In this document: positions 1 to 64,000 of the stretch, piece by piece | How positions within the stretch are numbered: the first letter of the stretch is position 1 | Layout: each line of letters begins with the position of its first letter | DNA from: Canna indica | Taxonomy: Eukaryota; Streptophyta; Magnoliopsida; Zingiberales; Cannaceae | Length of the DNA stretch: 64,000 bases | NCBI GenBank assembly: GCA_034359265.1 | Contig: CP136890.1 | Location: 41,576,501 to 41,640,500 of the forward strand | Direction: 5' to 3' | Translations under genes and position numbers: made by a program | Notes under the pieces: generated by a model | The model's input: only the letters and a program-made list of their open reading frames with translations | Database searches by the model: none | What the model was told of the DNA's origin: nothing

Positions 1-14
1 AATGGGAGAGTTCA

Positions 15-1839
15 GTGATGACTACCCTAAGCAACATCCAAGCTTTGTGGGACAGGGTAAAGATCTCTCTCTATGATGATGAAGGTTCCTTCGACTGTCT
101 TCCTTGTTCCTCCTCAAATAGGATTTTTCATCGCAGAGAGTTTGGATCCGTGTTTATATATCGAATTCTATTTGAAGAACTTGGAGTTCGTCTGCCCTTC
201 ACGGACTTTGAGTGTGGGGTATTGAATTAGGCAAAAATAGCTCCTTCACAACTGTACCTCAATAGTTGGACGGCTATTCGTTGTTTTGAGATCTTGACGC
301 AATGTCTTAGTTTTGAGCTGAGCCTTCTTGTATTCTTCTTCTTATTTTAGATAAATGGTTCCCAAAAGGGAGTTATGGTGCTTCTTAGTGGTGTGCCAGG
401 GAAGAGACTCTTCACTTCTTTTCGGAGTTCTCATCAGAGCTTTAAAGAGTGCTTCTTCAAGATTAAAAAGAAACCATCTCTGTGTCCATTTTATTTGGAC
501 TCTGATTCACGGAAGGAGATGTTTCCTTTGTCTTGGACTGAGGAACTCATGTCAATTGGGCATATGAAAGAGGGAGATCTTTTTGCTAGGAAGAGCCACA
601 TCATGGATTTTTTAATCAGGTGTGACCCTTCTAAGCCTTTTTCCTATAAGGAAATGTTGAAGAGGGACCTGGAGGGGCCGCCGGTTTCAGCTTATATAGG
701 TAGGTGTTTTTTGAAGGAAATTCATGAGTAACCTTCATTATCCCTTCTAACGAGAATATTCTTTTGTTGCATGGAAGGTGTCATCCATGCTAGACGAAAC
801 GATTTTCCATGACTGCTTTAAAAGTAAGAGGTGTGTTACCCTATCATTGGTAGAGGGAAAAAATTTCTAGTGGATTTTCTAGTGAATCTCCATCAAGGTC
901 TAGCCACCCATCGCTGTTGTTGGCCTTGGAGTTTCCAGTACTGGGGAATTCGAAGGTCCCGGGCGTAGGAGTCTGAAGCCCTCGGTTGTCGGGTGTAGTG
1001 GAGTTGTCTAGCTCTTCTGACTCAACTACGTATGTTCCTTTCTCAAAGTTAGAGGAGCAAGTTGGGAATCCTATTTTTAATAGAGATTCATCACCCTGCA
1101 AGGGGATGGCTTCGACAGGGAATAATGCCCCAGCATAGAGCATGGAGATTGTAGGAAATTCTCCACTGATGTCTCAACGATTGACCTTGGTTCCATATGC
1201 GTGTGTTTCTTTTTGCCCAGGGAATCTAGCATTTTTGCCGGAGGAATCATAGGTGTGGACCCAGTTTTTGGCTTTGGCCGGTAGGTGAGGCAGCTTGAGT
1301 CAAATAAGTTTGCGGTTTATATGCGAAAAGTGGAGCTGTTGGAGCTCGAACTGGCCAAGGTCAAGAGAGTGAAGAGTGAAGAGCCGTAAGATTGAGTGTC
1401 TGAATCTTACTGTTGAGGAATTGACTGCTCGGTTGAAGGCCATGGAGGATGAGTCCAAGATGAACCTTGAAGTGTTCAAGGCAGAGAATTCAAGCCTTCG
1501 AGCCGAAGCGGCGGAATACAGACGGATGGCACAGAATTCTGAGGATAAGATGAGTTGTTGGCGAGATACCAATTTGATTTTGTATAATGAGGGCTTCATA
1601 AAGGTGATTGAACAGGCTTAATCTTTTGCTCCTGAAGTTAACTTTTCTGGAGTTGATAGTTTCAAGAGATACGGGATGGGGCCTTAGTGGATCCCGAGCC
1701 TGAGGAGGGGGTTCATGTTTCCTTGGAGAAGGAGTTGCCTTCTGTTGTTCCTAAGCCTAGTGTTGTTCCCTTCGAGAGCGTTCTAGAGAAGGAGGCTGTC
1801 GTGGAGTTGGTCAATGCCGAGGTTTTTCCTCCTTTATAA
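15..1839 (+). pseudogene. Gag-like protein of a gypsy-type element (PF04195-like), broken
   Basis: The first ~700 bases translate to a protein resembling the plant 'putative gypsy type transposon' family (PF04195): conserved stretches such as LGVRLPFTDF, then after a stop IAPSQLYLNSW, then an SGVPGKRLFTSFRSS-like block and a WTEEL block near 540. The frame is closed by stops near 228 and 350 and shifts between 230 and 375. A second segment, 1376-1621, is a coiled coil (NLTVEELTARLKAMEDESK-like heptads) of the kind found at the C-terminus of these gag-only proteins; in-frame similarity seems to continue to about 1839. The part between 740 and 1300 is not recognisable. The reading is by remembered family pattern, not by alignment. 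It lies at the left edge and may begin outside the window. Confidence 0.6.
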
Positions 1840-2149
1840 ACTTTTTTAAATTACCCTTGTGTGGGGTAGACATTGTTTGTAATGGATTGTTGCCTCTTCT
1901 GAGGTGCTTGACTATTTCCCCTTAGCGGGACTATTTATGCACACAATGGTTTTTCTTCTACTTCATGTTTTTTGTCGATTTGTCAGCCTAGTTTCTACTA
2001 TCGGTAGTGCTTGGTCCCCCATGAGGGAAGGATCTTTGTTTGAATCTGAACCTTCTGTAATAGCTCCGAAGTTTTTTCGAAGGTTAAGTAGTAACGGCGG
2101 ACTTTGGTGCCGAGTCGGGTTGGACTTACATAAAGTCAAGAATAGTGGC

Positions 2150-2930
2150 TTCAGGCCTGAACACTGTACTTCGAGATTCCATACCGAGTTTTACCGAGGA
2201 GTGTGAGGTGGGACTGTGTGCAAGTGAAAGTAGCAGGTCTGAGGGCCAAGGACTTCACTCGGTAGTTTTAGCTGAGCTCGCCGAGAAGCCTAAGGTAAGA
2301 TTGCGTGCGAGGAGTCAAATAAGGGCTTTGAGGCCTAAAGTAACGGCTCTAGGGGCTGAAGACTACACTCGAGGGTCCAAGCCTAGCTTGTCGAGGAGCA
2401 TAAGGCAGGACCACGTGCGAGGAGTCAGATAAGGGCTTTGAGGCCGAAAGTAATGGCGTAGTAGCCAACGAGCTAGGCTAGTGAAAAATGAGTCATCATT
2501 GTGTAGGGCGCTAAGGCCGAAATTAATAGCTTTAGGGGCCGAGGACTACAGTCGGGGGGGGGTGGTCCAAGCCGAGCTCGTTGGGGAGCGTAAGGCAAGA
2601 CCACATGCAAGGAGTCGAATAAGGGCTCTGAGGCCAGAAGTGATGGCGCAGTAGCCAAGGAGCAAGACTAGTGAAAACCGAGTCATGGTCGTGTAGGGGC
2701 ACTATGGCCGAATGTAACAGCTCTAGGGGCCGAGGACCAAAATCGATGAAAACCAAGCTCGTGAGAAGCACGCTTAGGGTCATGATGCTCATTTAGAGCG
2801 TGTCGAACTGAGCTAGAGACCGCATTTAGGGCCGATGATCAGACTCGATGAAACCCAAGCTCATAAGAAGCGCGCTTGGAGTCGTGTTGCTCATTTAGAG
2901 CTTGTCAGGCTGAGCCGAATGCCCAGCTAG
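2150..2930. repeat. Imperfect tandem repeats 3' of the gag remnant
   Basis: Two motifs recur in the same order. One is GGAGTC(A/G)(A/G)ATAAGGGCT at about 2312, 2420 and 2611. The other is a GGGGCCGAGGAC-like motif at about 2351, 2532, 2726 and 2834. Spacing varies between roughly 100 and 190 bases, so this is a decayed array and not a clean satellite. Arrays like this lie just inside the 3' LTR of several large plant gypsy lineages, which fits the gag remnant upstream. The open frames here are by-products of the GC-richer repeat. Confidence 0.6.
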
Positions 2931-2931
2931 G

Positions 2932-4240
2932 AACACTTTCCTACTTACCGCACCACCATTCAAGGTATCCTTATACCATCATATGGTTTCATCGTCGTAT
3001 AGAACACCTCTCATCCTTCTCAAGTGCCTGAGAGAGTTCTTCATTTGCTCTTCAATGTATCCTTATTCTTCAAGGTTTTGCCTGGAATCTACTAGATACC
3101 TCTAAGGTATAAGCAATTTCAAGTGAGGTGCAAAGCATCGTATGATGGATCCCACTGCTGAAGCATAATGGATCTCACTCATCTTTTGTCTCTCCTCGGG
3201 TGTCTTAGCAGACATCATCTTAGAAACACAGATGCAATGACTCTTAGGTAAGTAACCTCTTTTACTGCCTTCGATGCTATAACTCTTTTAGCACTGTATC
3301 AACATACATGGGCTGGGGTAAACCAAGCATCCTTTCAGACCTATCCAAATAGATCCTAATGTCAAGCATATAGGAGGCCCTTCCCAGATATACCATAGAG
3401 AATCAGTATGGAAAATAACTGGAGCATGAGAACGCTTTTCTCACAAGTATGTCATACAATATGACTACACTCCCACTAAACTAAATACCTTGTCTACACA
3501 AGATTCATCCACATTTTTGATGAAATCAAAACCCTTTTGATTATCTCATCAAAATGGATGTTTCAACTCTTTGATACTAGCTGTAGTCCATAAATGGACA
3601 TTTGCAGCTTGCATACCTTACTCGGTCCAACTGAGGATATGAACTCCTTTGGCTATGCCATATAGACTTCTTCATAATGGAATAACGCAGTCTAGACACC
3701 CACTAGCCAAATCTTGTATTCATAGTACGCACTGATGGCTAGCAATATCCTGATGGACTTGAGCGTTAGAACTGGTGAGAATGTCTTATTGCAGACAACC
3801 TATTGTCTAGGTTAGATCTCATTCATAGCTAGTCTAGTCTTATAGGTCCACACATTGCCAGCTGCTCAATCTTTCCTAAAGATCCACCTGCACCCTATAA
3901 GAGTCATCCTTTTGGAGTTGGTCAACCAAAGTTCGTACTTGGTTTGAGTCTAGTTTGGATTTGCATAATGCCACTGCATGGTGTCAACACATTTGACCAT
4001 TAAGAGATCACGGATTGCCTAAGTCTAGGTCATACCCTATGGCAAGATATCACTCAGGCAGACTACGCAGTCTCCTAGAAGAGTGATGGGAAGTAATAAT
4101 TACATGGATTGGTTTAACCTGTGAACTTTCCATTAGTTGTTGCAATTTTATTCGTGGTTGCTGAACTTCACCAAGTTCAACATATCTTCCACTCCCACTT
4201 TCCTCAACAAACCCCTTTTCTCAAAAAGTGGTGTCTAAAA
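2932..4240 (-). pseudogene. Ty1/copia pol fragment (RT to RNase H), decayed
   Basis: Read on the minus strand, short stretches in shifting frames match the copia reverse-transcriptase order: ETFSPV-like and LKSIRILLAISAYYEYKIW near 3700, then EEVYMA, SKVCKLQMSIYGL near 3590. Next come KRGYLPKSHCICVSKM and KTPEERQKMSEIHYASAVGS at about 3260-3140, then EIAYTLE and SRFQA, and finally TLNGGAVSRK near 2960, the start of RNase H. Stops and frameshifts are frequent, and the YVDD catalytic region has been lost or scrambled. The 3.84-kb duplication begins inside this fragment at 3098, so only 3098-4240 was copied. It probably belonged to the same minus-strand copia as the gag at 12051-12465. Confidence 0.75.
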
Positions 4241-4244
4241 CATT

Positions 4245-4848
4245 AAACCAATACATTTGGTTATTAGTTTATTACCTTGTAGGGTTGATTTGATTTTTCT
4301 TTCTATTTTAGTTAGGTTTGCGAATTCTCCTATAATAGGAGAAAAGTTTTAATGAACAAGGGAGCTCGAGTTTTTTAGCTTTAGTTTTTATGCTTTGCTT
4401 TAGTCTTTTAATTTTAGTTTAGAATTAAGTTTTTCAATTGAGCAGAAATATTTTAAAAGATGTTTGTCCTTGTGATGCGTGGCTAATTCTCTTCTATCTA
4501 GCTAAACGTTCGATGTTTTGGTTCTACCTGGATTGTGAGGTATCTCTGTGCTTAATTTCTCTTGATCTCTAGTATTCATTTATTTCTTGCAATAATTTAT
4601 CTATTGATCATTTTTAATTGTTGGTCTGTTACCGGGTTATTAGGATAATAGTTTGTCTTTCGATATGGTTGTTCCATGCCAGATTTAGAGGTAATTAGTT
4701 GAGGTTACTGTTCAATCCGTACTAAGGAAATTTCTGAATTAATTTGACATATGAGATTGTTGTTCAATTCACATAGCATATTAAAATCGGTGATCCCAAG
4801 AACTTTAGCTATTGATAGTTCCATAGAGTATCGCTAGGAATATTTGTC
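4245..4848. other. AT-rich segment without recognisable gene (also 8086-8689)
   Basis: About 600 bases, T-rich on the plus strand. There is no open frame of note, no TIR and no LTR border that I can identify. It sits between the copia pol remnant and the LTR fragment, so it may be copia internal sequence too decayed to recognise. The copy in the second duplicate is identical apart from one base. Confidence 0.5.
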
Positions 4849-5207
4849 ACGCCCAACTCAGGGTCACATGACCGACCAGGGTATATGTGCCTATACCCCG
4901 CAGCCTAATCCATGCACATGCCAACTCATGATAATAAAACATAGCGGAAAGTATGTAATGAGTTTTATTTTCAATGAAAAGGAAAACCAAATCAGATTTC
5001 ATAAGAGACAAGTTTAGCAAAACAGTAAAGTGCAGAAATAATAAATCAAAGTTCAACAATTCACTTACAAATGAAATCTGAAATAAAAGACACAAATGTC
5101 CCCAAGGGACTATAACTCCAAAATACTAAAACACAAGTGAATGAGAAACTACCAAAGACTCGACTACGACCCCTAACTAGGACTGCTATGAGATCAATGC
5201 GGCTCCT
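4849..5207 (-). mobile_element. Tekay-like gypsy LTR fragment (U5 end), copy 1
   Basis: It begins TGTCACGCCCAACTCAGGG and is clearly related over ~360 bases to the starts of the two LTRs at 44729 and 52145. The shared words include GGGTATA..GTGCCTATACC, ACATGCCAACTCAT, GTCCCCAAGGGACTA and CTAACTAGGACTGCTATGAG. In those elements this is the 3' (U5) end of a minus-strand LTR. The similarity stops abruptly at CCTCCAGCC, where plus-strand LTR sequence takes over. Confidence 0.8.
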
Positions 5208-6934
5208 CTACCCTCCAGCCCCCCATAGGTTTTGAGATCGAGATTTAAGTGGCCGGCCCCCCATAGGTTTTGAGATCGAGATTTTTCTTCGCGAGTTTTG
5301 CTGATCGAGTTGTTTCCCCATGTTAGATTTTTTTATCATTGTACATACTGTGATTTCATGTTTGAAAATGTGTCGATTTCTCATTTTAAGGGTCAGGTCA
5401 AGTCGAGGAAAAAGGGGAAATGTCATGCCAAAATTTCTCCCAATTTCCTCGCTCGTCTCGCAATTCGCGTATCGACTTGTATTCGTTTTGTTTTCGATTT
5501 TGGATTGATGCTCGAGTGGATGCCGCAGCCAAGTCCACCACCCCTAGAGGGTTCGGTCGAGCATGGTCATCATCCTGCTCGAGTTGGCCGAGCAGTAGAA
5601 GGGGGGAAAGTAGGACTGTTTACATTGGATTGTTGGATCTCTTAGTTTATCGCATTAACTCGCACCTTCATGTTTAAATGTTAGATTAAATTTGAAGTTT
5701 ATATTTACTATTCTATTGGTTAAAATGCATAAATTCCAGCCCCTTCCCACATGGATGGTTCGGCCGAGCATGGGTAATCTTGCTCAAGCTTCGATCGATC
5801 ATGGGAAAGGGGGAGGAAACGAGTGATTTTGTGTAGTTGTTCATATCCCTCTGTTTAATGATTATTCATATTCATGTTAATGTTAATCCATCTTCATGTT
5901 GTGAATTGTTGGGGTAGATCTATATTATCATTTTGGAAATATTCTTGCCAATGCTTATATTGTATATGTAGTCAAGAAATGTTTCATTTAATTGCTCATG
6001 ATTAAATTTGGTAAGTGTTGTTGGGATATTTTTACCATGTTAGATACTATACTTGTGGGAATTATTTGATATTTTACCATGCTAGATACAATGTTCCATA
6101 TTGAAATTAATTCTTTATGCAATATTAAATTTTTATCGTTGAATCTCGTAGTTATGCATGGTAGTTGTTGTGAATTATAATTACATTTCTTTTATATATA
6201 TATGCTGTCCGAAAATGTTAATGGGTGAAATTCCAAGTCCGGTACACGAAATTCTTCACCCAAGATAGCGTATGACGCTAAATAACATGCAGGACTTTGC
6301 AAGGTTCATATTAGATATGGAAACATAACTAGGGAATGACTCAACTTCTAAGACTTCTTGTATTCATTTATGAAAACCTAGAATTATTAGGTGTACACAT
6401 TTTTCAGAAGGGTGATATTGAATTATTACCCTATAGGCCGGGTGAGGGCCACATGCGGGTAACTACCCGCGGTGTATATAAGGAAACCCTAAGACATTTG
6501 TCTGTGTGATGTGCTTGAGATGGTTCGCCGAGAAGCATGGAGGTCGGAAATGACCAATGCTTGGCTCGGCCAGTGATTGGGTCTTGAGATGCACCAGCGG
6601 GCCCGCTAGGTGTTAGACCCCAGTTGGGTGGGACTAGCTATCCCTACCCCAGACAGTGTTTGGAGACTAGTAGACCATCCTAGTCGATGGCCCGTGATTT
6701 CTTGTTTACATCTTGATATGATGTGGCCGAACGGCCAGTGTGATTCTACCTCGTATGGTAGGACCGGTTGTAGCCGGGATTTCTTATACCATAAGCAGGC
6801 CTTAAGGGCCGAATGTCAGGTGGCAAAGTTAGGCCGTTATGGCAGATTTCTCCTATATGGTCTATACAGAATGACCCATGGGGTTGGTAGTCACACAAAA
6901 AAGTAGCTTACCTCCTGGATTATATTCTATGCTA
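5208..6934 (+). mobile_element. Gypsy LTR in + orientation, copy 1 (cut at the duplication junction)
   Basis: This is the same sequence as 9049-10775, where the LTR continues to a proper end at 11251. A short direct repeat, CCCCATAGGTTTTGAGATCG, occurs twice at its left edge (5220 and 5260). A TATA box, TATATAAGG, is at 6475-6483. There is no coding capacity; the small open frames here recur identically in copy 2 and resemble no protein. Confidence 0.7.
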
Positions 6935-6938
6935 GCTT

Positions 6939-8081
6939 ACCTCTAAGGTATAAGCAATTTCAAGTGAGGTGCAAAGCATCGTATGATGGATCCCACTGCT
7001 GAAGCATAATGGATCTCACTCATCTTTTGTCTCTCCTCGGGTGTCTTAGCAGACATCATCTTAGAAACACAGATGCAATGACTCTTAGGTAAGTAACCTC
7101 TTTTACTGCCTTCGATGCTATAACTCTTTTAGCACTGTATCAACATACATGGGCTGGGGTAAACCAAGCATCCTTTCAGACCTATCCAAATAGATCCTAA
7201 TGTCAAGCATATAGGAGGCCCTTCCCAGATATACCATAGAGAATCAGTATGGAAAATAACTGGAGCATGAGAACGCTTTTCTCACAAGTATGTCATACAA
7301 TATGACTACACTCCCACTAAACTAAATACCTTGTCTACACAAGATTCATCCACATTTTTGATGAAATCAAAACCCTTTTGATTATCTCATCAAAATGGAT
7401 GTTTCAACTCTTTGATACTAGCTGTAGTCCATAAATGGACATTTGCAGCTTGCATACCTTACTCGGTCCAACTGAGGATATGAACTCCTTTGGCTATGCC
7501 ATATAGACTTCTTCATAATGGAATAACGCAGTCTAGACACCCACTAGCCAAATCTTGTATTCATAGTACGCACTGATGGCTAGCAATATCCTGATGGACT
7601 TGAGCGTTAGAACTGGTGAGAATGTCTTATTGCAGACAACCTATTGTCTAGGTTAGATCTCATTCATAGCTAGTCTAGTCTTATAGGTCCACACATTGCC
7701 AGCTGCTCAATCTTTCCTAAAGATCCACCTGCACCCTATAAGAGTCATCCTTTTGGAGTTGGTCAACCAAAGTTCGTACTTGGTTTGAGTCTAGTTTGGA
7801 TTTGCATAATGCCACTGCATGGTGTCAACACATTTGACCATTAAGAGATCACGGATTGCCTAAGTCTAGGTCATACCCTATGGCAAGATATCACTCAGGC
7901 AGACTACGCAGTCTCCTAGAAGAGTGATGGGAAGTAATAATTACATGGATTGGTTTAACCTGTGAACTTTCCATTAGTTGTTGCAATTTTATTCGTGGTT
8001 GCTGAACTTCACCAAGTTCAACATATCTTCCACTCCCACTTTCCTCAACAAACCCCTTTTCTCAAAAAGTGGTGTCTAAAA
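6939..8081 (-). pseudogene. Duplicated copia pol fragment
   Basis: Copy of 3098-4240 with the same stops and frameshifts. It is truncated at its 3' side (6939) inside the codons for the EIAYTLE motif, because that is where the duplication starts. It has no function of its own. Confidence 0.75.
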
Positions 8082-8689
8082 CATTAAACCAATACATTTG
8101 GTTATTAGTTTATTACCTTGTAGGGTTGATTTGATTTTTCTTTCTATTTTAGTTAGGTTTGCGAATTCTCCTATAATAGGAGAAAAGTTTTAATGAACAA
8201 GGGAGCTCGAGTTTTTTAGCTTTAGTTTTTATGCTTTGCTTTAGTCTTTTAATTTTAGTTTAGAATTAAGTTTTTCAATTGAGCAGAAATATTTTAAAAG
8301 ATGTTTGTCCTTGTGATGCGTGGCTAATTCTCTTCTATCTAGCTAAACGTTCGATGTTTTGGTTCTACCTGGATTGTGAGGTATCTCTGTGCTTAATTTC
8401 TCTTGATCTCTAGTATTCATTTATTTCTTGCAATAATTTATCTATTGATCATTTTTAATTGTTGGTCTGTTACCGGGTTATTAGGATAATAGTTTGTCTT
8501 TCGATATGGTTGTTCCATGCCAGATTTAGAGGCAATTAGTTGAGGTTACTGTTCAATCCGTACTAAGGAAATTTCTGAATTAATTTGACATATGAGATTG
8601 TTGTTCAATTCACATAGCATATTAAAATCGGTGATCCCAAGAACTTTAGCTATTGATAGTTCCATAGAGTATCGCTAGGAATATTTGTC

Positions 8690-9048
8690 ACGCCCAACTC
8701 AGGGTCACATGACCGACCAGGGTATATGTGCCTATACCCCGCAGCCTAATCCATGCACATGCCAACTCATGATAATAAAACATAGCGGAAAGTATGTAAT
8801 GAGTTTTATTTTCAATGAAAAGGAAAACCAAATCAGATTTCATAAGAGACAAGTTTAGCAAAACAGTAAAGTGCAGAAATAATAAATCAAAGTTCAACAA
8901 TTCACTTACAAATGAAATCTGAAATAAAAGACACAAATGTCCCCAAGGGACTATAACTCCAAAATACTAAAACACAAGTGAATGAGAAACTACCAAAGAC
9001 TCGACTACGACCCCTAACTAGGACTGCTATGAGATCAATGCGGCTCCT
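8690..9048 (-). mobile_element. Tekay-like gypsy LTR fragment (U5 end), copy 2
   Basis: Duplicate of 4849-5207. Together with 11252-11371 it brackets the plus-strand LTR 9049-11251. The layout suggests a minus-strand LTR that was invaded by a plus-strand LTR and lost its middle. Confidence 0.8.
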
Positions 9049-11251
9049 CTACCCTCCAGCCCCCCATAGGTTTTGAGATCGAGATTTAAGTGGCCGGCCC
9101 CCCATAGGTTTTGAGATCGAGATTTTTCTTCGCGAGTTTTGCTGATCGAGTTGTTTCCCCATGTTAGATTTTTTTATCATTGTACATACTGTGATTTCAT
9201 GTTTGAAAATGTGTCGATTTCTCATTTTAAGGGTCAGGTCAAGTCGAGGAAAAAGGGGAAATGTCATGCCAAAATTTCTCCCAATTTCCTCGCTCGTCTC
9301 GCAATTCGCGTATCGACTTGTATTCGTTTTGTTTTCGATTTTGGATTGATGCTCGAGTGGATGCCGCAGCCAAGTCCACCACCCCTAGAGGGTTCGGTCG
9401 AGCATGGTCATCATCCTGCTCGAGTTGGCCGAGCAGTAGAAGGGGGGAAAGTAGGACTGTTTACATTGGATTGTTGGATCTCTTAGTTTATCGCATTAAC
9501 TCGCACCTTCATGTTTAAATGTTAGATTAAATTTGAAGTTTATATTTACTATTCTATTGGTTAAAATGCATAAATTCCAGCCCCTTCCCACATGGATGGT
9601 TCGGCCGAGCATGGGTAATCTTGCTCAAGCTTCGATCGATCATGGGAAAGGGGGAGGAAACGAGTGATTTTGTATAGTTGTTCATATCCCTCTGTTTAAT
9701 GATTATTCATATTCATGTTAATGTTAATCCATCTTCATGTTGTGAATTGTTGGGGTAGATCTATATTATCATTTTGGAAATATTCTTGCCAATGCTTATA
9801 TTGTATATGTAGTCAAGAAAGGTTTCATTTAATTGCTCATGATTAAATTTGGTAAGTGTTGTTGGGATATTTTTACCATGTTAGATACTATACTTGTGGG
9901 AATTATTTGATATTTTACCATGCTAGATACAATGTTCCATATTGAAATTAATTCTTTATGCAATATTAAATTTTTATCGTTGAATCTCGTAGTTATGCAT
10001 GGTAGTTGTTGTGAATTATAATTACATTTCTTTTATATATATATGCTGTCCGAAAATGTTAATGGGTGAAATTCCAAGTCCGGTACACGAAATTCTTCAC
10101 CCAAGATAGCGTATGACGCTAAATAACATGCAGGACTTTGCAAGGTTCATATTAGATATGGAAACATAACTAGGGAATGACTCAACTTCTAAGACTTCTT
10201 GTATTCATTTATGAAAACCTAGAATTATTAGGTGTACACATTTTTCAGAAGGGTGATATTGAATTATTACCCTATAGGCCGGGTGAGGGCCACATGCGGG
10301 TAACTACCCGCGGTGTATATAAGGAAACCCTAAGACATTTGTCTGTGTGATGTGCTTGAGATGGTTCGCCGAGAAGCATGGAGGTCGGAAATGACCAATG
10401 CTTGGCTCGGCCAGTGATTGGGTCTTGAGATGCACCAGCGGGCCCGCTAGGTGTTAGACCCCAGTTGGGTGGGACTAGCTATCCCTACCCCAGACAGTGT
10501 TTGGAGACTAGTAGACCATCCTAGTCGATGGCCCGTGATTTCTTGTTTACATCTTGATATGATGTGGCCGAACGGCCAGTGTGATTCTACCTCGTATGGT
10601 AGGACCGGTTGTAGCCGGGATTTCTTATACCATAAGCAGGCCTTAAGGGCCGAATGTCAGGTGGCAAAGTTAGGCCGTTATGGCAGATTTCTCCTATATG
10701 GTCTATACAGAATGACCCATGGGGTTGGTAGTCACACAAAAAAGTAGCTTACCTCCTGGATTATATTCTATGCTATTTTATATGTTATGCATGACTAAAT
10801 GTGAATCATGTGGAGGTTCGAAAGAACCGCTCACTAAGTCCCAAGTGGACTCACAGTTTGTTTCCTTTATTTTTGCAGAGCGTGAGCAGTGATTGAGGCT
10901 TGTCGGCATGGTGCAGCTGGAGGGCAGGTAGTGGTGTCATATCTCGTAGCGGCGTCCTTGAGTCATAGTCTAGTGTCATGTAGTAGTGTCTTTTATATTT
11001 CTACGCTGACAGTTAGTGTTTTGAAAAGCTTGTATTAAACTTTGATATTTGAGATGTTAGTTTGTGACGATGTTGGTTTTTCTACTTTGGTTTGAAAAAT
11101 ATATTTGTGAACTTTGAAAACTTTAAATAAAGATTGCATTGTGGTTTTCTTTTGATATGTTCTAGTTTTCTTGACGGTCAATGTAGACAGTAGACTACAG
11201 GGTAGGATGTAGGCCCTGGTCGATCACACTACCCTCAGTTGGGGTGTGACA
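9049..11251 (+). mobile_element. Solo gypsy LTR, + orientation, 5' end missing
   Basis: The right end is clear: CCCTCAGTTGGGGTGTGACA ends at 11251, the reverse complement of the TGTCAC(G/A)CCC end shared by the other LTRs of this group. A TATA box (TATATAAGG, 10316-10324) precedes an R-U5 region with CTCACTAAGTCC and TTTTTGCAGAG, motifs also seen in the LTR at 16195-19959. No TG start is visible at the left, where it abuts the minus-strand LTR fragment. No PBS follows the right end; minus-strand LTR sequence does, so this is a solo LTR. Confidence 0.75.
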
Positions 11252-11371
11252 TACTTATCTGATCTCGCAAGCTCGCACCGAACCATGAGTCAACTCGGCT
11301 CGACCTCGGATTAGCCCGCTAGACTGACAACACAAACCATTGAAAAAATAAACATTAATATCTAGGATATT
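11252..11371 (-). mobile_element. U3 end of a minus-strand gypsy LTR, with adjoining polypurine tract
   Basis: Matches the right ends of the LTRs at 47266 and 54891: GCTCGCA..GACCATGAGTC, AGCCCGCTAG and finally CTAGGATATTACA. Immediately beyond it, 11372-11386 is pyrimidine-rich on the plus strand (ATCCCCCCTCCTT), so it reads as the polypurine tract of a minus-strand element. The pol remnant that follows is in the expected orientation. Confidence 0.8.
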
Positions 11372-11385
11372 ACAATCCCCCCTCC

Positions 11386-12050
11386 TTAAAGAAAATTCGT
11401 CCTTGAATTTTTAGAAAAAGAAACTTGAGGACGTACCAGATCATCAAACAATGAAGGATAACACTCCCTCATATCCTGCTCCACCTCCCAAGTGGCCTCC
11501 TGCCCAGAATGGTGCTCCCACCTGACCTTAACCAAGGGAATCTGCTTGGATCTCAATTTTCTGATCTGTCGGTCTAGCACGTCAACTGGTCGCACCTCAT
11601 CGGAGACTGCTGAATCCACCTCCACTACGATAGGCTCAATCACATGGGACTCATCCCGAATATACTTCTTCAGCATAGAGACATGGAACACCGGATGCAC
11701 CCAGCCCATACTGGGAGGTAAAGCCAACTCATATCCCACAGCTGTCCTGCGCTTAAGAATAGGGAACAGCCCCATGAGTCTAGGGCTTAGCTCCCCTCTC
11801 TTGCCAAACCTCACCACACCTTTCATAGGGGATAACTTGAGGAACACCATGTCTTCCTCAGCAAACTCTACCTCCTTGGCCTTCCCATTAGCATACATCT
11901 TATGGCGACTCTGAGTTGTCAATAATCTCTCTTTCATTAGCTTCACCGCCCATAAGGGAATCCCTTGCCTCAAACCAGCCCATACAATGCCTACAGGCGA
12001 CCTGCATCACCGCCCATACAATGCCTCAAAATGGGTCATCCTGATGCTGA
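11386..12050 (-). pseudogene. Integrase C-terminus with chromodomain, Tekay/Del-like gypsy
   Basis: A 195-codon open frame (11386-11973) encodes the end of a gypsy integrase. It has an EFAEEDMVFLKLSP-like strand, LSPRLMGLFPILKR, WVHPVFHVSMLKKY, then PVDVLDRQIRKLRSKQIPLV and KVRWEHHSGQEATWE. The last two form the C-terminal chromodomain of Tekay/Del chromoviruses, here ending at RECYPSLFDDL. Upstream, in another frame, lies FAYNNIYHISIRMTHFEALYGR, the end of the integrase core. At about 12050 the sequence changes within a few bases to copia gag. Everything 5' of the core has been lost by deletion, and no active integrase could be made. Confidence 0.85.
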
Positions 12051-12465
12051 TATGGTAGATGTTATTATAGGCAAACTCAATCAGGGGATGGAAGAGTTGT
12101 TTAGATAGCTTGTACCTAGCTGTCCTCATATGCTCACCATACAACAATCTTGAGGTAATCGAGGATAGCTTCGGTATCCAAATCTTCATGCTGCTTTTGC
12201 AACTCATCGGACATGGATGCCAACGTTATGCATCGAACAATGGTGTTATCTTCACTCCAAATTTCTTATAGCTTCTCATAAGTCGTCCTCTCTTCCTCGG
12301 TGTAATCCCCTTCCCCAAGGGGTGGCATCGGTACCGAAGAATCAAGAATGTGAGATAGATTCTCATAAATGAGGACAATCCTCAAATTTCGCATCCAATC
12401 GACGTAATTCGCTCCAGTTAATTTATTTTCATTGATAAATCAATCTAACGATGGTAAAGGTGGCA
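12051..12465 (-). pseudogene. Ty1/copia gag fragment
   Basis: From the ATG complement at 12465 the minus strand encodes a copia gag start: MPPLPSLD, a stop, then INENKLTGANYVDWMRNLRI, followed by EEERTTYEKL, ASMSDELQKQHEDLDTEAI and RTARYKLSKQL. These are the usual landmarks of plant copia gag. Stops (after LPSLD and EKL) and a frameshift near 12150 break it. It is cut at 12050, where gypsy integrase begins. The copia pol fragments at 2932-4240 and 6939-8081 have the same orientation and may be the rest of this element. Confidence 0.75.
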
Positions 12466-13946
12466 TGATATGCTACAAAGAAAATAAAGACATGAATGAG
12501 CTAAAATTCTACATGCATGTTTATTGAGGTATCTTAATTAATTATGTCTCCCACTAATTTTCGCGGTTCCATAATACCCTCCGATTTGGAAGCGGGAAGC
12601 CCTTGTTGGTAGACTTCCTTAGGGTAAAATGGAATCACACTTCTCCTACTCGGGGCTCTCATATAACATGACAAACCCTAATGGGTCCATGGGTAGGTAA
12701 CTCTTTACCGATCACATCACTATGTGACTTCCATAAGTTTTGCCTCTAGGGCAACCAAGGCCTTGTGTGTGCACAACAAACCAATGAGCCCTAGTTGAAT
12801 CGGACCCATCATTCGTATTCCCTAGCGATAAAACAACCACCCTTGAGTGTAGCTCAACAAGGTAAGTCACGTTCAAGCCGGTAGCAAAGACACAAAAGGG
12901 ATATGTGTCATATGAGGTGCAACATGTCTATTAGCACAAAAGAGCTTGTGTGTGCACAACAAACCTGTTGTGACAATACACACACTTGTCCCTCATAATG
13001 ATGGAAGGCGTGACCGATATTCTTAATATCTTAGCCATTCGGACTCAATATTATTGGAGGGTTTCTTCGTGCAATTATAATTTATCTAAGCAATCAACAA
13101 TTGAAACAAGAGCAATAAATAAAGCATAAAGTAAATAAGAATGATTATGGATGTTCTAAGGGTTCCACCCGAGCCACCGGGAGAACCAAGGCCATCATCC
13201 TAGGTTTTTAGGGAGCTCCGTCTGGCCAAGGCGCTGTCCAAAACCACCTTGTAGGTTGTCGATTCTATCAGTGCCTACCCGGGGTTCAAGCTGTCATCAA
13301 CATAGTTCCGAACACCTCCTCTCCGCGCGCGCACCAAAACGGGGCAGCAAGCGTGCTCGTCGCGAATCTGCCCCTAAACTTCTAATTTTACAAAACTAAA
13401 AGAAGAAGACCCCAAACAACCCTTGGGGAAAGGTGTAAGAAGAGGGAGAAGAGGACTACAATTAGAATTCTCAAGAGGAATGCAGGGGTTGCTGGCCCTA
13501 TTTAAAATATATAATGCTCAAATTTTATATATTTACAAGCAATCAACAAAACCACGTTTTACACACAGTCACATGCACATAGGGCTCATACATAATCATC
13601 CTTTCATGCATCTTAACAATTAAGAAAAGGAATGAAAAAAACAAAATCCAAAAATGCGCTATTCGGGTTACGTTTCCACCCAAAATGGTCCAAACAAGAC
13701 ATGTTGAAAATTTTGGTTTTCGGGGTTGTTCAACCATGAACCCATGGTACTCGTGAGTTCGAAATCTGTCCAAGACAAGTTTGGACAGTAGGCTACCACC
13801 CCGATTCATCGCATGAACTGTGGAGGTAAGAGAACGACTCAAGAACTCCCTAAAACAAAAAATCGATCAGCACGACGTTTAGGGAGCGAACAGTTCGTAA
13901 ATGCAACAACAACGCGTAATAAAAATTCCAAAAAAAATCTAAAGAT
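12466..13946 (-). mobile_element. Leader between gag and primer-binding site of the copia element
   Basis: About 1.5 kb with no usable open frame. On the minus strand a TTTCTTTGTAG sequence directly precedes the gag start, which could be a splice acceptor of a leader intron. Two stretches share the words TGTGTGTGCACAACAAACC (12752 and 12948), a local repeat. I found nothing else. Confidence 0.45.
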
Positions 13947-13959
13947 GGCTTTGAGACCA
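13947..13959 (-). promoter_or_regulatory. Primer-binding site of the copia element
   Basis: Minus-strand TGGTCTCAAAGCC, close to the methionine-tRNA type PBS (TGGTATCAAAGCC) of plant copia elements. It lies one base from the LTR edge at 13961. Confidence 0.65.
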
Positions 13960-13977
13960 ATGTTGGGATGGGAATAA

Positions 13978-14110
13978 CACTACTAGAATTTTCGTTGTCA
14001 CTGACGGCTCATGTCGTGGCTGAACCGTCGGCAATGACTATCACGAACGATGCGGACCGTGGCAAAACACAGTCACAAGTAATCAACAGCGATAGCCATT
14101 TGGTTTGTCT
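13978..14110 (+). mobile_element. CACTA-type terminal fragment
   Basis: Starts CACTACTAGAATTTTCG and has subterminal words typical of CACTA/En-Spm ends (TGACGGCTC, CCGTCGGCAATGAC, GCGGACCGTGGC). No matching right terminus was found, so it is one end only or a deletion derivative. Confidence 0.45.
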
Positions 14111-14202
14111 ACTTGGTTTGTCTCGTTTCTGGGTTCCGTCTTCACTAAGTCTACTTATATAACACTTTAAAATATATATATTATATAAGGATTACCCCCA
14201 TT

Positions 14203-14753
14203 TGGATTCAATAAAAATATCTAAAAAATCAAAATCCTTAAGAATCAAAATCTAGTTTTTGAGGTCTAGTACAAATTTCAAAAAAATGGAAATTTTCTAA
14301 TATTCCGGGTCAAATATGGGTATGCTAAAGGCTTCCAAAAATTCCTTTAAAATACCTCGTTATTTAGTTTTTATCAAAGGAACAATTATCGTCATTTTTT
14401 GTGTCAAGAAAATGTCTAGGTCATATAGCCCTCCAAGGAGCTCCCTAGGCTTAGTGAATTTCAGGGCGATTTCCGGGTTTTCATGTTTTGGGGTTCGGGT
14501 TTGGTTTTTGGGTTCTTATGCATCATCATGAGGATTTACAACATAAACTAGACACCCTAGACCTAAACTTTAACTTACCGAAGAATCCCAAGCGTCGACG
14601 AGCGTCCTTGCCGATTTCTTCGATTTTTTCGATCGCGGACGTCGTGCGCTAACTGACTTGGAACCTAAAAGTATTTCTCAATGAAACATTAGTTTCATGT
14701 TTGTTATCATCAAAATCGAGATTAAGACCAAGGTAGAAAACCATAGGCCAACA
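14203..14753 (-). mobile_element. Truncated copia-type LTR
   Basis: Minus strand begins TGTTGGCCTATGG, then CTTGGTCTTAATCTCG and TTTTGATGATAACAAACATG. The same family occurs at 20206 (+), 54956-55799 (+) and 57176-57730 (-). The far side is cut at TTTGGATTCAATAAAAATAT, nearly the same point as in the copy at 57176. Confidence 0.7.
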
Positions 14754-15966
14754 ACTCCTTCCTCGCGCATTCGTTCCTATATGAAACATCTTTCCTATTA
14801 TGTTCGTAAACGAGATTCGTGATCGAGTTGCAACATGTTCATGCTAGTAGACATATAGGGCTGCATTCGGACTTTATCTCCTAAGGTTGTTATGAGATTA
14901 GAATGTTATGTGTGACTCATTGGGCCCCACACTAAGCCAGTAGTGAGTTGTGCATAACGAAAAGTTGGATCGATAGAATGACTTCTATTCGAATCTTACG
15001 AGCCTCCACTAAACCCTTTTAGTGTGGTCGTGAGGGACTCCACTCACAAGTCAAGATTGACGTCTAGCAACGTGTCATGACTACTCAAATAGTGTGAGGT
15101 TCTATCTACAGGGATCGAACGACCTTCGGTGATTAGTTACCGTGCAACTAAATCCCTCGGTTATGATGTCCCGAAGTCGGCTAGGATATGAACAAAGTGT
15201 CAAACCCTAATATCAATTTATATGTATTCCACATGTCTAGATGTCATCTCAATAATAAAATGTTAGGAACATCTTCCTGACTTTCATGTCTACTCTAGCT
15301 AGAGATTCCCGAGTCGACACTTGTAGGGACACAAAGGACATTATCTCCTCTCACTAGAAGTAACTGATTTCTTGTTGGTTGTTCACCTACCTCCATGAAT
15401 GCTTCCCCATGCCCAGTAATACCCGACACATGATGCTGAGGGCCACATAGGAATAGAACCAAAGCAATGGGTCGTCACTCACAAGGTAACTATGAGAAAC
15501 TCAGGTCCAAAAACTACTTGCACCTACTATCACCCGAGGAATATCCTATTGACACTCATGTAAGGATTCCATTTTGTGTTCCTCATGCAGGTCCGTTTAG
15601 TGAACTTATTCCCTAATGAGCAACTGCACTTGTACATTAATGACGATTCATAGGTAACTGTGAGATCAACTACCCCTTATCGTATAGGGCATGTACCAAG
15701 TGCACTAGTCTATCCAGAATCACCAATCCCCTAATTGGTGATCCTACGACTAGGAACATTTAGAACATGGGCATCTGAATTCCAAATCTCACTAGCATGA
15801 TCTCATCATGGCCTCAGAATAATTTGCCTGGGTTCATGGGGTTTATCATAATCTGTAGAGTAAAGATGCAGCATATGATGAAAAAGTTATCTCATTAAGT
15901 TGATTACCCTTGAATAGTCCCTAAACACATCGACATGTGATTGGCTCAAGGGCACTATTTCTTTCA

Positions 15967-16194
15967 ATCTCCCACTTACACTTTAGCCAATCAACCTAGT
16001 ATCTATATACCAAATTTCCGTGGTGATCGAATATGCTATTGTAGTAATTAGTTTCATCCATATCAATGTCTTTCCGTCATCACCTCTTTTCAAGGACGAG
16101 GTGATACCGCCTTTTAAGAAAAGCAATAATTTTCACGTGATCTTAATTCCTTTCAAGAAAAATTTTATTTATAATTTCTCTGTGATTTAGCATG
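15967..16194 (-). mobile_element. 3' end of a copia interior with polypurine tract
   Basis: Begins with ATCTCCCACTT (polypurine tract on the minus strand) and continues with AT-rich non-coding sequence up to the left border of the gypsy LTR. No coding similarity is left. Confidence 0.5.
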
Positions 16195-17400
16195 CCATGA
16201 TGATAGGGGAGCTCGAGTCGAGTCTAGCAGTTCAATCGGAACTCGAATCGGAGTTAGAATGAGTTAGATATGGATTTTATAAGTCGAATTACTTAGGGGG
16301 CATTTTGGTCATTTGGGGTTTAATTAAACCCATAAAACCTCACCATGGGGCGTACGGCTAGGGGTTTAGCCGCACACCACCCGAGGCAAAGAGAAAGAGA
16401 GGGAGGGGCAACGCCGAGTAGGGAGGGAGCCGATTGGAGGCCGATTTCCGTGTGTTCGTCGGCGTTGCTCGTAGGAAGATCCTAAGGTTCTTCGTCCTCT
16501 CTGTTTCTTCCAAAAGGTGAGTGGAAATATCCCTCTTTCCCCCATCTCCCTCTTCTTGCCGTCGCCCCTATGAAAGAGGTTTTCTCATATATTTTTGTGG
16601 ATTTTCTCGTGTTCAATTTGATCAATAGATTTAATGATTTTTGCATTGTCGTCGTGGATTTTAGGTTTGGATTTTGGGGTCTTGGCTGCATGTTTCATGA
16701 TGAAATTTAGGGGAGCCGCCACCCCCTTCCTCCTTGGTGTCTTGCTAGGATTCTTGATGTCTTGATAGGATTCTTGGTTTCTTGAAAGGATTCTTAAATC
16801 TTGATGCTAGTCTTCGTCACTTGATAGAAGGGAAGGCTTGGAGCTTTAGGGTGTGCCGCCCCCTCCTAAGAAGCTCCCTAGGAATCCTAAGGGTAGGCCG
16901 GCCCCTAATGACTCATGTAGGCGACCTTGACACATGGTAAAACATAGAGACATCACAATAGGGAGATATCTACATATCATTAGGGTATGGTTAAATGTAG
17001 AGACCTACACTTAGGGAATTTATGGAACCTAGGTGCAAATAGAGACATTTGGTCCCTAGGGTGATCATTACATTGAGGAGACCCCATGGAGGCGTGTAGG
17101 GGCCAAACCCCCCTTTTTGTTGAAATGCTCGAGTAAGGGGTAGGCTGGCCCTATGAGATGCAGGTAGGGGTCACAAGGAGTTAGCTTACTATCGTTATGT
17201 GCTCGCTATGTTTTTAATACCTTGTGTAATGATTCTTCATGCCTAATATTGTTATTGTTTACATGTCTTGTTATGTTGATACATGCCCATGTCATGCGCC
17301 TACGATGGTATGCAGGTTGAGATATAATTATTTTTCTTATGACATGTGTTATGTGATGTATGGATATGATTATATATATTCATGGCATGTTCGTATTATG

Positions 17401-18862
17401 TGTTGGATAAATCTTGACACTAGAATGGGGGTTGAATAGTGTCAAGCCTCTTTTTAAATTTTCTTTTAACTCAATTTTATCTTAATTTAATGCAAGTATT
17501 CTTTAATGATTAATATGATCACAATTCAATAGCAATGATAAAGTAAGTAAACAAGCAATGCAAACAAGACTTTTTATAGTGGTTCGGCCAACCGCCTACT
17601 CCACTACCTTGGCTCCTTACCAAGGATTTCTAAACACTATTTTATAGAAATTATGTTTTCCTTTGAATACACTTGAGGACACCCTTCTCCCAAACTTGGA
17701 GAACACCTCAATCCTATTCACCTAGGCAAAACACAATTCTACAAAGATGACCCTAAGCGTTTCCTAGCACACCTAGCAAACTATCAACTTGAAAACAAGA
17801 TTCAACAAAGTATAAATACAAGGAAAGAGCTACAAAAAGAAAAATTGAACCAAGCTTCTTTCCACCGTCTTCTTTTTTTCAACTTACAACATGATAATGA
17901 CTACAATGAAAGTAGCACAGTTGAAGCAGAGAGAAGCAGCGCCTGGAAGATGTCAAGATTGGGAGCAGAGAGCGCGCGCACGGGTGAAGTTCTTTGAAGA
18001 CTTTTATGAACTCTTTTAATGCTCAAGTAGGATCACAAAAAGTGTTTAATGAATTTTGGTGAGGGGTATTTATAACCCCTCACCCGAACGGACCGTTCAA
18101 CGGGCGAAAAATCGATCGTTGAGCCCGTTCAGTCGCGATCGGTCGATCTGTCGGTCGACCGACGGATCGACCGCCAGTGCGACCGCTTGCAGCTGAGAGA
18201 GGTCGGTCGACTGACGGGTTGACTGCCAACAATTCTTTCGACATTCGGTCGACCGAATTGCTGCAGCCAATTGGGCGATAGAGGCCATCTTTAGGTCGGT
18301 CGATCGATTGGTCGACCGCTACCTTTCTGCCAACTTTTCGCCTCTGTCGATCGACCAACCGATCGACCGACGTAGCCCAGCTTATTTGTCCTTCGCCACA
18401 TTCGATCGACCGACTGGTCGATAGAATGGCTTCTACCAGATTTTTGTGATCTCCGATCGACCAGTCAATCGACCAAATGAGCTGCAACGCCATTTTATGC
18501 CTTGATCGGTCGACAGACCGGTCGACCGATCCCAAGCTGAGGATGATTAATTCCTTGTATTTTTACATGCCAATTCTAAGGGTTTGGTTACCAAGTTTCA
18601 ACTTGGATAATCTTACATTGTAGGCTAGGGATAAACTATTCTAGGGACATATTACATTAAATCTTCTTAACTTAATCTGGAGCCTTTCTTCAATGATTTT
18701 TTCTTCCATTCTTTTGAAGATCTTTTCCGTCGTCCCGTTTGAACGGATTTGGCAAGCGTATCGCAACGTCAACCTGAACTCAAAACTACACACTTGGATT
18801 AAATACATGTTTGTTATCATCAAAATAAAGATCAAGACTTAAGAGAGACCCTTAAGCCAACA
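17401..18862 (-). mobile_element. Solo copia-type LTR (-), 1,462 bp
   Basis: Plus-strand ends are TGTTGGATAAATC and CTTAAGCCAACA, so the LTR is TGTTGGCTTAAG...TATCCAACA on the minus strand. The flanks TTATG and TTGTG differ by one base and look like an aged 5-bp target duplication. Minus-strand TATAAATA at 18067-18074 is the probable promoter. GTGGTTCGGCC near 17582 and CACTAGAATGGGGGTTGAATAG near the left edge are shared with the related LTR ending at 55799. There is no interior, so this is a solo LTR. Confidence 0.8.
18097..18535. repeat. TCGA-rich palindromic repeats in the U3 of the solo LTR
   Basis: Some 430 bases upstream (on the minus strand) of the LTR's TATA box are packed with variants of GGTCGATCGACCG. 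Units such as GATCGGTCGACAGACCGGTC recur with short spacers of ordinary sequence. They are self-complementary and CpG-rich in an otherwise AT-rich neighbourhood. The minus-strand frame 18080-18535 encodes SVDRSVDRS-like repeats only because of them. Confidence 0.85.
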
Positions 18863-19959
18863 TTGTGGGTTATAATTATTTAGCATGAACATTATGGCTT
18901 TTAGACATGTGAGGTACGATGTATGGAGGGGCCAAGGTATGACCATAGCATATTTATGATATACCTGTTATGTGGATGTTATCATTCTCCTTAGTATGCT
19001 ATGTATGTGTGCTTTGCTTGATGCATGATCTCGGAAGCCCCACCGATAAGGGGAGGGTATGCCCCAAATAGACAGTGTTGCTATTTTTGAAATCCCGACC
19101 GTTGAGGGGAGCGTATGCCCCAAAGAGGCGGTCCTGAGATGGGTGGTAGTACGGAGGCCACACCGACTATCTAGCTTATGTGGCTAGTTGGACATACGTT
19201 CCGTACTCTATTTGGCCGACGGATCCCGAATGGCTTGCTTGCTATTGGGTGTGTTTATTGATATGACTTATTACTTATTTGATGATAGTTATGTTATCGG
19301 TTGATGTACTATGTTGTACATGCGGGGGATTGCGTATGGTTATACTATACATGGTTGAGATATTATTATGTTTTGTTGTTATATCATGTTCGGATGAGTA
19401 GATTTGCATGTTGGTAATCTTTTATGAGCTATACTCTTACCCATTATATGCTTATTTACTCATTGGATTTCTTATTGATGGATATGGTGATTTGAGGACT
19501 GATTCACTCACTAAGTCCTAGTTGGACTTACTCTTTATTGTGTTATCTTTTTCAGCATCTGAGCGTGATCAGAGAGGTACTGGGATGCAGTAGCGCAGCT
19601 GGTAGCGACGGGGACAACGAATCTCGTGACATATCGTGGTCGGGGTGGATACCCGAGTCTTAATTTGTTTTTATTTGTTTTATTTGAGTCATGTAGACTT
19701 GTGTTAGATTTTATTTCCGCAATGTTATGTTGAGAGATTTATTCATGTTTAAAAAACTTTATTTTTTAGAGGGGTTTTGAGCATTTAAATATTGAACTAC
19801 TTGGTTGGTGATTTTATGATATTCTATTTATGTTTTCAGCAATCGAAAATGGTTTTATAATTTGTTCAGGTCTTTAATTACATTCTGTGGTTTGGTTGGG
19901 TTAGGCTTCGGGGTACGTGTGGTACTCTGGCCGATCATGCCCGGGTTTGGGGTGTGACA

Positions 19960-20205
19960 TGCTCTGACCTCATTCTCTTTGGCGGTGGATTTATTTGTCC
20001 AGATGTCCTACATGGACTAAATCTTCAAGTTGATCGCCGAGCACTACACAATTCTCAATGGTGTGCCCGTAGGTGTCGTGGAATGCACACTTCTTGCTCA
20101 TATCAGCGTTGGGCAATAGCTTTTGCTTTCCCGCATTGACGGGGTATCTGATAAGCTTCAAGTGGTAGATGTCGTGAATGATGGTTTCCTTCCTAGCATT
20201 GAAAG
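19960..20205 (-). pseudogene. Tat-type gypsy gag, C-terminal half
   Basis: The minus strand encodes FNARKETIIHDIYHLKLI, RYPVNAGKQKLLPNADMSKK, CAFHDTYGHTIENC, VVLGDQLEDLV and GHLDK, then stops. The CxFHxxxGHxxxxC pattern is the zinc knuckle of Tat-lineage gag. Its N-terminal half is at 55805-56806: that half ends RYTPF, and this one resumes with (F)NARK through the shared target duplication GAAAG/CTTTC. The two parts are one gag reading split by the 35.6-kb insertion. To the left it is cut by the gypsy solo LTR that ends at 19959. Confidence 0.85.
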
Positions 20206-20325
20206 TGTTAGCCTAAGGTTTTCTATCTTGGTCTTAATCTCGGTTTTGATGATAACAAATATGGAACTAATATTTCATTGAGAAATTTTTCCAAGTTCCA
20301 TATCGATTAGCGCACAACGTCCACG
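20206..20325 (+). mobile_element. Left part of a split solo copia-type LTR
   Basis: Begins TGTTAGCCTAAGG, then CTTGGTCTTAATCTCGGTTT, TGATGATAACAAATATGG and GCGCACAACGTCCACG, matching the LTR at 14203-14753. It stops at 20325, where CACTACATC begins, and resumes at 54956 with the next expected bases. GAAAG (20201-20205) precedes it. Confidence 0.85.
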
Positions 20326-20343
20326 CACTACATCAATAATCGT

Positions 20344-21214
20344 CATTAATAGCATGCCATAAACGCTGTCATAAATAGTGTATAGCATTATCTGAAACGT
20401 TGTTAAATCGTACGCTATCTTATGTAGGGAGGTTACAATAGCGTTTCAAAAATGCAATCAAACCATGATCTATCACTAAAGAGAGCATATTAAAGATGTC
20501 ATACAAAAATATGTTTAATTTCAACTTGTCACAAAAGTAGGTTCTCAACTTATCAACAAACTACTAAAATCAAGAACATTACATAGATCAATATATAAAG
20601 AATATTTTTATATTAAATAAAGAGTACATTGAATAAATCCAAATTACTAAAACATAACATTATCCGAACTTAGTCAATATCAACAAAAGTAGATTAAGTA
20701 TTAAGTATACATAGTAACTAGCTTGTTATAGTCAACAAAAGTATATTGTATTGTCTTCTAAAACAAAAGTAGCTAGCTTGTTATGAAATATTCCAACAAA
20801 TGTGCTTTCAAGTGCTCTCACCTTTGAAGTTTCAATTCCATAACTGCATTAAAAAAAAAAATTAATGAAGAACTGCATAAAATTTTAATATTTTTAAATT
20901 CAGGTTAAGTTTAAAATTTAAAAGACTAAATTAGATTTCATATCAAATTATGATAAGAGTAAATTGAAAGCAAGTCATCAACCTCCACATAAGTACAGAG
21001 TTATGTATATTGTCTGTCTGGTTCTCGATTGACCCATGGAAATTAAATGAGGATCTTCATGAAATATGCTAGGTGGCATAATTTGATATGAAATTTCAAT
21101 ACAACAAAGTTTATATTTAAAAAATAGAAATTAAGACGTCAAGTGTCATAATGAATAAGAATTAGAATTCATCAAAACAAGAATCTAAAGTGATTACAAT
21201 AATCAGAAACTAAT
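20344..21214. other. AT-rich subterminal region of the composite element
   Basis: ATAGC/GCTAT words near the left tip (to about 20450) fade into AT-rich sequence with no open frame. I see no gene or further repeat here. Confidence 0.5.
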
Positions 21215-22116
21215 GGCCTGTTTGGTTAGCGAAACATATAAGAAAAATTAATGCCATAAGAAATTACATGAATTAAGAATACTAAAATATAAATAGATAA
21301 AGGAAAGATCTTACTTGAAGAGATAGAAATATAGCGGAAGCAATTTTCTGGGTCTCCAGAAATAACTAGATCTTCCTCTATATCACTTTCTCAAAATGCT
21401 CTACTTTGATGGGAAAAGCAACAATGAGCTAGGGTTTCTAATCCCTGATTATGTCATGTGTGTAGAGGGGACCTAGCCTCTATTTATAATTGATTAAATG
21501 GGTCCTCTCCATCACGAGCTTCATTAATCGGGCCCACACTTGACTAATTACCCCAATCATAATTAAGTATTCCGAGCTCAAGTCACATAGATCAAATTAA
21601 ATGAGCCAATATGCATCTCAAATAGGATCATAAGGTTAATCCGTTTAAATCAAAAACCACAATTGACCGTAGCCCACAAAAAGAATATTTAAAAATAAAT
21701 AAATATATATTTTAATTAAAAAAAATTCTAACATTCTCCCACTTGGGCAAGGTCAATTGCATAACTATAATTTGAAAATATTCATTTAAAAAATGACTCT
21801 CGGGTTAATCACAAAAATATGATCATAAGAAAAATATGATCCAATATGCAACACTTATTATGACTCTTATCAACAAACCAATAATATTGTATTATAGCAG
21901 TCATCACGTCATTCTTGGATATAAGACTTTCCATGGTCACGAATATCACTGACATTGCCGACAATTGTCATTAGTGTGGAGTGTAGTATGAAAATAGCAC
22001 TCAAAATGATCCAACAATACTAATGTTATTTTCATTGTCAGTCATCATACTTTCTCATACTTTCTCTTCTATATATACCTTTCGGCAAGAGAAAGCGTAT
22101 GGTTTCAAAAAACCAT

Positions 22117-22405
22117 CATGTCCCTATACTCAAATATGGTGTCAATTAGTGGACAACTTGATTCATATGATACCGAGTCTCAAATATGCAAAACACATAT
22201 TTATAAACAAAGTCATGATACCCTAGACTCAAATATGGTATCAATCAATGGATATCTTGATTCAAATGACACCGAGTCTCAAATATGCTAAACACATGTG
22301 CATAAACATAACCAACATGTCCCTAAACTCAAATATGATATCAATCAAGGGACAACTTGATTAAATATGACACCGAGTCTCAAATATGTTGAACGCATTA
22401 TTGTG
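22117..22405. repeat. Three ~100-bp tandem repeats inside the LARD-like element
   Basis: Units start at CATG 22117, 22214 and 22316. Each contains (A/T)ACTCAAATATGGT-like, TCAAT..GTGGACAACTTGATT-like and ACCGAGTCTCAAATATG segments. Spacing is 97 and 102 bases. Confidence 0.8.
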
Positions 22406-24699
22406 ACAACAAAAAATAAAATAAATGTATTATTAAGCATGCAGTAACATAATATCTAACAATCATGCATTAAATTATTCAATAATTAGCATAAATAAAC
22501 ATAAAACTCTCACTAATCAAACACATTAAAAGAACTTTAAAAAAGAACATATTTTCAATATGTCTTTCAAAGACTATGGGCCTAAGTCCCTTGGCGAAAG
22601 GAATATGCTAATATAAAAATTATTTTTATGTGTTCAACAATAATGTCTTCTTATTTACAAGATCTCTAACTATCAAAATTTTGATTCTAAATGTCTGGAG
22701 TCTTGTAATAAGATCTACAATGTGAAGTCATATATTAATATTTTTAGGTCAAATGGCTTAATATTCAACTAGTTACTAATTAGAAAATATGTTCCTCCCA
22801 CTGATCTTCACATATATATTAATCAATTATTTTTTTCACATCCTATGAGAGTCACTATCTCATCAACAAGTAGTTTTAAAACCAGTTAATCAATGGGAAT
22901 GCATTAGTTTTCGAGAACATGTCCCCTTTAGGCAGACTGATTTTCTAGACCAACGTACACTCTAATAAATTCATCATAATATGTTAGATTAAATTATAGG
23001 GCATGTAATATAATTGAAATTGATGCTAACCAAATATTACATATTCACCTTTAGGCAGAATATTCAATCACGAAATAAAACCTCGATGAGTTAAATAATG
23101 AGAATACACTAATTTTCGAAAATCTATCATCTTTGGTCAGACAAATTTCTAGACCAATGCACACTCTTCTAACTCTATTACAAAACTTTCAGTTAAAATA
23201 TCCAATAATTCTCCTTTGGGATAAACTATTGAATGAATTAATCTGAAGCATTCCTCGTATGATAAGAAAAACCACTAATCACTACAAGTAATTTCACTTT
23301 TGCAGTAATTACAAATAATAATCGGTGAAAAACCTTATACAGGAATCAATTGCCCACATGTCAAATATTCAAATCCATAATATATATTGCAAAATTGGTA
23401 CAAGAATAAAGCACCGTAATTAATAATGAATTTAAATCAATGATCAATTCAAATTATTATTTATGTTTATGTGGTTGTAAATTATGCTAATATCCACACC
23501 TAATTGTAGTTATATTAGGCTTCACATATATATAATGACATCATAATTTGCAATAATAAATTAACATTCATGCAATCCACATAACATAAAATGTACAACA
23601 ATATTATTATGTAAGTAATAAATCACATGGATTCTACATCAAGCCAAATGTAGCAAAATTTGAATATAATAATAAATTTTACATTAATAAATCATGAAAT
23701 TAATCATGCTGAAAAATTATGATAATAAATCAACTATATTGTGTCAATTCTATAATATTATTATAATATCAGGATGTCATTGCTGCATTAGGCCTAAATA
23801 AAACTTAAAAATAAGCCTATTTATAGTGAGTGCACAGAGCTTTTATTAGCAGCGAGCTGAAAAAAGTAGAAATAAACCAATAATAGTATTGGACCCATAA
23901 ACAATGTCCAACGGCCTAGTTCGATTCCGGCACAAGATATAAAGATTTATGTAGCAATATTAAAATTTGAATACTGCAATGAAGATAAGATAAAATTGAC
24001 ATCAATAAATCATGTGATCAATTATAAGATGATATTCAATATGATAAATTGCATAGTTCATATTGGGATCAAATTCATGATCCATATCATTACACAGGGC
24101 TTCCAAAAAATTAAATACAATGAGAAAATAGGCATATTAAAATTTAAATATTTCAACAATTGTTGAGACTACAAAAAAAACTTTCATCAATAGTGGACTA
24201 AGTAAGTAGAAACGCTTCACAAGCATTATTAGACTCAAATACATCCACATGTATTAAAATAAGTAATAATTCTATCATGTATTAATATTATATCAACTAT
24301 GCATGAAGTAAAATATAGCATAGCATGAAATACAATGATAAAATAATTAATGAACAATAAATTAAGTCCTCACACGAGGTAAAATATGTCATGAAGTACA
24401 ATAACAAATTGACATTCATAAATTTTGCATGAATTAAAAAATCAAATAATTATGTCAATAGATGTAGCATGACAATAATAAATCAAAGTCAATTATTGCA
24501 TGTGAGCAAAATTAATATGATAAATTAATCTATGTCATATAGACTCATGAGTGGGTAGATAATAATATTGTATTCAAAATTTCATGCCATGATCTAATTT
24601 TGAAGTAAATTGATCAAAAACATAGTGAACCAATTAAAATTTCATTGAATCATAATTGAATCAATCAAACAATGATCAATTAAGCATGAACAAAATGTA

Positions 24700-24900
24700 A
24701 TTGAGATGAACCAAACATAATTTAGGTGAATCGGTAAAAATTAAATTGAACAAGTCAAGAAATGTGATGAACCGATTGAAAATTAAATTGAACCCGATAA
24801 AAATTAAATTGAACCAGTCAAGAAATTTGGTGAACCGATTAAAAATTAAATTGAGTCGGTAAAAATTAAGCTGAATCGGACTGAATCATTAAGCCAGTTT
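24700..24900. repeat. AT-rich short repeats (TGAACC..AATTAAATTGA)
   Basis: Variants of AAAAATTAAATTGA alternate with (A/G)GTCAAGAAAT and GAACCGATT, giving a decayed array of ~60-bp units inside the same non-coding interior. The repeat character weakens on both sides. Confidence 0.55.
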
Positions 24901-26264
24901 AATTGATTTGAAATTGAAATAAATCAGATTTCAATTCAAATACTGGACCCGGTTAATTTCATCAATAAATTGATTTAATTAAATGAAATAAACTGAAATA
25001 GACCAATCAATAAATGATTTGAAAAGAATAAATTATCAAATGGAACCGTTTAAATAAATCACTAAATCGGTTAAATTGAATGAAATAAACCAAAGCAATT
25101 GAACCAATCTTAAATTAAATTGTATTGATCAACCAAATTCCAATTCAATCACAGCCATCCATATCAAATATTTTAATCTCAGCCATTAATGTATTTTTTC
25201 TCTCACGTAACTGGGGTTCCTTAAAAAAAACCCTAATTACTTTTCTTTTTCTTGCAGCCGCCACTTGCAGTTACACCTCGGGGTTGGAGCATGCAGCATA
25301 TGCACGCCTCGCGAGACAGAGCCATAGAAAACAAGAACTGCGGGTGTCGCACAAGCGCCAAAAATATAGCATGATATTACTAGCAAAATTTATGCAGTAA
25401 AAGTCCACAGAATTCATGCAGTAAACGTACCCGGCAAAAGCAAAAGAAAATAAATTCATATCACGAAATCATGAATTTATGTAAATTGCTAAGATTCAGA
25501 GAACACACCATACTTTTGAGGCGGCACGAGAGCGACCCTTGCCGGGGCGGATGACGCCAGATTGTGGCGGTGCAAAAGCATATATAATTCAGAATCGAGA
25601 CAAAAATAAATATTGCATGATGACCAGCAATAAAGGTCTCATAAATATATATATAAATTCTGGAAAAACACCCATGCTGCATAGCCAAAGATCAAGATGA
25701 ATCAACATATTATATCGAGAAAAAAAAATTCTTAATTCACTTTAAAAAAAACTCTGATATTAATTATAAGAAAATTAATATCATAATAAATTACATGAAT
25801 TAAAAATATTAAAATGAAATAGATAAATAAAAAATCTTACTTGAAAAAATAGAAATACTATGAAAGCAATTTTTTGGGTCTCCAGAAATAACTAGATCTT
25901 CCTATACATTACTTTCTCAAAAGGCTCTATTTTGATGGGAAAAACAATAATGAACTAGGATTTCTAATCTCTGATTCTGTCATGTGTTTAGAGGGGACCT
26001 AACATCTATTTATAATTGATTAAATGGATTTTCTCTATCACTATCACGGGCTTCATTAATTGGGCCTACACTTCACTAATCACACCAATCATGATTAAGT
26101 ATTTCGAGCTCAAGTCATATTGATCAAATTAAATGAGCCAATATGCATTTCAAATAGGATCATAAGATTAATCTGTTTAAATCAAAAACCACAATTGACC
26201 GTAGCTCACAAAAAGAATATTTAAAAATAAAGAAATATATATATTAATTTAAAAAAATCTAACA

Positions 26265-27080
26265 AAATAAAGTCTATTTTCATGATTTCAATTTCACTGA
26301 AACCAACACTGATTATGAAAACATATTTGGTTTAGCGTTTTCATGAAACTGAATCGAAACCAGAATGAAAACGAAACTAGTTTTCTTAAAAAACACCAGA
26401 ATATTGTTTTCTATGATTTCGACTTTCGAGACTGTTGATTTCATTATCAAAATGCAATGACAACATTATAATTATAAATATATTTTTTATAAAATTAATT
26501 AATTTAAAAATAAATCAAAGTTTATCTAATTTTTAAAAATAAAAATCATCATTTTCAACTCAAACTATTAACTTAAATTTATAAATTAATTAAACCAATT
26601 TATATCTAATTGTCTCAAATCCAAATTTTAAATAGTTCAATTTTCTTAAAGTTGGTCTATTTATAATTAATTTAATCAAAACTAATTTCAAACCATTGAA
26701 CTTATTTTTTTAAAAAAAATTATAATAATTATTAATTAATTTTTATATCTAATTGAACAAAAAAAAAATTTAAATTAATAATAACCTAATTAATTAAATC
26801 ATATAAATATTTTATAATCATATTATCAAATATTTAATTTTGTAAACTAATTAAATATTTAATTACTATTAAAAATATTTAAGAAAAATTAATATTATTT
26901 TTTATAATCAAATAAATATTCATTGATTTTAACTAATTAAATATGATATTACTTTCATTAACAAACGTGTTTTTAAAAAATTAAAAACTAAAAATTAAAT
27001 CAAATTTTCGAAATCAAATTTTTAATTTTATTAAAATCAAATTAAAAAATAATTTTCACTAATCAAACCACGTCTAATCT
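26265..27080. mobile_element. Very AT-rich DNA-transposon remnant, possibly hAT-like MITE
   Basis: The right end, reverse-complemented, contains GTTTGATTAGTGAAA. To the left of the LARD-like element, at 21215, stands GGCCTGTTTGGTTAGCGAAA. Thirteen of 15 bases agree, so this may be one inverted-repeat element split by the LARD. CTAAT stands just outside both ends. The interior is mostly A/T homopolymer-rich sequence with no gene. Confidence 0.35.
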
Positions 27081-27226
27081 TATGCATAGTCGACAAGGTT
27101 GCAGACCTATCTCGTGTGAAGTTAAAAATATCATGAAGCAGTTCATTTTCCTGCGTTGCAAAAAAAAAGACCCTTAATTTAAGGAAGAACAAAAGCAGAA
27201 GAGTTGAAACAGTGGATTATCTTATT

Positions 27227-28513
27227 TCAGATGTGATGAGATTGAATAGTGTTGTTTGTAACCTGTGCAAGCTTGAGAAAACCTCTCCCAAGAAAACGGC
27301 TTCAAAAAGTTCAGCTGTACAGAAATTAAACAACCAAATTGAAGAGTTGCTTTTTGTTTTCCTATAAAATTAATACACAAGAAAAATTTAACACTCGTAT
27401 TATTTGGGTCCATGATGAGGCCCAGAGACCAAGCTTGTTTGATATTTTCAATTGAACTTCTGGGCATTCACCAGTTTGTAATAAAATCCCAGTTTTAAAT
27501 ATAAGGATCAAATCTATAGCATCACAAGATAGACCTAGGAATGCAAAACAAGTACCTTAACATAATCTAGGAATGCTTAACACTGTTGGTATCAATGTGC
27601 TAACTCAGGTGTAAATCCAATATCCCCAACTCAAATAAAAGGGCTATTGCTTCTCCAGTAGCAATGCGAACAGTACGATCATTATCTTCTAGCAGAGTAC
27701 AAAGGAACGAAATTGACCTGGATGGGTCGAGACAAAATATGTTCAAGATCATCTATTTAAAATAAGAACAACAAAGAGTCCACTGTCATTCCAACATACT
27801 CTTTCCAATTATCAGGATCGATTCGCCAACCAGTGATAGTTGTAAAAAGAAATGACCATGCAGATATTGCCGCTGCCAGGATAGTAGAGGGAAGTTTTAT
27901 CATTGGTCCAACCTTAATACATGACATAGTAAGCTCCAAATTAAAATGGATAAAAGATTATATTAAATAAAACGTAGCTTAAGTCAAATATTTTTCTAGA
28001 TAAGTGATAGGTTTGCATACATTGGGGCCTGATTTTGGATAAATCACACGCCACATGGTTTTCAGTGACATTTCAATTTCAGACAAATCATTTGCACCTA
28101 TAAAAGTCACAAGCGCTAGGCAATCCTGTACCTACAATACAATATCAATCTTAAAATGATGTATGTGAGTTAGCATAATCAAAGCACTATATTTATACAA
28201 TTTAGAATTTGAAGAAGGAGAGGGAGGCATACTGATGCTTTTTTTACTACATCAGATCCAGTTATTAGAGCCTGAGATAGTTGGGGCACCATTACCGGTA
28301 TTGGTATACCTATTCTTCCATTATCTCGTGCATCGGTATGGTACCGATACGTACCTACCGGTATTTAGAACCTTGCAGTGTCAAGTAAATTCACTCGTGC
28401 TTAAGACTTGAATGAGTGAAAGATGAACTCACTTATTTTCAACAAATGTAAGAAGCACATGCTCTTCAAATGCATTGACAAGCCCCCACAAAGCCATCTC
28501 TCTGGTAGATCCC
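27227..28513 (-). pseudogene. IFRD-like gene fragment, middle and 3' exons
   Basis: Minus-strand exons resemble the interferon-related developmental regulator (IFRD) family. 28433-28513 (STREMALWGLVNAFEEHVLL) continues in phase from the exon at 43769. 28233 to ~28290 encodes PQLSQALITGSDVVKKAS. 28021-28131 encodes VQDCLALVTFIGANDLSE. 27800-27912 has AAAISAWSFLFTTITGWRID; ~27605-27717 has SISFLCTLLEDNDRTVRIA; 27227-27314 has QLNFLK then LGRGFLKLAQ. Junctions keep GT..AG and reading phase, for example GA|GTATGT joined to AG|G. It is broken: the exon before PQLSQ is missing and replaced by ACCGGTA-type repeats near 28300-28380, and an extra C near 27298 shifts the frame of the last exon. The final domain is absent. 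Plant IFRD proteins are reported in stress responses; no function is expected here. Confidence 0.85.
27315..27604 (-). other. Intron-like sequence between IFRD-like exons
   Basis: No exon between FELGILDLHLS (stop near 27603) and the CTGAAC exon is recognisable. At least one exon that normally lies here in the family (between the RIA-GEA helix and QLNFLK) seems to be missing. Confidence 0.45.
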
Positions 28514-28728
28514 CTTTATCATGAAAAATAAGTCACAAGTTAAACCGACTCTAGAAATCTCATAAATGTTAGTGGTAGAAGTAATGAGAATTTTAACAAC
28601 CACAAAATGACAAATTTAACAGAGAAAGTCTGGTGTGATAAAGAGCATTAAATAATAGTGCACAGAGATGACGAGTGAAATAAATTTAAGAAATACATAT
28701 CCAACTAACATGATGCTCATTCATTGAA

Positions 28729-29095
28729 CAATACTGAAATAATGGGCATCAGCAACAGCTCTAATTGTTGCTAAACCGTTGCTGAAAACCATCAGCAACG
28801 ATGTGCAACAGCTCCGCCCGTTGCAACGGAGCCGTGGCAAAAACACGTGTTTTGATAATTTAGCAACAGATCAGCAACGGTCGCTCGGGTCGTTGCTAAT
28901 AATACTATCAGCAACGGTTTTGCCACGGACCCGATTTCATTGCTGATAATAATTATTAGCAACGGCTCGCGTGTCCGTAGCAACGACATTAATGAAAGAC
29001 CATTGCTGTAGGTCTTCAGCAATGGCTTTCGATACACTTTTAGTAACGCCTTTTCCACGGACGGCCATAGGAAAGCCGTTGTTGATTACTACATA
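28729..29095. repeat. Left terminal and subterminal repeats of the CACTA element
   Basis: Repeated GCAACGG/CCGTTGC words in both orientations. In active En/Spm-type elements such motifs bind the TNPA-type protein. The left tip has drifted (CAATACTG instead of CACTACT), so it may no longer be a good transposase substrate. Confidence 0.8.
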
Positions 29096-29374
29096 CTGAA
29101 ACCGAAAAAACTTTAAAATTCCAAATTTCCATTAATACATTGATACATTATCTGATACATAACTCACACACCCATACACCTATACATACATCCATTTACA
29201 CATCACAAATACACCCAGATATATCAAAACAATTATACTTATATTTATAATTATCCACGATCGAATAAAAACTATTCAAATGCAAAATTTAAGTATCAAT
29301 ATTCAAACAAAATAAAACTAAAATATATATAGTATCGAAGTAACAAAGTCAATATAACAAAAAAATAATAAATC
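29096..29374. other. AT-rich spacer inside the CACTA element
   Basis: Between the subterminal repeats and the TNPA-like gene; ACATCACAAATACACCC-type low-complexity sequence. Nothing else seen. Confidence 0.5.
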
Positions 29375-30892
29375 TCACGATGACGATGGAGGATGGTCTG
29401 GATCATATGACGGAGTCTGGAGTGCCTGGGTGTACACCGGCGTGGACTGACTCGAGGACGATGGATCAGATGATGCTGCTCCGGAATGACCTGACAAGTT
29501 GCGTAGCATAACTTGCATATCTGCCATCATCTGACTCTGACGCTCCATCAACTCAGTCTGACGCGCAACCGTCTCCTCCAGTGTCCTTATCCTGCTACTA
29601 TGATCATCTCTGGACCTAGAGGTTGACGGCCGCTCACCAACATGCGGAGGGGTCGGTGCCCCAAGTGGCCATAGCACGACTCGCGCATAACCACTATCTG
29701 CAAAACCATACACGCGGCCGTGGTCCCAGCCACCTGCAGCATCAACCCACACTGCTGCGTCAAAGTCCTCGGGGGTGCCTCCGCTCTGTATCATCATCTG
29801 ACTGTAGGTCTCCTACTCGAGTTTAATTTTTTGTTTAATATTTTTCATAAAACTTAAATTATAAATATATAATGAATAATTTAAACAAATATACTTACCA
29901 TAATAAATGCAGCGCGGTTGTCGACGTACTCCCCCGTCCCATGCACTCGACGGTGTGTCCGCTCAAACACCGCCATCGGGGAGGGTCGCTGGACAGTCCC
30001 GTCGTCCGCTACCATCGTCTACATTTATAAAACAAATACATTAATTAGTACACAGAGTAACAAATAAAATATAAAATTAAAATTAAGGTATACTTACCAT
30101 ACGGTTCGCGTGCACAGCAAATGCAACAGAGCCGCCAATGTGACGCGCTCCTCCCCCCGACATGCAGTTTCTAGCCGCAGTCCTAAAAACCTCCTGCCAT
30201 CGATCCGTCGACCATAATACCACGAGCTAGTCCCATATATCCGGAGTAATCCAATCGGGTCGTATCCCCGAGTCTCCGCGATGTTAGTGGTCCCAGCTCG
30301 GGCCATCGCTTGGGACCAGGCCTGCCCCAGTTGTCTGTTGTACCTCGCCCAGGAAATAGCCTCCCAGGCAGCGTAAATGAAGGGCCTCTGGTCCTCGGCC
30401 CATGTATAGCGAGCCTGCAAAATAATAATATCAGTACCAATATTAATCATCATGCATGTATAAAAAAAAATTAATATGTGCCTCAAACTCGCGTCATAGC
30501 ATATCGACGTGCTCACTGGGCATGTGAGACCACGTGGGCCATGCCCCGTGCATATATCGTCGAATGATAGAAGAAATGCTCCTTGGCACTTCTTTTGCTC
30601 AAACCTGCACAAAAAAAATAAAATTTAATATTATATTATGATATAATGAATTTTAATGATTCATAATTCATGATAATTACCGTTCCCCAATCACGCTAAT
30701 GAATCTGCGTGACTCTGCGGCTGGTGGAGGCTGCCACCTGTTCGGCCCGCGTGGCCGCCTGCGACTGGATGTACTAGCCTCAGCAGTATCAACGGCAGGA
30801 GGATCAACGTGCCCAGTGAGTGCTGGAGTCTCACTGATCGGAGACTCTGAAGCTCTTCTACGGCAATAACCACGACCAGACATATCTGTCAA
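29375..30892 (-). pseudogene. TNPA-like (Transposase_24 / Ptta-En/Spm) gene remnant
   Basis: Three blocks on the minus strand. 30677-30892 starts MSGRGYCRRRAS, a basic, Ser/Pro-rich N-terminus ending GPNRWQPPP. 30094-30612 covers the conserved core: an RRYMHGAWPTWSHMPSEHV segment in one frame and, after an intron-like gap, YTWAEDQRPFIYAAWE, QLGQAWSQAMARAGTTN, RGYDPIG. 29375-29797 is the C-terminus with a coiled coil (LEETVARQTELMERQSQMMA) and a Ser/Pro tail. A stop and frame changes occur in the core (after HVDML and beyond RGYDPIG), but AT-rich introns between the blocks look natural. The family supplies the subterminal-repeat-binding protein of CACTA elements. Confidence 0.75.
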
Positions 30893-30912
30893 ATAGGCAT
30901 ATAATTAGATTA

Positions 30913-32839
30913 TTATATATATAGTAAAGATATATTTAATATAAGATATACTTTAGAATTATTCCTCATCATCTGAGAAATAGTCTTCAAATTCTTCATC
31001 TTCTTCCTCTTCTTCGTCTTCTCATCTTCTTCATATTCTTTATCTCCAGCTTCCTCAATTTCATGATCGTCATCATCAGCATATTCAACTTCTAATTGAA
31101 TTGACGTTGTGTCTGCATCCTCGAGTATTGGAATAATACGATCTACAGCAGGAGGATCATCTTGTTGATAGAAACCATCTGTCACATCAGGTATCGGCTC
31201 ATTTTCTCCTACTATCGAATCAATTTTTTCTCTACCTTTAGTCTTACAGACTACATGCCAATATGTTCTATCTTTATTTCGAGTCGGATACTTCGCGTAA
31301 TATACTTGTTCGGCTTGTGATGCCAATATAAAAGGCCCATTTGCTGCCAATTTGAATTTGTAATTAACCTCAACAAGTTTATATTTTGGATGAACTTTCA
31401 TGCCCCTTTCTGTTGTATCAAACCAATGACATCTAAATCGGATCATTGATTTTATGTCGAAGTAGTGCAACTCTATCACTTCTTCCACCGGTCCATAAAA
31501 ATTCATATCACATTCAACATAGGTTGTCCCTTTCACGCAGACCCCGGCATTCACCGTCTTCTTTGTAAATGCATATTCCACCGTGTGAAATTTGTATCCA
31601 TTAATAAAATATCTGCTATAACAGGACACTAGTCGCGACGGTCCACTAACAAACTCAAATATTCTTTCATCTATTTCAGCTTGGTGATCTTTGCTATAAG
31701 CTTGAATCCATGTAGGGAAATCACGATTCTGTAATCTCTTCAATTCTTGATCGTTGTGAATAGAGTATTTTTGCACCATCTCAATGTCAAATATTTCAAT
31801 GAATTGTTCAATCTCTGGACAATTGAGTAATACATACAAGTGTGTCAAATGATACTCTTCATCGCTTAAGTGTCAAGATGGACGAGAACCAAAAGCACAA
31901 CCAGAGTGACAAAATATATTTAAACGTTCATCTGAATGTCGAACTCCCCCGTCGTCGTTACATGGAAGACGATCAAATCTTGTATGTACTGTCGATTCAA
32001 AGTAAAATGAGCAGAATGTTGAAATTTCTTGGATGATATACGATTCAGATATTGATCCTTCAACAGCTGCGGTGTTCTTTACTTTTTTCTTCAGACGATT
32101 CATGTATGTTTCAAATAAGTACATCCACCGATATTGAACAGGGCCACCAACTCGTGCCTCGTATGCCAAGTGTATCGGTAGATACTCCATCGAGTCAAAA
32201 AATATAGGAGGGAAAAACTGCTCCAGCTTGCATATGATTTCAACAATATTACTTTCAAGTGTTGACATATCTTCGACTCGAAGGACATTTGCACAAATGT
32301 TTCTAAAAAACATACTTAATTCAATCAACGGACCCCAAATATTATCAGGTAGAAGATCTTGGAATGTGATCGGAAGCAATCTCTGCATGAATACATGACA
32401 ATCATGACTCTTCATCCCTGATATTTTGCAATCATCGACGTTCACACATCGAGATAAGTTTGAAACATATCCATCGGGTAATCTGAGTTCTTTTATCCAT
32501 TGATAAACATCTTTGATCTGTTGTTTTTTAACACATACGGGGCCTTCGATTTTAGATATCGTCCGTTGACCTCTTGTAACTCCAACTCTGGTCTCTTACA
32601 AAGTATTTTCAGATCATGTTGGGCTTTGACATTATCTTTAGTTTTTCCGAAAACATCCATCAAAGTGTTGAAAATATTATCAAACACATTTTTTTCAATG
32701 TGCATGACATCTAAATTATGTCGAATCAGTAATGAACTCCAATAGGGCAATTTAGGAAGTACGTTACGTCTAATCGAAACTCATTCATTAAAGCTCCACG
32801 ATCAAGACATCGGTACATCCAACTTCGATCAGCCGACAT
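30913..32839 (-). pseudogene. TNP2-like CACTA transposase lacking its catalytic core
   Basis: From the start codon at 32839 comes MSADRSWMYRCLDRGALMNE, the N-terminal transposon-associated domain (PF13963-like). After only ~25 codons and a frame change it becomes KLPYWSSLLIRHNLDVMHIE, the 3' end of the tnp2 domain. Then follow a DUF4218-like part (31873-32445: KSHDCHVFMQRLLPI, FFPPIFFDSMEYLPIHLAYE, GGPVQYRWMYLFE) and a DUF4216-like C-terminus (30913-31848: YSRYFINGYKFHT, VEYAF, RTYWHVVCKTK). In intact TNP2 proteins several hundred residues holding the catalytic region lie between the first two parts, so this is an internal-deletion derivative. Further frameshifts occur at about 32450 and 31860. 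Confidence 0.85.
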
Positions 32840-32883
32840 GATTCTGTCAATCAATGATAATTTCTTTGGTTAATGCCTTTAGG

Positions 32884-33135
32884 TGAAATTGTCCTATTCC
32901 ATTCGGGATTTATGTCATTCATATTACACTAAGTATTTCTTTTAACCGCTAACTTCATTCTAAATTTTGGCAGCATCTCTCTACAGTTCTCTGAATACGC
33001 ATATCATCTGGGCGCGTATCGGAGAACAAGAGAGATACTGCCGAAATTTAGAATAAGTTAACGGTTAAAAGAAAAACGTAAGTGCAATACAAATAACTAT
33101 ATTATTAAATTGTCCAATCAGGGACAATTCAAGGA
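32884..33135. repeat. Long imperfect foldback upstream of the TNP2-like gene
   Basis: TTTCTTTTAACCGCTAACTT.. (32936 on) is matched by ..AAGTTAACGGTTAAAAGAAA (ending ~33074). Nested inside, GTTCTCTGAATACGC pairs with GCGTATCGGAGAAC, leaving a loop of ~10 bases near 33005. Weaker outer pairing reaches TTGTCC (32890) and GGGACAATTC (33121). Transcribed, it would form a ~250-nt hairpin. Confidence 0.8.
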
Positions 33136-33304
33136 TTGTACGTCGTATAAAAGATCATCTACTTCTTTTACATGAACATACAACCCCTGAACGGATCTAA
33201 GGTTTTGCTAAATCATATTCGACTCGTCGATGCGTACGTGAAACATATCAACTCATCGAATGGATGATTATTTTCTAAATATTTCGAGTCAGTTCGAGTT
33301 CATA

Positions 33305-33434
33305 GTGGACAATTCCGACACGAGTCCAAATTAGACGATTTCGGCGGGAGTCCGAATTGGACGATTCCGGCGCGAGTCCGAAGTGGACGATTCCGGCGCA
33401 AGTCCGAAGTGGACGATTCCGGCGCGAGTCCACT
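33305..33434. repeat. 26-bp minisatellite, five units
   Basis: Five consecutive units of GTGGACGATTCCGGCGCGAG + TCCGAA with a few changes each, 33305-33434. They lie in the presumed 5' untranslated part of the TNP2-like gene. No gene in this stretch. Confidence 0.9.
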
Positions 33435-33933
33435 AAGGATAACTCCGGACTAATTAATATTTTAACTAATTAATTAATATTAATCTACAACATTTTAACT
33501 AATTTAAATAATTAACCTACCATTATTAAATATTAATCTAACTAAATTAATCTAAAAATTAATCTAAACTCTAATAATTAATCTAAAAATTAATCTAAAT
33601 CATAACAATTAATCTAAACCCTAAAAATTAATTTAACAAATTAAACAATTAATCTAAATAATTAAATAATTAATTAAAAAAAAAATGCCATTTCCGGCGC
33701 CGGAGTACACTGTACAAGGTTCCGGCGGCGGCCACCGGCCGTCCGCCGCCGGCCGAAACCTTATTTTAAGGGTTTCAGTCGGATTATACCTAGGAATTGA
33801 GAGGAGGGGAAGACGGGGCAGCGATAAATACCTAGAATCGGCGGTCGAGGACGGGCGGCGGTGGAGTCGGAAGAGAGCAGCAGCGGCAGGCAGAGGAAGA
33901 AGAAGAAGGAAGGGCCGGGCGCGGGAGTGTGCC

Positions 33934-33942
33934 CTATATAAA
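33934..33942 (-). promoter_or_regulatory. TATA box of the CACTA transposase gene
   Basis: Minus-strand TTATATAGGG just inside the right subterminal repeats, followed downstream by a GC-rich leader (33700-33930). This is the usual place for the promoter of a CACTA element, and the genes run leftwards from it. Confidence 0.5.
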
Positions 33943-33944
33943 CT

Positions 33945-34161
33945 TATCAGCAATGGCTCGCTCAACCGTTAGAACACTGTTGCTGATAAGGTAATCATTG
34001 CTAAGGTAATTAATATCCGCAACGACTCAATTGTCTGTTAGAAAGTCGTTGCTAAGGTAATTAATATCCGCAACGGCTCACATCGTTAGAACGCCGTTGC
34101 AGATGTTGAATATCTGCAACGGCTTGAGCGATCGTTGCTGAAGACCCAATTTTTAGTAGTG
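33945..34161. repeat. Right terminal and subterminal repeats of the CACTA element
   Basis: Tip TTTTAGTAGTG at 34151-34161, preceded by GCAACG/CGTTGC words in both orientations (for example ATCCGCAACGGCTCACATCG near 34065). Confidence 0.85.
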
Positions 34162-34164
34162 GAA

Positions 34165-34895
34165 TCATCCTAAAGCCAAAGCATACCTAAGTCAAGAAAA
34201 TATACAAATTAGAGTAATCCTTTCCTTAAGTTATTTTTTTCATAACATTAGGATCAAGGCAAATGGAATCTAATTCAAAAACAAATGCTTTGATTTCTTT
34301 TGCTAACAATTCAGAATTCACTAGAAAAAAAATACAAGACGATGCATAAATTTTTATAAGTAGCAGAAGTTTTGACTAATTTCTATCTACTACATATTCA
34401 GCATAAAATACAAACATCAAATGCAAAAGCTATCTTCTTAACCTTTGCAATGAAATCAAGAAAAACAAAAATAATAATCACTTAATATCTCGAAACATTA
34501 AAAAAATAAATTAAAAAGCAGCATTTCGAACGACACCTTAATTTTAATTAAATCTGAATATTTTTCCTTGATCCTCTCTAATGATTCTATCTTGATCCTT
34601 TCTAAGATATTCACATAGAAATACTCTCTAACATACCTTTTGCCAATAAGATATACCCTGGGAGATGGTCTCTGAGATATGCTATGACTATCTCATTAGA
34701 AGATAACCTACCAGAGATATCTTTTGCCCAAAAGCATACCGTCAGAGATAGTCTCTGAGTATGCTTATGGGTTTAACTAATTAGTAATTTATTGCTTATA
34801 TACCAATACGATGTCCTCCAATACTGATTGGTAAGTAGGTTTCAATTTTTGTTATTTAATTCTTGTCTTAGTGGACAAGATTTGGAGTTTGAACT
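34165..34895. other. Non-coding flank, former intron of the IFRD-like fragment
   Basis: AT-rich, no open frame of note. At 34640-34770 the words GAGATAGTCTCTGAGTATGC and GAGATGGTCTCTGAGATATG repeat with inverted partners, suggesting a small unclassified foldback element. Nothing else seen. Confidence 0.4.
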
Positions 34896-35238
34896 TGTTA
34901 CGAGCCTTGGTGTAAGCTCGTGTTGCTGGTCGTTGATGGTTGATACTTTCACCTATCTTGATAGGAGGGGAGAGGTGGAAGAGAGAAAAGAGAGGAGAGG
35001 GAAAAGAGAGAGAGTGTGGGAGAGATTGGAGTCAAGTCATGCCTATCTTTGTATTCATCTCATCTCTCTTTAAATAGAGATTACAAGGATAATAGCATTG
35101 ATTACAATGCTTAATTCCAATTGTCTAATAATTTATGATGACATTTATTGTCTGCCACTTGGTAATTAAGGTGTTGATGTTTGATGATTACGACGTTGAT
35201 ATTTAATCTTGTAACGCGCGTCGTGAGTGAGCTGGTTG
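34896..35238 (-). mobile_element. LTR-like repeat, solo copy without the MITE
   Basis: TGTTACGAGCCTTGG to GAGTGAGCTGGTTG, matched over its whole length by 42530-42811 plus 43387-43457. It contains a GA-rich run (34965-35020). The copy at 42530 has a PBS-like sequence next to it, hence the LTR interpretation and minus orientation. No CA end or target duplication was identified. Confidence 0.6.
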
Positions 35239-35284
35239 GTGTTGGTATCATTTTCTTCGTCCTGAGATTTATGCTTGACCGCAA

Positions 35285-35690
35285 CACTACAAAAAAACAT
35301 GGTATCACCAACGGACTAAATCCGTTGATAATACTCAAAAATCCGTTGGTAATCTATTACCAACGGATTATCTGTTGGTAAATACGTCGGTGTTGATCAT
35401 GCTAGGTATTACCAACGGATATTATTATATCCGTTGGTAACACCAACGGCAATTATTATCCGTTGGTAACACCAACGGAAATAATATCCGTTGGTGACAC
35501 CAACGGATTATACTCCGTTGGTAACACCAACGGATATCATCTCCGTTTATACTAACAGAACACTGTTGGGATTACCAACGGAGTTCTTCGTTGGGAATAC
35601 CAACGAAAACAGACATCGATATTATTCATAGTTCAACAATGACATCTGTTGGTATTACCAACGGAGACATCCATTGGTAATATATTTTAT
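35285..35690 (+). mobile_element. CACTA-type terminus with ACCAACGG subterminal array
   Basis: Starts CACTACAAAAAAACATGG and is followed by more than a dozen ACCAACGG/CCGTTGGT words, mostly as back-to-back pairs around a short AT core. This is a third CACTA family, distinct from the GCAACGG family. No matching right terminus with CCGTTGGT words was found up to 44700. Confidence 0.8.
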
Positions 35691-36035
35691 AATTAAAATA
35701 TTCATACCCATATGAATTTTCATTTTCCTGTATACAACCTAGAAGGCAAATCACGCATCAAATTTTTTATTACCCAATCACAAATATATATATACAACAA
35801 GTCAAGAAAAAAAAACTCATATTTTCATAACCAAATAATAGTATCGTTTTCATAACCAAAATAACTAAGTACCGAGCATCTACAATCGGGTATATTATCA
35901 AACAAATACAAACCTTACTAAAAGTCGAATCTTCCCTAACATCAACCGAATTGTGTAGTGCAAAATCATAACCAACATACAAATCTTAACCAAATACAAA
36001 TCCATTATCAACAAAATTAACAACCAACATGAAAA
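35691..36035. other. AT-rich interior next to the CACTA terminus
   Basis: CATAACCAAATA-type low-complexity sequence, no reading frame. It separates the terminus from the C-terminal codons described in the next entry, as in typical CACTA elements. Confidence 0.5.
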
Positions 36036-39000
36036 TCATAACCCAAGTGGAGGTGGAGGTGGAGGTGCGGTGGAAGCTGAAGGTGAATCTGTTGATTGCA
36101 AAGAGTTGACTGAAAAGCAGAGTTGTGTTAACATCAACCGAAGTTGAGCTGACATAACCTTCTTTTCAAGTTGAGCTACTTCAAGTTCCAGATTGTGATA
36201 TTCAGCAAGTTCGGCCTATGCTATTACAAAGCAACGGATGTTCAGCAATCAAGCAAAGCAGCTTCATGCTCCAATTTAGAAATCCTTTGCCCCATATCTG
36301 GTAATGCATGATTTGAGTAATCAAATTATCTAACTAAGATGAGAAATGCTAAGTCAAATTCAGTATTAATTAGAAATATAAATGACAACCTTCTCATACT
36401 GAAATTGATGAAATGAATTTTTAATGACATGCTCAGCTGTAAATTGACCTTCGGCATGGCTCATCAAATTCAAGATCGAGTAATAGCTTAATCTGAATGT
36501 ACTGACCAATAGAGCAGGTTTACCTAACACCATGTCCTTGAGAACATTCATTTCCATTTGAAAGGAAGACAAAAATAAAATTTTTGACAATCAAAATACC
36601 AATGAGCATTAAATAAACACTACAATGATTTATTCCTAGTCTTACCCAAAGCTACCATTTGCTCTCCAACTATAAAGAGGCATTCAAAAGATAAGAACTT
36701 GTGGCCAGCATTCACAAAAAAAGTACATATATTAGGCTCTTAGCATTCTTTTCTAATATTAAGTTCCTTCATATTGCAAAATTTTCTACCTTGAGAATGG
36801 AAGCAATGAATACATGTTACAGTGTTATTCATTATGCTCTACAAAATAGTGAGTTAGTTTAGGAACGTCAGATAGAATTAACTCATCAAATAATGATTTT
36901 CCTTTTGTAGATTTTAAAATCAACAAATATCCCCTAAGTGCTTGTAGGAGGATATATGTTATGCTACTATTAATGATTAATCTATAAGTGATTATTAGCT
37001 CTAAGCACTTTCAACACTTTCTATGAGTAGTTTCAAGTATTCAAGTATACTAAAGCTTCTCCTGCTGCAACAATTTATGAAGGGCTAAAATATCATGAAG
37101 TTTGTAAAATCATATTTTACCTTTTCATTAACCATTATCACACATATACCACACTCATCTTTTCCATGATGTCCAGCTCTTCCACTCATCTATACAAGTA
37201 AACAATATGGAATGGGAAAGAATAATTCATAAGTACACCATGAAAAGTTTTAGAAATGAAGTTATTAATTGCAATAACACTGTTTTTTAAATATTAATCA
37301 TATTTTAGAATTTATTTTTCATGCATTCTGTATAATTTTCTTTGGTTCCATTGTAAAGTGAATATGAAAATCCTCTTACCGGTATATATTCACCAGATCC
37401 GATGTACCGATTACTATCACCATCCCATTTCTTAACAGTTGTAAAGATAACTATTTTTGCTGGCATATTTAGTCCCATAGCGAACTATGAATCAATTAAA
37501 AAGAATACATATCAAAAATCCATCCACTTCAATATAGTGATGATTAACGGATAAATATTTTTAAATTAAATAACAACTGTAAGCTAGATATTGCAGAATT
37601 CCTCACCAATGGATATTCTCTTAATCCAAACAGCATATTTCTAGTTGCCACATAAGAAGTTATTGAGTCACAATTTATTTGGAGAAGTTGTATTAAAAGA
37701 GATGAAAAATGAAGTTTTTTAAAAAATAAGTATTTAAGAAAGCAAAACATACAGTTTCAGTAGCAAAAAGGGCTTTCACAAGTCCTTCCTGAAAAAAAAA
37801 CAAAAAGAGCATCAAACACAAGAAATGTACTGCTAGAAAAACCATTTAATACCTTGAAAATTCTCATCTTTGATTTCTATTAAGTATGAAAAGGTTGATG
37901 TTTCACTTTTAGGGATATAAGAATACAATTTCAATGTGAACAGACAAATGTTTTACAACATTTCAGTTTGCAAATTTAAGCATGAACTATTTATAACACA
38001 GCTTTGAATATTTTCTCCATAATTAGCATAGACTGGCTCAAAAGAGGATAGCATCCATTAAGTCATGTCAATAGTGGTGGGGAAAGCTTGTCAGGATACA
38101 AGAGCGAACTAGAAATTACAATGTCAATATACATGTCTTGGCAAGTTCAAACTACAAAGTCAACTATGGAGAGACTAGTTTCTGGACTGTCCAAGCCTAG
38201 GAAAAGATTTTCCTCGTGCGAACTTCTATCTTTACTATTTAAAAGAAGATTGATGCTAAGCAAATTAGATCTTCTCTAAAGGAAGCTTGCAAGCAAGGCC
38301 TTTATGTCACTTTAAAGAGTAGTGAGCGAGCTAAAGCCAAGTGGATTAGTGGGGTTGGATCAAGAGAGCTCAGTCAAATCAGTTCTCATTCACTTTCTTA
38401 TCACTCAGAGCTTGTTGATAAGCTTTTCTCAACAAAATAACTATAAACAGATAAACACAGGCATATCCCTTTCTAAAAAAATAACTCCTTGGTTTAAAGA
38501 TATCTGACATCTGGTAGTTTCAACTTTCAACAAATAATAGCTTCTATATAGAAATCTGTTATTTCAGACAAGAATAGCTTAAAGATATCTGACGTTTGGT
38601 AGTTTCAACAGATAATAGCTTCTTATTTAAAAATATGTTTTTTTGACAACGTGTGGTTTTCTTAATGCATGGTTGTGTACTTAAACTCTAGAAAGATATA
38701 GGTAATCCAAGAAGCTATATAAGAACAAAAAAGAATGATTGAACTTTCCATTGAATGAATGAGCAATTTAGCAATGCTATATTGGTAGATAACAGCAAAT
38801 GACAACAACATCAAACTATGTTAGGTGTAAGTAGCATAGCAAAGAAGTTAATAAATTATTCTCTAGTAGAAGAGAAAAGACAAATAATAATAAGGTTAAT
38901 ATTTCAATGTCAGAATTCAAAAGCTGGAGATCATGTCTACAGCTTCAGTTCAGAGAAGCAACAGAGCATTTATAATAATGTTCTAAACCCTTGTGAATCT

Positions 39001-39360
39001 GACGACAACTATGAATCTTAGCCAAATACAACAGTGAAAAAAACTTAATCTAGTAAATAAATCAGCATTTTACCATGCAAAAAACTAGTTAAATTTTAAG
39101 GAAACCAAATGCTATTGATGTTTATAGAAACCTTTGAATAGGTACCTTCACAATCTTGTAGATATTAGAACCACCAGAAGCAGTTCCACCTTTTTCTTTC
39201 CCACCACTCTTGTTTTCATCTGCCTGAGTCTTTTGCTTTGTAAATGTCTCTTGCAGCTTCATGAAATTATCCTCTTTAAACTGCTCATTCTCATCTACAA
39301 CAAGATATAAACCAGAGCCACCGTTGGGAAACACATAATGTTGCAAGGGAGTGGGTCAAT
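36036..39360 (-). pseudogene. MTR4/HEN2-like RNA helicase fragment fused to a CACTA-type C-terminus
   Basis: Minus-strand exons match the middle of an MTR4/HEN2 (SKI2-like) exosome helicase. 39146 to ~39357 encodes PTPLQHYVFPNGGSGLYLVV. 37753-37788 encodes EGLVKALFATET. 37380-37484 encodes FAMGLNMPAKIVIFT and TVKKWDGDSN. 37121-37189 encodes MSGRAGHHGKDECG. 36390-36557 has LKDMVLGKPALLVSTFRLSY. ~36150-36313 has ALPDMGQRISKLEHEAALLD and AEYHNLELEVAQLEKKV. The last runs in frame into AQLRLMLTQLCF, DSPSAST, a run of six prolines, LGL and a stop: the kind of tail seen on CACTA proteins. It is dead: motif VI GRAGRRG is GRAGHHG, two splice acceptors have lost AG (36558, 36314), there are stops in the last exon, and the exons between 39146 and 37788 are missing. 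Confidence 0.85.
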
Positions 39361-39461
39361 AATGAGGATTATATATAAAAATAGTAATAAAAATGAATAA
39401 TACTAAGACACAATAATGTTATAAAATAAACACATAATGTTGCAAGGGAGTGGATCAATAA
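39329..39461. repeat. 34-bp direct repeat at the helicase exon edge
   Basis: AACACATAATGTTGCAAGGG..GTCAATAATGA occurs at 39329-39362 and again at 39428-39461, 99 bases apart. The first copy contains the start of the PTPLQHYV exon. Confidence 0.85.
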
Positions 39462-39479
39462 TGACGAAACACAAATAAT

Positions 39480-39596
39480 GGGTATTCCAAAGTCTTCAAC
39501 TGGATGATGAAGAGCCACTTCCAAGGCAGCTGGTCCACATTCTTGTAAGTTGAGGATTGCAGTATATTTATCCCCCTTCTCTAATGCATTTGTTAA
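39480..39596 (-). pseudogene. Unidentified exon-like segment
   Basis: The minus strand reads KGDKYTAILNLQECGPAALE then VALHHPVEDFGIPII without a stop, with protein-like composition. I could not assign it to a family; it is not an MTR4 segment I know. It may be a third captured gene piece. It ends in the 34-bp repeat described above. Confidence 0.3.
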
Positions 39597-39599
39597 TTT

Positions 39600-41026
39600 A
39601 CCTTTTCTTTTTGCAGTATAATTCTGTCAAGTATTAAACTCAAACTTGTTATGGATTGTCGTCATCTCTTTTTTTTTATTTGGGTGGCAAAATTCATCAC
39701 CATCAGTTGTGTTTGTGGAAGCAAGTGATATGTGACTGGTATGTGATTTATTATAATAGCTTGTGTTTGTAGTTTGATGCAGTATTTAAAAGATGCTAGT
39801 TATTGTTTTCTATTCAGTCTAAGTGAGCACTCAACTACGGTTCATAAAGTAGAGGTTCATGAACTCACCGGTATACTAATTAGTAAGCCATCACAACTAA
39901 CAAGAACTGGTATCCCTTTTCTTAATTTTTTAGATATTGTTTCCTGCTAAAAATATAGTTTGTCTTAATTTTTTAGATGGACAAGAGCATTAGTAATCAT
40001 AATACAAAAGATCAACCCTTTATCAGCAATAACCCGGTTTGTTAACCACTAACATTCTATTTACACAGTGAATCTTTTGTTACTATGACATAGAAATATA
40101 ATAGAAAAGAGCAAGCACATTAGCAACTAATTCCCTCAAGAGAATACAAGTAATTGGAATTCTAGAAGAAATGGATCGAACTGAGCAAATTTTTGAAATG
40201 GTGACAGCAGATAGCTCAATAGAATAAATAGGATATTTTTCAAATGATGACCATTGATCAAGAACTATGCCTACTATGTTTCGGTGACTTTAAATTGTCT
40301 TATGTTCCCGGACACATAATTAAGGATTTGCAGAAAAAAAAATTATTGTACTTGAGCTATAGCTCATAGATTGCCAAACTGGAATACCAATGATAATATT
40401 CCAATTAATAGTAAAAACCTAGAAAATTAATTTAGCTATTGGTGGTAGGATAACTTTGAGTTGAGTGTGAAATTACTGTATTTTTTGAGTGCTTATTTTG
40501 TAGATTAAATCTAGCTTACTTTGTGGATTAATACGTATTTAGCAATCTGCAAAGTATTTAGCAAGCTCCAAATAAGTATTTAGCATCTTTATTTGATGTA
40601 ATACGTATCGACCAGCTGGCTCAGTGCAACCAAGTTAGCACTTGATTCAACTTTGACTAGATTTATTAGGAGGCTTGCCTCTGTTTCCTCTTTCGGGCCA
40701 TAACACCAGTTGAGAATCCCTAGTTCGAATAATCTAATTCTAGGTAGCCTATTTCTTATATGTCAGATGCACTAAGGATTTTGACCTAAGTGTTCAATCT
40801 TCCAGCATAGATTTCTGAAAATAATGCTCTAGTTTAAGTAAGAGTCTGTGCATTTGAGAAACATGAAATTTGCTTCAATATTTCTCTCAAAAATCCATGT
40901 CATCCATTCTCTCAACATTTAGCTTTTGGTCAGATTCCATCTAACTTTGATCCTAATTCATGCCTTTGAAGATGCTACATGGGATGATGTTATGTTTACA
41001 CTTCTAATATTCTTGTTGATTTAATA
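39600..41026. other. No gene recognised
   Basis: 1.4 kb of AT-rich sequence inside the composite element. Neither strand has a convincing exon, repeat or terminus. Confidence 0.5.
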
Positions 41027-41557
41027 ATGAAAAGCAACACATTCAAACTACAATACCTAGCAAAGTACTGGATAGTGGTTCTTACCGTAGTGCCTTCATC
41101 GCCTCTTGTCCCCACTCCAGCACCACCACCCTCATCGACGGCACCACATGTCGCCGCGCCTCCTATTCAGTCATCTGGTCCTTTGTTGCCGCCATCACCA
41201 CCCACTCCCCACCTCTTTGCCTCTGCAAGCCATAAGTCATCCTCATCCTCTCGCCCAACTTCATCCACTTCATCGTCATCACCCTCGTTGTCATGTCTCT
41301 TGGCGCCACCTCACCGCGAAAAGGGTGAGGAGGAAGAAGAACACACCTCGAAGGGCGATAGGATATCCACCACACTTATAGACAAAAATATTAAGGTACT
41401 CCGTAAGAAGCTTATGACATCGAGGACATATGACAAGCATGGCCATGGTTATTCAACAACCCTCACTATCTGGTTCCAGGAACTCGATAGAAATCTTATG
41501 ATGAAAATGGTGCATCCTTTAACATTTATCCTCTCTTGCACACTTGTTGAATGCTAG
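41027..41557 (+). other. Open frame rich in Ser/Pro, probably not a gene
   Basis: A 176-codon open frame with Pro- and Ser-rich runs (SSPLVPTPAPPPSSTAPHVA), then Glu-rich and basic parts. Composition is simple and biased, and both other strands are open too. No family match is evident. It could be the remnant of a transposon-encoded protein; I do not claim a product. Confidence 0.25.
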
Positions 41558-42280
41558 AATTCTTGGAGTCTCAGATTATGGAAGATCACGATAGTGAACA
41601 TGGTCTGAAGAAACTTTTTTTTTCATGAAATGTATAGAAAAGACTAAAATTCTATGCCTGAATGATTCTGCTACATGCAATCAAAATATTAAAAAAATAA
41701 TAATATACTTTTAGATAAATCAAATCAAGCAGATCCATTTATAAATTTGGCAAGAAAAGTGAAAAAAGAAAAAAATGAAGATGATACAAATCATAGGTTA
41801 CTATTCCCTTCTTATACAAGCACCAAACAAAATCCATCATCATATAGAGCAAATGAAGGAAGAAAGGAAGGAAAGGAAAAAAGAAAGCAGCTCTAATTCG
41901 TGGGGAAAAAAATATACTGACTCATCATCTGTATTACCAATCTGCTTCATTATCTATCAAACATTGAAGTTCTTTATAGGAAAAAGAAACCCATCGAATA
42001 CCCTAAAAAATTCAAACATTGAAGTTCATGTGATATGCTGCGATTGGCACCTTAGCTTCTTCTTGTATTTGATGAAAGAAAAATATATTATTTGCATCTC
42101 GCTAGCCAAGGAAGCGGTATGTTGTCCCATCATAACAAGGGAACTCGAAGCGTAGTGCACGGTGGTGGGTGGGTGCCCACGTGTTGTTCTCCTGAACATG
42201 TTTTTGCTAAAAATTTCTAGGTACTTTCCCTAGAATACCGGGGACAACGGGTGCTTATAGGGGCTGTTCGGCACCTGCTG
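41558..42280. other. No gene recognised
   Basis: AT-rich, short unmatched open frames only. A segment near 42180-42260 (CTTTCCCTAGAATACCGGGG) leads into the gag-like fragment. Confidence 0.4.
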
Positions 42281-42282
42281 CT

Positions 42283-42515
42283 TGAGGAAAATCAGGTCCT
42301 GCTTGTGTGGATGTGCTACCAACATCCACAACAGGTGCAATGCGTATGGCCTGGACTTCTTTGGCGAGAGCGGTGATTTAGTTCAAGATATGTGCTCTTT
42401 CAACTCGTTCTTGCTCGCTCTCCTTAGCTTGAGTCTCACGCTCCTTAGCTTGGGCAGCGGTCATATCTCACATGAAGGCAGTGAGTTGATCCTGAAATGA
42501 GTCGCCCATCTCCTG
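42283..42515 (-). pseudogene. Gag N-terminus fragment of an LTR element
   Basis: The minus strand from 42515 reads MGDSFQDQLTAFM, a stop, then a charged helix (DMTAAQAKERETQAKESEQE). Such starts are common for gypsy gag, and a PBS-like site follows directly. It is too short to classify. Confidence 0.4.
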
Positions 42516-42527
42516 CTCTGATATCAA
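42515..42527 (-). promoter_or_regulatory. Primer-binding-site-like sequence
   Basis: Minus-strand TTGATATCAGAGC, near to TGGTATCAGAGC (initiator-methionine tRNA type), placed beside the LTR-like repeat. Confidence 0.5.
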
Positions 42528-42529
42528 GT

Positions 42530-43457
42530 TGTTACAAGCCTTGGTGTAAGCTTGTGTTGCTGGTCGCCGATGGTTGATACTTTCACCTATCTTGATAGGA
42601 GGGTAGAGGTGGAAGAGAGAAAAGAGAGAGGAGAGGAGAGGGAAAAGAGAGAGAGAGAGAGTGGGGGAGATTGGAGTCAAGTCATGCATATCTTTGTATT
42701 CATCTCATCTCTCTTTAAATAGAGATTTCAAGGATAATAGCATTGATTAGAATGCTTAATTCCAATGGTCTAATAATTTATGGTGACATTTATTGCCTGT
42801 CACTTGGTAATTAAGGGGGTGTTTGCTACATTACCGCTTAAGATTACTGGGAATCTAGATTACCACTTTTAAAATTACCAGTAATGTTACATTGCGATAT
42901 TTGGTATATATTGGTAATCTCACTAGTAATCCATATTACCTTGTTTGGTATAAAAAAAAATTACTAGGAAACGTAGATGTTTAACTAAAATACCCTCAAA
43001 TAAAAAATAAAAAATAAACTAAAAAAGAATAAATTAAATTAAATTAAAAATAGAAAATAGAAAAAAAATAGGGATTATCAATTTACTATGAGATGAGGTA
43101 AATGAGATGAGACGATGATTTTTTTCTAAGTCAATAGAGGATACTTTAGTTGGGGGTATTTTTGTCAAAAATAAGAAAATAATATTACCACCTTACTGGT
43201 AATCCACATAGCCACCCCTCCCTTGGTAATGTGGATTACCACTTGAGTGGTAATGTAGATTACCATAGGCATCCAGATTAGCAGTAATATGTTTCAACCA
43301 AACACGATAATCTGATGGGGCCCAGGTAATTTTAACTAAGATTACCAGTAATCCATTTAGATTACCTCGTACCAAACGCCCCCTAAGGTGTTGGTGTTTG
43401 ATGATTACGACGCTGATATTTAATCTTGTAACGCGCGTCGTGAGTGAGCTGGTTGAT
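42530..43457 (-). mobile_element. LTR-like repeat containing a MITE
   Basis: Related to 34896-35238 except for the inserted MITE at 42815-43383. It has the same GA-rich run (about 42605-42665) and the same right edge (GAGTGAGCTGGTTG). Confidence 0.65.
42815..43383. mobile_element. Tourist-like (PIF/Harbinger) MITE, 569 bp
   Basis: Ends GGGGGTGTTTG... and ...CAAACGCCCCC, with inverted similarity reaching further in (ATTACTGG, GGTAATCT). TAA stands on both sides (42812-42814 and 43384-43386). The paralogous LTR at 34896-35238 shows the empty site with a single TAA (TAATTAAGGTG at 35164), so the borders and target duplication are directly visible. It encodes nothing. Confidence 0.92.
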
Positions 43458-43768
43458 GATCAGAACTATACTATGAAAGAGCAAGAAAGTCTTCTAAACT
43501 TCATTTAATGTTGGAATTTTCACATACAAAAGTAGAAATTACGTGCAAATTACAAGATGTAACCTATAGAAGAGAATATTCATGCTCGTTAACATAAATT
43601 TGGAAGACATTAGAAATGATTTATTTCGTACAACATTTTGAAGCAAAATTAGACAAGAGAACACACACAAATAGCACAAATACAAAAAGTGAAGTTATTT
43701 TCAAGGAAAAGGAAAGTTTTCAGGCATGGGTGATTATACAAAAAAAAATAGAAAAAATAAGAAAGTAC

Positions 43769-44167
43769 CTCTTTTCATCGAGCGCATCAATATACTTCTC
43801 TAACTCGAACTCCTGGGAGTTGATGTATTCGATGTCATTAGTCAGCGCCGGCTCCGACAAGCCTGTCGAACTGGAGTTCACGCTGTCATCATCGCTGATG
43901 TCAAGCTGAGCACCACCTACCTTTCGCCGGTGACCTGCATGATCGAGATTTCAATCAAAAATAAATTTCCCCCAGAATAACCCCTACCAATTTCAAACAG
44001 TTTTTATTCGAACTTGGGTCAGATCATTGCTCAATTATGATAAAAAAGATTGGATCTTTTTGGCACACCAACCGCCAAAAGATTCAACCTTTGTAGCAAA
44101 CTAATGGTCAACAAGGTGAACAAAGCATCTAACATAAAATTCAACAGAGCAACTTACTTTTCCCCAT
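43769..44167 (-). pseudogene. IFRD-like gene fragment, first two exons
   Basis: Exon 1 is the start codon and three more bases triplets (44158-44167, MGK plus one base), then GTAAG. Exon 2, 43769-43934, follows a CAG acceptor and reads SHRRKVGGAQLDISDDDSVN, then SSSTGLSEPALTNDIEYINS and ELEKYIDALDEKR before a GT donor. The order MGK..., an acidic-serine patch, an E(K)YIDALDEKR helix and then GSTRE (exon at 28433) is the N-terminus of plant IFRD proteins. Phases across 44158/43934 and 43769/28513 agree. The intron between exons 2 and 3 is now 15.3 kb and filled with transposons and the helicase fragment. Confidence 0.85.
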
Positions 44168-44728
44168 GGAGAAAGCGCTGAAACGTAAGAACCAGGGTTG
44201 TTAGTGGCGATTCCAAAATGAAGCGGGGGAATCGAATGCTATAGAGTGCTGAGAGGTGAGATTCACAAGGGCGCAGTTAGAAACCACCACGAGATTAATT
44301 CGATTGCATAAGGGCAGAGCCATGTGGTGATTGGAGCTAATCGGGGTGGGACGAGGAGTGGTTGTTGGTTAGAAAACCAATGGAGAAGGGGGGGGGGGGA
44401 ACTGACGAAGAGGGGAAGAGAGAACGAGAGATCGCAACGATTTCACTATCCTTGGTCCACCCAGCAGGCGCCGGGAGCTCGACGATGACGACCTCCCCCT
44501 CTCCCTTTGCCTTCTCCGTCATGGACTCTCGGCGAGCAGGAGAGACGAGCCATGGACTCTAGTTGGCGGCGATCGGGTTGAGGTTTTGTCGCCAAAGGAG
44601 AAGGGGGGCGGACTGGGGTTTAGGTTTTGTCGAGTGAGGGAAAAAATAAGGGAGCAAGGCTTTTTGTTGTCGACGGGAAATAAAGGAGTGATTTATCCTG
44701 CGTTGTTGAAAGTTTAGCTATTGTTAAC
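44168..44728 (-). promoter_or_regulatory. 5' flank of the IFRD-like fragment
   Basis: Probably leader and promoter captured with the gene: G/C-richer than its surroundings (44400-44600) with a G-run at 44390-44399. Short frames on both strands here have no family match. No clear TATA box. It ends at the gypsy insertion. Confidence 0.4.
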
Positions 44729-47266
44729 TGTCATGCCCCAAACTCAGGGTTACGTGACCGGCCAGGGTATACGTGTCTATACCCTGCAGCCTAACTCGTG
44801 CACATGCCAACTCATAAAAGATAGCAGAAGAAATAACAGTTTTTAATATAAAAGAGAACCCAAAACTGAATTCATTTAAAACGATAAAGTTTTAGCAAAA
44901 AGTTCAAGTGCGGAAATAAATGGATTAAAGTCCAACAGTTCATTTTAACAAATAAAATTTGAAATGAAAGACATGAACGTCCCCAAGGGACTACAACTCC
45001 AAATCACCACACAGGTGTATGACAACTACCAAAGACTCGACTACGACCTCTAACTAGGACTGCTATGAGATCAATGTGGCTCATCTGCCCTCCAGCCGCG
45101 CCAAGTGCTCCAGCCCACCTCACTGGTCAGGCTCTGCAAAAAAACAAAAAAACGACAACGGGTGAGTTCAAAGAACTCTGTGAGCGGTTCTTCCAACCCC
45201 CACGAGAAACCAATCATAGAGATATAGCATAATGTAAAACACCTATCTCAAAAAGGAAAAAGGTCACAAGGGGTGTGGCTAGCTATCAGGTCATCTGGCC
45301 ACCACATGCCCGTAGGCAACCAACACTCTAGCAGTGAAGTATAACAGGCCTAAGCCTACCATGCCTTAAGGCAACAAATCATACTCAATGGTTACTAGGA
45401 TAATTGGGATTGGCCCATCTGAACTTATCTTATAACAAAGAAACTCGGGAGCAACCAGGATTTGCCCGTCCGAACTTGTTCCACGAGACGCGAATGAACA
45501 ATCGGGATTCGCTCGTCCGAACTTGTCCCTTTAAGATATTACAGGAAAAATCAGGATTTGTCTGTCCAAACTTATTCCATAAAGAAACTCAGGAGCAATC
45601 GGGATTTGCCAGTCCGAACTTATTCCACGAGAAAATACACGAACAATCGGGATTTGCCCATCCAAACTTATTCCAAAGAGATCAAGCAGGAATAATCGGG
45701 ATTCGCCCATCCGAACTTATTCATTTAAACACATATTGGGAATTAACCATCCAACCTTCCGGGCCATGCCCGCAATCCGGCTCCTATCTGAGCCTCTCCG
45801 CCATTCATAAAGGTATGACGCAATATGACCTAAGTCAAGTGTCTTCTACGGTGTCTTAGGGATATCTTTATTGGGAACGCTACAACACCCAATACCCGAT
45901 CCCAACTCCTAGACCCGTAACATCATAAACTCATGAGGTTTTATTTCATGCATAAACTTTATTTGTTAGTTCATAATAAATTATGTTGCCCCTTGAATTT
46001 TAATTATGCAATTAAAATTATCATCACCAAGTTTAGGGTTTTGTTTTAGGGTTTTATTTTCAGTTTACTGTTGAGCCCAAAACTGGTGTGCCCAAGTCGA
46101 ATCTAACTTCCAAAGTGTGACCTATGGATCCAAACTATATTTTCTGGTCGAAATGATAGGTTACATGACTATGTTCAGTAAAATATACATATCTCAACAA
46201 TATTTTCAAAATCAGCCCTCAATCAACAATTCAACATGAAATTTTCAGCAAGATTAAGTTGCGTATCATGGTAATTAATCCGAAATTCTCAAAAATTAGA
46301 GTCTTAATTACTATCAAAACAAAATTCTAATATTTGAGATAAATCTTACAACATTCATGTTTATTAAACAAGACTAACAAACATCATCAACATATTTAAA
46401 CAAGAATCAAGCTTCATGATCAAAAACCCATATCAAGAACACACATGGCATCAAGATCAAAACCTTAACTTTGTAAAACATGAATTCTATCCAAAAATCA
46501 CATATTAATTACTAGGCATGCATTAACATATAGGAACCTAAATTGATAAGCAATTCAAGGCATAGATCTCAAGAATTCACAAGAGTCATCTCTTAGGTAT
46601 TTAATCAAACACCTAGAGGGCACCCCTTCTTCCACCTTGGCTGAGCACCCCTAGGGTATTCCTAGGGCTGCTGAGCCACAAAGGGGAAACCTCGGATTCC
46701 CTCCCACGAGACGACACAAGATTTCGGCTATCAAAACACAAAATTGATGGGAAACGATCAAGAATGGCACAACGCCCAAACCGGCTCAAGAACACGAGGA
46801 AAACCCGAGAGAAGGAGGGGTAAAACCACTCACTTGATTAGGAAGTAGGAATAGAGAAAAACTCCCAAGCGGCGGCCTCCGAATCCGACCTCAAAGGATG
46901 GCGGCTCGCCTCAAACAAAGGAGGAAGGGGCGGCGGTGGCTTCAAGCTTCAAACACATGCTTAATTAACTCCAAATTCGCTAACCCGACTAAGCTTAATT
47001 AACTCAATCTAACCCCATGCCCCACCTAAACATCAAACACATGCACACCAATGCAATACAATTTAATAAATCAAACACACACAATAGAATAATTAAATAA
47101 ATTTATCTACGCGGGAAAAGAAATCGCATAATTCATATTCCTACTTACCCGAGCTTGCGAGCTCGCATCGGACTATGAGTCAACTAGGCTCGACCTCGAA
47201 CTAGCCTGCTAGGCTGACAAACACAAACAATAATGGAAAATCAATAATAATATATAGGATATTACA
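44729..47266 (-). mobile_element. 3' LTR of the Tekay-like element
   Basis: TGTCATGCCCCAAAC ... TATAGGATATTACA (plus strand). Compared with the other LTR it lacks ~0.25-0.3 kb between about 46947 and 46985. The missing part corresponds to 54320-54605 of the 5' LTR and contains the TATA box and the start of the leader. Confidence 0.9.
45404..45722. repeat. 48-bp minisatellite in the LTR, seven units (six in the other LTR)
   Basis: Core CGGGATTTGCCC(A/G)TCCGAACTT recurs at about 45410, 45457, 45504, 45551, 45599, 45647 and 45696. In the 5' LTR, six units lie between 52825 and 53090. The period is a multiple of three, so a frame with a repeated SGFA..PNLFHE pattern stays open (45404-45859). I regard that frame as a by-product. 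Confidence 0.9.
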
Positions 47267-47280
47267 AATCTCTCTCCTTA
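47267..47280 (-). promoter_or_regulatory. Polypurine tract of the Tekay-like element
   Basis: Minus-strand AAGGAGAGAGATT directly before the 3' LTR, matching the tract AAGGAGGGGGGATT of the related element at 11372. Confidence 0.8.
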
Positions 47281-47316
47281 AAGAAAATTCGTCCTCGAAT
47301 TTTTGGAAAAAGAAAC

Positions 47317-48843
47317 TTAAGGACTCACCAGATCATCAAACAACAAAGGATAACGCTCCCTCATATCCTGCTCCACCTCCCAGGGGGCCTTCTGCCTGGA
47401 ATGGTGCTCTCACCTTACCTTGACCAAGGGAATCTCCTTGGACCTTAATTTTCTGATCTGTCGGACTAACACCTCAACTGGTCGCTCCTCATAGGAGATT
47501 GTTGAATCCACCTCTACTGCGGTAGGCTCAATCACATGGGACTCATCTCGAACATATTTCTTCAGCATGGATACATGGAATGCCGGATGCACCCGGTCCA
47601 TATTGGGAGGTAAGGCCAACTCATATGCTACAGCTCCCTTACGTCTGAGAATAGGAAATAGCCCAATGAACCTAGGGCTCAGTTTTCCTTTCTTACCAAA
47701 CCTCACCTCCCCTTTAATAGGGGATACCTTGAGGTACATCATGTCCCCCTCAGCAAACTCTACCTCATTGACATTTCCATCCGCATACATCTTTTGACGA
47801 CTTTGAGCTGCCAATAACCTCTCCCTGATTAATTTCACCTTTTCTACTGCCTCCTCAACCAGGTCAGGTCTCATCATAAGGAAATCCCCTTCCTCAAACC
47901 AGCCTACGGGCGACCTACATCTCCGCCCATACAATGCCTCAAAAGGGGCCATCCCGATGCTGCTATGATAGCTGTTATTGTAGGCAAAATCAATCAGGGG
48001 TAAGTGTCTCTCCCAACTACCCTCCAAATCCAAGACACATGCTCTCAGCATGTCCACTAATGTCTGAATGGTCCGCTCCGACTGACCATCTGTCTGAGGG
48101 TGAAATGCAGTGCTGAATCGAACTTCAGTGCCCAGCGCCTCCTAGAAAGATTGCCATAATCGAGCTGTAAACTGAGTACCCCGATATGAGATGATCATAA
48201 TAGGAACACCTTGATAAGCGACGATCCGGTCCAAAAACAACCTCATATACTACTCAGTCGAAAAGGTCATTCTGACTGGTATGAAATGTGACGTCTTGGT
48301 TAGGTGATCCACCACTACCCAGATAGAATCATTGTCCTTCCCAGACTTTGGCAACCCTGCCATAAAATCTATGGTTATCTTCTCCCATTTCCACTCTAGT
48401 ACTTCTAGGTTCTGGAGAAACCCTGCCAGCTTTAAATGCTCAACCTTAACCTGCTGACACACCAGGCACATAGACTCGAACTCGGCCACCTCTCTCTTCA
48501 TATCTTTCCACCAATAATTCTGCCTTAGATCACAATACATTTTCGTGGCTCTCGGATGCATAGTGTATGTGGATCGATGAGCCATCTCTAGCACTTGCCT
48601 GCGAACCTCAGCCATATCTGGCCCCTGTTCTTAAACCTCAGAACATCATCCGAGTCAACACCGAAACCATTATCGGCATCGCCTCTCCTGGCCAGATCCT
48701 TAGTGAGTGCACAGAAAGCATCCTCCTACTATGTTGCCTGCAGCATGTCTACCAACATGGACTGCACCCTTAGGTGAGCCACCAACGCACCAGAAGCTGA
48801 TACTGACAAGATTGCCCCGTCATCCAAACACATGGCCAAATCC
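47317..48843 (-). pseudogene. Integrase and chromodomain of the Tekay-like element
   Basis: 48250-48615 holds the zinc-binding part (MAHRSTYTMH and CLVCQQVKVEH) and the first catalytic aspartate (ITIDFMAGLPKSG). Between 48250 and 48057 the core continues with two stops and reads IISYRGTQFT where the family has SDRG, so the second catalytic Asp has become Tyr. HPQTDGQSERTIQTL with the catalytic Glu follows. 47410-48057 gives FAYNNSYHSSIGMAPFEALY, PNMDRVHPAFHVSML and QIRKLRSKEIPLVKVR. There a TGA replaces the Trp seen in the related element, cutting off the chromodomain, which remains readable (EVEQDMRERYPLLF) to a stop at 47317. Neither integration nor chromatin targeting is expected. Confidence 0.88.
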
Positions 48844-50808
48844 TAAGCTAATGGTCTCCTCTTGATAGCCAAATGCGCTAGACTACCCATAGACTTCCTG
48901 CTCAAAGCATCAGCCACCACATTAGCCTTCCCTGTATGGTACAAGATCGTGTAGTCATAATCCTTCAAAAGTTCAAACCATCTTCTCTGCCTCAAGTTCA
49001 ACTCCTTCTGGATGAGCAAATACTGGAGGCTCTTATGATCAGTGTATATCTCACATGCCTCACCATAAAGGTAGTGATGCCACAGCTTCAATGCGAATAC
49101 CACTACTGCTAGCTCAAGATCATGAGTCGGGTAATTCTTCTTGTGGACCTTCAATTGCCATGAGGCATAAGCAATCACCCTACCATTCTGCATCAACACA
49201 CAACCCAAGCCGACTCGGGAGGCATCACAATAAACAACAAACCCTCCCGAGCCCGAGGGTACTGCTAGAAGTGGTGCCAACGTCAAGCGATCCTAGAGCT
49301 TCTGAAAGCTCTCCTCGCACTTACTCTCCTCGCAATCATGGAGAAATTCTCTATAAATTTCCTATAATAACCTGTCAACCCTATAAAACTGCGAATCTCT
49401 GTGACATTAGTCGGCCTCTTCTAATTCTGAACTGATTTTATCTTTGTGGGGTCCACCTTTACCCCCTCCCTGGACACCACATGACCAAGGAACCCCACAC
49501 TCTCTAGCCAGAACTCACACTTGGAGAATTTGACATATAATTTGTGCTCCCTGAGAGTCTCCAGAACTACCTTCAAGTGCTCAGCATGCTCCTCCCTGCT
49601 CCTGGAATATATCAAGATGTCATCAATAAATACCATCACAAATTTAACCAAGTATTCCCTGAACACTCGGTTCATCAGATCCATAAATGTTGCAGGTGCA
49701 TTAGTTTGCCCGAAGGACATTAGCAGGAACTCAAAGTGCCCATACCTCGACCTGAAAGTAGTCTTAGGGACGTCACTGTCCCGGATCATCAACTGATGGT
49801 ACCCTGACCGCAGGTCAATCTTGGAAAACCACTGAGCTCCCTGAAGTTGGTCAAATAAATCATCGATCCTGGGCAGCGGGTACCGATTCTTCACCGTCAC
49901 CTTATTAAGCTGCCGGTAGTCTATGCACATCCACATGGATCCATCCTTCTTTTTCACAAAGAGTACTGGATCACCCCAAGGCGAAACACTTGGACGAATG
50001 AAGCCCAACTCGAGCAGCTCCTATAACTGGGATTTCAACTCCCTTAACTCAACTGGTGCCACCCGATACGGCGGGATGGAGATCGACTTGACCCCAGGCT
50101 GCAAATCAATACAGAACTAAATCTCCCTCTTTGGAGGTAACCCTGACAACTCCTCTGGAAACACATCAGAGAACCCGCATACCACGGGCGTCCCCTCAAT
50201 GTCCCTAGCCGCACCTCCGTCTCCCTCTACCACAGACACAAAGGTCAAGAAGGACTGACATCCACCCATAAGTAGCTTTCGGGCCTTGAGAGCCGAGATG
50301 GCCACTAACGAGTCTCCTCTTTCCTCACCATAGAAGGAAAACTGGGGCAATCCAGGCTTATTGAATGTCACAGTCTTAGCCCTGCAGTCCATTGAGGCGA
50401 AATGGTCTGCCAACCAGTCCATACCCAAAATCATAGTCTTATCGGCAGGAGTGTCAATTCGGTCATAGCACGTGCCCACAAATGATCACCTCGCAGCCCC
50501 GAAAGTCTATCTGCCAGTACAGAAATGCCCGTAGGCATAGACACTACAAGAGGCAAATCAAGTACAGAGGGTTTCCCTATCAAATTAGCAGCAAACAAAG
50601 CAGATACAAAAGAATGTGTAGCACTTGGATCAAACAAAATATAGGCAATAGTGGAACCAACAATAAGGTTACCTGACACTACTGCCCTGGATGCCTCAGC
50701 GTCCTCTTGGTTCATAGAAAATACCCGTGTAGCTGGCCTCTTTGAACCACCAGCTCGCTGGCCTCCTCCCTGAGTTTGGCCCCATTGAGCCACGGAACCT
50801 ACTGACAT
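48844..50808 (-). pseudogene. Protease, reverse transcriptase and RNase H of the Tekay-like element
   Basis: 50431-50808: aspartic protease with DPSATHSFVSALF at the active site, where the usual motif is D(S/T)GA. 50117-50479 continues with MILGMDWLADH, then a GFSDVFPEELSGLPPKREI linker. 49421-50008: RT with [53 protein letters not shown] and the catalytic [11 protein letters not shown]. 48843-49286: RNase H with [43 protein letters not shown] and DALSRK. Each block is open but they lie in different frames with short gaps (50008-50117, 49286-49421), so at least three frameshifts or stops are needed to pass. The motifs themselves are well kept. Confidence 0.9.
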
Positions 50809-51934
50809 CGGTGTCTTTCCTCTGGTCTGATCAAGCTGTTAACTGCCCTTGTCAGAACAATCCTTTTGTAGTGCCAAGCTTGCCCACAGCTAAAACATAC
50901 ATCTGAACGTCCCCAGTAAGCTACCCAGTGCTTCTGGTGACATCGGTTACACGGCTGCGTCCCAGGCCTCCGCTGCAATCCTCCTGATGATGCCCCCGGT
51001 CCCGAGCCCATGTGGCCTCTAAAACTGCTATGACCTCCACCCTATTGTGGATTTACTGCCCTGTGAGTCCCCTCAAAGTGAGCTGGCTGACCCCCCGAGT
51101 GCTAGGGCCAAAACTTCTTCTTCAATGGTCCATCATGCCTATCTGTTTGTACCAGTGCCTCCTTTCGGCGATCTACAACTTGAGGAAAAGAAGTGTCCTC
51201 CGTGTAATGGATAAGTCTGGCGGTCTGCGACCTCAGTCCCTCGATGAACCTCTTGACTTTGGCGGTCTCTGTGGCTATTAAGGTGGGATGATACTTCGAG
51301 AGTCGAGTGAACTCCATCTCATAGTCCATTACTAACATACTGTCAGTCTGGCGCAGTAGTTCGAATTCTTTCGCCCGCTTGTCCCGGACGCTCAGCGGCA
51401 GATACTTCTCCATCATAGTAGCTTTGAACTCCTTCCAAGTAGGGGCGGTGGATCTGCTACTCCGCGGTCCCTCCAGGTGTTAAGTTAATCCTTGGCTGGT
51501 CCTCTTAGCTATAACCCGATCAATCGAGCGATCGTCTCAGAAGAACAACCGAGCTCCCTATATAGCTCATAGCAATCCCCTAGGAAACTGGTGACCTCCA
51601 CCCGCTGATCTGTCCCTGTATACTCCAATGGCCTGAATGCGACAAAATTTGCATATGAAGGTGCTCTGGGAACTCTGACCACCAGTGCCACTAGCTGGAC
51701 TACCTTCGGTACTGCGGGTGCTGCCGGTACCAATTGTGGTTGCTACCTCAGTTTTTGCTCCCTACGGAGTGCCTCAGTCAGCTCAGCCACTCGGGCCTGC
51801 AACTGCACAATCATGGGATCCCGTCCCACCTCCTCCCGGGCTTGCGGCTGTCTCCCATGACCCCGGCCCCGGCCTCGGCGCTCTGTGGAGTTGCTATCAC
51901 TATCACTCCTTACGGTATCAAAGGCCTCCATCAA
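50799..51934 (-). pseudogene. Gag of the Tekay-like element
   Basis: Starts at 51934 (MEAFDTVRSDSDSN, then an RGRGHGR basic patch and a leucine-rich helix), shifts frame near 51740, and continues as FRPLEYTGTDQ, EVTSFLGDCYELYRELGCSS, then 51102-51416 with KYLPLSVRDKRAKEFELL and VKRFIEGLRSQTARL. The zinc knuckle at ~50880 reads CFSCGQAWHYKRIV: C, C and H are present, but the last Cys of CX2CX4HX4C is lost. At least three frame breaks. Confidence 0.85.
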
Positions 51935-52128
51935 TCTGGAATCACTAGAAAGAAAAAATCATAATTAGACAATTTAATCCACCCTAACATTTTTGCAAAC
52001 TTAACCACAAGTCGCGTTAAGGTGCAAACTTAGCCCATTGATCTCATAACATAACCCTACCATATACCGACACGTTAGCAATGCCCTATACGGTAATAAC
52101 TCTAGGTCATAGTCAGATCGAACCACAT

Positions 52129-52140
52129 GCTCTGATACCA
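52129..52140 (-). promoter_or_regulatory. Primer-binding site (initiator Met tRNA)
   Basis: Minus-strand TGGTATCAGAGC, a perfect complement of the plant initiator methionine tRNA 3' end, four bases from the 5' LTR. Confidence 0.93.
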
Positions 52141-52144
52141 TATT

Positions 52145-54891
52145 ATCACACCCCAAACTCAGAGTCACGTGACCGGCCAAGGTATACTTGCCTATACACC
52201 GCAGCCTAACTCATGCACATGCCAACTCATAAAAGATAGCGGAAGAAATAATATTTTTTATTATAAAAGAGAACCCAAAATTGAATTCATTTTAAATAGT
52301 AAAGTTTTAGCAAAAAGTTCAAGTGCGGAAATAAATGGATTAAAGTCTAACAGATCATTTTAACAAATAAAATCTAAAATGAAAGACATGAACGTCCCCA
52401 AGGGACTACAACTCCAAATCACCACACAGGTGTATGACAACTACCAAAGACTCGACTACGACCTCTAACTAGGACTGCTATGAGATCAATGTGGCTCATC
52501 TGCCCTCCAGCCACGCCAAGTGCTCCAACCCACCTCACTGGTCAGGCTCTGCAAAAAAACAAAAAAACAATAACATGTGAGTTCAAAGAACTGAGAGAGT
52601 GGTTCTACCAACCCCCACGAGAAATCAATCACAGAGATATAGCATAATGTAAAACACTTATCTCAAATAGGAAAAAGGTCGCAAGGGTGTGACTAGCTAT
52701 CAGGTCATTTGGCGACCACATGCCCGTAGGCAACCAACACTCTAGCAGTGAAGTATAACAAGACTAAGCCTACCATGCTCTAAGGCAACAAATCATACTT
52801 AATGGTTACTAGGATAATCGAGACTAACTCATCCGAACTTATCCTATAACAAAGAAACTCGGGAGCAATCGGGATTTGCCTGTCCGAACTTGCTCCACGA
52901 GACACGAAGGAACAACCGAGATTCACCCGTCCAAACTTGTCCCTTTAAGATATTTCAGGAATAATCGGGATTTGCCCGTCCGAACTTATTCCTTAAAGAA
53001 ACTCGGGAACAATCGAGATTTGCCCATCCAAACTTGTTCCAAAGAGATCACGCAGGAATGATCGGGATTCGCCCATTCGAACTTATTCCTTTAAACACAT
53101 GTTGGGAATTAACCATCCAACATTCAGGGCCAAGCCCGCAATCCGGCTCCTATTCGAGCCTCTCTGCCATTCATAAATATATGGCGCAATATGACCTAAG
53201 TCAAGTGTCTTCTACGGTGTCTTAGTGATGTCTTCATTGGGAACGCTACAACACCCAATACTCGATCCCAACTCCTAGACCCGTAACATCAGAAACCCAT
53301 AAGGTTTTATTTTATGCATAAACTTTATTTGTTGGTTCATAACATATTATGCTGCCCCTTTAATTTTAATTATGCAATTAAAATTATCATCACCAAGTTT
53401 AGGGTTTTATTTTCAATTTACTGTTGAGCCCGAAACTGGTGTACCCAAGTTGAATCTAACTTCCAAAGTATGATCAATGGATCCAAACTATGTTTTCTAG
53501 TCGAAATGATAGGTTACACAACTATGTTCAGTAAACTATACACATCTCAATAATATTTTCAAAATCAGTCCTAAATCAACAATTCAGCATAAAATTTTCA
53601 GCAAGATTAAGTTTTCAACATATCATGGTAATTAATCCGAAATTCTCAGAACTTAGAGCCTTAATTACTATCAAAACAGAATTCTAATATTTGAGATAAA
53701 TCTCACAACATTCATCTTTATTAAACAAGACTAACAAACATCATCAACATCTTTAAATAAGAATCAAGCTTCATGATCAAGAACCCATATCAAGAACACA
53801 CATGGCATCAAGATCAAAACCTTAACTTTGTAAAACATGAATTTTATCCAAAAATCACAGAGTAATTACAAGGCATGCATTAACATATAGGAACCTAAAT
53901 TGATAAGCAATTCAAGGCATAGATCTCAAGAATTCACAAGAGTCCTCTCTTAGGCATTTCATCAAACACCTAGAGAGCACCCCCTTCTTCCACCTTGGCC
54001 GAGCACCCCTAGGGTATTCCTAGGGCTGCCGAGCACCCCTAGGGTATTCCTTGGGGAAATCTCCGGTTCCCTCCCACGAGATGACACAAGATTTCGGCGA
54101 TCAAAACACAAAATCGATGAGAAACAATCAAGAACGGCACAACGCTCAAACCGGTTCAAGAACACGAGGAAAACCCAAGAGAAGAAGGGGTAAAACCACT
54201 CACTTGATTAGGATGAAGGAATAGAGAAAATCTTTCAAGCGGTGGCCTTCGAATCTGACCTCAAAGGATGGCGGCTCGGCTTAGAGAAAGGAGGAAGGGG
54301 CGGCGGCTCCAAGCTTCAAGAGAGGGGGCGGCTCGCCTGCACCAAGCCGGCGGCTTGGCCTCCAAGGGAAGGGGAAGAAGAGGGGAAAAGGAAGAGGGCT
54401 CGTTTGTTGGCTGCTTGAGTGCGGCAACTCCAAGAGAGGGGAGAGGGGTGGCTGGCGGCTCGGCTGCTCTTCTCTCCAAGCAGCTTGTGCGGCTCCAATA
54501 GGGAGCTATATGCCAAAGGGGGAGGTTTTATACTCCCCTCCTAAAACCTAATCCACTAACCCTCTTAGCAAACCTGCATCCGCCTCGAGCCGAATCCAAA
54601 CCCATTAACCCGACTAAGCTTAATTAACTTAATCTAATCCCATGCCCCACATAAACATCAAACACATGCACACTCATGCAATACAATTTAATAAATCAAA
54701 TACACGCAATAGAATAATTAAATAAATTTATCTATGCAGGAAATTTTTTTGCATAATTCATATTCCTACTTACCCGAGCTTGCGAGCTTGCATCAGACCA
54801 TGAGTCGACTCAGCTCGACCCCAAACTAGCCCGCTAGGCTGACAAACACAAATAATCTTGGAAAATCAATAATAATATCTAGGATATTACA
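52145..54891 (-). mobile_element. 5' LTR of the Tekay-like element
   Basis: Plus-strand start TATCACACCCCAAAC (the TG has mutated to TA) and end CTAGGATATTACA. Minus-strand TATAAAACC at 54524-54532 is a clear core promoter, followed by a GC-rich leader (54260-54500). Confidence 0.9.
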
Positions 54892-54955
54892 TTAATGATA
54901 GCGTTTCGGTAGAATGCTATCGTTAAATGCTATAGAAAGCCCTAAATATTATAGT
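54892..54955. repeat. Right terminus of the composite CACTA block
   Basis: ATAGCGTTTCGG, GCTATCG and GCTATAG words, tip TTATAGTG at 54955. Separated from the rest of the block by the Tekay-like insertion. Confidence 0.7.
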
Positions 54956-55799
54956 GATGATTGAAAATATCGGAGAAATCGAAAAATCAGAAGGACGTTG
55001 GTCGACGTGCTCGAATTATTCGGGAAGATAGAGTTTATGTTTAGGGTATCTAGAATGTGTTGTAAATCCTCATGATGATGTAAAGAAACCCAAAAACCAA
55101 ACCCAAACTCTAAAACACGAAAACCCGAAAAATTAGAAAAGACTTTGAGCTTGAGCCTAAAAACCTTGAAATTGACTTTGAGCTTGCTTTGATTCATCTT
55201 CAAATCATCAAGAGGAGCTAGGACATCGTATTTGAGAGCTAAGTTTATATTATTTATTATTTGCTCTCATTATTGTTGTATTTTGGTATTTATTTCATTG
55301 TATTTGAATTTGTGTAAACCTAGGTTGCTAGGTTTGATTGAGTTGGTGGTTGCCTTGGTGTTAAGGCTTAAATCCACCGGTATAAACGTAGTTTACTAGG
55401 ATTAGTTGAATTATCCTTAGGGTTGAGATGAGAGAGTGCTCTCGGTAGGAAGACGAGATACTTCCGGGTGTGAAAGTGCCTTCGGTTTGAGAGCGGAGAC
55501 TTTCCGGTACAAAGTCATCATTGTAAGGAAACTAATTAATCTAATTAAATTAGTTTGAAAGTCTTAAGCGAGGTGCTTAGGTAGTGGAGTAGGCATTGGG
55601 GCCGAACCACTATAAATCATTGTATTAGCATTGTTTACTTTGTGTATCATATTGCTTATATTTACTACTCGTTTCCGCATTTAGTCATTAAATAATGAAA
55701 TGCCTAAGTAATTTAAGAAAATGTTTAAAATCAAATTTAGGCTAATTGATTAGTTAACACACTATTCACCCCCCCTCTAGTGTGACTATTTCACCAACA
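54956..55799 (+). mobile_element. Right part of the split solo copia-type LTR
   Basis: Takes up where 20325 stops: after ATG (3-bp duplication) comes ATTGAAAATATCGGAG, the equivalent of ATCGAAAAAATCGAAG in the related LTR at 14203-14753. It carries GTGTTGTAAATCCTCATGAT, GTAGTGGAGTAGGC, GGGGCCGAACCACTATAAA and ends TATTTCACCAACA at 55799. GAAAG follows (55800-55804), identical to the bases before 20206. No interior, so a solo LTR. Confidence 0.88.
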
Positions 55800-56806
55800 G
55801 AAAGGAGTGTACCTTTCGGATTGGGCACTCGGGCGAGGTGGTGACCTCGACCCTCTGCCATTGTTCTAGTCGTGGCGGCTACGTTCCTTACACTTTCTGT
55901 CTCCCCTTTTGGATTTATTGTCTTCGACATCGACCTTGAGATTTTGCTTGTCAGCCTTTTTAGCTTCTCGGAGTTCCTCCATCTTTATGAAACTAGCGAC
56001 TTTCTCCTTAAACTCGACCATGTCCTTAGGCTCTATTAAAGTGATCTGGTCGATAAAGAGTTTGAGCTTTAGCCCGAGTTTGATGGTGTAGAATTTGACT
56101 CGTGGGTCGAGATTGGGGATTTCGGCTGCTATAGCCTGACACTTGCACATGTATTCTCTTAGGGGCTCATGTTGCCCCTGCATACCATAATGGAGGGCAT
56201 CCTCCTGTCTTATGATAGACCCGTGACATGGTGAACCGGTTGAGGAAGACGCGGGATAGGTCTTCAAAGGAATGAATAGATCCTAGCGGGAGGGAGACAA
56301 ACCACAACAAATCGGTTTTTCCTAGGAAAATTGGAAAGGCTCTATAGAGTGTGGGATAGGTTGCTCCGTGATAGAGCATCATGGCCCTAAACGTCGTCAG
56401 GTGTAGTGTAGGGTCGCTTATACCATCGTAGGGCGTCAGGGAAGTAGGTAACTTACTTTTTAATGGGAGGCGGGTCGCCATTATGTGTTCGACGAAGGGT
56501 CCTGCGTCGATAGGAAGGGCAGTCCTAGCCTTTCTGGCCTTGGAACTTTTCTCTTTGTCCGTACGGGGAGGGGGGGTGCTGAAGACCGCATCACGAGGGA
56601 CGGGAACCGATCTCCCCCTTTTCGGAGTGATTGCTTTCTCCATGATTTGAGCGGCAGCGCTCGTGGTCAGTTGGGAGTTGTCCACGAGACCATGTCAGCT
56701 TCTCGATTTGGGCTGTCAAACGTTGGTTTTTTGCCTCCAAATCATTTATCCATCGATGGGGTTCTTTAGGGGGAGGATGGGCTGATACTGGAGCATCGCT
56801 CCTCAC
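55800..56806 (-). pseudogene. Tat-type gypsy gag, N-terminal half
   Basis: Begins near 56806 with a helix (WINDLEAKNQRLTAQIEKL), changes frame, then GPFVEHIMATRLPLKSKLPT, LTPYDGISDPTLHLTTFRAM, FPIFLGKTDLLWFVSLPLGS and SFEDLSRVFLNRF. It changes frame again to PLREYMCKCQAIAAEIPNL and FKEKVASFIKMEELREAKKA, followed by a basic tail. This is the retrotransposon gag domain of the Tat lineage. After a stop near 55866 it reads on to RYTPF and is interrupted at the GAAAG duplication; the rest is at 19960-20205. Confidence 0.88.
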
Positions 56807-56945
56807 TATTTTAGCGTCACCAAGTTGTAGTCGATTGTCGTCGGGTCACAATCTTGTTCGGTTTGGTGTTTCTCCTGATCAGGTTCAACGTCGGGGGGAC
56901 CTGCAAAAGACACTCCGACGCTCAAGTTAGTGGGACTCCAAGGTG
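56807..56945 (-). mobile_element. 5' LTR end of the Tat-type element
   Basis: Minus-strand ACTTGAGCGTCGGAGTGTCT then TTTGCAGGTCCCCC, a block that recurs in the opposite orientation at 58385-58420. It lies directly 5' of the gag, as the end of the 5' LTR should. CTTGGTGACGCT near 56823 may be a decayed PBS. Confidence 0.6.
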
Positions 56946-57175
56946 GAGGTAATCAAATTAGAAGCTCAGAATGGGTCAAAGCTGATGCTAAAGATGGCGG
57001 GCCTGTAATGGTGTATCCCTTGTGATGAGGAATGACGTGGATGTCCATATATGGCTGGGTGGAGCCACCGAGTGGAGCCACCGGGCGAAGCCGCTTGGTT
57101 CGGGTCGAGTTGGGTTGTGGGGTGCTGCTGGGTTTAGTCCGATCGGGTACAATAGTTCGAGTCCAATCCACTTGC
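56946..57175. other. Unassigned, partly G/C-rich segment
   Basis: Contains a short repeat GAGCCACCGAGTGGAGCCAC. No family recognised. It lies between the Tat LTR end and a truncated copia-type LTR. Confidence 0.35.
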
Positions 57176-57730
57176 TTTTTGGATTCAATAAAAATATCTA
57201 AAAAATTAAAATCTAACTTTAATTTGGTATCTAGTACAAATTTACGAAAATAAAATTTTTTATAATCTCCCAGGTTAAATATGAATAGGTTAAAGGTTTT
57301 CAAAAATTTCTTTGAAATATATCTTCAACTTGTTTCTACCTTAGGAATAATTAACGAGACTTTTGGTGCCAAGAAAATGTCTAAATTATATAACCATTCA
57401 AGGAGCTCCCTAGGCTTTGAAAATTTATGAGCCATTTTATGATTTTCTTGGTTTTCATATTTCGGGATTCGGATTTTGATTTTTGAGTTTCTTTGCATCG
57501 CAATGAGAATTTACATATAATCTAGGCACTCTATACCTAGACTCAACCTTCCCGATGAATCCCGAGCGTCGACGAGCGTCCTTGCTAATTTCTCTCATTT
57601 CTTCGATTTTCTCGATTGGGGACGTCGCACGCAAACTGATATGAATCCTGAAAATATTTCTCCATAAAATTATTAGTTCCATGTTTGTTTTTATCAAAAC
57701 CGAGATTAGGCTCAAGATAAGAACCATCAC
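57176..57730 (-). mobile_element. Truncated copia-type LTR
   Basis: Same family as 14203-14753: GGATTCAATAAAAATATCTA, CAAGGAGCTCCCTAGGCTT, GAGCGTCGACGAGCGTCCTT, then ATCAAAACCGAGATTAGG. The minus-strand start has lost the first ~10 bases of TGTTGGCCTA. Confidence 0.7.
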
Positions 57731-57737
57731 CATAACG

Positions 57738-58420
57738 ATCGTCACCACCTTCCCACTAATGGGCCACGTCCGTCAGTTAACAATCGACATTTAAAAGTAC
57801 CTCGAAAACTGTTGATCATATCTTTGATAATAATTACTTCATGTCAGAATTCATGATTATGCCAGCGATGACACGTGTAAAGGCACCTCTCCCCCGCTCA
57901 ATCGTCGGATCAATTCCAGAAACCCTAATCCTCGCCAAAGTCTCTTAAGCAACATACTAACCAAGGCTGACGTCTCTCTACTAGATCGAGTTCAGAAGCT
58001 AATACTAATTAGAGCTCGACACAAAGTCCTTAAGACTCCGGCCAAGCTCGGGGGCTGTGGATTGGACTAGCACTTTGAGCCCGACCGGATTAGGCCCAAA
58101 AGCGCTCATACTTATGAATCAGGCTCAAGTCAAGCCAGACAACTTAGTCCGGGGGCTCCACCCGGCCATACAAGGATACCCACGTCTTCATTAACTACGA
58201 GGGATTCGTCATTATGAGCCCAACATCTCCGGGATCAGCCCCAACTCATTCTAAGCAACATCCCTACGAGATTAACGGGCAGAATCATCGCCAATAATCC
58301 CTCACCCTACAATATATACAAACACGATACGTCTGAGGTAACCTAGAGTCTAATTTCTATTACCTCTGCCTTGATTATATTTTGACTTAAGTGTCAGAGT
58401 GTCTTTTGTAGGTCCCCCGC
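57738..58420 (+). mobile_element. Tat-type gypsy LTR (+)
   Basis: Non-coding, with CTCGGGGGCTGTGGATTGG and GTCCGGGGGCTCC, typical of Tat LTRs. TATATACA (58313-58320) is a likely promoter. The right part has ACTTAAGTGTCAGAGTGTCT then TTTGTAGGTCCCCC, as in the inverted copy at 56900. The left border is unclear. Confidence 0.6.
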
Positions 58421-59500
58421 CGAAGTTATACCTGACTATGAGACACACCTGGCCGGACCGCACCGCCTCGACCTTTAGGCAGGAACATCGTTGGTATGCC
58501 AAGCTAACGCCCCAACCCGACGAGTATGACTTTTGGATCGGGAAGCTTGTCACTAACGACCGATCCGGAGTGATATTGGTTAGAGGGATATTCCTAACCA
58601 AAGGGGGCAACGAGACTAGTCAGCCATCCTAGCTTGTGAGGCTCGAGGTAGGAAGCTCGCTAGAGGGTCATCCTAGCGACCGACCCGTGTGATTGATTAT
58701 TTTAGGCTTATTATGTTGTTTGTGGATACTAGCTTAGCATGCGTGTTGGATTGATTACTTAGCTTATTACTACGCATGCTCTCTTGTATGGTTATATGAT
58801 GTTATCTATATTATGTTTTGCTTAGCAGGGGCTCGGTACGAGTCACTCATCGAGTTCATATGAACTCACGCCTCTCTCTTATTTGTTTGCAGGCTTTGCT
58901 TCGTAGAGGTACGCGAGTACCTGAGAGGTGTGTTATTGGAGATGCAAGCTCGCCAAACTGTTTCCCGTGTCATAGTCGTGGGAGAGTTGAGTTATCATGT
59001 TGTAGCATTTTGTTAATGAACTCCCTAAGAGTCATTGGGTTATATATCTTTATCTTATCATGACACTTACAGATTGACATGTTGGTCATATTTTAAAATT
59101 GCATCTTTTCGTTATGTTGTGCATGGTGTATACTTATTAGATTGTTTCGATGGAGTTGCCACTTGTAAAAGTGGCTGGGAATGGGGGAATGTTTGTAGTG
59201 TGGAAAATTTTTAGAGGGTTGAATAGTTGCCGTATGCGAGTTTAAATGATCGCACAAGACTGAAATTTCATGATTGGTGATTGTATTTTTGTAGGTGTGC
59301 CGCATGGTTTAACGATCACCTTCTTGAGTCTTGGGCTAAACATTGGTATTGAGAGTATTTATACATGTGGGAATAGATACTCATCGCTGTGACGAGAATT
59401 ACCTATACTCAGTGTTATGTCAAAATGCCTAGTTGAAATGTGGTGCTAGACTTTTGTGACTTGTGATAATTGCATGATCATTTGATGTTATGATTTGTGC
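58421..59500 (+). mobile_element. Gypsy LTR fragment, + orientation
   Basis: Contains GAGTTCATATGAACTCACGC followed by TTATTTGTTTGCAGGC, the leader signature seen in the other gypsy LTRs here (CTCACTAAGTCC..TTTTTGCAG), and a long T-rich 3' part. No end was found, and coding frames are not convincing. Confidence 0.45.
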
Positions 59501-60361
59501 CCAACATAAATTGTAATACAATGAAAAATCTTAATTGAGAGAGTTAAAAGGGTTTAATAGTGTATTAAAACTTATTATTCTATTATTTTGAAATATATTC
59601 TTTATGTAGGGAGTGGAAAGTTTGTGCGAACATTTTAAGATTTTTTTTACTTATTTAATCACAGTCATATTTTGAGCAAAATAACTTATATAAACCTATA
59701 CTTTCGAATCCAAAACTAATCAACACTCGTAATATTTAAATATTATAGACTTCTAATAAAAATAACGCAGAAGGCAATGATTGATTACAGAGGAACAAAG
59801 AACTAGAAAAACGATTCACCCTCTGTCGAGATGATATTTTGACTTTTGTTAGAAGACATTCACATAAGCTCCTGTGAAGACTGCATTTTAAGTAACTTAT
59901 AATGTTGGTCACTAATCTCTAAGCACATAATTTGTGGCTAAATTTACTCCGTCCTTGACTAGGTTCATTTAGTCAGTGATTATGTTCACTTAATTAGTAA
60001 TAAGGTTGGCTCAGTTGTTGATTTGATTAGCTTATGTAGTGATCATGCTCAATTAGTCTATTAGATCAAATTTATTGAATTTGCAATGAAATTCATCCAA
60101 TCTTTAAATTAAAAAAAAAACAAAGAAAAAGATGCTTTGAGATTGGTGTTCGATTACGTGTAACGGCCTTATCAAGATCTTGTATGAAGGGAAGTTTTAG
60201 CTCATTGGGAGTATTGATGGGTAGGACCCACTTCAGGTACAATTACCTTGGCACGGATCTCCTGGCTGAATCGTCTAGCCTACACCGCCGAATCACCCAA
60301 ACTGGACCAATATTGTCACCGACTTGCCCGAGTGGCCGAGTTGTAAGCGGTCCAACTCGCC
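59501..60361. other. Upstream region of PRP8
   Basis: AT-rich, no transposon signature that I recognise. It becomes G/C-richer after 60200, as expected near the promoter of a housekeeping gene. Confidence 0.5.
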
Positions 60362-60362
60362 T

Positions 60363-60370
60363 TATAAGTA
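60363..60370 (+). promoter_or_regulatory. TATA-like element of PRP8
   Basis: TATAAGTA about 140 bases before the start codon, which would leave a leader of ~110 bases. Position fits, sequence is imperfect. Confidence 0.4.
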
Positions 60371-60511
60371 TCCCCTCAGTCTGCCCTCTTCGCGATGCCT
60401 CTTTCATTTCCCATCCACTCACCGCCAAAACCCAAATCGAAACCCTAGAAGAAGGCTGCAGCGACCTCTGCTGACTTGGTTCCTTACTTTGGCGCAGAGT
60501 TAGGGACAACT

Positions 60512-63500
60512 ATGTGGAGCGGCGGCGCTTCCTCGTCGTCTTCTTCCACGCCGGCCCCTATGGCGCCCCCCGGGACGGTGCCTACGGCTGGGATGCCGCC
60601 TCCCCAGCCCCCGCCGCCTGCGGTGCAGCCTTCGTATAGCATACCTCCTTCTCCCGCAGAGCTAGAGGCTCAGTTGGTGGAGAAGGCCAGGAAGTGGCAC
60701 CAGCTCAACTCCAAGAGGTATGGGGACAAGAGGAAATTCGGGTTTGTCGAGACCCAGAAGGAGGACATGCCACCGGAGCACGTCAGAAAGATCATCAGGT
60801 GATCTCCCTTTCATTGATCTCTTTAGCTTTTGTGCTTCTGGTAGCACTTTAGAGATGTAGGGTTATAGTGAACATGTGAAAGTGCTGAATTTGGTGCTCG
60901 TGACCCTAGTGAAGAAAGATTAAAATTACTTTCATGGTTTTCATGAAATACTATCGTTATGCCTATAATTATTGGTACATTTCAAGCAGTGAAATATAAA
61001 GAGACGAGTCACCGATTATCTGCTACCATTTTAGAATTTCTCCTACCAACTTTGAGTGCCTTTTTATTGGTTGGTTTTAGGCCGATACATTCTACATCTA
61101 TTATCCACTTGATTATTATCATTCTTAGAAGTATACAAGAAAGTTAAAGACGTCTATTTTATGTAATGAGGTTTGATTTGCTTGCTCTCTGCCAAAATAA
61201 ATTCATATTGTTTTTCGCATTGATTTATTTTGACCATTACCATTTATCATAAGCACATATATCTCCAATTGTGGATGTGGTTTAGGTATCTATCAATGAA
61301 TCGTCACACAAAAGTTTGCAGAAAATCCATGCATTGTATCATGAACATCTAATTCAATGTTTGAAGTAATTTTTTGTAGTATTCCTGTAAGGAGCAGTGG
61401 TCTAATGATCTTGCTTTTATAGTTTTCTGATCACAACACATTAAGCATGAAATTGACAGTAGGTTTTAACTAATCTATTCTCTTTAAAGCTATAGAAAGG
61501 CTAATTGTAGTTTCTATTTACATCATCACCAAAAGCAAGCTTCCACAAAGAATTAATTTCAAGTAAATTAATATTTGCTTCTCTCTTTGGTATAGAGATC
61601 ATGGGGACATGTCATCAAAGAAATATCGCCATGACAAACGTGTTTACCTTGGAGCTTTGAAGTTTGTTCCTCATGCAGTTTACAAGTTATTAGAGAACAT
61701 GCCAATGCCATGGGAACAGGTACATCTGAATGTTATCAAAATGTCACATGCTTCTGAAGTTTTAGACATCTGCAACTTCTTGATCTGATAACAATTTTTT
61801 CTCTCGATATAGGTTCGCAATGTGAAAATTCTGTATCATATTACTGGTGCTATTACATTCGTGAATGAGATCCCATGGGTGGTTGAACCTATATACTTAG
61901 CACAGGTATGCTTCTTTGACTAGCAAGTACTTCAGGATATCTCTTGCCTTTGCTTTCAAGATCAATATGTTGTAGTGTTAGCTTTATAGCACACTGTATG
62001 AGTAAATAAATATTACTATGTCTCATTCAGGTTATGTAACAACACCAATAAGCAAATAATGCAAAGTCAGAAGTTTGGTTAAGGACAATATTTCATAGGT
62101 TACCGACAGGCTTGAATTTTAAGAAAAAATATTTCTGTCAGTGTTATATTATTCTTCATTTGTTAATGTCAAATTTCCTGAACTTCTATTATTTATGCTT
62201 TTGTAGTGGGGTACAATGTGGATCATGATGCGGAGGGAGAAAAGAGATCGAAGGCATTTCAAAAGAATGAGGTTTCCACCTTTTGATGATGAGGAGCCTC
62301 CATTGGACTATGCTGACAATTTGCTAGATGTGGAGCCCTTAGAAGCTATTCAATTGGAATTAGATGAGGAAGAAGATGCTGCTGTACATACATGGTTCTA
62401 TGATCATAAACCTCTTGTAAAAACGAAGCTCATAAATGGTCCTAGTTACAGGAGGTGGCATCTTTCACTTCCGATAATGGCAAATCTTAATCGGCTTGCA
62501 GGACAACTACTTTCTGATCTGATTGATCGCAACTATTTTTACCTGTTTGACATGGAGTCATTTTTTACTGCTAAGGCATTGAACATGTGCATACCTGGTA
62601 TGTACCTCATTTTTTACCAGCAACTTTTTTCTATTTCATGTCTTGGAGTGTCAATATACTAAAATTTGATCTTCTATTTCATTTTTTTGGTACTTCTTTT
62701 CTTGGAGTATATTGTTAGTGCTGAAAGATGCTGTGATAAAACTTGTTAGTTACTATTATAAGAATTACTTGTTTCAATATAAAGATTTTACTTGTAGATG
62801 CTTCCTCTTACTGTGTTTGTCCACTGAAACTTATGTTGGTACATTGCAGGAGGCCCAAAGTTTGAGCCATTATATCGTGACATGGAGAAAGGAGATGAAG
62901 ACTGGAATGAGTTTAATGATATCAATAAGCTTATTATTCGTCAGCCACTTAGAACTGAATACAGGATTGCATTTCCTCATCTGTACAACAATAGACCAAG
63001 GAAAGTGAGGCTTAGTGTATATCACACTCCCATGATAATGTACATAAAAGCTGAGGATCCTGACTTGCCTGCATTTTACTTTGATCCCTTAATTAACCCA
63101 ATTTCTTCAGTCAATAAGGTTGATCGTAGAGATAAGAAAGTACAAGAAGAGGATGAGGAAGATTTTTTTCTTCCAGAAGGAGTTGAACCTCTTTTACAAG
63201 AGACTCAATTATATACTGATACAACAGCAGCTGGAGTATCTTTGCTATTTGCACCACGGCCATTTAATACAAGATCTGGTCGCACAAGACGAGCTGAAGA
63301 TATACCACTAGTGTCAGAGTGGTATAAGGAGCACTGGTATGGTAGTCTAATGTTTATTACTTTATTATATTGTGTTTCATTACCTTCTTCCGACTTCTAT
63401 GTTTATTTTTGTTTGAACTTAGATAGTTCATTTCTTGGAGGAGTATATAGTTCATTTATTGTCTATTTGTCCTTCATTGTTTTCAGTCCTCCGTCCTATC

Positions 63501-64000
63501 CCGTTAAAGTTCGTGTCAGTTATCAGAAGTTGTTGAAATGTTTTGTTTTGAATGAGCTGCATCATCGACCTCCGAAGGCGCAGAAGAAGAAACATTTGTT
63601 TCGGTCTTTGCAGGCAACTAAATTCTTCCAAACGACTGAACTAGATTGGGTTGAAGCTGGATTACAAGTTTGTAAGCAAGGTTATAATATGCTGAATCTG
63701 TTGATTCATCGGAAAAATCTTAATTATCTTCATCTTGATTATAATTTCAATTTGAAACCGGTAAAAACACTCACCACAAAGGAGCGCAAAAAGTCACGAT
63801 TTGGAAATGCCTTTCACCTGTGCCGTGAGATCCTTCGTTTGACAAAGCTTGTTGTTGATGCTAACGTTCAGTTCCGCCTGGGCAATGTGGATGCTTTTCA
63901 GTTAGCAGATGGTCTGCAGTATATTTTCTCTCATGTAGGCCAGCTGACTGGTATGTACCGTTATAAGTACCGTCTAATGCGGCAGATCAGGATGTGTAAA
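60512..64000 (+). CDS. PRP8: Pre-mRNA-processing-splicing factor 8 (PRP8), N-terminal part
   Basis: Six exons: 60512-60798, 61596-61719, 61813-61905, 62207-62597, 62850-63336 and 63487 to the window edge. All have GT..AG introns and compatible phases, giving 632 codons. The start MWSGG is followed by a Pro/Ser-rich tail, then [20 protein letters not shown] and [20 protein letters not shown], the near-invariant beginning of Prp8 (PRO8NT region). [20 protein letters not shown] begins the PROCN region, read as far as MRQIRMCK. Prp8 is the ~2,350-residue scaffold of the U5 snRNP and holds the catalytic RNA core of the spliceosome in the nucleus. About a quarter of the protein is in the window. 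No stop or frameshift was found, unlike every other gene here. An in-frame non-ATG stretch precedes the ATG; I chose 60512 because MW is the usual plant Prp8 start. Confidence 0.97.

Follow-up and report, generated by a model that had tools for sequence, protein, structure and literature searches.

The window, by which we mean the whole 64,000-nucleotide stretch of DNA analysed here (G000:C1:41576501-41640500), contains a CACTA element between whose tips lie pieces of two host genes, one IFRD-like and one MTR4/HEN2-like. An earlier note on this sequence had read the arrangement as one CACTA element carrying two captured genes. Our comparisons with the rest of the genome (753 Mb in nine contigs, with a gene and repeat content that points to a plant) argue for a different history. 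We consider it very probable that this is a nest, in which a Pack-CACTA element with a single captured gene (IFRD) later received an LTR element, itself the host of a truncated HEN2-carrying CACTA, together with other repeats.

The outer CACTA element and its target site

The outer element spans 20326-54956, with CACTAC at its left start and TAGTG at its right end. The start given in the earlier note (20326) stands, while its end (54955) falls one base short. Two of its other border observations were borne out: ATAGCAT is read at positions 24-30 from both tips in the tip alignment, and ACG (20323-20325) and ATG (54957-54959) lie just outside them, forming an imperfect target duplication with one substitution, a C-to-T change at a CpG. 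Limited terminal similarity had been named as the weak point of the reading, and a formal alignment of the two outer tips indeed yielded a weak, above-chance likeness (local score 32; 1 of 500 shuffles as good).

Both tips recur across the genome. The first 133 bp of the left terminal region (20326-20874, plus strand), which is common to family members, match at least 39 scored places besides the window (at least 40 in all), each from base 1 or 2; the last 65 bp (right tip, 54892-54956, plus strand) likewise match at least 39 scored places besides the window, or at least 40 listed places with the window included. Pairing the listed left and right places (40 each) within 50 kb gave 10 combinations against ~0.13 expected, all ten in the correct strand and order and none in a wrong one; the window accounts for one of them, and a left tip is common to two. 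We fetched 16 family loci (~9.8 kb each from the left tip), eight of which have an exact 3-bp duplication (L020, L024, L026, L027, L028, L030, L031 and L032; judged by eye in L027 and by computation in the other seven). L018 retains two of three duplication bases, the right end of L017 is damaged, and the right tip is missing from the fetched stretch at six of the 16 loci, one of which (L023) has it 10.8 kb off. Nine measured relatives are 3.1-7.1 kb in size, and further tip pairs lie 4.8-20 kb apart. The outer element is a CACTA-type insertion and a member of a multicopy CACTA family with paired tips; the other genomic copies and the 3-bp duplications agree with what the earlier note's reading predicts.

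Pfam scans of 15 distinct selected ORFs from the family loci found no family above its cut-off in a stretch known to be inside an element. A Transposase_23 (TNP1/En/Spm) match in L021 (1454-1909; 19.6 bits, below the 21-bit cut-off), 1.3 kb inside the family left tip, is possibly a remnant of an autonomous relative. Other coding similarities were seen at these loci. Inside the outer-family element of L031 (C8:57399183-57409182), an ORF at 4268-4597 has WD40 similarity, including to Rrp9 / U3-55K; this WD40/RRP9-like DNA recurs at several other loci, some of them beside repeats, and a 100% identical 2.2-kb copy lies ~74 kb away. L029 holds an NPH3-like ORF match (1420-1890; 25.1 bits against a 27-bit cut-off) beside the family left tip, with placement inside the element not shown, and L018 a pectate lyase domain (8648-9319; 26.8 bits against a 24-bit cut-off) ~1.4 kb outside its outer-family element.

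The outer element sits in a solo LTR (20206-55799, plus strand) with GAAAG flanking both ends (20201-20205 and 55800-55804). The left part (20206-20325) ends in the target triplet ACG and the right part (54957-55799) begins with its counterpart ATG. With the flanks joined and one triplet copy kept, the resulting empty site aligned across the junction in every one of the 40 genome LTR copies scored, at 86-90% identity (from 8267 first-look candidates). Two LTR copies within the window, near 14.6 kb and 57.6 kb, likewise match the joined flanks across the junction, in their case with a one-base gap that stems from one duplicated base retained in the joined sequence. An origin of the halves from two different LTR copies is ruled out by the GAAAG on both sides together with the empty-site alignments, and the insertion thus lies within one LTR, as had been claimed. 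Elsewhere in the window, 3097-6934 and 6938-10775 are tandem copies of a 3,838-bp unit, 99.9% identical, which reflect either a very recent duplication or an assembly effect.

Capture of IFRD DNA and later insertions

Between its terminal regions, the outer element carries ~3.5 kb of captured IFRD DNA comprising 5' flank, exons and introns. Four of five tested exons match IFRD, one of them above the curated cut-off, and the donor was found at C6:74728959-74734144, with main matches of 89-95% over exons, introns and 5' flank; the claim of an IFRD-like piece with 5' flank and introns captured by a CACTA insertion has thereby gained an identified source. Since exons continue at the C6 locus beyond the 3' end of the captured part, this locus is the donor or very near it. 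It is apparently a complete gene, as judged from its exons alone; the family search there reads through one TAG, probably within an intron. No outer-family tips were found in 20 kb around this donor. A paralogue on C8 is ~70% alike, and a genome search with the largest IFRD part gave matches solely in the window, on C6 and on C8, with no further copy of the piece.

Comparison with the donor resolves the captured DNA into four minus-strand parts: the 3'-most part, an intron (21089-21212); exons and introns with deletions (27079-28728); a third segment (34162-34895); and exon 2, exon 1 (start codon at 44165-44167) and 5' flank (43463-44447). Relative to C6, the window piece lacks stretches at 27572/27573 and around 28290-28379. 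On the right, donor sequence runs to 44447 and the terminal sequence shared by family members (44451-44729, plus strand) begins at ~44451, which fixes the border of the capture to within 3 bp. At the left end, family sequence could be followed as far as 20874 and donor sequence sets in at 21089, leaving 214 bp (20875-21088, plus strand) in between. Over 245 hand-picked gap-free codons, piece and donor differ by a dN of 0.039 and a dS of 0.073.

Three blocks of the window (21213-27078, 28729-34161 and 34896-43462) are absent from the C6 donor; at the points where the window shows GAA and GAACT twice, C6 has one GAA and one GAACT-like (AAACT) site. As the donor lacks these blocks inside the IFRD piece, they arrived later. 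The first is AT-rich and contains a direct-repeat pair (21237-21733 and 25765-26264), which we take, by eye, to be Copia-like LTRs inside a PIF-like repeat. The second, on the minus strand, is a CACTA insertion with the 3-bp duplication GAA and remnants of DUF4216 and DUF4218, the usual companions of CACTA. The third is a minus-strand LTR element with the 5-bp duplication GAACT and a small insertion in its right LTR at ~42817-43383; its orientation, edges and PBS/PPT positions are presumably as we placed them by eye. A fourth later arrival, a Gypsy-type retrotransposon with an LTR pair of ~2.5-2.7 kb and a reverse transcriptase remnant, occupies 44730-54891 (minus strand) in the right terminal region, and the relatives L024 and L030 are without it. 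An Rfam scan gave 0 matches.

These later insertions account for the 34.6-kb size of the outer element. The earlier note had expected ~14 kb holding both genes after their removal; the remainder comes to about 4.6 kb and holds a single gene, and tips and IFRD DNA explain all of it except the 214 bp (the ~4.6-kb and ~3.5-kb figures were calculated with borders a few bases wider than the coordinates given here). The IFRD piece is at a distance of 0.066 from its donor, and the LTR pairs diverge by 0.051 (HEN2-bearing LTR element), 0.087 (Gypsy-type) and 0.112 (Copia-like). The last two values exceed the IFRD value although both elements must be younger, for which unequal mutation rates are the likely explanation.

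The HEN2/MTR4 piece and its vehicle

The helicase piece (36149-39357) retains introns and derives from C9:15128397-15133260, to which it matches at 90-95%; at that locus there is a long N-terminal exon and, downstream, a DSHCT domain, one part of which was read through two stops. Exons of both gene pieces were found on the minus strand, so the same orientation reported by the earlier note holds. The HEN2 piece occurs, with more than 1 kb in total each, at no fewer than seven other loci (C1 36.5 and 44.3 Mb, C3 71.3, C4 33.2 and 76.5, C7 31.1, C8 64.8), and a further match of 387 bp lies on C5. Among the matches listed, all four other HEN2 copies that span the point lack ~275 bp present in C9, including one exon, and the break of this deletion, read directly, is the same in the window and in L033 (C4:76.47 Mb). 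A 51-bp stretch (36100-36150) is directly attached to the piece in the window and lies ~210-220 bp from it at six of the seven other loci. With a C9 donor, at least seven other loci, and shared junctions and deletion, the captured host DNA has multiplied with its element. Besides, a second and larger deletion (query 1521-2849) is common to the copies at C8:64768760-64771022 and C4:33216202-33217973, a hint at a sub-lineage.

In the window, this piece is found between the two LTRs of one element, as would be expected if an LTR retrotransposon, rather than a second CACTA, had captured it by transduction. However, its introns are kept even though piece and element read in the same direction. L033, which is 95% identical to window 38856-42016, has the same chimeric DNA well past the gene piece and through 42016, yet the LTRs of the window element have no match in it, and it ends in a CACTA tip (at 1155) that resembles, over a 31-bp alignment, the window tip at 35285. 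Moreover, 11 further loci among the matches listed have the 51-bp flanking stretch without the gene piece. We regard LTR transduction as very unlikely and rejected it on the L033 evidence. Since L033 shares DNA beyond the piece, has a CACTA tip and lacks a match to the LTR element, we conclude on sequence grounds that a putative second CACTA family, its tips unlike those of the outer family, carries the HEN2 piece. The window would hold a truncated member of it (35285-42016, minus strand), with a tip at 35285 and the other end missing. One tip type has been seen, at two loci (window 35285 and L033 1155), and a second tip or target duplication appeared in no copy read.

The same data bear on the proposal of one ~14-kb CACTA element that captured both gene pieces. 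The two do lie between one tip pair in the same orientation, and according to a published account (PMC8903248) a single Pack-CACTA can capture several loci. Against this, the HEN2 piece came in the later insertion with the GAACT duplication, a block that the IFRD donor does not have, and it recurs at the seven or more other loci without IFRD, with other tips in L033. The donor comparison refutes a single two-gene capture, unless a clean loss of the block from the C6 gene took one duplication copy with it, and we hold this reading to be highly improbable. The idea that IFRD is native to this place and was broken up here by transposons is almost certainly wrong: introns, start codon and 5' flank are kept, but just 3 bp separate the piece from CACTA terminal sequence, it lies in a split LTR for which an empty site is known, and a gene with additional 3' exons exists on C6.

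The HEN2 distances are 0.037 (window piece to donor), 0.040 (L033 to donor) and 0.042 (window to L033), and from their similarity the copies would have spread at about the time of capture. The dN and dS of the HEN2 piece are 0.020 and 0.051 (194 hand-picked codons).

Order of events and comparison with known systems

Under the nested reading, a CACTA element in which no transposase of its own is recognised would have captured part of the host gene IFRD and then transposed into a solo LTR; family tips, target duplication, empty site, donor and right border together demonstrate the capture and the move. Other mobile elements would then have landed inside it, namely the AT-rich two-layer insertion, the CACTA with transposase-associated remnants, the LTR element and the Gypsy-type element, all established as later arrivals by a donor or relatives without them. 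A CACTA of the second family would have taken up part of an MTR4/HEN2-type helicase gene and increased in copy number, with a truncated member now inside the LTR element. Here, capture and multiplication are demonstrated by other loci that share the piece, its junctions and the exon deletion, and one tip type at two loci points to a CACTA as the vehicle. Both captures may have followed the Pack-CACTA route set out in published accounts, in which neighbouring insertions are mobilised as one unit and inner ends are lost (PMC13317346; PMC8903248). Transposase was presumably supplied in trans, and neither captured piece is likely to make its parent protein now. It would be a long shot to suppose that the HEN2-piece copies which a CACTA family has spread, from a gene for a nuclear RNA-surveillance helicase, are a source of small RNAs that lower the activity of the parent gene and thereby ease the removal of transposon transcripts, and that nesting of two elements of this sort could eventually yield a mobile two-gene chimera.

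With donors, target sites and empty sites known at base level, it becomes possible to read in which order the layers of such a deep nest arose. Gene pieces between one transposon tip pair need not share one capture event, and donor comparison is therefore needed before multi-gene captures are counted. Tips and target duplication are those of CACTA (En/Spm) elements in general, and the element at 28729-34161 has DUF4216/DUF4218, whereas the outer element differs in its host DNA and in having no recognised transposase. A soybean CACTA element, described by Zabala and Vodkin in 2007, reportedly has several host gene fragments within one element. Host gene fragments inside a CACTA element are thus common to both cases, but here there is one gene per element, and nesting brought them together. 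Closest are the Pack-CACTA or Pack-TYPE elements (PMC8903248; see also Catoni et al. 2019), which are non-autonomous, as the outer element presumably is too, and have in common with it CACTA tips, a 3-bp target duplication and captured host DNA with introns; gene capture by CACTA elements is published (PMC8903248), and the earlier note also called it known. In the present case, members of two unrelated families came to be stacked through later insertion, which gives two captures the appearance of one. Each is one more instance of an already known process; the two captures were separate, and insertion placed one inside the other.
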